Shown in pieces: positions 1-42,807 of a stretch of DNA of 42,807 bases (position 1 is the first letter of the stretch; each line of letters opens with the position of its first letter). Position numbers and translations under genes: made by a program. The stretch is taken from positions 1 through 42,807 of IMG/VR virus record IMGVR_UViG_3300005826_000259; one strand, 5' to 3'. The notes beneath the pieces were generated by a model, which saw only the letters and a list, made by a program, of their open reading frames with translations, was not told the DNA's origin and searched no databases. Source of the DNA: a virus.

Positions 1-24
1 ATGGCATTGATCTTGCATAAAACA

Positions 25-127
25 ATTGGAATAGTAATTGCTTTTAGCAATAAACATACCATAAAACAAAAGAAAAAAGAATGTTTCTAATTGGTATAAT
101 TATTGCTTTTATTCAAAAAACATACCA
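25..127. repeat. degenerate direct repeat, two ~37-nt copies
   Basis: Copies at 25-61 and 90-127 share the pattern attgg-at-a--attgctttt-ca-aaacatacca, with a few substitutions and one small length difference. Further partial copies of the core ttggtat occur at about 134 and 181. This may be a protein-binding site; function unknown. Confidence 0.45.
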
Positions 128-221
128 AAGCAATTGGTATGAGAAATGCAATAATAATGCAAATAGCGTGCCAAGGGTATTTGGTATAGAGTTTGCAGTA
201 TGCATTATCCGTGCCAGGCAG

Positions 222-279
222 AAAAACCCTGGCGGTAGTCGGGCGGGCTCGCTTCTTGCCTCCCAAACGCCAGGTTTTT
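222..279. repeat. GC-rich inverted repeat / large hairpin
   Basis: The arms at 222-234 (AAAAACCCTGGCG) and 268-279 (CGCCAGGTTTTT) pair over 12 bp with one bulged C. The 33-nt loop is itself G/C-rich and can form a weaker inner stem (ggg-gggc against gcctccc). The arm ending in a T run resembles a bidirectional intrinsic terminator, but the long structured loop also fits an origin or a structured RNA. It stands out sharply from the surrounding AT-rich DNA. Confidence 0.5.
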
Positions 280-280
280 A

Positions 281-332
281 GAGTTAGGTAGTAGAGTTAG
301 GTAGTAGAGTTAGGTAGTAGAGTTAGGTAGTA
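281..332. repeat. four perfect tandem 13-bp repeats (iteron-like)
   Basis: The unit gagttaggtagta is repeated exactly four times (281-293, 294-306, 307-319, 320-332). It starts two bases after the GC-rich hairpin, and the gagttag core recurs just downstream. Evenly spaced short repeats beside a hairpin resemble replication-initiator or regulator binding sites; that reading is inference. The repeats contain no C. Confidence 0.7.
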
Positions 333-334
333 GT

Positions 335-404
335 TTTTTAGAGTTAGAGAGTAGTTTTAGGAGAATATTAGAATAGGTTTTTAGAGTTAGAGAGCAGATT
401 TTAG
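335..404. repeat. 26-27-nt direct repeat sharing the gagttag core
   Basis: Copies at 335-360 and 378-404 have the form tttttagagttagagag, then t/c-ag, then (a)ttttag. They contain the gagttag core of the adjacent 13-bp tandem repeats, so the two repeat sets probably share an origin. Confidence 0.5.
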
Positions 405-844
405 TTAGAATAGAATATAGGGATTAAGTTTAGATTAGTTATGGTATTAGTTAAGAGATTGGGTTGAAACAGGTGAAGTAGATTGGGTAGTTATGTGTTA
501 TTTTAATATAGGAATATAGTTCTATTATAGGGATAGAGGTAGAGGTAGGATATATGATATGTATTTCTTTTTATACCCGCCTGACTGGAAAAGAAAAAAT
601 GGAGGGGTTTGAGTATTGGATCAAACGGGTTAGTTTGAAGTTTCTATGGGTGTGAAAGGAGGTATATTGGGTTGGATAGTGGAGTGAAATGGATAAAAGT
701 GGGTTGAAATGGGGTAATTTGAAAATCCATTTTTCGTTATAGTATCTTATTACATTACAAGAGCTGTTTTTTGGGGTTGAAAATCTGGAAAATCTGGAGT
801 TTAATATAGACGGAGTTATGGGGGTATATAATTAGGCATAATTG

Positions 845-865
845 ATAGGAAGGAGAGATTCCTAT
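845..865 (+). promoter_or_regulatory. hairpin presenting the Shine-Dalgarno of the first metalloprotease
   Basis: ATAGGAA (845-851) and TTCCTAT (859-865) are a perfect 7-bp inverted repeat. The loop is GGAGAGA, the ribosome binding site, and the AT of the ATG at 864 lies in the 3' arm. This could gate translation like an RNA thermometer or a protein-bound leader. The pairing is seen in the sequence; the regulation is inferred. Confidence 0.45.
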
Positions 866-1481
866 GAGATTTTTAATTTTGTCAGTATTATGTTTATTAG
901 TAAGTGGGTGTGGAGTAGGTTTATACAATTACACTGAGGTATCTGAGGCTGGGCATGTGAGTAATGTTAGGGTAATAGATATATGGACGACGAATAACTT
1001 TAGTGATAAGGAGGAGTTAGCATTATCTGGAGCTATGGAGGAGTGGAACAAGGTATTGAATGGACAGATGGTATTGAGGGTAGGTGGGACAGTAAGTGCG
1101 ACAGACATAGATGAATGGGAGGAGAAGTTAGAAGAGGTATTGGAGAGTAGGGATGGATGGTTATTGATCAAGGTAAGTTCGGAGCATCCAGTAGTTAGGC
1201 AAAGTGTAGATGACGGTACGTTAGCATTTGTGATTGGGTTAGGTTCTCCATTGATGTTTATCATAGAGGATCACATGGGTAGTAAGAATTTGAGGACGGT
1301 ATTGATGCATGAGATGGGTCACATGTTGGGAGCGAATCATGTTAATATAGATTACACGTTAATGACGCCTAGGTATGGACCAAAGCAACCTGACTGTATT
1401 GATTTATTGACGGCGAGGCAGGTAGCATGGTTTATGGATTTGGACATAGGTCATATGAACTACTGTGTGGTACCTGAATGA
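864..1481 (+). CDS. secreted lipoprotein zinc metalloprotease (metzincin/matrixin-like)
   Basis: A predicted zinc endopeptidase of 205 residues. Residues 1-16 form a lipoprotein signal peptide with lipobox L-V-S-G-C (Cys16). The zinc site HEMGHMLGANH (His149, Glu150, His153, His159) is the extended HExxHxxGxxH signature of metzincins, and LMTPR (Met167) is a plausible Met-turn. The ATG at 864 has a strong ribosome site (aggaaggagag), presented in a hairpin. Its stop overlaps the next gene's start by ATGA, so the two proteases are translationally coupled. It shares the segment EEWNKVLNG with the other two metalloproteases here. It probably acts in the cell envelope, as a lipidated protease displayed by the infected cell; the substrate is unknown. 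The base composition is unusually G-rich and C-poor. Confidence 0.8.
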   Translation: MRFLILSVLCLLVSGCGVGLYNYTEVSEAGHVSNVRVIDIWTTNNFSDKEELALSGAMEEWNKVLNGQMVLRVGGTVSATDIDEWEEKLEEVLESRDGWLLIKVSSEHPVVRQSVDDGTLAFVIGLGSPLMFIIEDHMGSKNLRTVLMHEMGHMLGANHVNIDYTLMTPRYGPKQPDCIDLLTARQVAWFMDLDIGHMNYCVVPE

Positions 1482-2131
1482 GTCGAGTTAGCAAAGTAGT
1501 AATATTGGTGGTGGTGATAGTGATGGTATTACTATTAATATATGGAATACACTTTAGAGGGGAGGTGGGAGCAAAGGGTTATAGGTATATGGATCAGCCT
1601 ATAGTTTTAGTGGATACGGAGGTATATCCTGTTTACATAGACATAATGTTTCGGAGGGGTGAAATAATTGAGATGGAGCGAGCGATTGAGAGGTGGAACA
1701 AGGTATTGAATGGTTACAGGAGGTTGGAGGTAGTGAGTGATGAGTACACGTTTGAGGATTTGGGGATAGCGAAGTTAGGTGTTGAGGGTAAAGTATATAT
1801 AATATTGAGGTTGGAGCCGGATTCTGAATTACTGATGGAGAGGAGGGGGAGTGTAACGTTAGCGTTTACGAATGAGATAGGCGGGACGATAATGTACATG
1901 GTACCTATGAACATAGAGGGTTTCAAATCTGAGGGGGTTAGTGTATACGGGGTTATGTTACACGAGATTGGGCATTGGTTTGGGGCTCGGCATGTTGAGG
2001 TTGGTTTAATGGAAGCGAGGTATAATGTTGGCGAGTTTCCATGTGTTGATGAGGGAACTGTACGACAGGTGAGTAAGTGGTTTAGGGGATATGAATGGGA
2101 GAGGATGAATTACTGTGTGGAGGAGGATTAA
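1478..2131 (+). CDS. membrane-anchored zinc metalloprotease (metzincin-like)
   Basis: This 217-residue paralog of the preceding protease has an N-terminal hydrophobic segment (about residues 7-24) after Arg3 and Lys6. No lipobox Cys is seen, so it is probably a signal anchor or an ordinary signal peptide. The zinc site is HEIGHWFGARH (His162, Glu163, His166, His172), with a Met-turn-like GLMEA (Met178) six residues later. ERWNKVLNG at about 71-79 matches the segment in the upstream gene. Translation is coupled to the upstream gene by an ATGA overlap at 1478. The 3' end overlaps the convergent first array gene by 4 nt, so the two transcription units collide here. Confidence 0.78.
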   Translation: MSRVSKVVILVVVIVMVLLLIYGIHFRGEVGAKGYRYMDQPIVLVDTEVYPVYIDIMFRRGEIIEMERAIERWNKVLNGYRRLEVVSDEYTFEDLGIAKLGVEGKVYIILRLEPDSELLMERRGSVTLAFTNEIGGTIMYMVPMNIEGFKSEGVSVYGVMLHEIGHWFGARHVEVGLMEARYNVGEFPCVDEGTVRQVSKWFRGYEWERMNYCVEED

Positions 2132-2397
2132 GAGAATGCGAGAAATTTTAGTAATTTATTGAAGTTGAAGGATTGAGTGATTGGGAAATCCAGGTGAATT
2201 GGGTTTCCCCAATCTTTTGTGGGTTTTCGTATATGTATAATTGATTTGGAGTTATTGACATCGAAGAATATGATATAATCTTCGTGATGTATGATATTTT
2301 CGTATGTATATTCGTTATATACGTAAGTTTTGCAATATTTACAGATAGTCATATAAGATGAGAGGGTGATTGATTTATTGCAGTAGGGGCAATTCAT
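2128..2397 (-). CDS. ZR-FS family protein 1 (last of the array)
   Basis: 89 residues; knuckles Cys3/Cys6 and Cys19/Cys22; tail KLLKFLAFS. This is the promoter-distal end of the array. The final Ser is TCT followed by TAA, so F-S is kept although no gene follows on this strand. It is the shortest intact member and has little sequence between the second knuckle and the tail. It lies 15 nt downstream of member 2 and converges with the second metalloprotease. Confidence 0.8.
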   Translation of the reverse strand: MNCPYCNKSITLSSYMTICKYCKTYVYNEYTYENIIHHEDYIIFFDVNNSKSIIHIRKPTKDWGNPIHLDFPITQSFNFNKLLKFLAFS

Positions 2398-2412
2398 TAG
2401 AAAGTTATTTTT

Positions 2413-2715
2413 TCAAAGGAAGGGGAGTAATTTTTTAGTTTTTGAAATGATATTATTTCTATTATGGATATTGAATGAATAGGGGAGGTCTATTATATTT
2501 TTCCAAAAGGTTAGGGGAGTAGATATTGGATCTACGCATCTTATTTTAATTAAAGTACCTGGTGAATTGATGAATGATCTTAGTATTAAGACTTTTGTAT
2601 CTATATAGAACAAGTAGTCATAATATATATTATGGTCATATTTATACAGGTAGCAATTACAATAGGGGCAATTAACATAGCGGTCTATATTTTGGGAGCA
2701 GCAGGGGCAATTCAT
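2413..2715 (-). CDS. ZR-FS family protein 2
   Basis: 100 residues; knuckles Cys3/Cys6 (with an extra Cys5) and Cys16/Cys19, unusually close together; tail KTKKLLPFL. Its ATG overlaps the stop of member 3 (2712-2715). Tyr-rich after the second knuckle (CNCYLYKYDH), which suggests a beta strand. Confidence 0.85.
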   Translation of the reverse strand: MNCPCCSQNIDRYVNCPYCNCYLYKYDHNIYYDYLFYIDTKVLILRSFINSPGTLIKIRCVDPISTPLTFWKNIIDLPYSFNIHNRNNIISKTKKLLPFL

Positions 2716-3077
2716 GAGAATATCAATAGTTTTTTAAAGATTTCGATTGATTTTTCGAAGTTATTGGGGTCAATTTTTATTATTTTATTTAGGGTGAGGA
2801 CAGGTTCGGTTGAGAGGTTGTAGGTATATTTATCTTTTGTCATATCGATTTCATTAAAAGACATATGGGATGGGTCTTTATTATAGCAGGTGTTTGGCAA
2901 TTGGCAGAATGAGGAGGTATTTTTATTCTTATTGACGGAGATTTCGAGACCATTTTTGCCAAAGATTTCGATATAGGTATTTCCGACATTATAGACCATG
3001 AACAGGCATGGGTGATTATGGCAGATATTATATCCTTGCAGATATTTCATTTTTTCGTTACAGAATTTACAGTTCAT
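2712..3077 (-). CDS. ZR-FS family protein 3 (Cys-His class)
   Basis: 121 residues; Cys3/Cys6, then CHNH with Cys19 and His22 as likely ligands. It carries the class-specific segment GKNGLEI after a hydrophobic strand and a long tail helix FEKSIEIFKKLLIFS. The same C-x-N-H plus K-[DN]-G-x-E-I layout recurs in members 6, 12 and 25-27, defining a subfamily. Its start lies 4 nt downstream of the stop of member 4. Confidence 0.85.
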   Translation of the reverse strand: MNCKFCNEKMKYLQGYNICHNHPCLFMVYNVGNTYIEIFGKNGLEISVNKNKNTSSFCQLPNTCYNKDPSHMSFNEIDMTKDKYTYNLSTEPVLTLNKIIKIDPNNFEKSIEIFKKLLIFS

Positions 3078-3080
3078 TAT

Positions 3081-3368
3081 TTATATAAAGGGTATTAGTT
3101 TAATGAGTCTTTTCATTTCTTTTTGGGAATCTTTTTTAGTGATTTTATAATCTAGGGAGCAGAGATAGTTTAGTGTGGATTGTTTTCCATTTATGTATTT
3201 TGAGACTTCGACGTAAGTTTTTTCGCCGATGGTGAAGTAGAAGATACAGTCTTTATATTGTTCGAAAGTTGAGTAACTATCTGAGTATATGGTGGAGTTG
3301 CAGGATCTGCAGAAGAAATATTTAAGTGGATTATTTACGACATCATTTGAGCAATAGGGGCAGATCAT
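3081..3368 (-). CDS. ZR-FS family protein 4
   Basis: 95 residues; knuckles Cys3/Cys6 and Cys20/Cys23; tail KEMKRLIKLIPFI. The last codon is ATA before TAA. It starts in an ATGA overlap with member 5. The middle (about residues 40-65) is hydrophilic with alternating hydrophobics, as in other Cys4-class members. Confidence 0.85.
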   Translation of the reverse strand: MICPYCSNDVVNNPLKYFFCRSCNSTIYSDSYSTFEQYKDCIFYFTIGEKTYVEVSKYINGKQSTLNYLCSLDYKITKKDSQKEMKRLIKLIPFI

Positions 3369-3652
3369 GAGAATATCAATAATTTTCTTAATCTAATTAT
3401 TTCTTTTTCATTATGATGGAAGACGAAATGATTTATAACAATAACTGGGACAAAGGATTGGTTAAAGTATACGTAGCATATACCTTCTTGAATTCTATTA
3501 TGTAGAGCCATACTGATTCCATCTATTTCAGTTCTTATAACGCAGCAGAGCAGGTTTTTATTTAGGTCTGAAAGTAGTAAGGAGTTACAATTTGAGCAAG
3601 TTATGCTTATTGAGGAATATTCGATATATTGATTGCATGAGGGGCAAATCAT
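3365..3652 (-). CDS. ZR-FS family protein 5
   Basis: 95 residues; knuckles Cys3/Cys6 and Cys19/Cys22; tail EIIRLRKLLIFS. ATGA overlaps at both ends tie it to members 4 and 6. Extra Cys residues occur in LLCCVIRTE (about residue 36) and near GICYVYF, probably buried rather than zinc-binding. Confidence 0.85.
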   Translation of the reverse strand: MICPSCNQYIEYSSISITCSNCNSLLLSDLNKNLLCCVIRTEIDGISMALHNRIQEGICYVYFNQSFVPVIVINHFVFHHNEKEIIRLRKLLIFS

Positions 3653-4005
3653 GAGAATATCAGCAATTTTTTGATTCTTTTTAAAGTTTTATCGAAATCA
3701 TTTGGGTTTATATCGATTTTCATATCCAGGCAGACAATATTTTGTGCGCCGATATAGCAGAAGCCATTAAACAGGAAGCTTTCATCATTTTCTTTATTTG
3801 AATAGGTTAGGAGTTGCATTTCCGATCCTATTAGACTTAGATTGATGGAAGCTATTTCTATACCATCTCTACATATTGATTTCCAATATATTTTTTCATT
3901 GGGAGTTATCATATGGATAACCATGATATCATTATGATTTTTACAAATGAAGCAGGATGGTATATAAGTTTTTTCCATTTGGGAGGAGCAGAAGCAACAA
4001 TTCAT
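3649..4005 (-). CDS. ZR-FS family protein 6 (Cys-His class)
   Basis: 118 residues from the ATG at 4005. A TTG seven codons upstream (4026) is in frame, but only the ATG gives the usual M-N-C-x-F-C start. Knuckles: Cys3/Cys6 and CKNH (Cys21/His24); class segment CRDGIEI; tail FDKTLKRIKKLLIFS. A TAAAAT sequence seven bases before the ATG could be a promoter -10, but no good -35 was seen. Confidence 0.82.
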   Translation of the reverse strand: MNCCFCSSQMEKTYIPSCFICKNHNDIMVIHMITPNEKIYWKSICRDGIEIASINLSLIGSEMQLLTYSNKENDESFLFNGFCYIGAQNIVCLDMKIDINPNDFDKTLKRIKKLLIFS

Positions 4006-4052
4006 TGGAATGATTTTAGTTAACAACTTAACATTATGTTTTTATATGCCTG

Positions 4053-4382
4053 TTATGAAAATATCACTAATTTTTCCAATCTTTCTTTTAGTGAGAATAG
4101 GATCTTTTGAGTTTCGTAATGTTTAATAAAGTGGTTGAAGGACATAAGGTTATCAAAACTATTTTCTATGAGATCGTGAGATCCAGATATTACAGTTTTA
4201 TTATTTTTGAATAGGAGTTTGAAGCAGCAATTTCCTTCATAACAATATAGCACAGCAAAATCTATATTATTATGTTTAGTTAGGTGTATTGTGCATCCAC
4301 AAGCCAAGCAGAGGCAATGACTGACATTTGAATCTGTAACAACTGAGAATGAGCAATGTGGGCAAATGATTTCTGAATTCAT
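4053..4382 (-). CDS. ZR-FS family protein 7
   Basis: 109 residues; first knuckle Cys7/Cys10; second in a Cys cluster HCLCLACGC, probably Cys25/Cys28. Tail RLEKLVIFS. Stop is TAA with a 47-nt gap before the likely ATG of member 6, so a new transcript or a reinitiation site may begin in that gap. Starts in an ATGA overlap with member 8. Confidence 0.85.
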   Translation of the reverse strand: MNSEIICPHCSFSVVTDSNVSHCLCLACGCTIHLTKHNNIDFAVLYCYEGNCCFKLLFKNNKTVISGSHDLIENSFDNLMSFNHFIKHYETQKILFSLKERLEKLVIFS

Positions 4383-4819
4383 ATGAATGGAATTAATTTC
4401 TTTATTTTTTCTAAATTTTTATCAAAATCATCTGGGAACAGTTTAGCATTTGAGTTTGGTGATTCATATATGATATTATATGAGTTTGAGATATAGCTTA
4501 AGTTTTTATAAGCAAGTTTATCGATATATTTTTTTCCTACAATTTTTTCGATTATGGATTTATGAAGATGTTCATTAGGCAACGGTATGAATTCTACATA
4601 CATTGTTTTTCTGAATTTAGGTTCGAAACTATTTGATTGATTAATTACAGCCAGACCATTTTTAGCAATTCTTATTTGACTTGAGTATGATCTAGTTGCT
4701 TGTGTGTATGTAAATAATACGGTTGAGTTATGGTTTGGGCAAAACCAACCGAATTGGTTCATATATATTAGGTCTTCTCCACAGAAGACACAAAATTCAT
4801 CGTCTTTATATCCGCTCAT
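4379..4819 (-). CDS. ZR-FS family protein 8 (Cys-His class, longest short form)
   Basis: 146 residues; knuckles Cys10/Cys13 and CPNH (Cys27/His30); class segment AKNGLAV; tail FDKNLEKIKKLIPFI. It has about 25 extra residues in the middle compared with other short members. Its ATG overlaps the TGA of the out-of-frame end of member 9, which shows the upstream gene was once read through to 4816. Confidence 0.85.
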   Translation of the reverse strand: MSGYKDDEFCVFCGEDLIYMNQFGWFCPNHNSTVLFTYTQATRSYSSQIRIAKNGLAVINQSNSFEPKFRKTMYVEFIPLPNEHLHKSIIEKIVGKKYIDKLAYKNLSYISNSYNIIYESPNSNAKLFPDDFDKNLEKIKKLIPFI

Positions 4820-5146
4820 AGGAAAGCTTTCAATGAGGCAATCTTTTTAATCTTTTTTATTGCCTCTTTTGGAGAGAACAATTTATTGATATGAATTGGT
4901 GATTTGCACCATTTATATTGTAGTTTTATTCTGTGATGGATAGCAATCAAAATATATTCTTGAGTTATCAAAATTCATAAATATTGTATAATAATTGATT
5001 ATGTTTTCATTTAAAAAAAATGAAACATGACAATTCTCACAATTATAGGCAGAATGTCTTATATAGACAGTGAGTGGGTCTAAATCACAGAATTTGCATT
5101 TCATAGGAAAGGTACTAATGACATTTTTTGGTGAGTAATTATTCAT
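4816..5146 (-). pseudogene. ZR-FS family protein 9, frameshifted
   Basis: The frame from ATG 5146 encodes two normal knuckles (Cys17/Cys20 and Cys36/Cys39) but stops at 4913 after 77 residues without the tail. The family C-terminus (KEAIKKIKKIASLKAFL) is intact in another frame down to a TGA at 4816-4818, which overlaps the ATG of member 8. The span 4816-5146 is 331 nt, one base more than a whole number of codons. A single indel, probably in the A-rich stretch around 4925-4960, explains this: a real mutation, a sequencing error or frameshifting. Confidence 0.75.
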
Positions 5147-5430
5147 AAGAATGCAATTACCATTTTAAATTTGTTTATGACTTTTTCGCAGGGAATAAAA
5201 TCTTCAAACAGCACAATTTTCTTGCTACTTAAAAAAACACCAGTTTTATTGGAGTGTTTATTTGCAACTATTAGAAAAACTTTATTATTCAGTCTAACTT
5301 CTATTTTATAGGAAATTATTTGTTTATAGTCGTGAGAAATAGTTATGTAACAATCACTACAACTATGAGTGTTATATTCTTTAACGCGACAATCTTGGTT
5401 CATAAAATTAGTACATAGGGGACATTTCAT
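5143..5430 (-). CDS. ZR-FS family protein 10
   Basis: 95 residues; knuckles Cys3/Cys6 and Cys24/Cys27; tail NKFKMVIAFL. ATGA overlaps with members 9 and 11. The middle contains KVFLIVANKHSNKTGVF, a strand-turn-strand pattern seen in many Cys4-class members (compare NKTYLYK in member 17). Confidence 0.85.
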   Translation of the reverse strand: MKCPLCTNFMNQDCRVKEYNTHSCSDCYITISHDYKQIISYKIEVRLNNKVFLIVANKHSNKTGVFLSSKKIVLFEDFIPCEKVINKFKMVIAFL

Positions 5431-5738
5431 GAGAATACCAATATAGTTTTAAGTTTTTGATCTAATTGTTTTGGGTGTATAAATGAGTTCAATTTTACGA
5501 TGACTTTATTATCAAAAAAAATTCCATTTGAAACTTTTGTTGAATAAACTATGGTAGTATTCATATAGCTAGAGGCTATTATTTTGAGAGAATTTCCTCC
5601 CACATTTCTATAGCAGAGGTATCCAATGGGAGCACCTTCTCTAAACTGGAGGGCGATTGGTTTTTCGCAGCAGCAATTGTGTGATAGTGCAGACTGTAAG
5701 CCTGAGTTTAGATTTAGATTACAATATGGGCAGTTCAT
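5427..5738 (-). CDS. ZR-FS family protein 11
   Basis: 103 residues; first knuckle Cys3/Cys6; the second is a run HNCCCEK (Cys22-24) rather than CxxC, so zinc binding may be altered. Tail QKLKTILVFS. ATGA overlaps at both ends. Confidence 0.83.
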   Translation of the reverse strand: MNCPYCNLNLNSGLQSALSHNCCCEKPIALQFREGAPIGYLCYRNVGGNSLKIIASSYMNTTIVYSTKVSNGIFFDNKVIVKLNSFIHPKQLDQKLKTILVFS

Positions 5739-6100
5739 GAGAATACATTTAATGTGGAGATTTTATTTTTTAGATTATCGAAGTTTTCCACTGAGAAATC
5801 TATTTTTTCTATGAAGGGTATTGCTTGAATTGTGATTGGTGTTGAGTAATAATATCCTTCGAAATCTAGTTTATTGTAAAAAATCTTATAATTTTGTTTA
5901 TAAGTTTTGGAGTCATGGTATTTAATTAATCTTAGATGGAATGCTGTTTTTTGTATTTCGTATCCATTTTTACAGAGTGACAGTGATGAGCCTGGAGTAA
6001 TACAATCATATAAAATCATAGTATCGCCATGATTTTTACACAAGTGGATATTTAATTCGGGAGATTCAATCATTTCTTTATTACAGAATTCACAAATCAT
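5735..6100 (-). CDS. ZR-FS family protein 12 (Cys-His class)
   Basis: 121 residues; Cys3/Cys6 and CKNH (Cys21/His24); class segment CKNGYEI; tail FDNLKNKISTLNVFS, where Ser-Thr-Leu replaces the usual Lys-Lys-Leu. Starts 14 nt below the stop of member 13; the coding strand there (AAAGGATTATTATG) offers AAGGA as a ribosome site. Confidence 0.85.
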   Translation of the reverse strand: MICEFCNKEMIESPELNIHLCKNHGDTMILYDCITPGSSLSLCKNGYEIQKTAFHLRLIKYHDSKTYKQNYKIFYNKLDFEGYYYSTPITIQAIPFIEKIDFSVENFDNLKNKISTLNVFS

Positions 6101-6113
6101 AATAATCCTTTAA

Positions 6114-6449
6114 TCATGAAAATGGTATCATTTTCTTTAATTTATTGAGAGTTTTACAAAACTCTTCAGGTTTAATCATTTTATTAAAATCTACTTTCAT
6201 TATTTCTGTACCATAAGAGAAGTAATCGTATTTTGGGGATAGTTCACAATTACCTTCATCACATTCATGAAGGTACAGAGTCATATTCTTTTCTTTGAGA
6301 TCAAAAGTAATTTCATATTTACCCATAATCAAATCATATTCATGATCTCTGAAGATTACAATTACATCTTCATGGTTTAAACAAACCATGAAGCCTTCAA
6401 GTTTTGATAAATCAATTCCGCAAAACGCGCAATATCTTTCATTTGTCAT
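6114..6449 (-). CDS. ZR-FS family protein 13 (Cys-His class)
   Basis: 111 residues; Cys7/Cys10 and CLNH (Cys23/His26); tail FCKTLNKLKKMIPFS. The middle is acidic (EHEYDLIMGKYEI, HECDEGNCELS) and replaces the K-D-G-x-E-I segment with GKYEI. Coupled to member 14 by ATGA. Confidence 0.85.
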   Translation of the reverse strand: MTNERYCAFCGIDLSKLEGFMVCLNHEDVIVIFRDHEYDLIMGKYEITFDLKEKNMTLYLHECDEGNCELSPKYDYFSYGTEIMKVDFNKMIKPEEFCKTLNKLKKMIPFS

Positions 6450-6772
6450 GAGAACACCAATAATGTCTTTAGTTTTGAGTTTGCTTCTCTTGGATTGAAT
6501 ATTTGAGGAATATCTTTGATAACAATCGATCCATTATGATATAGGCAGGATAAATTTGGACCAATTTCACACAATAACATATATTTATCGAAATTATCGC
6601 CCATATTGATAATATAATAATCCAAGCCATTTTTAGACAGGAAGAAGTTTACGTGACAGTCTGGGCAATCAATTCTAAAAATCAATGCTCCTTTGAATAT
6701 GAATTTGCCATTTTCTGAGATAACTTTACTATCACAGAATATACATTTTGGGAAATCGTCTGAACTTTTCAT
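6446..6772 (-). CDS. ZR-FS family protein 14
   Basis: 108 residues; knuckles Cys10/Cys13 and Cys36/Cys39, with a longer loop containing a Gly/Lys/Phe-rich strand pair. After the second knuckle comes FFLSKNGLD, close to the matching part of member 9. Tail SKLKTLLVFS. ATGA overlaps at both ends. Confidence 0.85.
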   Translation of the reverse strand: MKSSDDFPKCIFCDSKVISENGKFIFKGALIFRIDCPDCHVNFFLSKNGLDYYIINMGDNFDKYMLLCEIGPNLSCLYHNGSIVIKDIPQIFNPREANSKLKTLLVFS

Positions 6773-7122
6773 GAAAAGGCTATTAACTTCATAAATTTTT
6801 CAAAATACTTATCGAAATTATCTGGACAAAGATCATGGAATGAGATATTGATTTTGATTAAAGGGGTTCCATAATCGCCATAATAAAATCCATTATTGGA
6901 ATACTTTTGGACATTAAATGATGGATTGTTTGACATTATTAATTCATGAGATCTTAATATTGTGCATTGTTCTATTAGAGATACTTCAATTTCGTATATA
7001 CCTTTACAAATTGAGAAGGCTTGTGCTTTAGTAAAATGCATTATGAAGTACCCATCATGTTCTCTGCAAAAAGCTATAAAGTCATCTCCTCCTATATCTT
7101 TTTTGCAGAAACGACAATTCAT
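6769..7122 (-). CDS. ZR-FS family protein 15 (Cys-His class)
   Basis: 117 residues; Cys3/Cys6 and CREH (Cys19/His22); class segment CKGIYEI; tail FDKYFEKFMKLIAFS, with aromatic residues in the helix where most members have Lys/Leu. ATGA overlaps at both ends. Confidence 0.85.
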   Translation of the reverse strand: MNCRFCKKDIGGDDFIAFCREHDGYFIMHFTKAQAFSICKGIYEIEVSLIEQCTILRSHELIMSNNPSFNVQKYSNNGFYYGDYGTPLIKINISFHDLCPDNFDKYFEKFMKLIAFS

Positions 7123-7433
7123 GAAAACGCCACCAAGGATTTAAATCTTTTTACATAATGCTCAAAATTGCCGGGATTAATTGGAAATGCTTCCGGAACA
7201 CATATTATCAGTGCTCGTTTTTTTAGATCATACAGGGTTGTTTTTATTTCGCGTCTCTCTTCACAAAGCTCAAAATCCTCAGACATGATAGATATTCCGT
7301 ATCTATCTTCTGCGACGAGAAGATCATCGTGATTATCGCACACAAACCCATATGAGTGGTTATTGCACACACACACTGTATTGCAATAACCACAATGTGC
7401 ATATGAGACATTGATCATTTTGAAGTACTTCAT
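7119..7433 (-). CDS. ZR-FS family protein 16 (Cys-His class, extra Cys pair)
   Basis: 104 residues from the ATG at 7433 (a GTG lies one codon earlier). Three ligand sets: Cys14/Cys17, Cys21/Cys23 and CDNH (Cys32/His35), so it may bind a second zinc or have alternative ligands. Tail FEHYVKRFKSLVAFS. The junction with member 17 is TGATG instead of ATGA. Confidence 0.83.
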   Translation of the reverse strand: MKYFKMINVSYAHCGYCNTVCVCNNHSYGFVCDNHDDLLVAEDRYGISIMSEDFELCEERREIKTTLYDLKKRALIICVPEAFPINPGNFEHYVKRFKSLVAFS

Positions 7434-7747
7434 CACATGAACACAAGAATGGTTTTGAGTTTCTTTTTGACATTCTCGGGAGTGAGTTGTAAAATCTCAT
7501 CCCACTCACCCAATTTTCTAGAACAATATCTTGTCTTCATTTTTTTATAAAGATAAGTTTTGTTTGAATATATTGAGCATGTGAACCAATATATTTCGCC
7601 ACCCAGACTAAAAATAATCCTATATGTATATTTACCATAAAATCTAACATTACAATCCTTACAATGTAAGATTCTGGTATCATTTATATTTTCCAAGCTA
7701 GCGCCGCAGAACTTGCAACACTTCAATTCGCTGTCTGCCGTCTCCAT
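7433..7747 (-). CDS. ZR-FS family protein 17
   Basis: 104 residues; knuckles Cys11/Cys14 (plus Cys10) and Cys29/Cys32; tail KKKLKTILVFM, the only member ending in Met, because its last codon ATG precedes TGATG. A promoter-like TTGACA-N18-TGTTAT lies just upstream with its -10 only 11 nt from the ATG, so this gene may start a transcript. Confidence 0.85.
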   Translation of the reverse strand: METADSELKCCKFCGASLENINDTRILHCKDCNVRFYGKYTYRIIFSLGGEIYWFTCSIYSNKTYLYKKMKTRYCSRKLGEWDEILQLTPENVKKKLKTILVFM

Positions 7748-7758
7748 ATTTGTATGTC

Positions 7759-7788
7759 ATAACATAACCATGACGGCGTGGTTGTCAA
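7759..7788 (-). promoter_or_regulatory. candidate sigma70-type promoter for member 17
   Basis: On the minus strand TTGACA (7788-7783) is followed after 18 nt by TGTTAT (7764-7759). Only 11 nt separate this -10 from the ATG at 7747 and no ribosome site is seen, so the mRNA would be nearly leaderless. Confidence 0.35.
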
Positions 7789-7789
7789 T

Positions 7790-8116
7790 TTATGAGAATA
7801 ACTGATACAACTTTAGTTTATTTTTGAAAAATGACTGAGCATTATATGGAGTTAGGTTGAAGCGTTCTGATTTGAAAACGATCTTCATCTTTATATATTT
7901 GCCTTCTACTGATATCTCATATATTAAAGTACTATTATCTTCAAAATTATGGTCTATTCTATAGTTATCTTTGTCATTTACTGTTACAAAGAATATTATT
8001 TCCCTTAATTCGTCGCTTCTATTATTATAGTAGTACAGAGCCTTGCATTTATTGCATTTAGGAAGCCCTATTTTTTCTCTAGCGACCGATCCATCTTCAC
8101 AATAAAGGCACTTCAT
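7790..8116 (-). CDS. ZR-FS family protein 18
   Basis: 108 residues; knuckles Cys3/Cys6 and Cys21/Cys24; tail FFKNKLKLYQLFS, which replaces the usual L-[LIV] before Phe with Y-Q-L. It ends with TCA TAA and a 42-nt gap to member 17 that holds the candidate promoter. Starts in an ATGA overlap with member 19. Confidence 0.85.
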   Translation of the reverse strand: MKCLYCEDGSVAREKIGLPKCNKCKALYYYNNRSDELREIIFFVTVNDKDNYRIDHNFEDNSTLIYEISVEGKYIKMKIVFKSERFNLTPYNAQSFFKNKLKLYQLFS

Positions 8117-8454
8117 TTCATTAACAGGTATGTTTTAATTTTGTTCAGCAAGGCATCTTCAGTAGTTAGTTTAATTCTCTTATCGACTGTAATTATATGA
8201 CTTAGACCAGTTTTAGATAAAATATTATTATCGTATTCATATATTGAAGTGGAAGTATGTTGAATAATAACCTTATATGGCATAATAATTGCTATAGTTC
8301 TCCGATAATACGGAGGATTTTCTATTTTATTACCCGTTTCATAATGGGATTCCACACCAAGACATGTTATGTATTTTGATGGGCACATCCAAGTATGTAA
8401 ATACGGGGTATCTCTATTTTCTTCCAACTCTTCTCTACAAAAAGGACAAATCAT
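8113..8454 (-). CDS. ZR-FS family protein 19 (divergent tail)
   Basis: 113 residues; Cys3/Cys6, then Cys24 and Cys31 seven residues apart, so the second knuckle is irregular. The tail is NKIKTYLLMK: the F-S ending is lost, but the last codon AAA still gives the ATGA overlap with member 18. This is the clearest case where overlap and tail are separated. Confidence 0.82.
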   Translation of the reverse strand: MICPFCREELEENRDTPYLHTWMCPSKYITCLGVESHYETGNKIENPPYYRRTIAIIMPYKVIIQHTSTSIYEYDNNILSKTGLSHIITVDKRIKLTTEDALLNKIKTYLLMK

Positions 8455-8813
8455 ATGAACGCCACCAGTTTATATAATCTTTTTAGAAGTTTATCAACAC
8501 CAACTATCTTTCCCTTCCTAATAGATAGCGGAATAAACGTATCTGGCAGATATAGAATGGTTTTATATTCTCTATAAGAGATTTTTTCTGAAACAATCAA
8601 ATAACTATTTGCTTGTTCTATTTTATATTTTACAGAACCATCATCCATAATAAACAGAATATACTTATCTATTTTATTAAGTTCATTTACATTGATTGCA
8701 CAATGCATATCTGGACACTCGTAAGAGTGAGTCGGGGTTCCTTCTATTTTTTCAATCTCTTCTAATTGTTTTTCGCACTGATAACACTTTAATATTTTTG
8801 ATTTAGAAACCAT
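8451..8813 (-). CDS. ZR-FS family protein 20
   Basis: 120 residues from the ATG at 8813, which has the ribosome site AGAGGAA; a TTG at 8828 is in frame but less likely. Knuckles Cys10/Cys13 and Cys33/Cys38. Tail LLKRLYKLVAFI. Its start lies inside the end of the third metalloprotease gene (25-nt overlap), so the two are probably co-transcribed. Confidence 0.83.
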   Translation of the reverse strand: MVSKSKILKCYQCEKQLEEIEKIEGTPTHSYECPDMHCAINVNELNKIDKYILFIMDDGSVKYKIEQANSYLIVSEKISYREYKTILYLPDTFIPLSIRKGKIVGVDKLLKRLYKLVAFI

Positions 8814-9457
8814 GTTTCCTCTAAACAATCGTATAAATAACAGAATATGAAGATGTCATATTCACTAATAATTTTGAATCCCATTCTGGGATTCATTACT
8901 GCAAAATATTCTGGTTTGATATGATCCAAACCGAATTGATGACCTAATTCATGAGCGAATGTGGAGTAAGTTATACCGCATTTGTAATTACCGTCAACTA
9001 ATATAATGAGATTGCCCCATGATAAACCGCAAAACTCTGTATACTTATCAAAAGCTGTATAAAAAAGCAATTGGGCTTCTATACTATTCCAATCTAACTT
9101 CCATACAGTTCTAACAGGTAGTTTTCTATAAAAATCTGCATCAAAAGATTTTGAAGGCACCCACCCTCTATGTAGATTAACTTTAACTATTCCATTAGTC
9201 ATGGTAGACCAATCATTAGCGGCTTTTTGCATAATATCAAATTCAGTATTACTGAAGCCATTATACCCTGATACCACATAATAATCTAATGGAAAATCAG
9301 CCCGAACATGCCTTATATTTGTTTTAATTATGATATTTTCGTGTCTAATATCTGTATTAGATGTGCGAATGCAAGATATAGCGAGACCAAAAATTAACAA
9401 AAAGAATGATACTGCTAACTTTTTGTTCAATTTAGCACCGCCATGATCATATGCCAA
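8789..9457 (-). CDS. secreted lipoprotein zinc metalloprotease (metzincin-like), array-embedded
   Basis: Up to 222 residues. The zinc site HELGHQFGLDH (His169, Glu170, His173, His179) and Met-turn AVMNP (Met188) are clear. A hydrophobic segment at about residues 14-28 ends in L-A-I-S-C, a lipobox-like site. The first in-frame start is TTG at 9457; a second TTG at 9430 would give a more typical signal peptide (LNKKLAVSFF), so the start is uncertain. NDWSTMTNG matches the EEWNKVLNG segment of the two plus-strand paralogs. Unlike those it is transcribed with the array, between members 20 and 21. Confidence 0.78.
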   Translation of the reverse strand: MAYDHGGAKLNKKLAVSFFLLIFGLAISCIRTSNTDIRHENIIIKTNIRHVRADFPLDYYVVSGYNGFSNTEFDIMQKAANDWSTMTNGIVKVNLHRGWVPSKSFDADFYRKLPVRTVWKLDWNSIEAQLLFYTAFDKYTEFCGLSWGNLIILVDGNYKCGITYSTFAHELGHQFGLDHIKPEYFAVMNPRMGFKIISEYDIFIFCYLYDCLEETWFLNQKY

Positions 9458-9461
9458 ATTA

Positions 9462-9872
9462 TCAAGAGAAGATTACAATAGTTTTAATCCTTTTTAATAA
9501 TCTATTGGTTTTCTCCAAAAGATTATCATCAATATAAATATCAAATCCGACATCATTTCTCTCTAAAATCTGTTTCGGCTCAGCTATCAATCCATATCTT
9601 GTATTTCCATATTTCCCGGTACCAACATTTTCTATTCTATATTTGACTGCAGTTATCTTAGAATTTTCGCATCTTATATGATACCAAATATTTTCTTCAA
9701 AAATCCAAAAACTATAATTTGTTACTTTGGAGTTTTTATATGAAACCATGCAACGGTCAACAATTGCTTTTCTTGGGCAATTAGGACTTCTACACTGCAT
9801 ATGCCCTGATTTCGTTTCTTTATCTGGTTTACATAAATGTTCTAATTCATTATTACAAATGTGGCACTTCAT
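9462..9872 (-). CDS. ZR-FS family protein 21
   Basis: 136 residues from the ATG at 9872 (TTG at 9887 rejected because the ATG sits in an ATGA overlap with member 22 and gives M-K-C-x-x-C). Knuckles Cys3/Cys6 and Cys27/Cys32 (CRSPNC). Tail NRLLKRIKTIVIFS, with Ser as TCT before TGA; the next gene is the metalloprotease, without ATGA overlap. Confidence 0.83.
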   Translation of the reverse strand: MKCHICNNELEHLCKPDKETKSGHMQCRSPNCPRKAIVDRCMVSYKNSKVTNYSFWIFEENIWYHIRCENSKITAVKYRIENVGTGKYGNTRYGLIAEPKQILERNDVGFDIYIDDNLLEKTNRLLKRIKTIVIFS

Positions 9873-10204
9873 GAGAATGTTAACCAAAACTTTAATTTTT
9901 TACTAACATTTGTCGGCTGCAAATTTTCTATAAAATCAACGACAAGAATTTTCTTTCCATTTGTTGAAACGCTAGTATTTCCTTTATATACATCAGTTGG
10001 CAGATACTGGCTAATATAATAAAGTTTATCTTTGATATTAACAAAGAAGGCGATATGTCTTAACTTATCTTCTTTATAGCAGAATTGTGCATTACAATCT
10101 ACACAACGATAAAGTTTATAGCCATTGCTATAAACTCCTTTTAGATAAACTGATTTTGAATATGGCTCAAAATAAGTTTCTTTTTTGCAATACAAACATT
10201 CCAT
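9869..10204 (-). CDS. ZR-FS family protein 22
   Basis: 111 residues; knuckles Cys3/Cys6 and Cys34/Cys37, widely spaced with a Tyr-rich loop; tail SKKLKFWLTFS. A promoter-like TTGACG-N16-TAAATT lies immediately upstream, so it probably heads the transcript running through member 21 and the metalloprotease. Confidence 0.85.
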   Translation of the reverse strand: MECLYCKKETYFEPYSKSVYLKGVYSNGYKLYRCVDCNAQFCYKEDKLRHIAFFVNIKDKLYYISQYLPTDVYKGNTSVSTNGKKILVVDFIENLQPTNVSKKLKFWLTFS

Positions 10205-10210
10205 ACAACA

Positions 10211-10238
10211 AATTTAATCACGAAAATTACTGCGTCAA
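10211..10238 (-). promoter_or_regulatory. candidate promoter for member 22
   Basis: Minus-strand TTGACG (10238-10233), a 16-nt spacer, then TAAATT (10216-10211). Only 6 nt separate it from the ATG at 10204 and no ribosome site is present, again a leaderless layout. Confidence 0.35.
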
Positions 10239-10249
10239 TGATGTTTAAT

Positions 10250-10627
10250 TTATGAAAATAAGAGGTATGTTTTTACTTTTTTGACAAAATTGTTTGGGGT
10301 AAACCCGCCGAAATCATCAAACTCTGCAACTAACTTATCTGAATAAACAAAATATATTCCATCTATTGGTTCATCATCATTTACATGTACAATAGAATAT
10401 AGTGCGCCACAGTTTATATTTTCTATATGAATTACTACGAATGCTTTATTGTTTACTTCTGCAAATAAAGATGTACTAATTAAACAGCCATTAAGATTTG
10501 TTATGTATTTTGCTCTACATTTCCGACAAGTATAAACTATAGCCAAATGATTTGGATAGGCTTTTAGCCCATGTGGGCAGTATTTAGCATTATCATTACA
10601 GAATTTACATACAACGTGTTCTATCAT
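10250..10627 (-). CDS. ZR-FS family protein 23
   Basis: 125 residues; knuckles Cys7/Cys10 and Cys34/Cys37, with a CPHG motif between them; tail FVKKVKTYLLFS. Its ATG is 26 nt from the divergent start of the papain-like protease, so any promoter for it lies inside that gene. Stop is TAA, 45 nt before member 22. Confidence 0.84.
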   Translation of the reverse strand: MIEHVVCKFCNDNAKYCPHGLKAYPNHLAIVYTCRKCRAKYITNLNGCLISTSLFAEVNNKAFVVIHIENINCGALYSIVHVNDDEPIDGIYFVYSDKLVAEFDDFGGFTPNNFVKKVKTYLLFS

Positions 10628-10632
10628 AATTG

Positions 10633-10650
10633 AAACCTTAAAGGAGGTTT
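10633..10650 (+). promoter_or_regulatory. ribosome binding site of the papain-like protease within a short hairpin
   Basis: AAACCT (10633-10638) and AGGTTT (10645-10650) pair over 6 bp around TAAAGG, so the strong AAAGGAGG ribosome site is partly in the loop and partly in the stem. The first metalloprotease gene has a similar arrangement. Confidence 0.4.
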
Positions 10651-10652
10651 AT

Positions 10653-11480
10653 ATGCCATTATTTACTAAGATAAACACTACTTCCGACTTCTTATCTAGA
10701 AGTTCTTGGATAGTTAATAGATTTTTTGTCAACTACGGATATGTAGAAGATGGTCCAGGTAATGATTTGTTATATTCTACAAGTCCATTGATTAGTACTC
10801 CAATCACAAATAACCCTTCGTTAAAAAAATACTTTAAAGAAGTGAGTAATCAATACTCCCTTAGTTCCTGTGTAGGTAACGCCACTGCGGACGCATTTGA
10901 AGCACAAATAGCTCAAAGAAAGGGTATTGATCCATCACAGGTACCAAATCTATCAAGGTTATTTATTTATTGGAATGCCAGAAATCTTGAGAATCCGCCT
11001 GCTGGATACAAGGATGATGGAACTAGAATTAGGCTTGCGTTTGATTCTCTTGCGAGATACGGTGCGCCATCAGAAACAACATATCCATACGTTCTTTCTA
11101 AGGTTAATGACAGACCAACATTAATATCGTATCGTGAAGCCATTCAACATAGGATTAGTAAATTCTATAGAATTGATGGAACTGAAGAGCAGAGAATTGG
11201 TCAGATAAAACAAGCATTATCGGCTGGATGTCCAGTTGTTTTTGGAACAAAAATTGCTAATAGCTTCAAGGCTTATAAAGGATCTGAGACAATCTTTTTA
11301 CCAAAAGACAGTTATATTGGTGGTCATGCAATGGTATTGGTTGGGTGGTCAGAATTTAGACAGGCATTTGAGCTAAGAAATTCTTGGGGATTAGGCTGGG
11401 GTGATAATGGTTACGGATGGATCCACAAGAGTTATATAGCTAATAGCGTAACAAGAGACCTTTGGGTTCCAACAATATAA
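10653..11480 (+). CDS. papain-like (C1A) cysteine protease
   Basis: 275 residues. Catalytic features in papain order: oxyanion Gln67 and Cys73 in NQYSLSSCVGNAT, His225 in GGHAMVLVGW, and Asn243 in RNSWGLGWG. The size suits a mature C1A domain with a short N-terminal extension; no inhibitory pro-domain and no clear signal peptide are visible, so it is probably made in active form in the cytoplasm. The start is fixed by AAAGGAGG eight bases before the ATG. It is followed 13 nt later by a Cys-rich lipoprotein in the same direction; the pair interrupts the minus-strand array. Targets could be host or virion proteins; the sequence does not say which. Confidence 0.85.
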   Translation: MPLFTKINTTSDFLSRSSWIVNRFFVNYGYVEDGPGNDLLYSTSPLISTPITNNPSLKKYFKEVSNQYSLSSCVGNATADAFEAQIAQRKGIDPSQVPNLSRLFIYWNARNLENPPAGYKDDGTRIRLAFDSLARYGAPSETTYPYVLSKVNDRPTLISYREAIQHRISKFYRIDGTEEQRIGQIKQALSAGCPVVFGTKIANSFKAYKGSETIFLPKDSYIGGHAMVLVGWSEFRQAFELRNSWGLGWGDNGYGWIHKSYIANSVTRDLWVPTI

Positions 11481-11493
11481 GAAAGAATTTAAT

Positions 11494-11850
11494 ATGAAGA
11501 ATTTAATATCTATAGTTATACTGATGATAACTTTTGCAATAATTTTCGGTGGTTGTGGACCACAGGGACCAGAGCCTAATGTTAGGGTACAACCTGGAAT
11601 AGATCGTTGTGGAGATATGTGTCAAGTATTTGAAGATTTAAATTGTGTAGGATATTATGAAGACATACCAATTGATTGCGACTCTGATCCTGTGTACAAA
11701 GATTTTGATATTTGTAAGGATGGAGGGGTAGTAATGCTAAGTTGTACTTCTTGGTGTGAATATGAAATGAGAAATTCTGTTCAATTAAGTCCAGGTTGTT
11801 TAGCTGACAATCTTGTTTCATGCAATGAGATTGAAACTATATGTAATTAA
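11494..11850 (+). CDS. small Cys-rich lipoprotein
   Basis: 118 residues. The N-terminus (Lys2, a hydrophobic stretch to about residue 19, then F-G-G-C) is a lipoprotein signal peptide with the lipidated Cys at 21. The mature part has about eleven more Cys residues in short motifs (RCGDMC, DCDSD, DICKDG, SWCEY, PGCL), which suggests a disulfide-rich extracytoplasmic domain. It probably shares a transcript with the upstream papain-like protease and could be its partner, substrate or inhibitor, or a surface protein altering the infected cell. It ends 4 nt into the convergent member 24. No family was recognised. Confidence 0.7.
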   Translation: MKNLISIVILMITFAIIFGGCGPQGPEPNVRVQPGIDRCGDMCQVFEDLNCVGYYEDIPIDCDSDPVYKDFDICKDGGVVMLSCTSWCEYEMRNSVQLSPGCLADNLVSCNEIETICN

Positions 11851-12194
11851 CTAAAGACCACATATAACATAATCTTTTTGATAAATTGTTCTTTAGATTT
11901 TGGGATAATCATTGGTATATCCATAACAAAATCACTATTAATACCATCTTTGGTTTTATAGATTTTAGATATCTTTGTCCCTGCCTTGTTTATTATAAGG
12001 TAGGGATCAAGATATATCCTTTGGAAAATTCCTTGATCAGCGCCAAAAGGTTTATGTATTACCTGGTAGTGTGATAATGAATGCACACCACATACATATG
12101 TTGATTCTGAACAATTACTATCTTTATAAAGATATGATAATCTCAATCCTTTATTGCAGATCGGGCAAATTTTTGTATTGAATATTAAGCTCAT
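11847..12194 (-). CDS. ZR-FS family protein 24
   Basis: 115 residues; Cys10/Cys13 and a second knuckle at YVCGVHS (Cys35/His38). Tail FIKKIMLYVVFS with Ser as AGT before TAA. It ends a run (24-27) whose next downstream genes on this strand lie beyond the protease/lipoprotein pair. Coupled to member 25 by ATGA. Confidence 0.84.
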   Translation of the reverse strand: MSLIFNTKICPICNKGLRLSYLYKDSNCSESTYVCGVHSLSHYQVIHKPFGADQGIFQRIYLDPYLIINKAGTKISKIYKTKDGINSDFVMDIPMIIPKSKEQFIKKIMLYVVFS

Positions 12195-12553
12195 GCAAAT
12201 GGTACCAATTTCTTAAGTTTATTAATTACTTTATCAAAAGTATAAATATCAACATTTATTGGATCTGTTCTTAGAATGGTTTTGCCTTTTGATAAACCAT
12301 ATACATCTTCCGGATTATCAAACCATCCTATATCAATTTTACTAAGGAAACCTTCTCCATTAGAATTTACAATCTCATAACCATCTTTTGCAAACAGCTC
12401 ATAATCATCACCAATAATAATTAAGTAGAAAACATCATGATTACTACATGAGTAAATAGAAATATAGTTACTAACGTATGCACACTCTTGCTCAATCATT
12501 TCTTTACCACAAAACCCACAGTATACATCGTCATCTTTTTCATAATAACTCAT
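12191..12553 (-). CDS. ZR-FS family protein 25 (Cys-His class)
   Basis: 120 residues; Cys12/Cys15 and CSNH (Cys36/His39); class segment AKDGYEI; tail FDKVINKLKKLVPFA, with Ala (GCA) as last residue still giving ATGA. It strongly resembles members 26 and 27, including I-[DN]-V-D-I-x-x-F-D before the tail helix. Confidence 0.86.
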   Translation of the reverse strand: MSYYEKDDDVYCGFCGKEMIEQECAYVSNYISIYSCSNHDVFYLIIIGDDYELFAKDGYEIVNSNGEGFLSKIDIGWFDNPEDVYGLSKGKTILRTDPINVDIYTFDKVINKLKKLVPFA

Positions 12554-12897
12554 GAAAACATCACCAATTTATTAAGTTTTTCTACTATCCTATCAAAATT
12601 ATTAATATCCACTTCTATATCTTCTGTATTCATTACAAGTTTTTTAGAGTTAGCACTTAGACCATAAACATATCCTTTGAAGTAAGTTACGTCTTTAACG
12701 TGAAGTGATCTTCCTCCAAAATTTGAGAAATAGATTTCTCCATTTTTATTGATACGTATTTCATTTCCATCTTTTCCAAAAAGAGTCCAGTTTTCGTGTT
12801 CAACATAAAGAACATCGTGATTTTTACATACATTAACGTAATCACCCCATTGGAAATGACCGTTTACCATATTTTTGTTGCAATATTTGCACTTCAT
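12550..12897 (-). CDS. ZR-FS family protein 26 (Cys-His class)
   Basis: 115 residues; Cys3/Cys6 and CKNH (Cys24/His27); class segment GKDGNEI; tail FDRIVEKLNKLVMFS. The middle member of a closely related triplet with 25 and 27, indicating recent tandem duplication. ATGA overlaps at both ends. Confidence 0.86.
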   Translation of the reverse strand: MKCKYCNKNMVNGHFQWGDYVNVCKNHDVLYVEHENWTLFGKDGNEIRINKNGEIYFSNFGGRSLHVKDVTYFKGYVYGLSANSKKLVMNTEDIEVDINNFDRIVEKLNKLVMFS

Positions 12898-13247
12898 AGA
12901 AACGCCTTAAACTTGCTTAACTTTTCAACAACTTTATCAAAGTTATAAATATCAACATCTATTGATTTTGTTTTTATCAAAATATCATACCTACAATCGA
13001 TATACATCATCCCCTTGAAATAATAAATACAATTAAAATGTTCCATATAAAATGGTTTTTCAACATTTCTAACTAAAAATACGTCATCACTATTTTTGCG
13101 TACAAAGAAACATAGACCATCTTTACCGAAGAATGTGCAATACTGCATTTCTAGATAGAGAACCTCATGATTTTTACATCCAAAAATTTCATGTCCAGAT
13201 GATAAATAATCTTTGACCATCTCTCTGTCACAGAATTTACATTTCAT
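12894..13247 (-). CDS. ZR-FS family protein 27 (Cys-His class)
   Basis: 117 residues; Cys3/Cys6 and CKNH (Cys24/His27); GKDGLCF at the class-segment position; tail FDKVVEKLSKFKAFL. Its start lies in the last codons of the upstream GIY-YIG gene (11-nt overlap), so the endonuclease inserted just before it without breaking it. Confidence 0.86.
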   Translation of the reverse strand: MKCKFCDREMVKDYLSSGHEIFGCKNHEVLYLEMQYCTFFGKDGLCFFVRKNSDDVFLVRNVEKPFYMEHFNCIYYFKGMMYIDCRYDILIKTKSIDVDIYNFDKVVEKLSKFKAFL

Positions 13248-14013
13248 TCAGCTCTTTCCATGATTTATTTTTCACAATATAGTATATATTACTAGGATCC
13301 ACATTGTATTTTTCAGCTAATTCAGCATAAGTAAATTTGCCACTTGAATATTCTCTTCTAATCTCTCTAACAATCTCCCATGTTAATTTCGAAAAATAAT
13401 GATTTTCTCCTGAAATCTTCTTTTTCATTTCTTCAGATTTTTTCTTGCCAATCTTTGCTTTTGACATCTTTTGTTTTGTTTCTTCAGAATGAGTAGTCCC
13501 CTCTTTTACTTCTGATATTCTTTGCCTGGTTTCATTAGAACGAAGTTTTCCCTTATTACTATCAGACAGTTTTTGTTTCCACTCTTCAGTAATAACCCTT
13601 CCAGTCATTATCTCTGACATATACCTCTTCCACTCTTCAGTATGTGACGGCATTTCTTTTCCCATATTACTCTCAGAAATTTTTCTTTTACTCTCTTCTG
13701 TATGATGCCAACCCGAAGATACATTCCCTCCAACCGCTAAGTTATAACCCATATCAGAGTTTCTACTATCAAACTCCTTAATCCAGAATTTCTCTAATTC
13801 ATCTACTTCATTATCATCACAAATTTCTATAATTGAGAATTGAAAACTATCAACCCCATATTTTCTAATGGCTCTATGAATTGGGTAATGTAATCTTTTA
13901 CTTTTTGCTTCACATTTATGGGCAGACCAACGATTTTTAGGAACTCCGGTTTGTCCTATATAAACCTTATAGTTAACTGTGTTTAATATACTGTATATGT
14001 ATTTCACAAGCAC
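13237..14013 (-). CDS. GIY-YIG homing endonuclease with NUMOD3 repeats
   Basis: About 258 residues; the start appears to be GTG at 14013 or 14007. Residues 5-20 (YIYSILN then VYIGQTG) are the GIY-YIG core, with an Arg and a catalytic-type Glu downstream (FSIIEICD region). Then come repeated NUMOD3 DNA-binding units (TEESKRKIS, TEEWKQKLS, SEETKQKMS, SEEMKKKIS). A C-terminal helix-turn-helix (FTYAELAEKYNVDPSNIYYI) would contact DNA. Free-standing homing endonucleases of this type cut alleles lacking them and spread between related phages. It sits between array members 27 and 28, so it may home into this array. Confidence 0.9.
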   Translation of the reverse strand: MLVKYIYSILNTVNYKVYIGQTGVPKNRWSAHKCEAKSKRLHYPIHRAIRKYGVDSFQFSIIEICDDNEVDELEKFWIKEFDSRNSDMGYNLAVGGNVSSGWHHTEESKRKISESNMGKEMPSHTEEWKRYMSEIMTGRVITEEWKQKLSDSNKGKLRSNETRQRISEVKEGTTHSEETKQKMSKAKIGKKKSEEMKKKISGENHYFSKLTWEIVREIRREYSSGKFTYAELAEKYNVDPSNIYYIVKNKSWKELNEM

Positions 14014-14027
14014 ATACCAAATTATTA

Positions 14028-14396
14028 CTAGAGAAATAGAATATAGGTCTTAATTTTCTCTTCGATTAAATTATCTGATGAGGTAAGGTTAAATTTCGCA
14101 ACTTTTGGAATACTAACAATATCGATCATGTTATTAGGGCTTCTGATTGTTGTTTTATTATCCTTAATAAATAGCGTAACAATATAGTTATTACATGAAA
14201 ACTGCACTTCAATAATATCAAGGAAATTACCATCAGGATCTTTTACAATTTTGTACGCAAATGAGTTACAGTTACTACAGAATGATCTAAATGTAAATTC
14301 TTTATTCTTATAGTTTCCGCTCATAAATGTTCTGTAAGTATTTTCAATTTTACAACGCGGGCAAATGTTCTCAAATTCTTTAATATCAATATTCAT
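14028..14396 (-). CDS. ZR-FS family protein 28
   Basis: 122 residues; knuckles Cys12/Cys15 and Cys40/Cys43 with a long aromatic/basic loop between them; tail EEKIKTYILFL. The final codon is CTC before TAG, one of the few TAG stops here. It lies directly downstream of member 29 (9-nt gap) and upstream of the GIY-YIG gene. Confidence 0.84.
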   Translation of the reverse strand: MNIDIKEFENICPRCKIENTYRTFMSGNYKNKEFTFRSFCSNCNSFAYKIVKDPDGNFLDIIEVQFSCNNYIVTLFIKDNKTTIRSPNNMIDIVSIPKVAKFNLTSSDNLIEEKIKTYILFL

Positions 14397-14405
14397 TTTA
14401 ATTCT

Positions 14406-14783
14406 TCAGTAAAAGAGATTTAGAAGGTTAAGTTTTTTCTTAACTTTATCTAAATTATCAGCACCTAATAACAGCGGGCTTTTTCTGTACCCCAATTCAG
14501 ATATTGAGCATACTCCATATTGATCTTTTATAATTAAGTTTATCGTGGAATATTCTTCATCTGACATCACCCACCATTCACCTATTACAAAATTAGTTGC
14601 AACAGAGTTATCTTTGTATCTTAGAAATTCATAATGAGGGATTGAGCCATTGGAATACCCTCTTAGATATATTCCATTGCGTGGACATTTATAAATCTTA
14701 GCAATTTGCGTAGGATTAAACCACAACTCATGATTACATATAGGGCATTTTCTATATGTAATAGCTAGATCTGGATAAATCAT
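14406..14783 (-). CDS. ZR-FS family protein 29 (degenerate second knuckle)
   Basis: 125 residues; first knuckle Cys13/Cys16, but the second keeps only Cys33 (YKCPRNG), so zinc binding is doubtful. Tail KKKLNLLNLFY ends in Tyr instead of Ser. Coupled by ATGA to member 30. A diverging copy. Confidence 0.82.
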   Translation of the reverse strand: MIYPDLAITYRKCPICNHELWFNPTQIAKIYKCPRNGIYLRGYSNGSIPHYEFLRYKDNSVATNFVIGEWWVMSDEEYSTINLIIKDQYGVCSISELGYRKSPLLLGADNLDKVKKKLNLLNLFY

Positions 14784-15175
14784 GAAAAAATTACCATTGT
14801 TTTTAGCTTGTGTTTTATCTTAATAAGATCCGGATAATCCATATCTATAATTTTATTATATTCAGCCACAATATCTTCCACATGATTAGATATTGTATAT
14901 AAAATTTTACTATTAGCCTCTATATAGTTAATAATTATGCCAGTAGAATTTTCTCTATCAAGAAATCTCTCTACATACAAATCTCCGTATAATGATTGTA
15001 TTTGATAAAAATCATGATCTCTTTTTACCATAAAATCATTATATGCTATGCATGAATTAGTTATGTATGATAGTCTCCGGTGTTTCTCTTTAAGAAAAAA
15101 ACATGGCGAATTAATATTCTTGATTGCAGACATTTCGCCACCGCAAATCGGACATGTTTCATGTGCTTTTTTCAT
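14780..15175 (-). CDS. ZR-FS family protein 30
   Basis: 131 residues; first knuckle CPICGG (Cys8/Cys11); the second ligands are spread out (Cys25, Cys42). Tail LIKIKHKLKTMVIFS. Members 30-33 share the first knuckle CP[IVL]C followed by a distant ligand pair, so they form a third subgroup. Confidence 0.83.
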   Translation of the reverse strand: MKKAHETCPICGGEMSAIKNINSPCFFLKEKHRRLSYITNSCIAYNDFMVKRDHDFYQIQSLYGDLYVERFLDRENSTGIIINYIEANSKILYTISNHVEDIVAEYNKIIDMDYPDLIKIKHKLKTMVIFS

Positions 15176-15181
15176 ACTAAA

Positions 15182-15541
15182 TCAACTAAATGTTATATAG
15201 AGTCCAATAATTCTTTTAAGTTCTTTTAAGTCTGGAAAATCAGGTATCATAGCCCTTGGAACTTCAAAAGATTGTTTTTCATTTTTCTTTAAGCATATAA
15301 TGTTACTTTTATTATTAACGATATCTATAAGAACGAACCTACTAAAATCTCTACTTAGAGAGATTTTCATGAAATCGATTTCTTTTGAAGAAAGATCTAT
15401 TACCAATTGAATACAGTGATTTAATCCTGTACAAGTTCTTTCTATGAAATTAGAGTCCTTATTTAGTAGTTGTACATAAGCTTGTTCTTTCTTAGAGCGC
15501 ATTTTATCGCCACAAATAGGACAATACAACGTATCCTGCAT
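15182..15541 (-). CDS. ZR-FS family protein 31
   Basis: 119 residues; Cys7/Cys10 (CPICGDK) and CTGLNHC (Cys37, His42, Cys43). Tail LKRIIGLYITFS with Ser as AGT before TGA, so F-S is kept without ATGA overlap. Upstream (15542-15566) is short and AT-rich with CATAAT but no strong promoter. Confidence 0.84.
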   Translation of the reverse strand: MQDTLYCPICGDKMRSKKEQAYVQLLNKDSNFIERTCTGLNHCIQLVIDLSSKEIDFMKISLSRDFSRFVLIDIVNNKSNIICLKKNEKQSFEVPRAMIPDFPDLKELKRIIGLYITFS

Positions 15542-15566
15542 ACACCTATATTATGATAGCGATAGG

Positions 15567-15899
15567 TTAACTAAACGCAATGTATATTTTCACCTTTTTT
15601 ATAAGCTTCTTATAATCTGAAAAATCTGGTTCAAACCATTCAATAAATTGGATAGACTTATCATGTATGCGAGAATGAATACTTAATAATTTTTTTTCAT
15701 ACCACCATGTAGCCACAATATTTTTCACAACAATTGAAATATAATTAACATCTTTATAATCAGAGGAAATACAAATATCATGGTTTATTTGAGTGCATTT
15801 CTTGAAATGTCTATCAAGTCGTTTAGTAGTAAATTCATTAACAAATGGATGTCCGCAAACTGGACAATTATGTAACTTGTATAACTCTTGACCATTCAT
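15567..15899 (-). CDS. ZR-FS family protein 32
   Basis: 110 residues; Cys12/Cys15 (CPVCGHP) and CTQINH (Cys35/His40), the same C-x4-H spacing as members 31 and 33. Tail LIKKVKIYIAFS with Ser as AGT before TAA. Starts in an ATGA overlap with member 33. Confidence 0.84.
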   Translation of the reverse strand: MNGQELYKLHNCPVCGHPFVNEFTTKRLDRHFKKCTQINHDICISSDYKDVNYISIVVKNIVATWWYEKKLLSIHSRIHDKSIQFIEWFEPDFSDYKKLIKKVKIYIAFS

Positions 15900-16228
15900 G
15901 ATACCATCAATAAAGTTTTAATCTTATTGAGAATGTTTTTAGAATTGTATGATTTAATCTTTATCACACCATCTATACCAATTCTTTCACCATAGTTAAA
16001 AATCCGGTCAGTACACCAAACTTCACAGGTATTATCAAAATAATTATTCTTCAGATAGAAATTCTTTTCATCGTCTGAAATTCTAATTTTTGTAACACAT
16101 ATAGACTCATTATATCCTACTCTTTCAGAATAAAAATGGTCGCCTTCCTTACAGGAATAATCCCGATATGTTTTGCCATAGCCTTCAAACATCTCTTTTT
16201 TACACAATGGACAGCATCTCTTAATCAT
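15896..16228 (-). CDS. ZR-FS family protein 33
   Basis: 110 residues from the ATG at 16228. An in-frame extension to 16306 exists, but only the inner ATG gives the normal start M-I-K-R-C-C-P-L-C. Knuckles Cys6/Cys9 and CKEGDH (Cys26/His31). Tail ILNKIKTLLMVS, with Val instead of Phe. Its ATG and the ATG of the opposite-strand ORF at 16227 overlap (CATG), so its promoter must lie inside that ORF. Confidence 0.82.
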   Translation of the reverse strand: MIKRCCPLCKKEMFEGYGKTYRDYSCKEGDHFYSERVGYNESICVTKIRISDDEKNFYLKNNYFDNTCEVWCTDRIFNYGERIGIDGVIKIKSYNSKNILNKIKTLLMVS

Positions 16229-16676
16229 GATATATAGCTTTCTGATGAATAACCCTGCACAATTTGCTTTTGTAAACTTGACTAATGAAATTCTTGATTT
16301 TAACAAACCAAAAATTACTAGAAATTATGTAGTAACAAGTTTGCGAAAAACAGATTTTACGACGTACCTCACCGACTACGATAACAACAGTGTAATCTTT
16401 CTGGAGCACGTCGTCAAGGTTGGGATGTTCGAAATCCAATTAATATTAACGCCGGCAAGCCGATCGCCTAATTTAAGAGATTACGGCAAATTTTTTGTCA
16501 AGATTTTTGAATTAAAACCAATGAACAAAAGAAAAGAGATATTTCTAATAATGGATGAAAGATTCTCAACTCAACCTTGGTCAATGAAGAACTTTAATAA
16601 ATGGATTAGAATAAAAGATTTGGTAGATATAATTATGTACTGTCATAAATTAAATAAACTTAAGATGTTTGTTTAA
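16227..16676 (+). CDS. plus-strand ORF with a ZR-FS-like tail but no zinc knuckles
   Basis: 149 residues, with no Cys pairs. It ends in VDIIMYCHKLNKLKMFV, which resembles the array's tail helix (compare EKLNKLVMFS in member 26). Possible starts are 16227 and 16245; neither has a ribosome site. It lies head to head with member 33 and tail to tail with member 35 (4-nt overlap), so it is an inverted element inside the array. Either it is a diverged relative that lost the knuckles or an unrelated protein that uses the same tail. Confidence 0.6.
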   Translation: MIYSFLMNNPAQFAFVNLTNEILDFNKPKITRNYVVTSLRKTDFTTYLTDYDNNSVIFLEHVVKVGMFEIQLILTPASRSPNLRDYGKFFVKIFELKPMNKRKEIFLIMDERFSTQPWSMKNFNKWIRIKDLVDIIMYCHKLNKLKMFV

Positions 16677-17254
16677 CTAAACACAAGATATTTTTTGATT
16701 TTGCGCAGTGCGTTTTCTTTGTTTTTCAATTTACCCAACAAAAGTGGAGGAATTGGTATATTATCTTTTTCTTTCCTGCCTTTTTCATCAAAAACTCTTA
16801 AACTTCCGTAATTATTAGATATCCGTGACTCTATAACATAAATAGCTTCATTTGCAGTTAAACACAATTTTTCATATGCAATAGAAATTGGTTTTACATA
16901 TTTTCCATCAAAAACCAAATCATCTGATACGATTTCAGTATGACAGCCTTTTCCCAAGCATGAAGATATAAAAAACAAAGATCTATATTTTAAATATGAT
17001 GATAAATAATTTGGGTCATATGTATTGATATCATTAGCTCCCCAAATAGTACTGTAGGAATTATTCGAAATATCAATTTTAAGTGTTATTGGAAATATAT
17101 TTACAGATATCATATCTCCTGAAATATGCAATGGCATTTTTCTATATTTAGAAACATTATGGTCCAATTCATGCATAGACAAAGCAACTTTTTTACCACA
17201 ATTAAAACAGGGACCATTGTATAGTATAAAATCTTTTATAGTAAAGTACTTCAT
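16673..17254 (-). CDS. ZR-FS family protein 34, long form
   Basis: 193 residues. An N-terminal helix MKYFTIKDFILYNG comes before the first knuckle CFNC (Cys16/Cys19); the second is CLGKGC (Cys99/Cys104), about 80 residues later. Tail LRKIKKYLVFS with Ser as AGT before TAA. In this long class a beta-rich segment is inserted between the two knuckles. Confidence 0.82.
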   Translation of the reverse strand: MKYFTIKDFILYNGPCFNCGKKVALSMHELDHNVSKYRKMPLHISGDMISVNIFPITLKIDISNNSYSTIWGANDINTYDPNYLSSYLKYRSLFFISSCLGKGCHTEIVSDDLVFDGKYVKPISIAYEKLCLTANEAIYVIESRISNNYGSLRVFDEKGRKEKDNIPIPPLLLGKLKNKENALRKIKKYLVFS

Positions 17255-17308
17255 TAAATATAATACTTACTTAACACCTGTTATATCTTATTTAAGATTG
17301 GAGATACT

Positions 17309-17872
17309 ATGGACAAAACGCAAACAAAATGGACTAAAGAAAAACAAGCTGCTTATTATAAAGAATGGCGTAAAAAAAATAAAGAAAAGATTTCTGAATA
17401 CCAGAAAAAATGGCATGAAGAAAATAGAGATAAAACAAAGCAATATTTAGAAGATAACAAAGAATATATATCTGAAAAATCTAAAAAATATAGAGAAGAA
17501 AACAAAGAATACTTAAAAGAATTATGGAAAGAATGGTACAAGAAAAACAAAGAAAGATCTCCTAAAAGAAGATTTACTGAAGCAAAGAACGCTGCAAAGA
17601 AAAGAAATATAGAATGGAAATTATTATTTGAAGAGTATATAAAACTAATAGAAACTCCTTGTTATTACTGCAATAATGAATTAGGACCGCCCGTTAAAAG
17701 ATCAATAGGATTAGATAGATTAGATTCTAATGGATGTTATGAATTAAATAATGTTGTATCATGTTGTTATAAATGTAATACTTTAAAAAGTAATATTTTT
17801 ACTCCCGAAGAAACAAAAATGGCAGTAGAAACTATTTTAAATTATAGAAAATCACTTATTGTGAAATCTTAA
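17309..17872 (+). CDS. HNH homing endonuclease
   Basis: 187 residues. The first 95 or so are Lys/Glu-rich and probably helical (repeats of EENKEY and KKYREE type), a DNA-contacting spacer. The nuclease core follows: CYYC (about 117-120), SIGLDRLDSNGCYELNNV with the catalytic HNH-fold pattern, and CCYKCNTLKSN. This matches the phage HNH family with G-x-D-R-x-D-S and C-x-x-C-N-x-x-K motifs. Ribosome site ggaga just before the ATG. It overlaps the 3' end of the RF2 gene by 21 nt on the opposite strand, so it lies beside a conserved essential-type gene, a typical homing niche. Confidence 0.85.
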   Translation: MDKTQTKWTKEKQAAYYKEWRKKNKEKISEYQKKWHEENRDKTKQYLEDNKEYISEKSKKYREENKEYLKELWKEWYKKNKERSPKRRFTEAKNAAKKRNIEWKLLFEEYIKLIETPCYYCNNELGPPVKRSIGLDRLDSNGCYELNNVVSCCYKCNTLKSNIFTPEETKMAVETILNYRKSLIVKS

Positions 17873-18934
17873 CGTCGATATTAAAAATTCGTTGATATTT
17901 CCATTTAATACATCTTCAAAATTTTTAATCTCAAAAGAAGTCCTATGGTCTTTAACAAGAGAATAGGGACTTTCTGTATATGTTCTTATTTGACTACCAA
18001 AAGATATATCTAATTGTTCTTCAAAAGTTTTATCTTGTTCTTTCTTTTTCTTTTTCATTTCTAAATCATAAAGTTTTGCTTTTAATATACTAAAAGCATT
18101 CTTCTTATTAACAGATTGGTCTCTTTCAGTTCTTGATAAGACTATTATACCTGTTGGAATATGTTTAAGTCTTATTGCAGATTGAACGCGATTCACATTC
18201 TGTCCGCCTTTCCCACCAGCGGTCTGACTTTTCACTTCAACATCTTTCATATTAAGTTCAACTTCAACGCTATCCTCTATATCAGGAACAACAGAAATTG
18301 CAGCAAACGACGTATGTCTTGCAGATCCGGAATTGAAAGGAGAATTTCTTATCAAACGATGAACCCCTGTTTCTCCCTTAAGATAACCATATGCATTTTT
18401 TCCGAAGAACCTAAGAGAAACAGAATCAGTACAAATTGCTGAGTGATCATTGCATGGATTAAGATCTAATATTTCACATTCAAACCCTTCACTAACTGCC
18501 CATTTAACATACATATGCATAAGCATTGTAACCCAATTAGCAGCTTCTAATCCACCAGCACCTGCATTAATTGTCATAATGGCTGGTTTATTGGACATAG
18601 GATCTGTCATCATAATGGATAATATAAGTTCAGACATCTCTTCTGACAGAGTGATAAGTTGGTTCTTATCTACTTCCTCAGGAATAGCCTCTGAACATTC
18701 AGACAAAAAACTCCACTCATCCCTTAATAGGGTGTACTGTCTAATAATTATAGATATTTCTTGTCTCTTTTTTGTAATCTTTGTTGCTGTAGCAGGATCC
18801 TTCCAAAAGTCTTTTTGTGACATTTGCTCATCATATCTAGCCAATTGCTCAGTATACTTTGCAATAGGTATAAGCTCTTTAAGAATATCCAGCTTTTCTG
18901 CACACAATGTTACCAATTGTTGCAAATCTTCCAT
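17852..18934 (-). CDS. prfB: peptide chain release factor 2
   Basis: 360 residues from the ATG at 18934, which has GGAGA upstream; a TTG five codons earlier is less likely. All release-factor-2 hallmarks are present: the stop-recognition tripeptide SPF (198-200) in RNSPFNSGSARHTSF, and the GGQ peptidyl-tRNA hydrolysis motif (243-245) in GGKGGQNVNRVQSA. Length matches bacterial RF2. It terminates translation at UGA and UAA. Unlike many bacterial prfB genes, no in-frame early stop interrupts the reading frame, so the usual autoregulatory frameshift is absent. It lies inside the array, whose overlaps mostly use TGA. A phage-encoded RF2 is uncommon; it could keep UGA termination efficient when host factors are limiting. 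Confidence 0.95.
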   Translation of the reverse strand: MEDLQQLVTLCAEKLDILKELIPIAKYTEQLARYDEQMSQKDFWKDPATATKITKKRQEISIIIRQYTLLRDEWSFLSECSEAIPEEVDKNQLITLSEEMSELILSIMMTDPMSNKPAIMTINAGAGGLEAANWVTMLMHMYVKWAVSEGFECEILDLNPCNDHSAICTDSVSLRFFGKNAYGYLKGETGVHRLIRNSPFNSGSARHTSFAAISVVPDIEDSVEVELNMKDVEVKSQTAGGKGGQNVNRVQSAIRLKHIPTGIIVLSRTERDQSVNKKNAFSILKAKLYDLEMKKKKKEQDKTFEEQLDISFGSQIRTYTESPYSLVKDHRTSFEIKNFEDVLNGNINEFLISTLRFHNK

Positions 18935-18952
18935 GTATAAAATCTCCAATTA

Positions 18953-19630
18953 TTAACTAAATAATAAAAACATCTTTATCTTTTTTCTTAACTCTTCTCC
19001 ATCTTTGATAGAGAACAAATCAATCTTAGGTATTCTTGCTACTATATTATAGTTATCAAAAATAAATGTTTCTTCTTCATGGTTTAAAGTCATAAAAGAT
19101 AATGACGCATTTGTATCCGCATCATTGTTTGGTATTCCAAACATTTGTGCTTCTAAAATTATAGGCGATACAACCTTGCTTTTTCTCTCGATAGTTAATG
19201 GTTTGCTATTATAAGTGAATAAAAAGCCGCTACCAAAACACCATTCATTTGTGCATCTAACACATAAAGTAAGATTATGTCTCCATATTAAATTGCAAGC
19301 TATTAATAAATCCCCTACCAAAGAGTTATCATCAATATTTATTGAAAATTGAGAATTATCTGTAACATCTTTAAATTCTGGATTTCCTTTGTACCAATAA
19401 TTAATGTGATTATCTTTTACAGAGGATATATATCTTCCAGCTTTTTCAGCATATTCTCGTGTAAACATATCTTTTCTACTAAGATGTCTTGCAAAGCCCT
19501 CTGGTTGTCTAAACTCATAATCTATAAATCCACCAGAGTCTCTAGTATTGAAGAATAAATATGTTTCATTTTTACAAAGAGGGCATATCTTTCCTTTATT
19601 GTAAAAATCACGTATTGTTTTAAATCTCAT
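18953..19630 (-). CDS. ZR-FS family protein 35, long form
   Basis: 225 residues; N-helix MRFKTIRDFYNKG; first knuckle Cys16/Cys19 (CPLC); distal cluster CVRCTNEWC (Cys123, Cys126, Cys131). Tail LRKKIKMFLLFS, Ser as AGT before TAA. It lies 18 nt upstream of the RF2 start and is probably co-transcribed with it. Confidence 0.83.
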   Translation of the reverse strand: MRFKTIRDFYNKGKICPLCKNETYLFFNTRDSGGFIDYEFRQPEGFARHLSRKDMFTREYAEKAGRYISSVKDNHINYWYKGNPEFKDVTDNSQFSINIDDNSLVGDLLIACNLIWRHNLTLCVRCTNEWCFGSGFLFTYNSKPLTIERKSKVVSPIILEAQMFGIPNNDADTNASLSFMTLNHEEETFIFDNYNIVARIPKIDLFSIKDGEELRKKIKMFLLFS

Positions 19631-19645
19631 GACATTATATCCAAA

Positions 19646-20617
19646 TTATTTCCAAATTTTATATGTAATTATATAATATACATTTTTTATGGAAACATTA
19701 TATTCTTTAGATAATTCTTCTTTACTAATTCCATTTGAATATTTTTCTCTAATTTCATTTACTTTTTCACGAGTTAATTTATAACTTAATTTTGATTTAT
19801 TTGATTTATCAAAATCTGGTCTTTTTATATGTTTCCAAGTCTTTCCATTCACAATACAATTAATATTATATTTAGTAATATTATATTTTTCAGCTAATTG
19901 AACTTGAGTATATTCACCAGAATAATAATCATAAATTATCAACTCTACCAAATTTCTATTTAATTTTCCTGAATTTTCTGACATTTTTATTTTTGTATCT
20001 TCAGATTTTTTCATACCAATATGAGATTCAGACATTTTTTCTTTTGTTTCATCAGAAACGATTTTTCCAGTATTAGATTTAGATATTTTTTCTTTTGTTT
20101 CATCAGATCGAAATTTTCCAGAATTACTCTGTCCTATCTTATTTTTCCAATCTTCATCCAATTTTCTACCTTTGTACATATCGGACATTTTCTTTTTTCT
20201 TTCATCAGAACAAGGAGGCATTGTTTTTCCAATATTACCTTCAGAAATTTTCTTTTTAGTTTCTTCTGATCTAGGAATTCCAGTTAAAGGGTTTAGTTCT
20301 TTTGGTAAACCTAAATTCCAAGGTGTTTCACCACCTGGTGCTACATTATAACCAAACTCTTTATCTCTGCTATTATACTGTCTAATAAGAAGTTTTTCAG
20401 TTTCATTTGCATCTTCTGATGTTAAACAGGTAGCTATAACTTCGTACTCAAAATTTTCTACGCCATACTTAGACATAGCTCTATGAATATATTGTTCATG
20501 TTTTTGTTTAGCTAACCATTTGTGATCACTCCATCTGCGACCAGGATTAACCGTTTGTCCTATATAAACTCTTCCATCGATAATATTTATTATCCTATAC
20601 ATAAAAAAATATTTCAT
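19646..20617 (-). CDS. GIY-YIG homing endonuclease with NUMOD3 repeats and two helix-turn-helix units
   Basis: 323 residues. Core MYRIINI then VYIGQTVNPGRRW, followed by FEYEVIA and a catalytic-type Glu. About five NUMOD3 repeats follow (SEETKKKIS, SDERKKKMS, SDETKEKIS, SDETKEKMS, SEDTKIKMS). The C-terminus has two similar helix-turn-helix segments, YTQVQLAEKYNI and ISKEELSKEYNV. It is longer than the copy at 13237-14013 but clearly homologous, including the GYNVAPGG/GYNLAVGG motif. It sits between two long array members, as a selfish insertion. Confidence 0.9.
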   Translation of the reverse strand: MKYFFMYRIINIIDGRVYIGQTVNPGRRWSDHKWLAKQKHEQYIHRAMSKYGVENFEYEVIATCLTSEDANETEKLLIRQYNSRDKEFGYNVAPGGETPWNLGLPKELNPLTGIPRSEETKKKISEGNIGKTMPPCSDERKKKMSDMYKGRKLDEDWKNKIGQSNSGKFRSDETKEKISKSNTGKIVSDETKEKMSESHIGMKKSEDTKIKMSENSGKLNRNLVELIIYDYYSGEYTQVQLAEKYNITKYNINCIVNGKTWKHIKRPDFDKSNKSKLSYKLTREKVNEIREKYSNGISKEELSKEYNVSIKNVYYIITYKIWK

Positions 20618-20642
20618 AATGTTATATAAAGATATTACCAGA

Positions 20643-21290
20643 TTACGAAATCAATATCCAATTACTAATCATATTGATTACTTTTTCTTTATCAGAAAAA
20701 TTGATGTTCTTTTTTATTGCATCTATTTCTTTATGAAAGATTTTTGGATCATAATCCTCATTATTAAGATCTTCTTGGGAACATGTATAATGCCATATTG
20801 ATGTTTTTTGCAATATATTATCTATTCGCATCATATATGATTTATGCTCTGTATCAGTATCTAATGTAAAGGAATATGCTTCGAAAGATATAATTCCATC
20901 ACTTTCTTCAATATCTTCGCTAATATTAAAAAAGATACGACCATCAGTTTCTCTAAACTTCAGAAACTTAGTTGATTTATAATAACATAGATCATGAACA
21001 TTTAGTTCAAAATCTGAATCGTCTTTGCTTTCTATTGCTGACTCGTTGCATATTCTAAAGAAATACATATCAGCATTCTTATTCTTTTCATAAATTTCTT
21101 TATTCAACTTGAATGATGAATTAAACATCACCATGCAGGATTTTTTATCTTTAGAAGAGACAGGATTAAAAATACCAGTATCAGGATCCATTTTAAATAG
21201 ATCAGAATAAAGCATCTTTATATATAGATGTGTTTTGTTACCACAACAAGGACAAATATCCTTATCTATAAAATCAATTAATTCTTTCAT
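20643..21290 (-). CDS. ZR-FS family protein 36, long form (diverged tail)
   Basis: 215 residues; N-helix MKELIDFIDKD; CPCC (Cys13/Cys16); only a single distal Cys (HYTCSQED), so the second knuckle is incomplete. Tail VINMISNWILIS lacks the Phe and most Lys. Ribosome site AAGGAAAG precedes the ATG. A diverged member of the long class. Confidence 0.78.
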   Translation of the reverse strand: MKELIDFIDKDICPCCGNKTHLYIKMLYSDLFKMDPDTGIFNPVSSKDKKSCMVMFNSSFKLNKEIYEKNKNADMYFFRICNESAIESKDDSDFELNVHDLCYYKSTKFLKFRETDGRIFFNISEDIEESDGIISFEAYSFTLDTDTEHKSYMMRIDNILQKTSIWHYTCSQEDLNNEDYDPKIFHKEIDAIKKNINFSDKEKVINMISNWILIS

Positions 21291-21298
21291 AACTTTCC

Positions 21299-21955
21299 TT
21301 AACTAAAATTGACCAGAGTTTTTATTCTGTGGTGCAATTTTTCCGAATTGAAATTTTCAAAATCTATTATTGGAAAACTAATCGCACCAGCTTCTGGATT
21401 TGATGTTGATATTATATTTGTCCGTTCTTTTCCCCAATCATTCTGGACCCAGAATTTTCCAACATTACAAGCTTCCCAATACAACCTAAATGATCCTATT
21501 GATGATTGCTCAATAAAATTATGAAACTTACCAGGATCAACGATTGGTGGCGTACATCTTAATATAGAACTACAAAGATAATACTCCATGAAACAATGTT
21601 TGTTGGTACAAACTAATTCTATATGAGGTTTAAGACTTTCAAATGCTTCTATTGCTTGTCTTTGCGTAACAGATTTATAATCGTAATATTCGCTAGTATA
21701 TGAAGATGGGTCTATATCCATCGAGATAATATTGGTATCTACATCAATTGATATGTTCATTTTTAAATGGAGATACATTGTTGTGTGGCTAAAAGAAAAC
21801 TCAAACTTATTGTCTCTAGGAATAGAACTTATGATAGGGATCTGTTTATCATGACCAATGAAATTGGTTAGCATTGGTTCAAGCTTTGAACCGCAGAAAA
21901 CACACTTATCTCTAAGTTCTATGAATTCTCTAATCTTATTGAAGACCTTCTTCAC
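21299..21955 (-). CDS. ZR-FS family protein 37, long form
   Basis: 218 residues with a GTG start at 21955, supported by GAGG five bases upstream. N-helix KVFNKIREFIELRDK; CVFC (Cys18/Cys21); distal CTNKHC (Cys116/Cys121). Tail LHHRIKTLVNFS, Ser as AGT before TAA. 8 nt separate it from member 36. Confidence 0.82.
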   Translation of the reverse strand: MKKVFNKIREFIELRDKCVFCGSKLEPMLTNFIGHDKQIPIISSIPRDNKFEFSFSHTTMYLHLKMNISIDVDTNIISMDIDPSSYTSEYYDYKSVTQRQAIEAFESLKPHIELVCTNKHCFMEYYLCSSILRCTPPIVDPGKFHNFIEQSSIGSFRLYWEACNVGKFWVQNDWGKERTNIISTSNPEAGAISFPIIDFENFNSEKLHHRIKTLVNFS

Positions 21956-21961
21956 TAAACC

Positions 21962-22489
21962 TCACGTAAAAACTACTAACTTTTTTATCCTCTTATATAC
22001 CTCATAAGGGTCAGTAACTATATTTTCAAAAAACGGAACTTCAACTATTTTTGGATTATCAAGTCTACCATCTATATCTAACTTTGATATCTCGACAGTC
22101 TCTTTATTATATCTACAAAACAAATGATCTCGTTCATCTGAGTTATTAGAAATGATAAATGTTTGTGAAATCAAATAGGCATGATCTAATACATTGGAAG
22201 AAACGTTTAGTACAAACACTATATTATAACTGTATCTACCACAACAATTACATTCAAATCTATGTGGAGCAAAAGTTTTTCCATCGTAATCCACTCGACA
22301 AATATTGTTTCTATAATCGTAAAAACAACACTCTCCTTCTTTATTAAGCTCAGCTATATTAACCTTAGTACCAGGAATATATACATATAGGGTCACTCCT
22401 GATGGGATATTGATATCACAGTGGCAAATAGGACAACCACGCATATGATAAAATAAGTCGTGAACATTATAAAACTCAATCATCTTCAT
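21962..22489 (-). CDS. ZR-FS family protein 38, long form
   Basis: 175 residues from the ATG at 22489, chosen because MKMIEFYNVHDL matches the N-helix of other long members; ATG 22483 and upstream TTG/ATG are possible. CPIC (Cys19/Cys22); distal ECNCCGRYSYN (Cys80/Cys83), close to CTNCCCYSYN of member 39. Tail VYKRIKKLVVFT, Thr instead of Ser. The start overlaps the end of the kinase-like gene. Confidence 0.82.
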   Translation of the reverse strand: MKMIEFYNVHDLFYHMRGCPICHCDINIPSGVTLYVYIPGTKVNIAELNKEGECCFYDYRNNICRVDYDGKTFAPHRFECNCCGRYSYNIVFVLNVSSNVLDHAYLISQTFIISNNSDERDHLFCRYNKETVEISKLDIDGRLDNPKIVEVPFFENIVTDPYEVYKRIKKLVVFT

Positions 22490-23123
22490 AATACTTGTCG
22501 TACACTTCTCTTGTAAGACCTGCATCAATTAATATTGGACGCCCCTTTAATGTCCCCCAGGATGATATTCTAGCCATGTCGCCGGGCATTAATTTGAATT
22601 TTTTACCAAGAGATAGCATTTCTTTATATACATCAGAATCTTTTACATCATCAAAATCAGAGGGCTTATCGTGAGTCGTTCCAGCTACACCTTTAAGTCC
22701 ATATGAAATAGCTGCACTAAAAGATTGGAAATTAACTCCAGTCATTTCCTCAAATTGCTTAACCTTTATCTTTTCTAATTTTTCAGTCTCCATCCATGCA
22801 TTATTTTTAGCACTTCTTAAAACCTTATTAAGATATTTTGATTTCATTTTTGGATTTGACTCAACTTCATTTTGAGCCAAACCTTTCTCATTCTTAGCTA
22901 GTTTAACAATCGTTCCCTTGCTTGTCAAGTAAACAATGCGTGACGAGCCAGATGAAAAATGTTTTAAATTTCTCTCAGCATACTTCTTTCGCGCGCGAAA
23001 GGTCTCCAGATTTTCCAAGTTTTTGAGCACTTTTGTAAGATCTTTACTATCCTCTGGTAGTTCTTCACCGAGGGCTACTTTTAGGTACTTAGAGGCACAT
23101 TTTAATAATCTATCAACATCCAT
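22476..23123 (-). CDS. protein-kinase-fold-like protein
   Basis: 215 residues. FSSGSSRIVY (56-65) resembles a glycine-rich ATP loop, IVKLA (Lys74) the beta-3 lysine, QNE (84-86) a helix-C glutamate, and ILIDAGLT (197-204) the metal-binding DFG segment with Phe replaced by Ala. PGDMARISSWG just before it may stand for the catalytic loop, but no HRD is seen, so activity is uncertain; a pseudokinase is possible. The N-terminus MDVDRLLKCASKYLKVA resembles the short helix that starts two downstream structural-type proteins. GGAG lies upstream of the ATG. The 3' end overlaps member 38. Confidence 0.55.
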   Translation of the reverse strand: MDVDRLLKCASKYLKVALGEELPEDSKDLTKVLKNLENLETFRARKKYAERNLKHFSSGSSRIVYLTSKGTIVKLAKNEKGLAQNEVESNPKMKSKYLNKVLRSAKNNAWMETEKLEKIKVKQFEEMTGVNFQSFSAAISYGLKGVAGTTHDKPSDFDDVKDSDVYKEMLSLGKKFKLMPGDMARISSWGTLKGRPILIDAGLTREVYDKYYEDD

Positions 23124-23163
23124 ATAGAGATACTCCGATAATCATATTGATATATAACCCTAT

Positions 23164-23697
23164 ATGACTATATCAATGGAAGAGTTTCTTAAACTCATTA
23201 ATGAAATTGTTGAAGAGGAAGAACGTGATTCAAAATTTTCAGATGAATATTTTGAAGAGGGCACTTCTTTGCCTTCCGTATTTGAAATACTAAATAAAAT
23301 GAAAGATCCTCCTAAAAAGGCGGTACAATTATCTAACAAGAGCGGCACCATTGATGTAGAAAACATGAAAAATAATGAGATATTACGCCATGTAAAAACG
23401 AAAAATGAATTTAAGGTTGGTGATTTTATAATCCATGTTAGTGATGGAAGCAAGGTAGACCATGTTAATATACATATACTAGAAAACCAGCGTAAAACAG
23501 CGTCAGGTTTTCCATGTAATATGTTAGTTAAAAAAAATGTTATCAGTGATAAAAGATTTGCTTCTTGTCCATGGTTATCATACTTTTCTGGCAAATATGG
23601 TGTTCCAAGAAGAACAGCATACGATGTTCCTACTGAAGAGATTATAAATATAATTAAGTGGGTAAAAGCTATTAACAAAATGACCGCCTTTTTATGA
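23164..23697 (+). CDS. plus-strand ORF with a ZR-FS-like tail, acidic N-terminus
   Basis: 177 residues. The first 35 are strongly acidic (EEFLKLINEIVEEEERD). No zinc knuckles. The C-terminus IINIIKWVKAINKMTAFL matches the array tail pattern (compare ASLKAFL in member 9). The middle has FKVGDFIIHVSDGSKVDH, which looks like a small beta domain. It diverges from the kinase-like gene and converges with member 39 (6-nt overlap). Starts 23164 or 23176 are possible. No family recognised. Confidence 0.65.
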   Translation: MTISMEEFLKLINEIVEEEERDSKFSDEYFEEGTSLPSVFEILNKMKDPPKKAVQLSNKSGTIDVENMKNNEILRHVKTKNEFKVGDFIIHVSDGSKVDHVNIHILENQRKTASGFPCNMLVKKNVISDKRFASCPWLSYFSGKYGVPRRTAYDVPTEEIINIIKWVKAINKMTAFL

Positions 23698-24354
23698 AAA
23701 GATAATCAATTTTTCTAATCTATTTATAAGGTTATCGATATTATCTATTTTTTGGAGGCTAACTTTTAGCATATTATCATTTGTATAATACATATAATCC
23801 CACTCCATTCTTAATTTTAAGTTTAGTTCAGTACTATTAGTATTAAACCAATCAACGACAGAAGTATTTTTATCGTATTGATTTGTTATTCTATAAACTC
23901 TATAATTATCTTCTCCAATTTTCTTATAAGTTGAGATATACTCTTCAGACACATAAAAATTTCCTAGTTTTGAATTCTTCATATCTATAGCAAAATAATT
24001 TGTATTGTAACTATAGCAACAACAATTGGTACAAAATCTATAGAAAACACCAGTATTAGATTTGTTGTATTTATTAAATCCTTGAATATAAGAAACCGGC
24101 ACTATATTAGATAGAACTTCTCCCCTAGCATTGGAAAAGTCAACATAGAATGTATTATCATTCATATTAATCGAATAAATAAACGAATACAACCGATGTT
24201 TATTAAGTGTGTACATATCTTTTTTAATAAGTACACGGTTATCTTCGTATCTTATAAGTTTTCTTGTTTTTCCTTTGAATGCTAGAGAAAGATTTTTACT
24301 ACATAATGGGCACTGAGGGCGGTAATTAATGAATTCTTTTACACTCTTAATCAT
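23692..24354 (-). CDS. ZR-FS family protein 39, long form (first of the array)
   Basis: 220 residues from the ATG at 24354 (a GTG at 24372 is in frame but lies within the likely promoter). N-helix MIKSVKEFINYRP; CPLC (Cys15/Cys18); distal CTNC (Cys108/Cys111) followed by CCYSYN. Tail INRLEKLIIFS. It heads the array and is preceded by TTGATA-N17-TATATT. Confidence 0.84.
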   Translation of the reverse strand: MIKSVKEFINYRPQCPLCSKNLSLAFKGKTRKLIRYEDNRVLIKKDMYTLNKHRLYSFIYSINMNDNTFYVDFSNARGEVLSNIVPVSYIQGFNKYNKSNTGVFYRFCTNCCCYSYNTNYFAIDMKNSKLGNFYVSEEYISTYKKIGEDNYRVYRITNQYDKNTSVVDWFNTNSTELNLKLRMEWDYMYYTNDNMLKVSLQKIDNIDNLINRLEKLIIFS

Positions 24355-24361
24355 ACCTATC

Positions 24362-24390
24362 AATATAATCACTAGTTAAGACCATATCAA
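24362..24390 (-). promoter_or_regulatory. candidate promoter at the head of the array
   Basis: Minus-strand TTGATA (24390-24385), 17-nt spacer, TATATT (24367-24362). The -10 is 7 nt from the ATG at 24354, so the transcript would be leaderless. Confidence 0.4.
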
Positions 24391-24391
24391 C

Positions 24392-24408
24392 TCTCTAATT
24401 ATTAGAGA
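24392..24408. promoter_or_regulatory. palindromic candidate operator
   Basis: TCTCTAA-TTA-TTAGAGA is a perfect 7-bp dyad just upstream of the -35 of the candidate array promoter. The size suits a dimeric regulator. No matching site elsewhere was found by eye. Confidence 0.3.
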
Positions 24409-24494
24409 TAATATCTTTGTAATCTCTCTATATAACTACCTCCCCCTATAGATCCCCCATGAGTTTGTCGAGAAAAACTTCAAAATGATTCAAA

Positions 24495-24530
24495 AAATAA
24501 AGGCGGCAAATTATGCCGCCCATTTTTAAA
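24495..24530 (-). terminator. intrinsic terminator after the peptidoglycan-binding-like gene
   Basis: GGCGGCA (24502-24508) and TGCCGCC (24514-24520) form a perfect 7-bp stem with a 5-nt loop. On the minus strand it is followed by TTTATTTTTT. It lies about 28 nt past the stop of the gene at 24548-25276 and separates it from the array promoter. The + strand also has a T run, so it may work in both directions. Confidence 0.85.
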
Positions 24531-24547
24531 TTATGGCGTTATAAATA

Positions 24548-25276
24548 TTAAATTCCTTTAGATGAATCAATGTCTATTAATGATTTTGGCTCTTCAGGCG
24601 GGCTTTTCATGTATGATTCAAACAGATCTCCCATATATTTGGCTAAATTAGAAAATTCTTGTTTCATTTCAGGAGACATTTGATTATATCCTGCAGATAA
24701 TTGACCATATTCATTCTGTAAAAATGGAGTAAAAGCTTGCTTCACTTTATCTGATCCAACATTGAATCTCTTTGTGAAATTATCTGTATTTTTAGCTATA
24801 CTTTGTCTTACCGATCTTAGTTTATTTCTAAGATCATTTAATAATTGAGCCATAATTTCAGTTGATTTTTCACGTTTTACATTGATATCAATATATGGAT
24901 CTGTAGTTCCGGCATATTGTTTATACATATTCCAAGCTTTCATAGTTCTTGGACCAGCAATTCCATCTACATCGCCTTTTTCCCAAGGTGACCCCAATGC
25001 TTTTGTAAGTTGCTGATTAAATGAAGGATCAGCATTTACATAATTCAATAAGTTCTCTTGAAATTTTATAACGTCTTCTTTTGTTGATAATTTAGATGGT
25101 ACCTGAAATTTTGGTGGTTTACCCTTAACATTTTCATCCTCAAAAGTAAAAACTTGGTTTCCCATATAAGGATCTGTACTTTCTATTACTTGAGATAATG
25201 ATTTAAGTGTTTTTCCTGTGATAGCACATTTCTCAAATAGTTCTGCCTTCTTAAGAATATAATCTATTTTTTTCAT
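24548..25276 (-). CDS. putative virion/lysis protein with peptidoglycan-binding-like segment
   Basis: 242 residues. Residues 1-18 (MKKIDYILKKAELFEKCA) form an amphipathic helix shared in pattern with the next gene upstream. GDVDGIAGPRTMKAWNMYKQ at about 110-130 resembles the D-G-x-x-G-P-x-T core of PG_binding_1 domains, which attach cell-wall enzymes to peptidoglycan. The remainder is helical and Gln/Asn-rich with no catalytic motif. It is followed by an intrinsic terminator. Probably a structural or lysis-associated protein; the domain call rests on one motif. Confidence 0.55.
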   Translation of the reverse strand: MKKIDYILKKAELFEKCAITGKTLKSLSQVIESTDPYMGNQVFTFEDENVKGKPPKFQVPSKLSTKEDVIKFQENLLNYVNADPSFNQQLTKALGSPWEKGDVDGIAGPRTMKAWNMYKQYAGTTDPYIDINVKREKSTEIMAQLLNDLRNKLRSVRQSIAKNTDNFTKRFNVGSDKVKQAFTPFLQNEYGQLSAGYNQMSPEMKQEFSNLAKYMGDLFESYMKSPPEEPKSLIDIDSSKGI

Positions 25277-25333
25277 CTAAAAACCTTTAACAACAATACA
25301 TATATCTTTTATATCCAATCATATTTATATCGA

Positions 25334-26017
25334 TTAGATCTCAATTGGTTGATATTCATTCATTCTATCCAATTCTTCAGAAGCCAAATCACCTTCTTTA
25401 TTCTTTGCTGCTCTAATAAGATCTAGCAATTGATTATATTTTTCAGAAGATATTTCTCTACTAAGCATTGCTTTTTGTAGTGCATTCTCTAGTTTTGGAA
25501 CATACATATCTAACAAATTAGCATTTGACTTCGCCATACCAGCTTGTACCTGAGCAGCATAGAAATTAACTAAAGCTGCAACAGATTGTGTTGGTTTTTT
25601 TGCTACAGGAAAGTCTTCTGGCTTATAAGTAGGAGATTTTTCATCAACCTGTTGATTGAACAACTGTTGATATTGATCTTTTTGTGCAATAAAATTAGAA
25701 ATATTACTTCTAGCAGTAGCTAGTGTTGATTTATCTGAATTAGAGAACTTATCTGCATGCATCGCAAGAGTCTTTTCAATCATATTCAACGCTTGTTTAG
25801 GCGTAGCAAAATCTTCATCTACCAAAGAAGGATAAATCTTATTGATAACATTCTTTGCCATGGATGCATTCTGTCTAAATGCAGATTCCATTTGGGAAAA
25901 ATCTTTATAATATTCTGGTGTTTGTGCTAATGCTTTTAGAAAATCTTGTCTTCTACCATAAGCAGCTAATCTCTCAAACAACTTTGCCTTCTTCAAAATA
26001 AGATCTGTTTTTGCCAT
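25334..26017 (-). CDS. hypothetical helical protein, probable virion component
   Basis: 227 residues, mostly predicted helix and rich in Ala, Gln, Lys. The N-terminal MAKTDLILKKAKLFERLA closely matches the start of the downstream gene product, suggesting a shared targeting or propeptide signal. Residues 110-135 (NFIAQKDQYQQLFNQQ) could form a coiled coil. No enzymatic motif. It lies 57 nt upstream of the peptidoglycan-binding-like gene and probably shares its transcript. Confidence 0.55.
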   Translation of the reverse strand: MAKTDLILKKAKLFERLAAYGRRQDFLKALAQTPEYYKDFSQMESAFRQNASMAKNVINKIYPSLVDEDFATPKQALNMIEKTLAMHADKFSNSDKSTLATARSNISNFIAQKDQYQQLFNQQVDEKSPTYKPEDFPVAKKPTQSVAALVNFYAAQVQAGMAKSNANLLDMYVPKLENALQKAMLSREISSEKYNQLLDLIRAAKNKEGDLASEELDRMNEYQPIEI

Positions 26018-26071
26018 ACCAGATTTCCTCTCCTAGAAATACTACTTTGTATACTTTATTATGCCATACAT

Positions 26072-26425
26072 TCATGTTATTAAATCATTATATCTCAGCA
26101 ATTTATAAATATAGATCTGTTCAAGGGAAAGTGTCAATCCTGGTGGTCCATAATTATTTTGTAAAACAGATGCCAAACCATGCGATATAAACAGCGCGAC
26201 ATCAGCTTCATCGCGATTGCTATAGTCACGGAAATCATCTCTAATTACGAGAATTCTTCTGAACATCAATCTAACAATATTTGGATAATTTGGATCGGCT
26301 GCAACGCGAGCATCAAACTCATCACCTGTCATTGTTTCAGAAATGAATAGCTGTGTTTCCAATTTTTGTGTTATGTATCCATCAATATCATTATTGACAA
26401 AAATTACTGCACCTGGTAAATTCAT
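26072..26425 (-). CDS. hypothetical protein
   Basis: 117 residues from the ATG at 26425, preferred because GAGG precedes it; the frame opens further to 26470 without a ribosome site. Well-folded appearance: GAVIFVNNDIDGY near the start, a central Arg-rich strand (RLMFRRILVIRDDFRDYS) and a C-terminal helix ending in YIYKLLRYND. No family recognised. It diverges from the dUTPase gene with under 90 nt between the starts, so the two may share a bidirectional promoter region. Confidence 0.6.
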   Translation of the reverse strand: MNLPGAVIFVNNDIDGYITQKLETQLFISETMTGDEFDARVAADPNYPNIVRLMFRRILVIRDDFRDYSNRDEADVALFISHGLASVLQNNYGPPGLTLSLEQIYIYKLLRYNDLIT

Positions 26426-26512
26426 ATTAATTGCCTCACAAATTATATGAGTTTTTATCCCCTTGCGCATTATTATTCGATATTTAACTTGCTTTTGAGG
26501 AGAATAATTGAT

Positions 26513-27058
26513 ATGGAAATTCCTGAGTTTAAATTCGCGGTTCGAGAAGATTTAAAAGACTGTGGAATTGATTTTTTGCCAACTAGAGCGACATCAAGAT
26601 CAGCTGGCTGGGATGTGAAAGCGGCATTTAAAGATATAAAGTTGCTTAAACTTTATCCGTTTGAAACTGCTAAAATTCCATTAGGATTTAGGGGATTTTG
26701 TCCAGAAGGTTGGTGGTATGAATTAAAACCAAGATCCTCTACTTTCGGAAAAAAGAATATGCATTGTCTTTATGGTACAATAGATGAAGACTACGAGGGA
26801 GAATTATTATTGGCTTGTCAGTATATTCCGCCTCAATTAAATAGACCTTGGGAAGAATTTGAATATTATGGGATGATTTCTGCAGAATTTGATTCTAAGC
26901 CATTGGTTATTAATTTTGGTGATGCTCTTGGTCAGATAATTCCGGTAAAAAGACAAGAAATGATAGTAATGGAGGTTACAAATGAAGAATACGACGAATT
27001 GTGTAGAAACAGACAAGGCACAAGAGGTGCCGGTGGTTTTGGATCGACAAGTGAATGA
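26513..27058 (+). CDS. dut: dUTPase
   Basis: 181 residues from the ATG at 26513 with gaggag upstream. It hydrolyses dUTP to dUMP, keeping uracil out of DNA and feeding thymidylate synthase. Conserved trimeric-dUTPase motifs in order: motif 1 ATSRSAGWDVKA, motif 2 PRSS in ELKPRSSTFGKKN, motif 3 GTIDEDYEGELLLACQY, motif 4 GDALGQIIPV, motif 5 RGAGGFGSTSE at the very C-terminus. It is the first gene of a plus-strand nucleotide block, overlapping the HD phosphohydrolase gene. Confidence 0.93.
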   Translation: MEIPEFKFAVREDLKDCGIDFLPTRATSRSAGWDVKAAFKDIKLLKLYPFETAKIPLGFRGFCPEGWWYELKPRSSTFGKKNMHCLYGTIDEDYEGELLLACQYIPPQLNRPWEEFEYYGMISAEFDSKPLVINFGDALGQIIPVKRQEMIVMEVTNEEYDELCRNRQGTRGAGGFGSTSE

Positions 27059-27773
27059 AATGGAATTTATAAATGAAAGAGAGAAACCGGTTGATGGTAA
27101 ATTTCCTCCCACTATTGCAACTCCTGAACAAGAGAAGTTATTAAAAGAACTTAATATTAAAGATGAAACAAAACCTCCCTGTGATAAATTTGGTAGTTGG
27201 AATTTTGATGAATCAGAAATGTGGGTTCAAACATATACCGGAAGAAGATTTACTCCAACAAAGCCTATAATTAATTCTATTGTTTTAGAAGATATAGCTC
27301 ATGCATTATCTATGCAATGTAGGTTTAATGGACATATTTTAAAATTCTACAGTGTGGCACAACACAGTGTTTTAGCCTCATATATTTGTGATGAAAAAGA
27401 TAAATTGTATGCTTTGTTGCATGATGCTTCAGAAGCATACTTGTCAGATATTTCTAGACCAATAAAAACAAAATTAATAGAATATAATAATTTAGAAAAA
27501 ATATTACAAGATGCAATATGTAAAAGATTTAATTTACCTACTGAAATGCCTGAGTCAGTGAAAAAAGCAGATGATATTTTGCTAATGACAGAAGCAAGAG
27601 ATCTGTTATCTACAGTCAGAAGTGGTTGGGGTTATGATCATATTACTCCATTGCCATTTAAAATAACACCAATGTCTCAACAAGAATCTAAAGAACTCTT
27701 TATAAAAAGATATTGTGAATTAACTAATACTTCAATTTCTTTTTTTAGAAAAGAATTAAAGGAAGATATATAA
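26982..27773 (+). CDS. HD-domain phosphohydrolase (YfbR-like 5'-nucleotidase)
   Basis: 263 residues if the start is 26982, supported by GGAGG six bases upstream, though this overlaps dut by 77 nt; ATG 27060 is the alternative. The HD core reads FYSVAQHSVLASYI (metal His), LLHDASEAYLSDISRP (the HD pair) and a later KKADDILLMTEARDL (final Asp). This closely follows YfbR, which dephosphorylates deoxynucleoside monophosphates. Next to dUTPase it probably trims the dNMP pool. The first 70 residues are hydrophilic and have no motif. Confidence 0.82.
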   Translation: MKNTTNCVETDKAQEVPVVLDRQVNEMEFINEREKPVDGKFPPTIATPEQEKLLKELNIKDETKPPCDKFGSWNFDESEMWVQTYTGRRFTPTKPIINSIVLEDIAHALSMQCRFNGHILKFYSVAQHSVLASYICDEKDKLYALLHDASEAYLSDISRPIKTKLIEYNNLEKILQDAICKRFNLPTEMPESVKKADDILLMTEARDLLSTVRSGWGYDHITPLPFKITPMSQQESKELFIKRYCELTNTSISFFRKELKEDI

Positions 27774-27780
27774 TTTTATT

Positions 27781-28095
27781 ATGACTGATAAAATATGTAA
27801 AAAATGTAAAAAGACATCTGATAAATGGGGTTCCAAAGATCTTTGTTTAAATTGTTTTAATTTACCAAAACCTAAACATTTATATGATGTCAAAGTTGAT
27901 GCTTTATTGCCAGCGACTTTGACATATAAAGTTCTGGCGGAATCTCCAGAACAAGCAGTAGATCTCTTACAAGGGAAACAACCAGTATCTGTTCAATACA
28001 AATTAGCTGGTAGAAAAGAATTTAAAGCTAAAGTATATGAAGCGGGATGTCTGATTGTAAAGTATGCTAGGAATCTGATTGGAATACTTAGATAA
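27781..28095 (+). CDS. small zinc-knuckle protein (not ZR-FS)
   Basis: 104 residues. CKKCKK (Cys6/Cys9) and CLNC (Cys23/Cys26) make one Cys4 zinc knuckle, followed by a beta-alpha-beta-like part (YDVKVDALLPATLTYKVLA, then AVDLLQG). It lacks the F-S tail, so it is not grouped with the array. Its stop overlaps the SET gene as TAATG. A perfect TATAAT lies 6 nt upstream of the ATG with a poor -35. Function unknown. Confidence 0.7.
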   Translation: MTDKICKKCKKTSDKWGSKDLCLNCFNLPKPKHLYDVKVDALLPATLTYKVLAESPEQAVDLLQGKQPVSVQYKLAGRKEFKAKVYEAGCLIVKYARNLIGILR

Positions 28096-28586
28096 TGCTT
28101 GAGAATTATTTAAAGCGTGTAAATATAGGTAAAAGAAAAGGTGTTGTAACCACAGTTAAAGTTTCAAAAAGAGTTCCAATTTGTGAGTTTTTAGGTAAAA
28201 TTTACACAGATAGAGATTTAAATGCTCTAAATAAACCAAATAATGTTTTACAAATTGGACCAAACACATATTTAGGAGAATCTGGTAGATTAACTGATGA
28301 TATCAGACATTCATGTTCTCCAAATTGTATGATACATGTATCTGGCGCTAGAGCTATATTATATTCTTTACATTTGATACAGCCAGGTTCAGAATTGACA
28401 TATGATTATTCTGCTACATCAACAGATACATTAGATACATGGAATATGATTTGCAATTGTGGTTCATTTTCATGTAGGAAAAATATTAGTGGGTTTTATA
28501 ATTTACCGGAAGAGTTACAAGAGAAATATAAAAAAGAAGGAATTGCGGCGTTATTTATAACGTCACCAATTTTTGCAAGAAAATAG
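28095..28586 (+). CDS. SET-domain protein lysine methyltransferase
   Basis: 163 residues, a compact SET domain. The signature RHSCSPNC (71-78) corresponds to the N-H-S-C-x-P-N-C SAM/substrate-binding motif, and ELTYDY (100-105) to the catalytic pseudoknot with its Tyr. A post-SET zinc cluster CNCGSFSCR (Cys120, Cys122, Cys127) completes the lysine channel. The enzyme would transfer methyl groups from SAM to protein lysines; with no nucleosomes in bacteria the targets may be ribosomal, translation or nucleoid proteins. Coupled to the preceding zinc protein. SET proteins are rare in phages and may have been acquired by transfer. Confidence 0.88.
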   Translation: MLENYLKRVNIGKRKGVVTTVKVSKRVPICEFLGKIYTDRDLNALNKPNNVLQIGPNTYLGESGRLTDDIRHSCSPNCMIHVSGARAILYSLHLIQPGSELTYDYSATSTDTLDTWNMICNCGSFSCRKNISGFYNLPEELQEKYKKEGIAALFITSPIFARK

Positions 28587-28600
28587 TAATATTTTATTAT
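28573..28600 (+). promoter_or_regulatory. candidate promoter before the LAGLIDADG gene
   Basis: TTGCAA (28573-28578), 16-nt spacer, TATTAT (28595-28600), then 7 nt to the ATG at 28608; no ribosome site. Confidence 0.35.
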
Positions 28601-28607
28601 TCTAAAT

Positions 28608-29528
28608 ATGACTAACGAAATACTTAAAAAATGTATCAAATGTGGTGTGTCTAAATCATTATCAGAATTTTATATCTCAAAATCTTCCAAAGATGGCAGA
28701 AGAGGTGATTGTAAAATTTGTAATAAAATTATCACAAAAAAATATCGTGAAGAAAATGCAGATAGGGTTAAAAAGCTAAAATCACAAAAAATGTATGTAA
28801 CATGCGAATTTAACACGTCTGATAAATGTGTAAAAGAGTATTTGATAGGTAAATACGAATATAATAAAAATATAAAAAGAAATAATGGTAGGTATAGGTG
28901 TATATTTTGTGCTATAAATGATACTCATTTGGATAAATCTAAATATGATATAGATTACTCATTTTTTAACAAAATAGATTCTGAAATAAAATCTTATTTA
29001 CTTGGAATAATTGCTGGAGATGGTCATATAAATAGTAAATGTGAATATCTTGAGGTTGTCGCAAATAATCAAGACATAGAAACTTTGCTTTTGATAAAAA
29101 AACATATATCACATAACAATAATATTAAACGACACAATAGTTCTGCTAATTGCTCTAAAATATTAATATGTTCAAAATCTTTATGCAAAGACATATGTAA
29201 ACAGCTTAATATTTTACCAGGTAAAAAATCTGATAAAATATCATTACCTAATTTAGATAACTCCTTAATAATACACTTCATAAGAGGATTAATGGATTCA
29301 GACGGATGGATATCAGCAAAAAATAAAAGATGTTTTTATTCATCGTCGTCACAAATGATATTAAAACAGGTACAAGAATTTGCCAGTAAATATAAAATTA
29401 ATTCTAATATACATGGTATAAAATTAGATTTTTGTGGTGATAATGCTAATATGTTCTTAACAATGTTGTATGATAAAGCAAAATTCTTCTTAAAAAGAAA
29501 ACGAGAAAGATTTGGGGAATGGAAATGA
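28608..29528 (+). CDS. LAGLIDADG homing endonuclease
   Basis: 306 residues. Two LAGLIDADG helices are visible: YLLGIIAGDGH (130-140) and FIRGLMDSDGW (224-234), each ending in the acidic residue that binds the catalytic metal, so it is a single-chain two-motif enzyme. The N-terminus carries a Cys4 knuckle (Cys9, Cys12, Cys35, Cys38) and a basic helix KKYREENADRVKKLK, as in phage HNH proteins, an unusual combination that may add DNA specificity. It is free-standing (no intron or intein signs seen) and its stop overlaps the DnaQ gene as ATGA. Confidence 0.85.
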   Translation: MTNEILKKCIKCGVSKSLSEFYISKSSKDGRRGDCKICNKIITKKYREENADRVKKLKSQKMYVTCEFNTSDKCVKEYLIGKYEYNKNIKRNNGRYRCIFCAINDTHLDKSKYDIDYSFFNKIDSEIKSYLLGIIAGDGHINSKCEYLEVVANNQDIETLLLIKKHISHNNNIKRHNSSANCSKILICSKSLCKDICKQLNILPGKKSDKISLPNLDNSLIIHFIRGLMDSDGWISAKNKRCFYSSSSQMILKQVQEFASKYKINSNIHGIKLDFCGDNANMFLTMLYDKAKFFLKRKRERFGEWK

Positions 29529-30148
29529 TTAAATTTTATATTGTAGATGTAGAAACTAACGGTATTAGAACAAATTATCATGAAGTTAATGAAATATCCA
29601 TTATTAGATATGATGATAGAGTTCAATTAACAGAATTTATAAAATGTGAAAACCCTAGTAGATCAAGTTTTGATGCTCTAAAAATTACTAAAAAAACAAT
29701 GTCTGATTTGCAAAGAGGAAAATCCAAAGAAGAAGTGGTAGATAAAATTATCTATTTTTTAGAGGAAGATGGTTTAACGCCATCTCATCGATGTTTTATT
29801 GCTCATAATGCTAGTTTTGATAGGAGATTCTTACATGCTTTATTTGATAGTACTAATAAGACTTTACCAGTAAATTTATGGTTATGTACTATGGCATTAA
29901 CTAAATCTTTTTACAAAAAAGCAGGAATAAAAGCTAAGGCTAATTTACATGACGCCTGTGATAATGTTGGTGTAAAAAAAATTCATGATAGTCACTCATC
30001 TAAAGTAGATACACGTAATACATACTTGCTACATAAAGATCTTGTAGAAGTTAAAAATATAGATTATCTACCACATATAAAGACATTCCCACACATTGTT
30101 GATACATTAGATAGTGAACTAGATCCTGATTTACTAGACCTTGAATGA
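29525..30148 (+). CDS. DnaQ-like 3'-5' exonuclease (DEDDh)
   Basis: 207 residues from the ATG at 29525, in an ATGA overlap; a second ATG lies two codons earlier. DEDDh motifs: VDVETNG (Asp8, Glu10), AHNASFDRRF and HSSKVDTRNTYLL (catalytic His and Asp). The family removes nucleotides from 3' ends in proofreading or RNA/DNA trimming. No polymerase domain is attached. The next gene also overlaps it by ATGA. A second DnaQ-type gene lies at 40312-40926, so the two probably have different substrates. Confidence 0.88.
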   Translation: MIKFYIVDVETNGIRTNYHEVNEISIIRYDDRVQLTEFIKCENPSRSSFDALKITKKTMSDLQRGKSKEEVVDKIIYFLEEDGLTPSHRCFIAHNASFDRRFLHALFDSTNKTLPVNLWLCTMALTKSFYKKAGIKAKANLHDACDNVGVKKIHDSHSSKVDTRNTYLLHKDLVEVKNIDYLPHIKTFPHIVDTLDSELDPDLLDLE

Positions 30149-30789
30149 AGAATATAAATATTGAATCACTGTATTTCTTACAAAGAAAGAATATTAATTT
30201 AGTTGAAGGTTATACTGAAATACCTAACATGGCTTTTATAATGAAAGCTTGTAGGCTAAAACCATATTCTTATTTTTTTGAGAAAAAGACCAATAATATT
30301 ACATTGGAAACATGGTGGTTTGATGAGTTTTATAACTCATTGCTTCTAAAAAAGAAAAAGGTGAATATAATATACGGCGATCTAAAATTGGATAGAGATT
30401 TAGTTTCATGTACAGATATGTACTATGGGCTAAGTATGAGTAAAATATCTAAAATGAGTAAGTCTGTGTATATAACATTTGGGCATGATGAAGACCTATT
30501 TCAAGATTGTGCATCTGTATCATTTTTAGGTATAGACAATTTTATAAGAACTTATATTTATTATTATGGTGAGTGGCATCACGCATCCCCATTAATATTA
30601 GGAATTAGGACATTAGTTTATTTCATAAAAAACAGGAACTCGAATTTTGAATTCCAACAGAAACTATTTAAAAACATTTTGCTTCCTTGTATTTCAGGGA
30701 GGTCATGGTTAAGTTCTCTTCCGGTGAACGAGAATTTTTTACAAACATTGGAGCAACAATGTGGTATTGTTGCTTCCATATTCAAATAA
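30145..30789 (+). CDS. hypothetical protein
   Basis: 214 residues, with no recognised family. The composition is ordinary for a folded protein: aromatic-rich segments (WWFDEFYNS, YIYYYGEWHH), KSVYITFGHDEDLF and a hydrophobic helix LILGIRTLVYFI. Coupled to the DnaQ gene by ATGA and followed 20 nt later by IF-1. Co-transcription with both suggests a role in nucleic-acid processing or early takeover, but nothing in the sequence shows it. Confidence 0.65.
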   Translation: MKNINIESLYFLQRKNINLVEGYTEIPNMAFIMKACRLKPYSYFFEKKTNNITLETWWFDEFYNSLLLKKKKVNIIYGDLKLDRDLVSCTDMYYGLSMSKISKMSKSVYITFGHDEDLFQDCASVSFLGIDNFIRTYIYYYGEWHHASPLILGIRTLVYFIKNRNSNFEFQQKLFKNILLPCISGRSWLSSLPVNENFLQTLEQQCGIVASIFK

Positions 30790-30809
30790 CAGAGGGAAAA
30801 TATAAACGT

Positions 30810-31031
30810 ATGGCAAAAGACAGTAGAGATAGAATTGAGTTTGAGGGAGAAGTTGTTGATTCAAATAATGGTAAGTTTCATGTTAAAATTAGTGACTCAT
30901 ACACCGTTATGTGCACTTTAAGTGGAAAAATCAGAAAAAACTCCGTTAAGATACTTAACGGAGATAGAGTCAAAGTTGAAGTATCTATGTATGACACTTC
31001 ACAAGGAAGAATTATTTACAGACTTAAATAA
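30810..31031 (+). CDS. infA: translation initiation factor IF-1
   Basis: 73 residues from the ATG at 30810, with gaggg upstream; the frame opens earlier but only this start gives the family N-terminus MAKDSRDRIEFEGEVV. The OB-fold signature is clear: LSGKIRKNSVKILNGDRVKVEVS and YDTSQGRIIYRLK match bacterial IF-1 nearly position for position (M-R-K-N, G-D-x-V-x-V-E, Y-D-x-x-x-G-R-I). IF-1 binds the 30S A site during initiation. Phage copies are uncommon. Together with the RF2 gene at 17852-18934 it suggests the phage adjusts initiation and termination. Its end overlaps a convergent gene by 8 nt. Confidence 0.93.
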   Translation: MAKDSRDRIEFEGEVVDSNNGKFHVKISDSYTVMCTLSGKIRKNSVKILNGDRVKVEVSMYDTSQGRIIYRLK

Positions 31032-32232
31032 TACCTATCTGATTTAAGAAGTTATTAATACGATCCCAAAGACCTTGTCTCTTACTGACATTAGGTATTT
31101 GTTGAGTTTTGTCTTCTGTAGTAATCTCAGGTGTCGTAACTTCTTCTTTTGGAGATTCTGTTTCACTAGATGAATCAATTTTCTTATACATGGAGATACC
31201 TCTAGGTACTTTTGAACCGTGTGGTTCAATTTTTACCATATATGGTTTTCCTTTGACTGTAACTGGTATTAGACTCCATAAAGGGTAATCACTATGAAGT
31301 AATTTTGTGGCAATAGCGGAGGCTTCTGCTTGTTCTTCTGGTGTGAATTTAGGAGAAATGTATCCAGGTGGTGGTCCCATTTTTTGTGTAGCCTTACCGA
31401 CTGGTTCTCCATCGATACTAGTTTTACCAGAAGATGGTTTGCTACCAGGTTTACTAGAAACTTCATTTAATGAAGAAGTAGATGTGTAGCGTTTTGCATT
31501 TGGAGTATCAGAAACGGCTTTAGATATATTAGGCAGTCTCATTACTCTATCTAAAGTTGTTTCTATTACTTTTCCATCAGGAGTTTTTACTGTTACTTTT
31601 TGATCAACAAATCTAGCTCCTGCTGCATATTCAGAGTAATTTTTTGCAGAATGTGGGGATCTACCAGTTTGAATTGGGTTACCATTTGCATCCATAAGCC
31701 CTCTGAAATGTAATCTATCAGAGTATCCTTTACTGGTTGGTTGTATAATTTCCTTCATGTGACCTGAGAATATTGCGTCTTCATTTTCTTTATGTTGTTG
31801 ATATACTGGATCATTATTTATAACGTCATTATATGCAACAGAAAATTCAGGTTTTGATACGTCATTAACCACTTGTTCTGGAGTATAGTGTTTTCCTTCA
31901 AAATCTGCTCCAGTACCGCTTAGTGGTCTTGCAACAATATTTGTTCCAGATTTTTTGGCAGCATCCCATACCTGATCTACAATTTTAGATGTGGGCAATT
32001 GCATTCCAAAATGTTTAGCAATTCGTTGTGCTGTATAAGCAGACATTGGAACGCGAATTCCATCGATTGTTAGAAAATCAGGCATGACTCTATAGGTGAT
32101 TGTTGTACCGCCAGGACCTGGGACAGTAATTTCTTTTGTCTTTGGTGGTCCCATTTTTAAAGCTTCACGATACACCAATGCTTCCCTTTGTGGTCCTGCT
32201 GGCGTGCTCAAAAATTGTTCTTTGAAACCCAT
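31024..32232 (-). CDS. conserved hypothetical protein, paralog of the next gene
   Basis: 402 residues. N-terminal half: PGPGGTTITYRVMPDFLTI and VPMSAYTAQRIAKHFGMQLPT, closely paralleled in the 251-residue gene just upstream (ITYLVMSDYLSI and IPMSPLSAQKIADQYDCTLPT). Both then have SGH-K, a G-x-x-x-x-G-x-P-I-Q segment and Y-[AS]-x-G-x-R-[FL]-V. The C-terminal third is Pro/Ser/Thr/Glu-rich and probably disordered. No catalytic motif was recognised. Probably a virion or secreted protein duplicated in tandem. Converges with IF-1. Confidence 0.65.
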   Translation of the reverse strand: MGFKEQFLSTPAGPQREALVYREALKMGPPKTKEITVPGPGGTTITYRVMPDFLTIDGIRVPMSAYTAQRIAKHFGMQLPTSKIVDQVWDAAKKSGTNIVARPLSGTGADFEGKHYTPEQVVNDVSKPEFSVAYNDVINNDPVYQQHKENEDAIFSGHMKEIIQPTSKGYSDRLHFRGLMDANGNPIQTGRSPHSAKNYSEYAAGARFVDQKVTVKTPDGKVIETTLDRVMRLPNISKAVSDTPNAKRYTSTSSLNEVSSKPGSKPSSGKTSIDGEPVGKATQKMGPPPGYISPKFTPEEQAEASAIATKLLHSDYPLWSLIPVTVKGKPYMVKIEPHGSKVPRGISMYKKIDSSSETESPKEEVTTPEITTEDKTQQIPNVSKRQGLWDRINNFLNQIGII

Positions 32233-32240
32233 AAATCACC

Positions 32241-32996
32241 TCAGTATCTCATAAATTTTAGCTCCCCTTCATCACTTACTAATGAAGATAATATCTTATC
32301 TGAAAACACATCTTTCATTCTCACTGGTTTATGATTAACCATTACATCATTTGCCACTAATCTTATTCCATGGCTATAGTCTGCATAAAAATCTTCATGA
32401 CTCCAATAGTTTAGCCCCTGTATTGGTTTTCCATCTTTATGGATCCAGCCATATATAGTAACTCTTTTATTTGGATTATTGGGATATAACTTATTAGTTA
32501 ATACAACGTCTTTTTTATGTCCAGATATTAACTTTGTCATATCCATCTTTTCAGATATAATAGATTTTTGTATTTTTTCATTATGCATTTTATATCTATT
32601 AGTGCTCATCATCTCAGAATTATAAGGCGGACCCCAAGGAGATGGCTCAAGCTTATTCAATGATGCAAACCATATATCATTAACCATCTTTTTAGTTGGC
32701 AAAGTACAGTCATATTGATCTGCTATCTTCTGCGCTGATAGTGGACTCATTGGTATTCTTAAATAATCTGAATTAGTACCAATAGATAAATAATCAGACA
32801 TAACCAAATAAGTTATTGTATTACTTCCATCAGTAATAACAATTGGCTTAAATTCTCTCAAGAAATCTGGAATATTTCCTGATAAACATTCATTAACTAT
32901 ATTATTTTCTCTTTTTGAGCCATTGATGTTCATATTGAGTTTTGCAAACTCAGATCCAGTAGGTGCATTAGGTTGTCTGTTCGGTATCAGCATCAT
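32241..32996 (-). CDS. conserved hypothetical protein, short paralog
   Basis: 251 residues; lacks the disordered C-terminal extension of its downstream paralog. Conserved segments: VMSDYLSIG, LRIPMSPLSAQKIADQY, TKKMVNDIWFAS, LISGHKKDVV, GKPIQGLNYWSH and YSHGIRLVANDVMV. The His residues in SGHKK and YWSHEDFYADYSHG could form a metal or catalytic site, which would suggest a hydrolase, but this is speculation. 8 nt separate it from the 402-residue gene. Confidence 0.65.
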   Translation of the reverse strand: MMLIPNRQPNAPTGSEFAKLNMNINGSKRENNIVNECLSGNIPDFLREFKPIVITDGSNTITYLVMSDYLSIGTNSDYLRIPMSPLSAQKIADQYDCTLPTKKMVNDIWFASLNKLEPSPWGPPYNSEMMSTNRYKMHNEKIQKSIISEKMDMTKLISGHKKDVVLTNKLYPNNPNKRVTIYGWIHKDGKPIQGLNYWSHEDFYADYSHGIRLVANDVMVNHKPVRMKDVFSDKILSSLVSDEGELKFMRY

Positions 32997-33189
32997 ACAA
33001 ACTTTTTAATTTAATAGATACACCAGGTATCTTACGTAATCTTTCTATAGTGTATGCCAGATCTTTAGTTAAACTATCGTAGCTATTATCATATCTTTCC
33101 ATTTCATCAAATAAATCGGGAAAGGTAATTTCAACTTTTGGAAAGAACTCATTAGCATCCAGTTCTATATTGATATTTTGAATCATCAT
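32968..33189 (-). CDS. small hypothetical protein
   Basis: 73 residues from ATG 33189 (or 33186). Acidic, with a helical middle (FDEMERYDNSYDSLTKDLAYTIERLRKIPG). No ribosome site precedes either ATG. A good ribosome site does precede the overlapping small ORF at 33152-33253 in another frame, so this may be the second half of a frameshifted gene. The 3' end overlaps the 251-residue gene by 29 nt. Confidence 0.5.
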   Translation of the reverse strand: MMIQNINIELDANEFFPKVEITFPDLFDEMERYDNSYDSLTKDLAYTIERLRKIPGVSIKLKSLYDADTEQTT

Positions 33190-33253
33190 CGATATATACT
33201 TTACAATCAATGAGGTGCTCAGCAATAATTACTTTTAATTTTGAGTTAGACAT
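33152..33253 (-). CDS. very small ORF with a good ribosome site
   Basis: 33 residues beginning MSNSKLKVIIAEHLIDCKVY. AGGAG lies seven bases upstream of the ATG at 33253, while the downstream frame has none. It overlaps the start of the next ORF by 38 nt. Either a real micro-ORF that couples translation, or the N-terminus of that protein separated by an indel. Confidence 0.35.
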   Translation of the reverse strand: MSNSKLKVIIAEHLIDCKVYIDDDSKYQYRTGC

Positions 33254-33269
33254 AAAAATCTCCTACAAT

Positions 33270-33298
33270 TTGACAAGCATAAATATCGTGGTTATACT
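33270..33298 (+). promoter_or_regulatory. strong sigma70-type promoter for the HNH/GMP-reductase fusion
   Basis: TTGACA (33270-33275), 17-nt spacer, TATACT (33293-33298), followed by only ATTTTT before the ATG at 33305. A near-consensus promoter with no room for a ribosome site, so the message is predicted to be leaderless. Confidence 0.65.
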
Positions 33299-33304
33299 AT
33301 TTTT

Positions 33305-34894
33305 ATGATTATAGATAATATAACTATAACAGGTAAAAATATATTAGGTTTAACCTTCTCCAGCAAACAAAAGGTAGAAAGAATTTGTGATTTATGTGGA
33401 GATAAATCTATAGTTGTTTGGAATACCATAGCAAGATGTAGAAAAAAACATAATACGGATAAAGATTATTGTTTTAAGTGTGCCATTAAAATATACAATA
33501 CTGGGGAAAATAACCCTGCAAAAAGACTTGAAACAAAAATTAAAATTTCAAAAGCTTTAAAAGGTAAATCAAAATCTTTCAAAGATGGCTATAATCTTAG
33601 AATTTTAGATGAAAAAATATCTACAAGTGGATACATTCTTAAATGGGTTCCAGAAGAGAATAAACATATACAAAAACATAGGTTAATTTTCGCAGATAAT
33701 AAAGGAGTTCACCATTCTGAATTAAAAAATATCCATCATATAAATGGAGATAAATTAGATAATAGATTGGAGAATTTAATAGAACTAGATATTTCAGAAC
33801 ATTCTTATTTACATTCTCAATTGGAAAATTTGGCTTTTAAATTAGTGCAAAAAAACATAATAATTTTTGATTTGGAATTAAAAAGGTATTCATTAAATAA
33901 CTCTTTTCTATTAAAAACAATAGAAAAGAGTATTGGTTTTAATGATATTGCGATAAAACAAAATAAGAACATCTGTTCTTCTAGAGCAGATGTTAATATA
34001 GAATCTGAAATAATAAGAGGTATTTATAGAAAAATACCATTGATTGCTTCTAATATGTCAACAGTTATAAATTCTGATTTTTATATTAAGTTGTATGAAT
34101 TAGGTGCTTTTGCTATATTACATAGAGCTGCGACAGATGATTTTATTTTAAAAGAGATCAAAAAAGTTTCTACAAAATGTGAATGGGTAGCAGCATCTAT
34201 TGGTATTGATTTAAATCAATTCGATTTAGTTAAAAAAATGATTAACAATGGGTGCAATATTATTACAATAGATATTGCTCATGGGTATAGTGATTATATA
34301 ATAAATCTAGGTAAAAAAATTAAATTGAATTATCCACACTGTAAATTGATATTAGGAAACACAACTAATACAAATTTACTATTAGAGACATATGATTTTG
34401 TAGATGCTATTAAAGTTGGTATTGCTAATGGTTTGGCGTGTGAAACCAAAAATACAGCAGGTTGTTTAGAGAAACAATTTTCAACTGTTCTAAAATTTAA
34501 ACAGTTATCAAAAGAATTTGGTATTCCAATAATAAGTGATGGTGGAATACGTGAACCAGCTGATTTCACGAAAGCTATTGCAGCAGGTGCTAATTCTGTT
34601 ATGGCTGGTAGTATATTTGCTGCTTGCCCAGAAAGCGCTGCAGAAAAAACAATTATTGATGGAAAAATAAAAAAAATATACGCTGGAATGGCTTCCGAAT
34701 ATGTCCAAAATAAATGGAAAGGTGGATTAAAAGAAGGAACATGTGCAGAAGGTGGTATAAGATTATTAGATGAAGGAGATTCTGTTTATAAATTATTAGA
34801 AAGATATTCAGGTGCTCTAAAATCTGGTATAACATATTCTGGGACTAATAATATAAAAATGTTTCAAAATAACGTAGAATTTATAATGGTTTGA
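33305..34894 (+). CDS. HNH-nuclease / GMP reductase-like fusion protein
   Basis: 529 residues in one frame. Residues 1-170: a zinc site (Cys28/Cys31 with Cys56/Cys59) and an HNH core, IHHINGDKLDNRLENL (143-158) and ISEHSYLH, as in phage homing endonucleases. Residues about 205-529: a GMP reductase/IMP dehydrogenase barrel with GFNDIAI, IPLIASNMSTV, DIAHGYSDY, KVGIANGLACETKNTAG (catalytic Cys379) and ISDGGIREPADFTKAIAAGA. The segment YAGMASEYVQNKWKGG favours GMP reductase (GMP to IMP, NADPH). The catalytic loop GLAC-E-T differs from the usual GSxC-T-T, so activity may be altered. The fusion could be a homing gene fixed in frame or a dual-function enzyme. Confidence 0.85.
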   Translation: MIIDNITITGKNILGLTFSSKQKVERICDLCGDKSIVVWNTIARCRKKHNTDKDYCFKCAIKIYNTGENNPAKRLETKIKISKALKGKSKSFKDGYNLRILDEKISTSGYILKWVPEENKHIQKHRLIFADNKGVHHSELKNIHHINGDKLDNRLENLIELDISEHSYLHSQLENLAFKLVQKNIIIFDLELKRYSLNNSFLLKTIEKSIGFNDIAIKQNKNICSSRADVNIESEIIRGIYRKIPLIASNMSTVINSDFYIKLYELGAFAILHRAATDDFILKEIKKVSTKCEWVAASIGIDLNQFDLVKKMINNGCNIITIDIAHGYSDYIINLGKKIKLNYPHCKLILGNTTNTNLLLETYDFVDAIKVGIANGLACETKNTAGCLEKQFSTVLKFKQLSKEFGIPIISDGGIREPADFTKAIAAGANSVMAGSIFAACPESAAEKTIIDGKIKKIYAGMASEYVQNKWKGGLKEGTCAEGGIRLLDEGDSVYKLLERYSGALKSGITYSGTNNIKMFQNNVEFIMV

Positions 34895-34896
34895 AA

Positions 34897-35088
34897 ATGG
34901 ACACAAAAAATCTTAAAATCTTTTCGTTAATATCATCTTTGATACTATTGTCATGTACCACCATAGCTACTGTATATGCTTTCATTAACAGTAGCATACC
35001 TATGTGTATTATGTGCTCAATTATGTCGATGATATTGTTACTTATGGTATATGGTGATCTCGTAGAGATAAAAAATCTGGAGAATTAA
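34897..35088 (+). CDS. small membrane protein, two helices
   Basis: 63 residues from ATG 34897, just after the stop of the fusion gene. Two hydrophobic helices (about IFSLISSLILLSCTTIATVY and CIMCSIMSMILLLMVYG) joined by a short turn, then a charged end. Same layout as the next gene, including the C-terminal Y-G-D/W-G-D-Y; probably a tandem duplication. Confidence 0.65.
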   Translation: MDTKNLKIFSLISSLILLSCTTIATVYAFINSSIPMCIMCSIMSMILLLMVYGDLVEIKNLEN

Positions 35089-35089
35089 A

Positions 35090-35284
35090 ATGGATAAAGA
35101 ATTTAGTGTTGTTCGATTTATAACAGCATTAGTAACACTTGTTGCTTTCTTAGCAACATTAGTTTTCGCTGTTATTGGTTTTGTAGAGGCGCAATATGGT
35201 CTTGGAATAGTATGCACAATTTTATCATTTGGTCTTGGAGTGTTTGTGTGGGGAGATTACAATAAATACATAAGGAAAGAATAA
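35090..35284 (+). CDS. small membrane protein, two helices (paralog)
   Basis: 64 residues; GGAG eight bases upstream. Helices at about 9-29 and 36-51, ending FVWGDYNKYIRKE. Follows its paralog after one base and overlaps thyA as TAATG. Small two-helix proteins in phages often affect the membrane or superinfection; here the role is unknown. Confidence 0.7.
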   Translation: MDKEFSVVRFITALVTLVAFLATLVFAVIGFVEAQYGLGIVCTILSFGLGVFVWGDYNKYIRKE

Positions 35285-36150
35285 TGTGTGAAAATAAAGT
35301 TGGAGAGAAAGCTTATCTAACTTTATTGGAAGATATTCTTTCTGATGGAGAAAAACGAAACGATAGAACTGGAGTTGGAACAAGTAGTATATTTGGGGCG
35401 CAACTTAAGTTTGATCTAAATGATAACAAAATTCCTTTATTAACAACCAAAAGAATGTTTTATAAGGGTATTATTGAAGAATTATTATTTTTTTTACGTG
35501 GAGAATCTGATACTAAAATCCTTGAGAGTCAAGGTGTTAAAATCTGGAAAGGAAACACCACTAGAGATTTCTTAGACAAAAGAGGATTATCATATCTTCC
35601 TGAAGGTAATATGGGGAAGATGTATGGTAAGCAATGGAGAGACTGGGGTGGATCGAAAGATAAAAAAGGTGTTGATCAAATAGCCAAAACAATAGATCTC
35701 ATTAAAAAAGACCCTTACAGCAGACGAATAACTGTAAGCGCACTAAATATTGCCGAGCTACCAGAGATGTGCTTACATCCATGCCATCCATTATTTCAAT
35801 TCTATGTAAATGATGACAGGTTATCTTGTTTATTCTTCATGAGATCTGTTGATATGTTTTTAGGTTTCCCTTTTAATGTGGCAAGTTACGGAATTCTTAC
35901 CCATATAATAGCAAAAGTAACTGGTCTAAAAGGAGATAAACTTATTTTTATGGCTGGTGATGCTCATGTGTATAATAACCATCAAGAACAGGTTAAAGAA
36001 CAGATAAGTAGAGTTCCGTATGAATTTCCTACCTTATCAATTAACAAGGAACTTTCTTCAATAGAAGATATTGAGAGACTAAAATTTGAAGATTTTAAGG
36101 TTACTGGATATAAATATCATCCTTCTATAAAAGCTGAAATGGCTATTTAA
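35284..36150 (+). CDS. thyA: thymidylate synthase
   Basis: 288 residues, full length for ThyA. It methylates dUMP to dTMP using methylene-tetrahydrofolate. Motifs: the phosphate-binding RNDRTGVGTSSIFG; LPEMCLHPCHPLFQFYV with catalytic Cys167; RSVDMFLGFPFNVASY; GDAHVYNNH; and the classic C-terminus IKAEMAI. The sequence style (KRMFYKGIIEELLFFLRG) resembles the canonical, not ThyX, class. Coupled on both sides by TAATG overlaps. Works with dUTPase upstream (dUMP supply) and DHFR downstream (folate recycling). Confidence 0.96.
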   Translation: MCENKVGEKAYLTLLEDILSDGEKRNDRTGVGTSSIFGAQLKFDLNDNKIPLLTTKRMFYKGIIEELLFFLRGESDTKILESQGVKIWKGNTTRDFLDKRGLSYLPEGNMGKMYGKQWRDWGGSKDKKGVDQIAKTIDLIKKDPYSRRITVSALNIAELPEMCLHPCHPLFQFYVNDDRLSCLFFMRSVDMFLGFPFNVASYGILTHIIAKVTGLKGDKLIFMAGDAHVYNNHQEQVKEQISRVPYEFPTLSINKELSSIEDIERLKFEDFKVTGYKYHPSIKAEMAI

Positions 36151-36451
36151 TGAATAATCCATATAAAAAACCAAGTAAAGACTGGCGAGTATATGAAACT
36201 TGCTTAGGTTTATATTATGATTTCGCAAAGAATTTACGAGGATGTTACTGCTCCAGAAAAATAGTAGCAAATGATAATCTAGACGATTTTGTTAAAGATT
36301 ACATATATGAAATATTTGCTAGTAAAGGAACAGATGATAGATACAAAGATCATTGTTTTTTTCATAGTAAAAAAAACAATTTTTTGAAGAGTGTGACATA
36401 ACTATATGTACGGAACAAAATTGTATTTGTAAGATGAAAGTATTTGCATAA
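36150..36451 (+). CDS. small hypothetical protein, possibly frameshifted
   Basis: From ATG 36150 the frame stops at 36401 after 83 residues (WRVYETCLGLYYDFAK early on). In another frame the sequence continues CDITICTEQNCICKMKVFA to a TAA overlapping the ATG at 36451. The region between (36356-36385) has runs of 7 T, 8 A and 6 T, where an indel is likely. The extended product would be Cys-rich and end in a tail like the array's (KMKVFA). Whether this is error, mutation or frameshifting cannot be told here. Confidence 0.5.
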
Positions 36452-36885
36452 TGAAATGGAAAGTGTACGATATCCATTTAAAGAAGTTTGAACCATTTAT
36501 ATTTTATGCGAGAGGAAATAAAATAACTAATATATGTAATAAGAAATATCCAAAACCCCATATAGGAAGAAATTTGTGTGGACCTGATGGTGTATTTACT
36601 AAAATAGATAATCCTAATATAAATATTGAATCAGTTACTTTCCCTTCTTGGTTAGCTGAAAAAGAACACGTAGAAAAATCTTTTGAATCTCAAATACCAG
36701 CATACGTTGAGACTCTAAATAAAATGCCTTTACTCGAAGGATACAATATTTTCCTTATAAGGAAAGATTGGGATAATTGGTACACTGAAATAGCAATGGG
36801 ATCTTGGAAAGCTAGAGGGACTAAAAGAAATAGAAAAATGGAACATTTAATTGAACGAATAGAAAGATTAAGAGTATTTTCATGA
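36451..36885 (+). CDS. hypothetical protein with a ZR-FS-like tail
   Basis: 144 residues. No zinc knuckle; scattered aromatic strands (WKVYDIHLKKFEPFIFYA, YNIFLIRKDWDNWYTEIAM). The last residues MEHLIERIERLRVFS match the array tail in helix pattern and F-S end, and TTT TCA TGA overlaps the DHFR start as ATGA. It shows the tail and the overlap occurring far from the array and on the other strand. Confidence 0.72.
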   Translation: MKWKVYDIHLKKFEPFIFYARGNKITNICNKKYPKPHIGRNLCGPDGVFTKIDNPNINIESVTFPSWLAEKEHVEKSFESQIPAYVETLNKMPLLEGYNIFLIRKDWDNWYTEIAMGSWKARGTKRNRKMEHLIERIERLRVFS

Positions 36886-37394
36886 TAGGAAAAGTAAGAT
36901 CAATAGCCGCTTGTAGTTCGAATGGAGTCATTGGAATAGATAATAAACTTCCTTTCGAGTACCCAGAAGATATGAAACACTTCAGGAAGGCAACAAAGAA
37001 TAGTGTTGTCATAATGGGTAGGTATACATTCCATAGTATGGGATCAAAACCTCTTCCAAAAAGAGAGAACATTATAATATCTCAATACATTAGGAACGTT
37101 GGGGCTCCAGTAGGCTGTAAAGCCTTTGCAACAATAATGGAAGCAATGGAGTATCAATCTACGATATTGAGAGATCGCGCTACTGATATCTGGTTCATTG
37201 GAGGTGAAAGCATTTACAGAGGTGCCATGGAGTTTGTTTCAGAAATACATCTAACAATCACCCCAGACTTCATAATAAATGCAAAAGGGGCTGTTCACTT
37301 TCCATGGATTAATCCTGAAAAATTCAAATTAGAAGAATTGAAACCAATGTCTGACAATTCACCATTAAAGTTGGCGATATATTCAAAAATATAA
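36882..37394 (+). CDS. folA: dihydrofolate reductase
   Basis: 170 residues, typical length. It reduces dihydrofolate made by thymidylate synthase back to tetrahydrofolate with NADPH. Motifs: GVIGIDNKLPFEYPEDMKHFRKAT with the catalytic acid (Asp30) and Phe where most enzymes have Trp; VVIMGRYTF (NADPH site); IWFIGGESIYRGAM. Start in an ATGA overlap. Ends 12 nt into the convergent M23 gene. Confidence 0.92.
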   Translation: MIGKVRSIAACSSNGVIGIDNKLPFEYPEDMKHFRKATKNSVVIMGRYTFHSMGSKPLPKRENIIISQYIRNVGAPVGCKAFATIMEAMEYQSTILRDRATDIWFIGGESIYRGAMEFVSEIHLTITPDFIINAKGAVHFPWINPEKFKLEELKPMSDNSPLKLAIYSKI

Positions 37395-38123
37395 TGGTCT
37401 AGCAATCTCTTCGTATTTCGAAGCTAATTTATGTAATTTATCTACTTCTTTTGAGAAGTTAACGATACGTTTTGCGACGTGAGAAGCCATCTTAAATTTC
37501 TTTTGCTTCTCTTGCCAGCCAGGTAACCAGATATTCTGTTTTTCCTCGGCAGACATATCAGTATATTTTGGAACATGAAAATATTTTCCTGGGTTCTGCA
37601 ATAGACCATTCTCCCAAATCTGAAAATGAATATGTGGAGCTGTATTTATTGCATTTCCGGAATTTCCAACATGTCCAATTACGGTATTTTTATCTACTTT
37701 ATCACCCTTTTGAACAGATATATCTGCCAAATGAGAGTTATAAGTCTTTATATTTCCTGGGTGCATAATAGTGATACTATTACCACCTTTACCACTATAT
37801 CCAACGTGAGACACTACTCCATCTGTTATTGGATAGACAGCCGTACCACCAGGGGCTCTTAAATCAACGCCTTTATGCCCGCTCTTATGGCGGGCATCAG
37901 TGGGTGCATTAGGTGAATAAGCACCAGAACTGTAATAAGTTCCTTTTATTGGTGCTTGAATGTCTCCGGATGAACCATCCAGTCCTGAAATATCTTCTGT
38001 TTTAGATTCTGAAGGTTTCTGTTCAGGGGCAGTTGGATGCACGAAAGTCGTCTTTGAATTAAAAAGATTTCGGATCTCCTTCGTAACATCTTGGAGTAGT
38101 TGATCTAAACTTATATCGAACAT
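37383..38123 (-). CDS. M23 (LytM-type) peptidoglycan endopeptidase
   Basis: 246 residues. Zinc/catalytic residues: His83 and Asp87 in SGHKGVDLRAPGG, His131 in YNSHLADIS, His164 and His166 in APHIHFQIW. Lysostaphin-family enzymes cut peptide cross-links in the cell wall, in phages either at entry (tail) or at lysis. No signal peptide. The N-terminal 60 residues are low-complexity. The C-terminal VAKRIVNFSKEVDKLHKLASKYEEIA resembles the short helices starting the proteins at 24548-26017, suggesting a shared virion-association signal. Probably virion-bound. Confidence 0.88.
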   Translation of the reverse strand: MFDISLDQLLQDVTKEIRNLFNSKTTFVHPTAPEQKPSESKTEDISGLDGSSGDIQAPIKGTYYSSGAYSPNAPTDARHKSGHKGVDLRAPGGTAVYPITDGVVSHVGYSGKGGNSITIMHPGNIKTYNSHLADISVQKGDKVDKNTVIGHVGNSGNAINTAPHIHFQIWENGLLQNPGKYFHVPKYTDMSAEEKQNIWLPGWQEKQKKFKMASHVAKRIVNFSKEVDKLHKLASKYEEIARPLYF

Positions 38124-38158
38124 ATTGTAATGTCAATTTAGCGATACACTGCATTTAT

Positions 38159-38638
38159 TTATTGTTCTTCGTAAAAATAAACACTTACGCCTTGTTCAAT
38201 CATATATTTATTCAAAAATTCCTTAATTCTTGGAGCCATTTCAACTGTAATTGAAGATACATGTACTGAAGCTTTCTCATACTTAGCCATATCAGCAGTC
38301 TTCTTAATACACGACTCAAGTCCTACATCGTCAACTTCTAAATTAGCAGTTTGACAAAGCATATGGATAACCCATGTATCACTTTGAACTGCTGTAGTGT
38401 TGACTGCTCCTAACTTATAAGCACCAGTTCTATTGGCAAACCAACCACGACTATCAACTCTTACTTGGCGCCATTTCTTATCAAAAATTTTGAATAAAGG
38501 ATTTTCAGGCTTACCTTCAAGATTATTCATAGACAGAACAAATCTTAAACCTGCATTCCAAGGGGCAAGAATTGTTCCCTTAATTACTTTAAATTGTCCC
38601 TTTGGTTGAAACTTATTTACTACATTTTCTTTTTGCAT
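38159..38638 (-). CDS. macrodomain-like protein (tentative)
   Basis: 159 residues with AAGGA before the ATG. FKVIKGTILAPW near the start, LGAVNTTAVQSDTWVIHMLCQ in the middle and LESCIKKTADMAKYEKASVHVSSI follow the order of ADP-ribose-binding macrodomains of the Poa1p-like type (I-x-G-D-I-L; L-G-x-x-x-x-V-x-x-x-x-x-V-A-N-M; helix; S-V-H-x-x-x-I). The glycine-rich phosphate loop is not obvious, so binding is uncertain. If correct, it may reverse ADP-ribosylation-based defence. Alternative: an unrelated phage structural protein. Confidence 0.45.
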   Translation of the reverse strand: MQKENVVNKFQPKGQFKVIKGTILAPWNAGLRFVLSMNNLEGKPENPLFKIFDKKWRQVRVDSRGWFANRTGAYKLGAVNTTAVQSDTWVIHMLCQTANLEVDDVGLESCIKKTADMAKYEKASVHVSSITVEMAPRIKEFLNKYMIEQGVSVYFYEEQ

Positions 38639-38708
38639 ATTAAATCCTTCTTACTCTACCAACCATTACTATATCAGCAAATACGATAGTTTAGTGTAGT
38701 AAATGTAA

Positions 38709-39335
38709 TCAACAGCACAAGACTAAACTTCTAATTGATGCTAATTTCGCTTCTACTTCTTGTTTATCCATTGTTAATAGATCTAACCTAACAGTTATAA
38801 AACCAAATTCTCTTGCGGAATCTAGATTGTCACTATTATCATCAACATATACTGCTCCTTTAAATTCTGGATGCATCTGTAAAAATGAGTGATAATAAAG
38901 TTTGCTAGGTTTTCTGGCACCAACATAACAACTATAATATTTTACAACTTTTGTAAATGGATTATTTTCAAGAAAACGTAATTGACTATCAATAGATTGT
39001 GCATGTTCATGTCCTACATTAGAAAGTAATGCTAAGTTAACATTGTGTTTTTCAGCTAATTCATCAAAAAAATTAACCATATATGAGTCTAATGTAAAAA
39101 TATTAAGCCAATTATCTATTATTTCAGAACGTATAGCCCTAGAATATATTCCAAATTCTTTTATGAGAATTTCTCTCATTGTAATAATACCTATATCATG
39201 CATGCCTTGATAGATATTAATTCTTTCATGAGCTTCTGTTTCTCGAATATTTTTGAATACTGAAATTGCAGTAACAAATTCTTCAAATCTAACAGATCCT
39301 AAAACATTACCTACATCTAAGCATAATGGTTTCAT
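38709..39335 (-). CDS. HAD-superfamily phosphatase
   Basis: 208 residues. LDVGNVLG (nucleophile Asp7; Gly-Asn replaces the usual second Asp, as in YihX-type HADs), ALLSNVGHEHA (motif 2 Ser/Thr position), ARKPSKLYYH (motif 3 Lys), and VYVDDNSDNLDSAREFGF (motif 4 acidic pair). The alpha-helical cap lies at about residues 15-85. Substrate is probably a small phosphorylated metabolite such as a sugar phosphate or nucleotide. The start overlaps the glycosyltransferase-like gene by ATGA, suggesting a joint role in sugar modification. Confidence 0.82.
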   Translation of the reverse strand: MKPLCLDVGNVLGSVRFEEFVTAISVFKNIRETEAHERINIYQGMHDIGIITMREILIKEFGIYSRAIRSEIIDNWLNIFTLDSYMVNFFDELAEKHNVNLALLSNVGHEHAQSIDSQLRFLENNPFTKVVKYYSCYVGARKPSKLYYHSFLQMHPEFKGAVYVDDNSDNLDSAREFGFITVRLDLLTMDKQEVEAKLASIRSLVLCC

Positions 39336-40309
39336 AATTCATTCACTTTCTCGTGTAAAAATTTAACATTTGGATTGTTATGTATACAAAATTCAAATTC
39401 CTGTTCATTAAACTCATTATCGTATACAACTTGGCTCAACCCGAAATTTTCAGAATATGAGCTATTCACTAGGCACTCTCTATCTTGATAATTTGGTATT
39501 ATTAAGGAGAATACATTATTGTAGAATGCATCAGCTAAAAAACTAGTTGATCCATCGCATATGAATAGGTTTGAATTCTTTATATTGCAAGCATATTCTT
39601 CTTGATTATCTAATGATTTCATTAGAACATCTCCATATTCCTCGAATGGAAAATCAGAAAAAGCTATACAATCATTGTTATTCTTTAGAAAATCCAGTAT
39701 CTTATAGTTGTTATTCATCATGCCGCCAACAATATTATGTTGGCAAAGCATAGATTGTTTGCCTTGAACAAAATACGGTCTAACCCACTCAAATTTTTCA
39801 TCTAATATAGGTGGAGTTTCTGTATCACAAAAATGAGAATAAACAAATTTTCTATCAGCATTGTAGAGCATATTTATTGCTCGTTGATACTCTATGGGTC
39901 TATTATGAAAAACATAATAGTACTTTTTAAACAGACCTACATTATATTTCTGCTCATGATTTAAGGCAAAATTTATGAGCGATGATCCACATTGCCATAT
40001 TGGTATATTTAATAGTTGTGCAATATATGATGTGAAATACTCCAAATCAGTTATTATAAGATCTGGAGCGTATCTTTTAACTTGATCATAATATATTACC
40101 AAATTTTCATTATCTAATGAAATATAGGTTGGATTAAATATATTTGTCAAACAATCCAGAGTCCAGTCTATATTTATAGGAGGGCTAGATTTTCTATATG
40201 CTGCCACTCTAACTTTGTGGTCAGTTTTACTAATTTCCCACATAAATCTAGATAATTGAATTTTAGAGCTTGGATTGTTTGATGCGGCATATAATATTTT
40301 GAGGGGCAC
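39332..40309 (-). CDS. GT-B-like glycosyltransferase (putative)
   Basis: 325 residues with a GTG start at 40309, supported by AGGAGG eight bases upstream. The N-terminus LKILYAASNNPSSKIQLSRF, then APDLIITDLEY and IPIWQCGSS, resembles the first Rossmann half of MurG/UDP-glycosyltransferases. The second half has LFICDGSTSFLADAFYNN and LIIPNYQDRECLVNSSYSENFG, similar to the nucleotide-sugar-binding turn (G-x-x-S-x-x-x-E-A, then N-x-x-Y-x-x). It could glycosylate phage DNA or a surface structure. Overlaps the HAD gene by 4 nt and follows the DnaQ gene. Confidence 0.7.
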   Translation of the reverse strand: MPLKILYAASNNPSSKIQLSRFMWEISKTDHKVRVAAYRKSSPPINIDWTLDCLTNIFNPTYISLDNENLVIYYDQVKRYAPDLIITDLEYFTSYIAQLLNIPIWQCGSSLINFALNHEQKYNVGLFKKYYYVFHNRPIEYQRAINMLYNADRKFVYSHFCDTETPPILDEKFEWVRPYFVQGKQSMLCQHNIVGGMMNNNYKILDFLKNNNDCIAFSDFPFEEYGDVLMKSLDNQEEYACNIKNSNLFICDGSTSFLADAFYNNVFSLIIPNYQDRECLVNSSYSENFGLSQVVYDNEFNEQEFEFCIHNNPNVKFLHEKVNEL

Positions 40310-40311
40310 AA

Positions 40312-40926
40312 TTAGCCCTCCTGGGTACCCAGCAACTTCATGAGTTTTTGTAATTTTGCAACCTGAGCTTGAAAAAGTGCAGTCGTGGCGCGGACGTCTG
40401 CATCCGCAGTGTGAGCCTTTTCATTTTTAACTCCGTACTTCTTAATGATGCTTCCAAGATTGTACTTATTATTATCACTTAATGCTCCATCCTTACAAAA
40501 ATCCATAAACATTTCAATAACCATAGTATCTAGATATCTTCTTCCAAATGGAAAAGTATCTTCTGATCCACATTTCTTCCACAATCTTTTCAACATTTCA
40601 ATGTCGAATGAAATGTTTTGTCCAACGCAAGCTCTAAGTTGAGTTGGTGAGCCATCATCCAATAACCAATTTTCTATTTCAATAATCGCTTTCTTAGGAT
40701 CCATATACTTTTTTCGACCCTCAGCTGTTTCATGTCTTAAATCTTCTAATTTATGTCCGTTAATACGAAGAGCAACCTCTTCATAATTATTAGGATTTGT
40801 TGGCTGCATATACCAAGTTTTTTGTTCGCCATCTGCTAATCTTTGAATAGAAACCTCTATAACATCATATAGAACCGGATCAAGTCCAGTCGTCTCTACG
40901 TCTACTGTGTAAAAACAATAATCCAT
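40312..40926 (-). CDS. DnaQ-like 3'-5' exonuclease (DEDDh)
   Basis: 204 residues; strong ribosome site AAGGAGAGG. Motifs: VDVETTGLDP (Asp9, Glu11), VGQNISFDIEML, and HTADADVRATTALF (catalytic His and Asp). Closer to DNA polymerase III epsilon/RNase T-type proteins than the copy at 29525. YTVDVETTG at the very start leaves no room for other domains. Probably proofreading, repair or trimming of nucleic acid in replication. Heads the minus-strand group with the glycosyltransferase and HAD genes. Confidence 0.9.
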   Translation of the reverse strand: MDYCFYTVDVETTGLDPVLYDVIEVSIQRLADGEQKTWYMQPTNPNNYEEVALRINGHKLEDLRHETAEGRKKYMDPKKAIIEIENWLLDDGSPTQLRACVGQNISFDIEMLKRLWKKCGSEDTFPFGRRYLDTMVIEMFMDFCKDGALSDNNKYNLGSIIKKYGVKNEKAHTADADVRATTALFQAQVAKLQKLMKLLGTQEG

Positions 40927-40979
40927 AACCTCTCCTTATATTAAAGGTTTCGAATAATTTAAACATCAAAAATGGCGTG

Positions 40980-41366
40980 TCAAGCGGAATTTTTTAATTT
41001 ATTTTTTAGTTGAATTTTAAAGAAATTGAATGACTTAATCCCACTTTTGAATAAGTTAATAACAAAATTAACTCCGTCAATACTTCGTAGGAATTCTTTT
41101 TCTTTTTTGTTTAATTTGTATCCATCAATAACGAATTTTTCTTTATTGTCTGCGAATACTTTCCATTTTTCTCCAGAGTTTGGCAATTCAAATCTTTTGA
41201 CCCGTATAATAGGATTTGGGACATCATCTTCTTCATGATACAAATCATATTCATATTTGCTTAGATTGTATCTAAAACTTTGATCTGATGTTTCAAGGAT
41301 AACATCTTCAACGGATCCATTCTTTTTAGGGCTATTATCATAACTATCTTTACTTGTCTTTTTCAT
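40980..41366 (-). CDS. hypothetical protein
   Basis: 128 residues from the ATG at 41366, in an ATGA overlap with the oxidoreductase gene (TTG at 41372 rejected). Ser/Lys/Asp-rich first 35 residues, then IIRVKRFELPNSGEKWKVFA and FVIDGYKLNKKEKEFLRSI, a small beta/alpha domain. The basic C-terminus (FFKIQLKNKLKN) may be helical. No family recognised. Confidence 0.6.
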   Translation of the reverse strand: MKKTSKDSYDNSPKKNGSVEDVILETSDQSFRYNLSKYEYDLYHEEDDVPNPIIRVKRFELPNSGEKWKVFADNKEKFVIDGYKLNKKEKEFLRSIDGVNFVINLFKSGIKSFNFFKIQLKNKLKNSA

Positions 41367-42574
41367 TTGCAAACCATATCAGCTGCTACAATTCCTGTTA
41401 TTGCCGCGAATAATATACCAGAAGTTCCGGTACTTTCACCTGCTACATATAACCCATTAACTTCAGTCTCAAGATTGTTACCTATATTTATTTTAGGGAC
41501 ATGAGGAATTATCGTTGGAATATGAAAATAAGCTTTAGAAGTTATCTCTGGAATAATCTCAGAAAAATCAAGTATAGCCTCTTTAAGCCAATGATATTCT
41601 GGTATAATAGATATTTTGCTTTTATCATTTAATATATAAGCAACCTTTTCTCTTATTATTCTATCATTTGCTAAAACAAAAGTAAGTTTACCAATTCTAT
41701 CTGTCTGTTCAAATCCTTTACTTGGGTAAGTTCTATTTCCAATAAAATTGAATGAAACTTTATCTGTTTTCCATCTATTTTCATTCGAACGAAAAGCAGA
41801 TATAGCCATATCTATGTGATCTTCTGGAATAATAGAGCCAGACCATGAGAATGGTCCAATTTTGATATTATCATTCTTTTCAATAGTACAGGAAGATTTG
41901 TTAAACTCTTTTAAGATATTTGAGTTCATCTCAACTCTTATGCCGAATTTAGCAGTGTCATTTTCCTCTACGATACCAAAATTATTGTATATCTCTGTAG
42001 CCCAACGCCAACCGCTTCTTCCAACTGAGAATATTAATTTTTTACACCTAAACTCTCCTTCTTCAGATGTAATAATAAATATATTTTTCTGTTTTCTAAT
42101 ATCTAAAATCTCATTATCAAAACTATAAGTTATGTTTTTATTTTGCTCTAAATCTTCAGCAATATACTTTGACAGGGCGTGTATATCTTTAGGATAAGTT
42201 TGAATATAATCATTTAGATTAATATCATATCCTTGTTTCCTAATCTTTTTGATTATGGATGTTGATGGAAATTTATCATTAACAGTTTTAAATGTACCAA
42301 TATTAGAAATAATACTCATAAACCAATCGTGAGCGATCTTTGTTTTTTTAGGTCCTACTATTTTCTTAGCTAATGATAAATCATTAAGAAATAATTTTCC
42401 ATCGCTATTAGGTAAACATCCTAACCAACCTTCTAGTTGGCGCCTACGTTTTTGCGGTTTTTTCCCTAGATCAAATAGAATAGTATTAATATCAGAATGA
42501 TATTTATTTATTCTATAAGTTGCAAAAGCTCCAGCAACCCCAGCTCCTATTATACCAATATCAAATATGTTCAT
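41363..42574 (-). CDS. FAD-dependent oxidoreductase
   Basis: 403 residues from the ATG at 42574, within ATGA of the upstream endonuclease. The N-terminal dinucleotide fold IGIIGAGVAGAFATYRI (G-x-G-x-x-G, 10-15) and the C-terminal FAD segment VNGLYVAGESTGTSGILFAAITGIVAAD are typical of two-domain flavoprotein dehydrogenases of the FixC/COG2509 type. KLIFSVGRSGWRWA and FGIRVEMN in the middle fit that group. Substrate unknown; such genes in phages may alter redox state or modify tRNA or nucleotides. It lacks tRNA-modification signatures that I could recognise. Confidence 0.8.
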   Translation of the reverse strand: MNIFDIGIIGAGVAGAFATYRINKYHSDINTILFDLGKKPQKRRRQLEGWLGCLPNSDGKLFLNDLSLAKKIVGPKKTKIAHDWFMSIISNIGTFKTVNDKFPSTSIIKKIRKQGYDINLNDYIQTYPKDIHALSKYIAEDLEQNKNITYSFDNEILDIRKQKNIFIITSEEGEFRCKKLIFSVGRSGWRWATEIYNNFGIVEENDTAKFGIRVEMNSNILKEFNKSSCTIEKNDNIKIGPFSWSGSIIPEDHIDMAISAFRSNENRWKTDKVSFNFIGNRTYPSKGFEQTDRIGKLTFVLANDRIIREKVAYILNDKSKISIIPEYHWLKEAILDFSEIIPEITSKAYFHIPTIIPHVPKINIGNNLETEVNGLYVAGESTGTSGILFAAITGIVAADMVCK

Positions 42575-42807
42575 ATATGTTTCCAAGTAGTTCTATTTAT
42601 GATATGAGTTATTCCTCTTCTAGATACTTTATATTCATTAGCTAATTCTTTATGAGTATATTTACCAGTATCATACTTTTGTCTTATCTCTATAATTTCT
42701 TTTTTTGTTAATTTTGATTGTTTATTATTTTCTCCTCTAGATTTTTCTTTTACTTCTTCTGTATGTTTTTTACCATAAAATGGATTTTTTTCTCCAGTCA
42801 ATAGCCC
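42571..42807 (-). CDS. NUMOD3/GIY-YIG-type homing endonuclease, C-terminal part (runs off the window)
   Basis: The visible 78 residues are the 3' end; the 5' part lies beyond 42807. One NUMOD3 unit (NPFYGKKHTEEVKEKSRG) is followed by a helix-turn-helix, KLTKKEIIEIRQKYDTG then THKELANEYKVSRRGI, ending TTWKHI. The endings TWKHI and KLTREKVNEIREKYSNG in the 19646-20617 endonuclease are close matches, so it is the same family. The stop overlaps the oxidoreductase start as ATGA. A nuclease domain is expected upstream but not seen. Confidence 0.8.
   Translation of the reverse strand, partial: GLLTGEKNPFYGKKHTEEVKEKSRGENNKQSKLTKKEIIEIRQKYDTGKYTHKELANEYKVSRRGITHIINRTTWKHI

What the first reader, a model, noticed from the sequence alone, without database searches (positions are those of the whole stretch)
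2128..24354. Array of about 39 paralogous zinc-knuckle proteins sharing a C-terminal F-S tail
Seen: 33 short and six long minus-strand ORFs share an N-terminal CxxC, a second CxxC or C-x-N-H, a beta-rich middle and a Lys-rich helix ending around K-L-x-x-F-S. About half of this 22-kb segment is one family, an unusual investment for a phage. Known: two-knuckle small proteins commonly bind nucleic acids or proteins. Inference: this is either a diversifying set of host-interaction or anti-defence effectors (each copy for a different target) or a set of parts of one assembly, such as a transcription or ribosome-binding system.
Basis: partly seen in the sequence, partly recalled or inferred. Interest (0 to 1): 0.9.

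Follow-up and report, generated by a model that had tools for sequence, protein, structure and literature searches.

The report
Huge-phage zinc-protein array sharing C-terminal tag
A huge, uncultivated bacterial virus carries 39 fast-changing copies of one small zinc-binding protein in a row, all ending in much the same short tail; its relatives put that tail on unrelated proteins too, so it looks like a shared plug for attaching many different viral proteins to one partner.

Summary
2128-24372 encodes 39 minus-strand paralogs (33 short, 6 long; one short copy frameshifted), covering 68% of the segment. They carry an N-terminal zinc ribbon; 36 of 39 have Phe at the second-last position, 24 end in Phe-Ser. 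Matching arrays sit at the same locus, around a phage release factor 2, in about ten huge-phage contigs (up to 481 kb). The fold is confidently predicted (pLDDT 93): a zinc-capped seven-strand beta meander plus a C-terminal helix, with no PDB match. The ends are constant and the middle is hypervariable. Copies at one end of the array are lineage-specific; most at the other end have relatives in many contigs.

New here: the tail is a linear motif, [K/R]-x6-F-[S/L/W/I]-COOH, that also ends many zinc-less small proteins elsewhere in these genomes (K/R at -9 in 33/45, p=2.5e-20; replicated in a further genome; absent from control phages). This favours a docking tag on a variable effector repertoire. 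Partner and targets are unknown. Bacillus phage G has a comparable published zinc-ribbon expansion (36 copies) with a different tail, so this is a new variant of a known but unexplained kind.

The parts
2128..2397 (-). short zinc member, tail LAFS
2413..2715 (-). short zinc member, tail LPFL
2712..3077 (-). short zinc member (CxxC, CxNH type), tail LIFS
3081..3368 (-). short zinc member, tail IPFI
3365..3652 (-). short zinc member, tail LIFS
3649..4026 (-). short zinc member (CxNH type), tail LIFS
4053..4382 (-). short zinc member, tail VIFS
4379..4819 (-). short zinc member (CxNH type), tail IPFI
4816..5146 (-). one frameshifted short member: zinc half 4913-5146, tail half 4816-4971 (LKAFL)
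5143..5430 (-). short zinc member, tail IAFL
5427..5738 (-). short zinc member, tail LVFS
5735..6100 (-). short zinc member (CxNH type), tail NVFS
6114..6449 (-). short zinc member (CxNH type), tail IPFS
6446..6772 (-). short zinc member, tail LVFS
6769..7122 (-). short zinc member (CxEH type), tail IAFS
7119..7436 (-). short zinc member (CxNH type), tail VAFS
7433..7747 (-). short zinc member, cluster B, tail LVFM
7790..8116 (-). short zinc member, tail QLFS
8113..8454 (-). short zinc member, cluster D, tail LLMK (atypical)
8451..8828 (-). short zinc member, tail VAFI
9462..9887 (-). short zinc member, tail VIFS
9869..10204 (-). short zinc member, cluster B, tail LTFS
10250..10627 (-). short zinc member, cluster B, tail LLFS
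11847..12194 (-). short zinc member, cluster D, tail VVFS
12191..12553 (-). short zinc member (CxNH type), tail VPFA
12550..12897 (-). short zinc member (CxNH type), tail VMFS; closest to its neighbour at 12894 (E about 1e-21)
12894..13247 (-). short zinc member (CxNH type), tail KAFL
14028..14396 (-). short zinc member, cluster C, tail ILFL
14406..14783 (-). short zinc member, tail NLFY
14780..15175 (-). short zinc member, cluster C, tail VIFS; relatives in other contigs (6 labels)
15182..15541 (-). short zinc member, cluster C, tail ITFS; relatives in other contigs (12 labels); structure predicted (pLDDT 93.3)
15567..15899 (-). short zinc member, cluster C, tail IAFS; relatives in other contigs (11 labels)
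15896..16306 (-). short zinc member, cluster C, tail LMVS; relatives in other contigs (7 labels)
16227..16676 (+). zinc-less protein ending KLNKLKMFV (K at -9, F at -2), conserved at this place in relatives
16673..17254 (-). long zinc member, tail LVFS; relatives in other contigs (14 labels)
17852..18949 (-). release factor 2 (PCRF and RF-1 domains) inside the array; associated, not a family member
18953..19630 (-). long zinc member, tail LLFS
20643..21290 (-). long zinc member, tail ILIS (atypical); relatives in other contigs (7 labels)
21299..21955 (-). long zinc member, tail VNFS; relatives in other contigs (9 labels)
21962..22528 (-). long zinc member, tail VVFT
23164..23697 (+). zinc-less protein ending INKMTAFL, conserved in about ten contigs; its C-terminal half is distantly related to 16227-16676
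23692..24372 (-). long zinc member, tail IIFS; relatives in other contigs (8 labels)
36451..36885 (+). zinc-less protein ending ERIERLRVFS (R at -9, F at -2), outside the array

Best explanation
This is a phage-borne repertoire of small adaptor-like effector proteins. Each has a zinc-ribbon-capped beta-meander domain whose middle varies freely and is taken to be the target-binding face, plus a constant C-terminal helix ending in a docking motif, [K/R]-x6-F-[S/L/W/I]-COOH. The repertoire grows by tandem duplication at one end of the array, next to metalloprotease genes, and diverges by birth and death. SHOWN by computation: the array, its conservation at one locus, the fold prediction, constant ends with a hypervariable middle, and the same tail on unrelated zinc-less proteins of these phages. 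INFERRED: that the tail docks all these proteins on one shared partner (host machine, phage protein or membrane), and that the variable domains bind different host or competitor proteins during infection.
For: Shared linear motif: choosing zinc-less proteins of two genomes only by their last residues (F second-last), K/R is at -9 in 33 of 45 (p=2.5e-20) with positions -8 and -10 to -12 near background; replicated in G010, 10 of 21, p=6e-5, 41 tail proteins. A matrix trained on G001 zinc-less tails finds 17 of 411 in G003 (expected 0.11) and 0 of 192 in control phages. The 347-aa protein G003:386209-387252 ends IKKFLVFS and its G007 ortholog VKKYLAFS, while the domain's relative in Bacillus phage Goe8 lacks that tail. 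Protein-level selection: the final Ser is always TCA inside ATGA overlaps but uses all six codons elsewhere. Hypervariable middle: full profiles of most pairs of zinc clusters match at 91-98%, middles alone below 5%; column entropy 3.1 bits in the strands against 1.95 in the helix and tail. Turnover: members at 2.1-7.4 kb have no relative at E<1e-5 in other genomes, most members at 14.8-24.4 kb do. Fold. No tail protein lies between 199 and 360 kb of G001, which includes the apparent structural block.
Against: No binding partner or target is known. The end of the helix is predicted with high confidence (pLDDT 94), so in the zinc proteins the tail may pack on its own sheet rather than dock. The zinc-less proteins prefer F-W or F-L where the zinc family prefers F-S, so they may not share one receptor. 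In the distant relative G007 only a few zinc-less tails occur and second-last F is not clearly enriched. The conserved 23164-23697 family has A, not K/R, at -9. Ancient common descent of some beta-rich zinc-less proteins with the family is not excluded.
Confidence: 0.45

Rival explanations
1. The tail is a handle for proteolysis: it delivers these proteins, or targets bound to them, to a compartmental protease, perhaps the phage's own ClpP pair, in the way C-terminal HbYX or HslU tails dock on protease rings.
For: All seven contigs above 350 kb that were tested (G001, G003, G007, G010-G013) encode two adjacent ClpP paralogs; by eye the first lacks catalytic Ser and His and the second keeps them. 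Hydrophobic, aromatic, any residue, free carboxylate resembles HbYX (described in PMC11475706). Iyer et al. discuss jumbo-phage ClpP as possibly deployed against the host (PMC7824862).
Against: HbYX has Tyr, here it is Phe; no proteasome or HslV relative is encoded; no clear phage ClpX/ClpA. Co-occurrence within one clade is weak evidence; G007 has the ClpP pair but few zinc-less tails.
Confidence: 0.13
2. The tail is an amphipathic membrane-targeting helix.
For: Basic helix ending in aliphatic and aromatic residues; net charge of the last 13 residues +2.1 to +2.4 against +0.3 for other genes.
Against: Hydrophobic moment 0.29-0.35 against 0.30 for other C-termini, so not unusually amphipathic; a fixed F at exactly -2 and K/R at -9 look like pocket recognition; the AF2 helix is predicted with high confidence.
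Confidence: 0.1
3. The tail is a virion-packaging address: the proteins ride in the capsid and are injected, as cargo peptides address proteins to HK97-fold encapsulin shells.
For: Many small proteins of different families with one C-terminal peptide is the cargo-peptide pattern (from memory); huge capsids have room.
Against: No tail protein in the G001 structural block; several probable virion proteins instead share an N-terminal motif (24548-25276, 25334-26017; seen by eye).
Confidence: 0.12
4. The proteins are DNA-binding transcription factors or nucleoid proteins, as proposed for the zinc-ribbon expansion of Bacillus phage G.
For: Zinc ribbons often bind nucleic acid; PMC7824862 suggests this for phage G.
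Against: Body net charge -0.1 (window) and +0.3 (relatives) per 100 aa, phage G family 0.0; no DNA-binding Pfam, PHROG or PDB match.
Confidence: 0.1
5. The tail is only the last helix of a conserved fold, kept because Phe plugs the core; there is no docking partner.
For: Helix 106-118 reaches the C-terminus with pLDDT about 94; hydrophobic spacing fits one buried face.
Against: The tail ends proteins that look all-helical, such as G001:400981-401277 and G003:139204-139482 (by eye), and a 347-aa protein whose domain relative lacks it; the chain stops one residue after F in nearly all; K/R at -9 is not a core residue.
Confidence: 0.1

Closest known systems
Zinc-ribbon (ZnR) expansion of Bacillus phage G (Iyer et al. 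2021, PMC7824862)
   Same: 36 copies found here, 28 of them in one 18-kb tandem block; zinc ribbon, variable body, conserved C-terminal segment; near-neutral charge; function unknown.
   Different: Its C-terminal motif is YWKENDRYLAKIL and is not fixed to the last residue; profile alignment to our clusters covers only 13-19 columns around the first zinc knuckle, apart from weak (5%) alignments of about 30 columns to the window-only cluster. Whether its segment is shared with zinc-less proteins was not tested.
Poxvirus ankyrin/PRANC (F-box) proteins (PMC9414399)
   Same: Large viral multigene family: variable target-binding part plus constant C-terminal docking part (logic only).
   Different: No ankyrin repeats, no PRANC match; the docking partner here is unknown.
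HbYX and HslU C-terminal docking tails of protease activators (PMC11475706)
   Same: Short C-terminal motif with a second-last aromatic (HbYX) and a free carboxylate; these phages encode ClpP.
   Different: Phe instead of Tyr; the proteins are not ATPases or known activators; no proteasome or HslV encoded.
Encapsulin cargo-loading peptides (from memory)
   Same: One C-terminal peptide on many unrelated proteins.
   Different: No evidence of capsid association.
Pfam zinc ribbons (Zn_ribbon_6 and others)
   Same: CxxC knuckle.
   Different: All matches below curated cut-offs.

Membership tests
Phage G ZnR expansion | zinc ribbon | tested here: met
   C7, C10, C37 100%, H42 88% in 52 sequences
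Phage G ZnR expansion | large tandem array of paralogs | tested here: met
   39 here; 28 in one block in phage G
Phage G ZnR expansion | C-terminal YWKENDRYL segment | tested here: not met
   window tails are [K/R]x6F[S/L]
Phage G ZnR expansion | homology beyond the zinc knuckle | tested here: inconclusive
   hhalign covers 13-19 columns in most pairs, best probability 87%; about 30 columns at 5% with cluster A9; A8 finds phage G at 16 bits at best
Poxvirus ANK/PRANC | ankyrin repeats and C-terminal PRANC/F-box | tested here: not met
   no Pfam match
Poxvirus ANK/PRANC | C-terminus docks on host degradation machinery | not testable with these tools
   needs pull-down
HbYX protease-docking proteins | hydrophobic-Tyr-X C-terminus | tested here: not met
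   second-last residue is Phe in 227 of 250 zinc members
HbYX protease-docking proteins | cognate proteasome or HslV encoded by the phage | tested here: not met
   PF00227 absent in 10 records; two ClpP present in all seven large ones
Known phage protein families (Pfam, PHROGs, NCBIfam, PADLOC) | match above cut-off | tested here: not met
   no significant match for zinc members; PADLOC hits at E 0.001-0.006 cover partial stretches only
Known folds (PDB) | Foldseek match to a solved structure | tested here: not met
   best E 0.16, TM 0.40 or less for the short member; zinc-less model likewise none
Encapsulin-type cargo | loaded in a protein shell | not tested
   needs virion proteomics

The most novel reading that the evidence does not exclude
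These huge phages run a modular 'plug and socket' system: one C-terminal peptide, [K/R]-x6-F-x-COOH, addresses some 40 or more different small phage proteins, a tandemly amplified zinc-ribbon repertoire among them, to a single hub (possibly the phage-encoded ClpP pair or a host machine), so that new host-targeting specificities arise by duplicating a gene and diversifying only its middle. It would be a bacterial-virus counterpart of poxvirus ankyrin/F-box adaptors.
Probability: 0.25. Interest if true: 0.92.

Novelty: new variant of a known kind. Interest (0 to 1): 0.72.

Why it matters
Large paralogous families without function are a standing puzzle of jumbo-phage genomes; phage G's zinc-ribbon expansion has been noted without explanation. 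Here the family is resolved into constant ends and a hypervariable middle, a confident fold without a PDB match, a conserved locus, and a tail shared with unrelated proteins. That makes the question testable: find what binds the tail peptide, and the partner of dozens of unknown phage proteins may be found at once. If the tag is a docking plug, it is a general way for phages to evolve new host-targeting specificities quickly.

Tried and rejected
Tail as a DNA-level effect of ATGA overlaps: rejected, because final Ser is kept with all six codons outside overlaps. Sliding clamp as hub: no DnaN domain found in ten records. Proteasome or HslV as hub: none. Named phage relatives: none for three proteins and only weak Streptomyces-phage matches to 38159-38638. 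Cellular homologs: none in GTDB genomes. Host: the RF2 scan gave one Falkowbacteria MAG at 35% identity, which does not identify a host. Unusual genetic code: not needed for the array; TAG is rare as a stop. Rfam: nothing in the window. A profile of the CxNH subfamily alone was too variable for a collection scan. Middle-only profile comparison gave no signal, so sequence alone cannot show that the middles share a fold; that rests on one AF2 model and BFVD matches. The literature search covered only the open-access library and few phrasings.
Full report
OBSERVATION. The array is real. On the minus strand, 2128-24372, there are 33 short and 6 long paralogous genes. ORFs 4913-5146 (zinc end) and 4816-4971 (tail end) are one copy broken by a frameshift or sequencing error. 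The genes cover 68% of the segment; 19 junctions are 4-base ATGA overlaps. Second-last F is in 36 of 39, F-S in 24. A position matrix from the last 16 residues scores every member at 7-31 bits by leave-one-out, with a maximum of 11.1 in 24,520 internal 16-mers; 192 genes of phages G, T4 and phiKZ give no hit of 6 bits or more.

WHERE IT COMES FROM. The window is one 42.8-kb virus record. A conserved 159-aa protein (38159-38638) finds nine IMG/VR contigs of 7-452 kb. RF2 is conserved in six (47-53% identity), and the same kind of array surrounds it. Alignments of a long member and of a zinc-less neighbour bring in contigs up to 481 kb. There are no close named phage relatives and no match in GTDB genomes.

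ANATOMY. In the 52-sequence cluster C, C7, C10, C37 are invariant, H42 88%, F118 94%, S119 73%, consistent with one zinc site. AlphaFold2 on window:15182-15541 gives pLDDT 93.3, pTM 0.84: seven strands (15-94) and a C-terminal helix 106-118. No PDB match (best E 0.16). BFVD models of uncultured-phage relatives keep the fold at 40, 19 and 12% identity (TM normalised to query 0.83, 0.78, 0.59). Full profiles of most pairs of zinc clusters match at 91-98% probability, though some pairs involving small or long clusters are lower; with zinc end and tail removed all are below 5%. Entropy is 3.1 bits in the strands and 1.95 in helix and tail.

EVOLUTION. Members at 2.1-7.4 kb have no relative in other genomes at E<1e-5, while many of them have paralogs in the window; most members at 14.8-24.4 kb have relatives in 6-14 contig labels (the labels partly overlap, since several loci can come from one genome). 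Neighbours at 12191, 12550 and 12894 are close relatives of one another. This is a conserved core around RF2 with an expanding end next to metalloprotease genes.

THE TAIL IS MORE THAN A FAMILY FEATURE. The window-trained matrix finds 15 of 658 genes at 10 bits or more in G001 and 22 of 568 in G003 (expected about 0.05 each), some without zinc motifs. Across all loci, 232 distinct tail proteins: 211 with a zinc motif, 21 without. An independent matrix seeded on nine zinc-less G001 tails finds 17 of 411 in G003 (expected 0.11; 0 of 192 in controls). Choosing zinc-less proteins only by F at -2 and the last residue, K/R stands at -9 in 33 of 45 (p=2.5e-20), while -8 and -10 to -12 are near background; some of the 45 are orthologs or paralogs, so the p-value overstates independence. 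Replicated in G010: 10 of 21, p=6e-5; 41 tail proteins in that genome, 28 with zinc motif. Zinc-less examples in the window are 16227-16676(+), 23164-23697(+) and 36451-36885(+). One protein of about 340 aa carries the tail in G003 and G007, while its domain relative in Bacillus phage Goe8 does not. Final Ser uses TCA in ATGA overlaps but all six codons elsewhere, so the residue itself is selected.

MECHANISM. Constant ends plus hypervariable middle plus copy-number turnover point to a repertoire of binding proteins. A bipartite C-terminal motif on unrelated proteins points to docking on a common partner. The partner is unknown. Body charge near zero argues against general nucleic-acid binding; hydrophobic moment is ordinary, which weakens membrane targeting; tail genes are absent from the structural block of G001, which weakens virion cargo. 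Two adjacent ClpP genes in all seven large contigs make a protease a candidate hub, without direct evidence.

KNOWN COMPARISON. PMC7824862 reports about 35 zinc-ribbon copies in Bacillus phage G, function unknown. Tested here: 36 copies, 28 in one 18-kb block, with C-terminal YWKENDRYLAKIL. Similarity to our family is limited to the zinc knuckle in profile alignments, so it is the same kind of system, but common descent is not shown. Poxvirus ankyrin/PRANC proteins are an analogy in logic only (PMC9414399).

VERDICT. Observation confirmed; interpretation partly supported; a new variant of a known but unexplained kind, with a shared C-terminal tag as the new element. Main limits: no experimental partner, one confident structural model, gene calls made with a simple ORF caller, and contigs of unknown completeness.

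Noticed in passing
17852-18949 (-); stops in window and relatives: A phage-encoded release factor 2 sits inside the array, here and in relatives; TAG is almost unused as a stop (2 of 67 in the window) and tail genes use TGA far more often than others (195/298 against 342/997).
   Followed up: partly
G001:217479-218653, G003:310327-311509, also G007, G010-G013: Two adjacent ClpP genes; by eye the first lacks the catalytic Ser and His, the second keeps them, like a ClpR/ClpP pair.
   Followed up: partly
864-2131 (+), 8789-9457 (-), 10653-11480 (+): Three HExxH metalloproteases (matrixin-like; at least one with a lipoprotein-like signal) and a papain-family protease lie at or in the expanding end of the array; similar proteases occur there in other contigs.
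   Followed up: no
L023:1-12000, L025:1-5900, L028:12000-20000, L029:1-14000, L032:3000-20000: Beyond the array's expanding end, relatives run into a GC-rich stretch (52-61% against about 31-35%) with few convincing ORFs; frames that ignore TGA are longer there, which high GC alone may explain. Unexplained.
   Followed up: partly
window 246-269; L025:5391-5412; L029:14093-14114: A conserved 22-base motif TTTGGGAGGCAAGARNCGNGCC just outside the array in three phages, next in the window to a 13-base tandem repeat (279-333).
   Followed up: partly
33305-34894 (+): An HNH-like N-terminal part is fused in frame to a truncated IMP dehydrogenase/GMP reductase; relatives have the full enzyme.
   Followed up: no
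24548-25276, 25334-26017, 22476-23123 (all -): Several proteins share an N-terminal motif like ILKKAELFEKLA, possibly a virion-sorting signal separate from the C-terminal tag.
   Followed up: no
28095-28586 (+): Looks like a SET-domain protein (by eye, not tested).
   Followed up: no
L207:1560-20001 (Bacillus phage G): The phage G zinc-ribbon block has its own conserved C-terminal segment YWKENDRYLAKIL; whether zinc-less phage G proteins carry it was not tested.
   Followed up: partly
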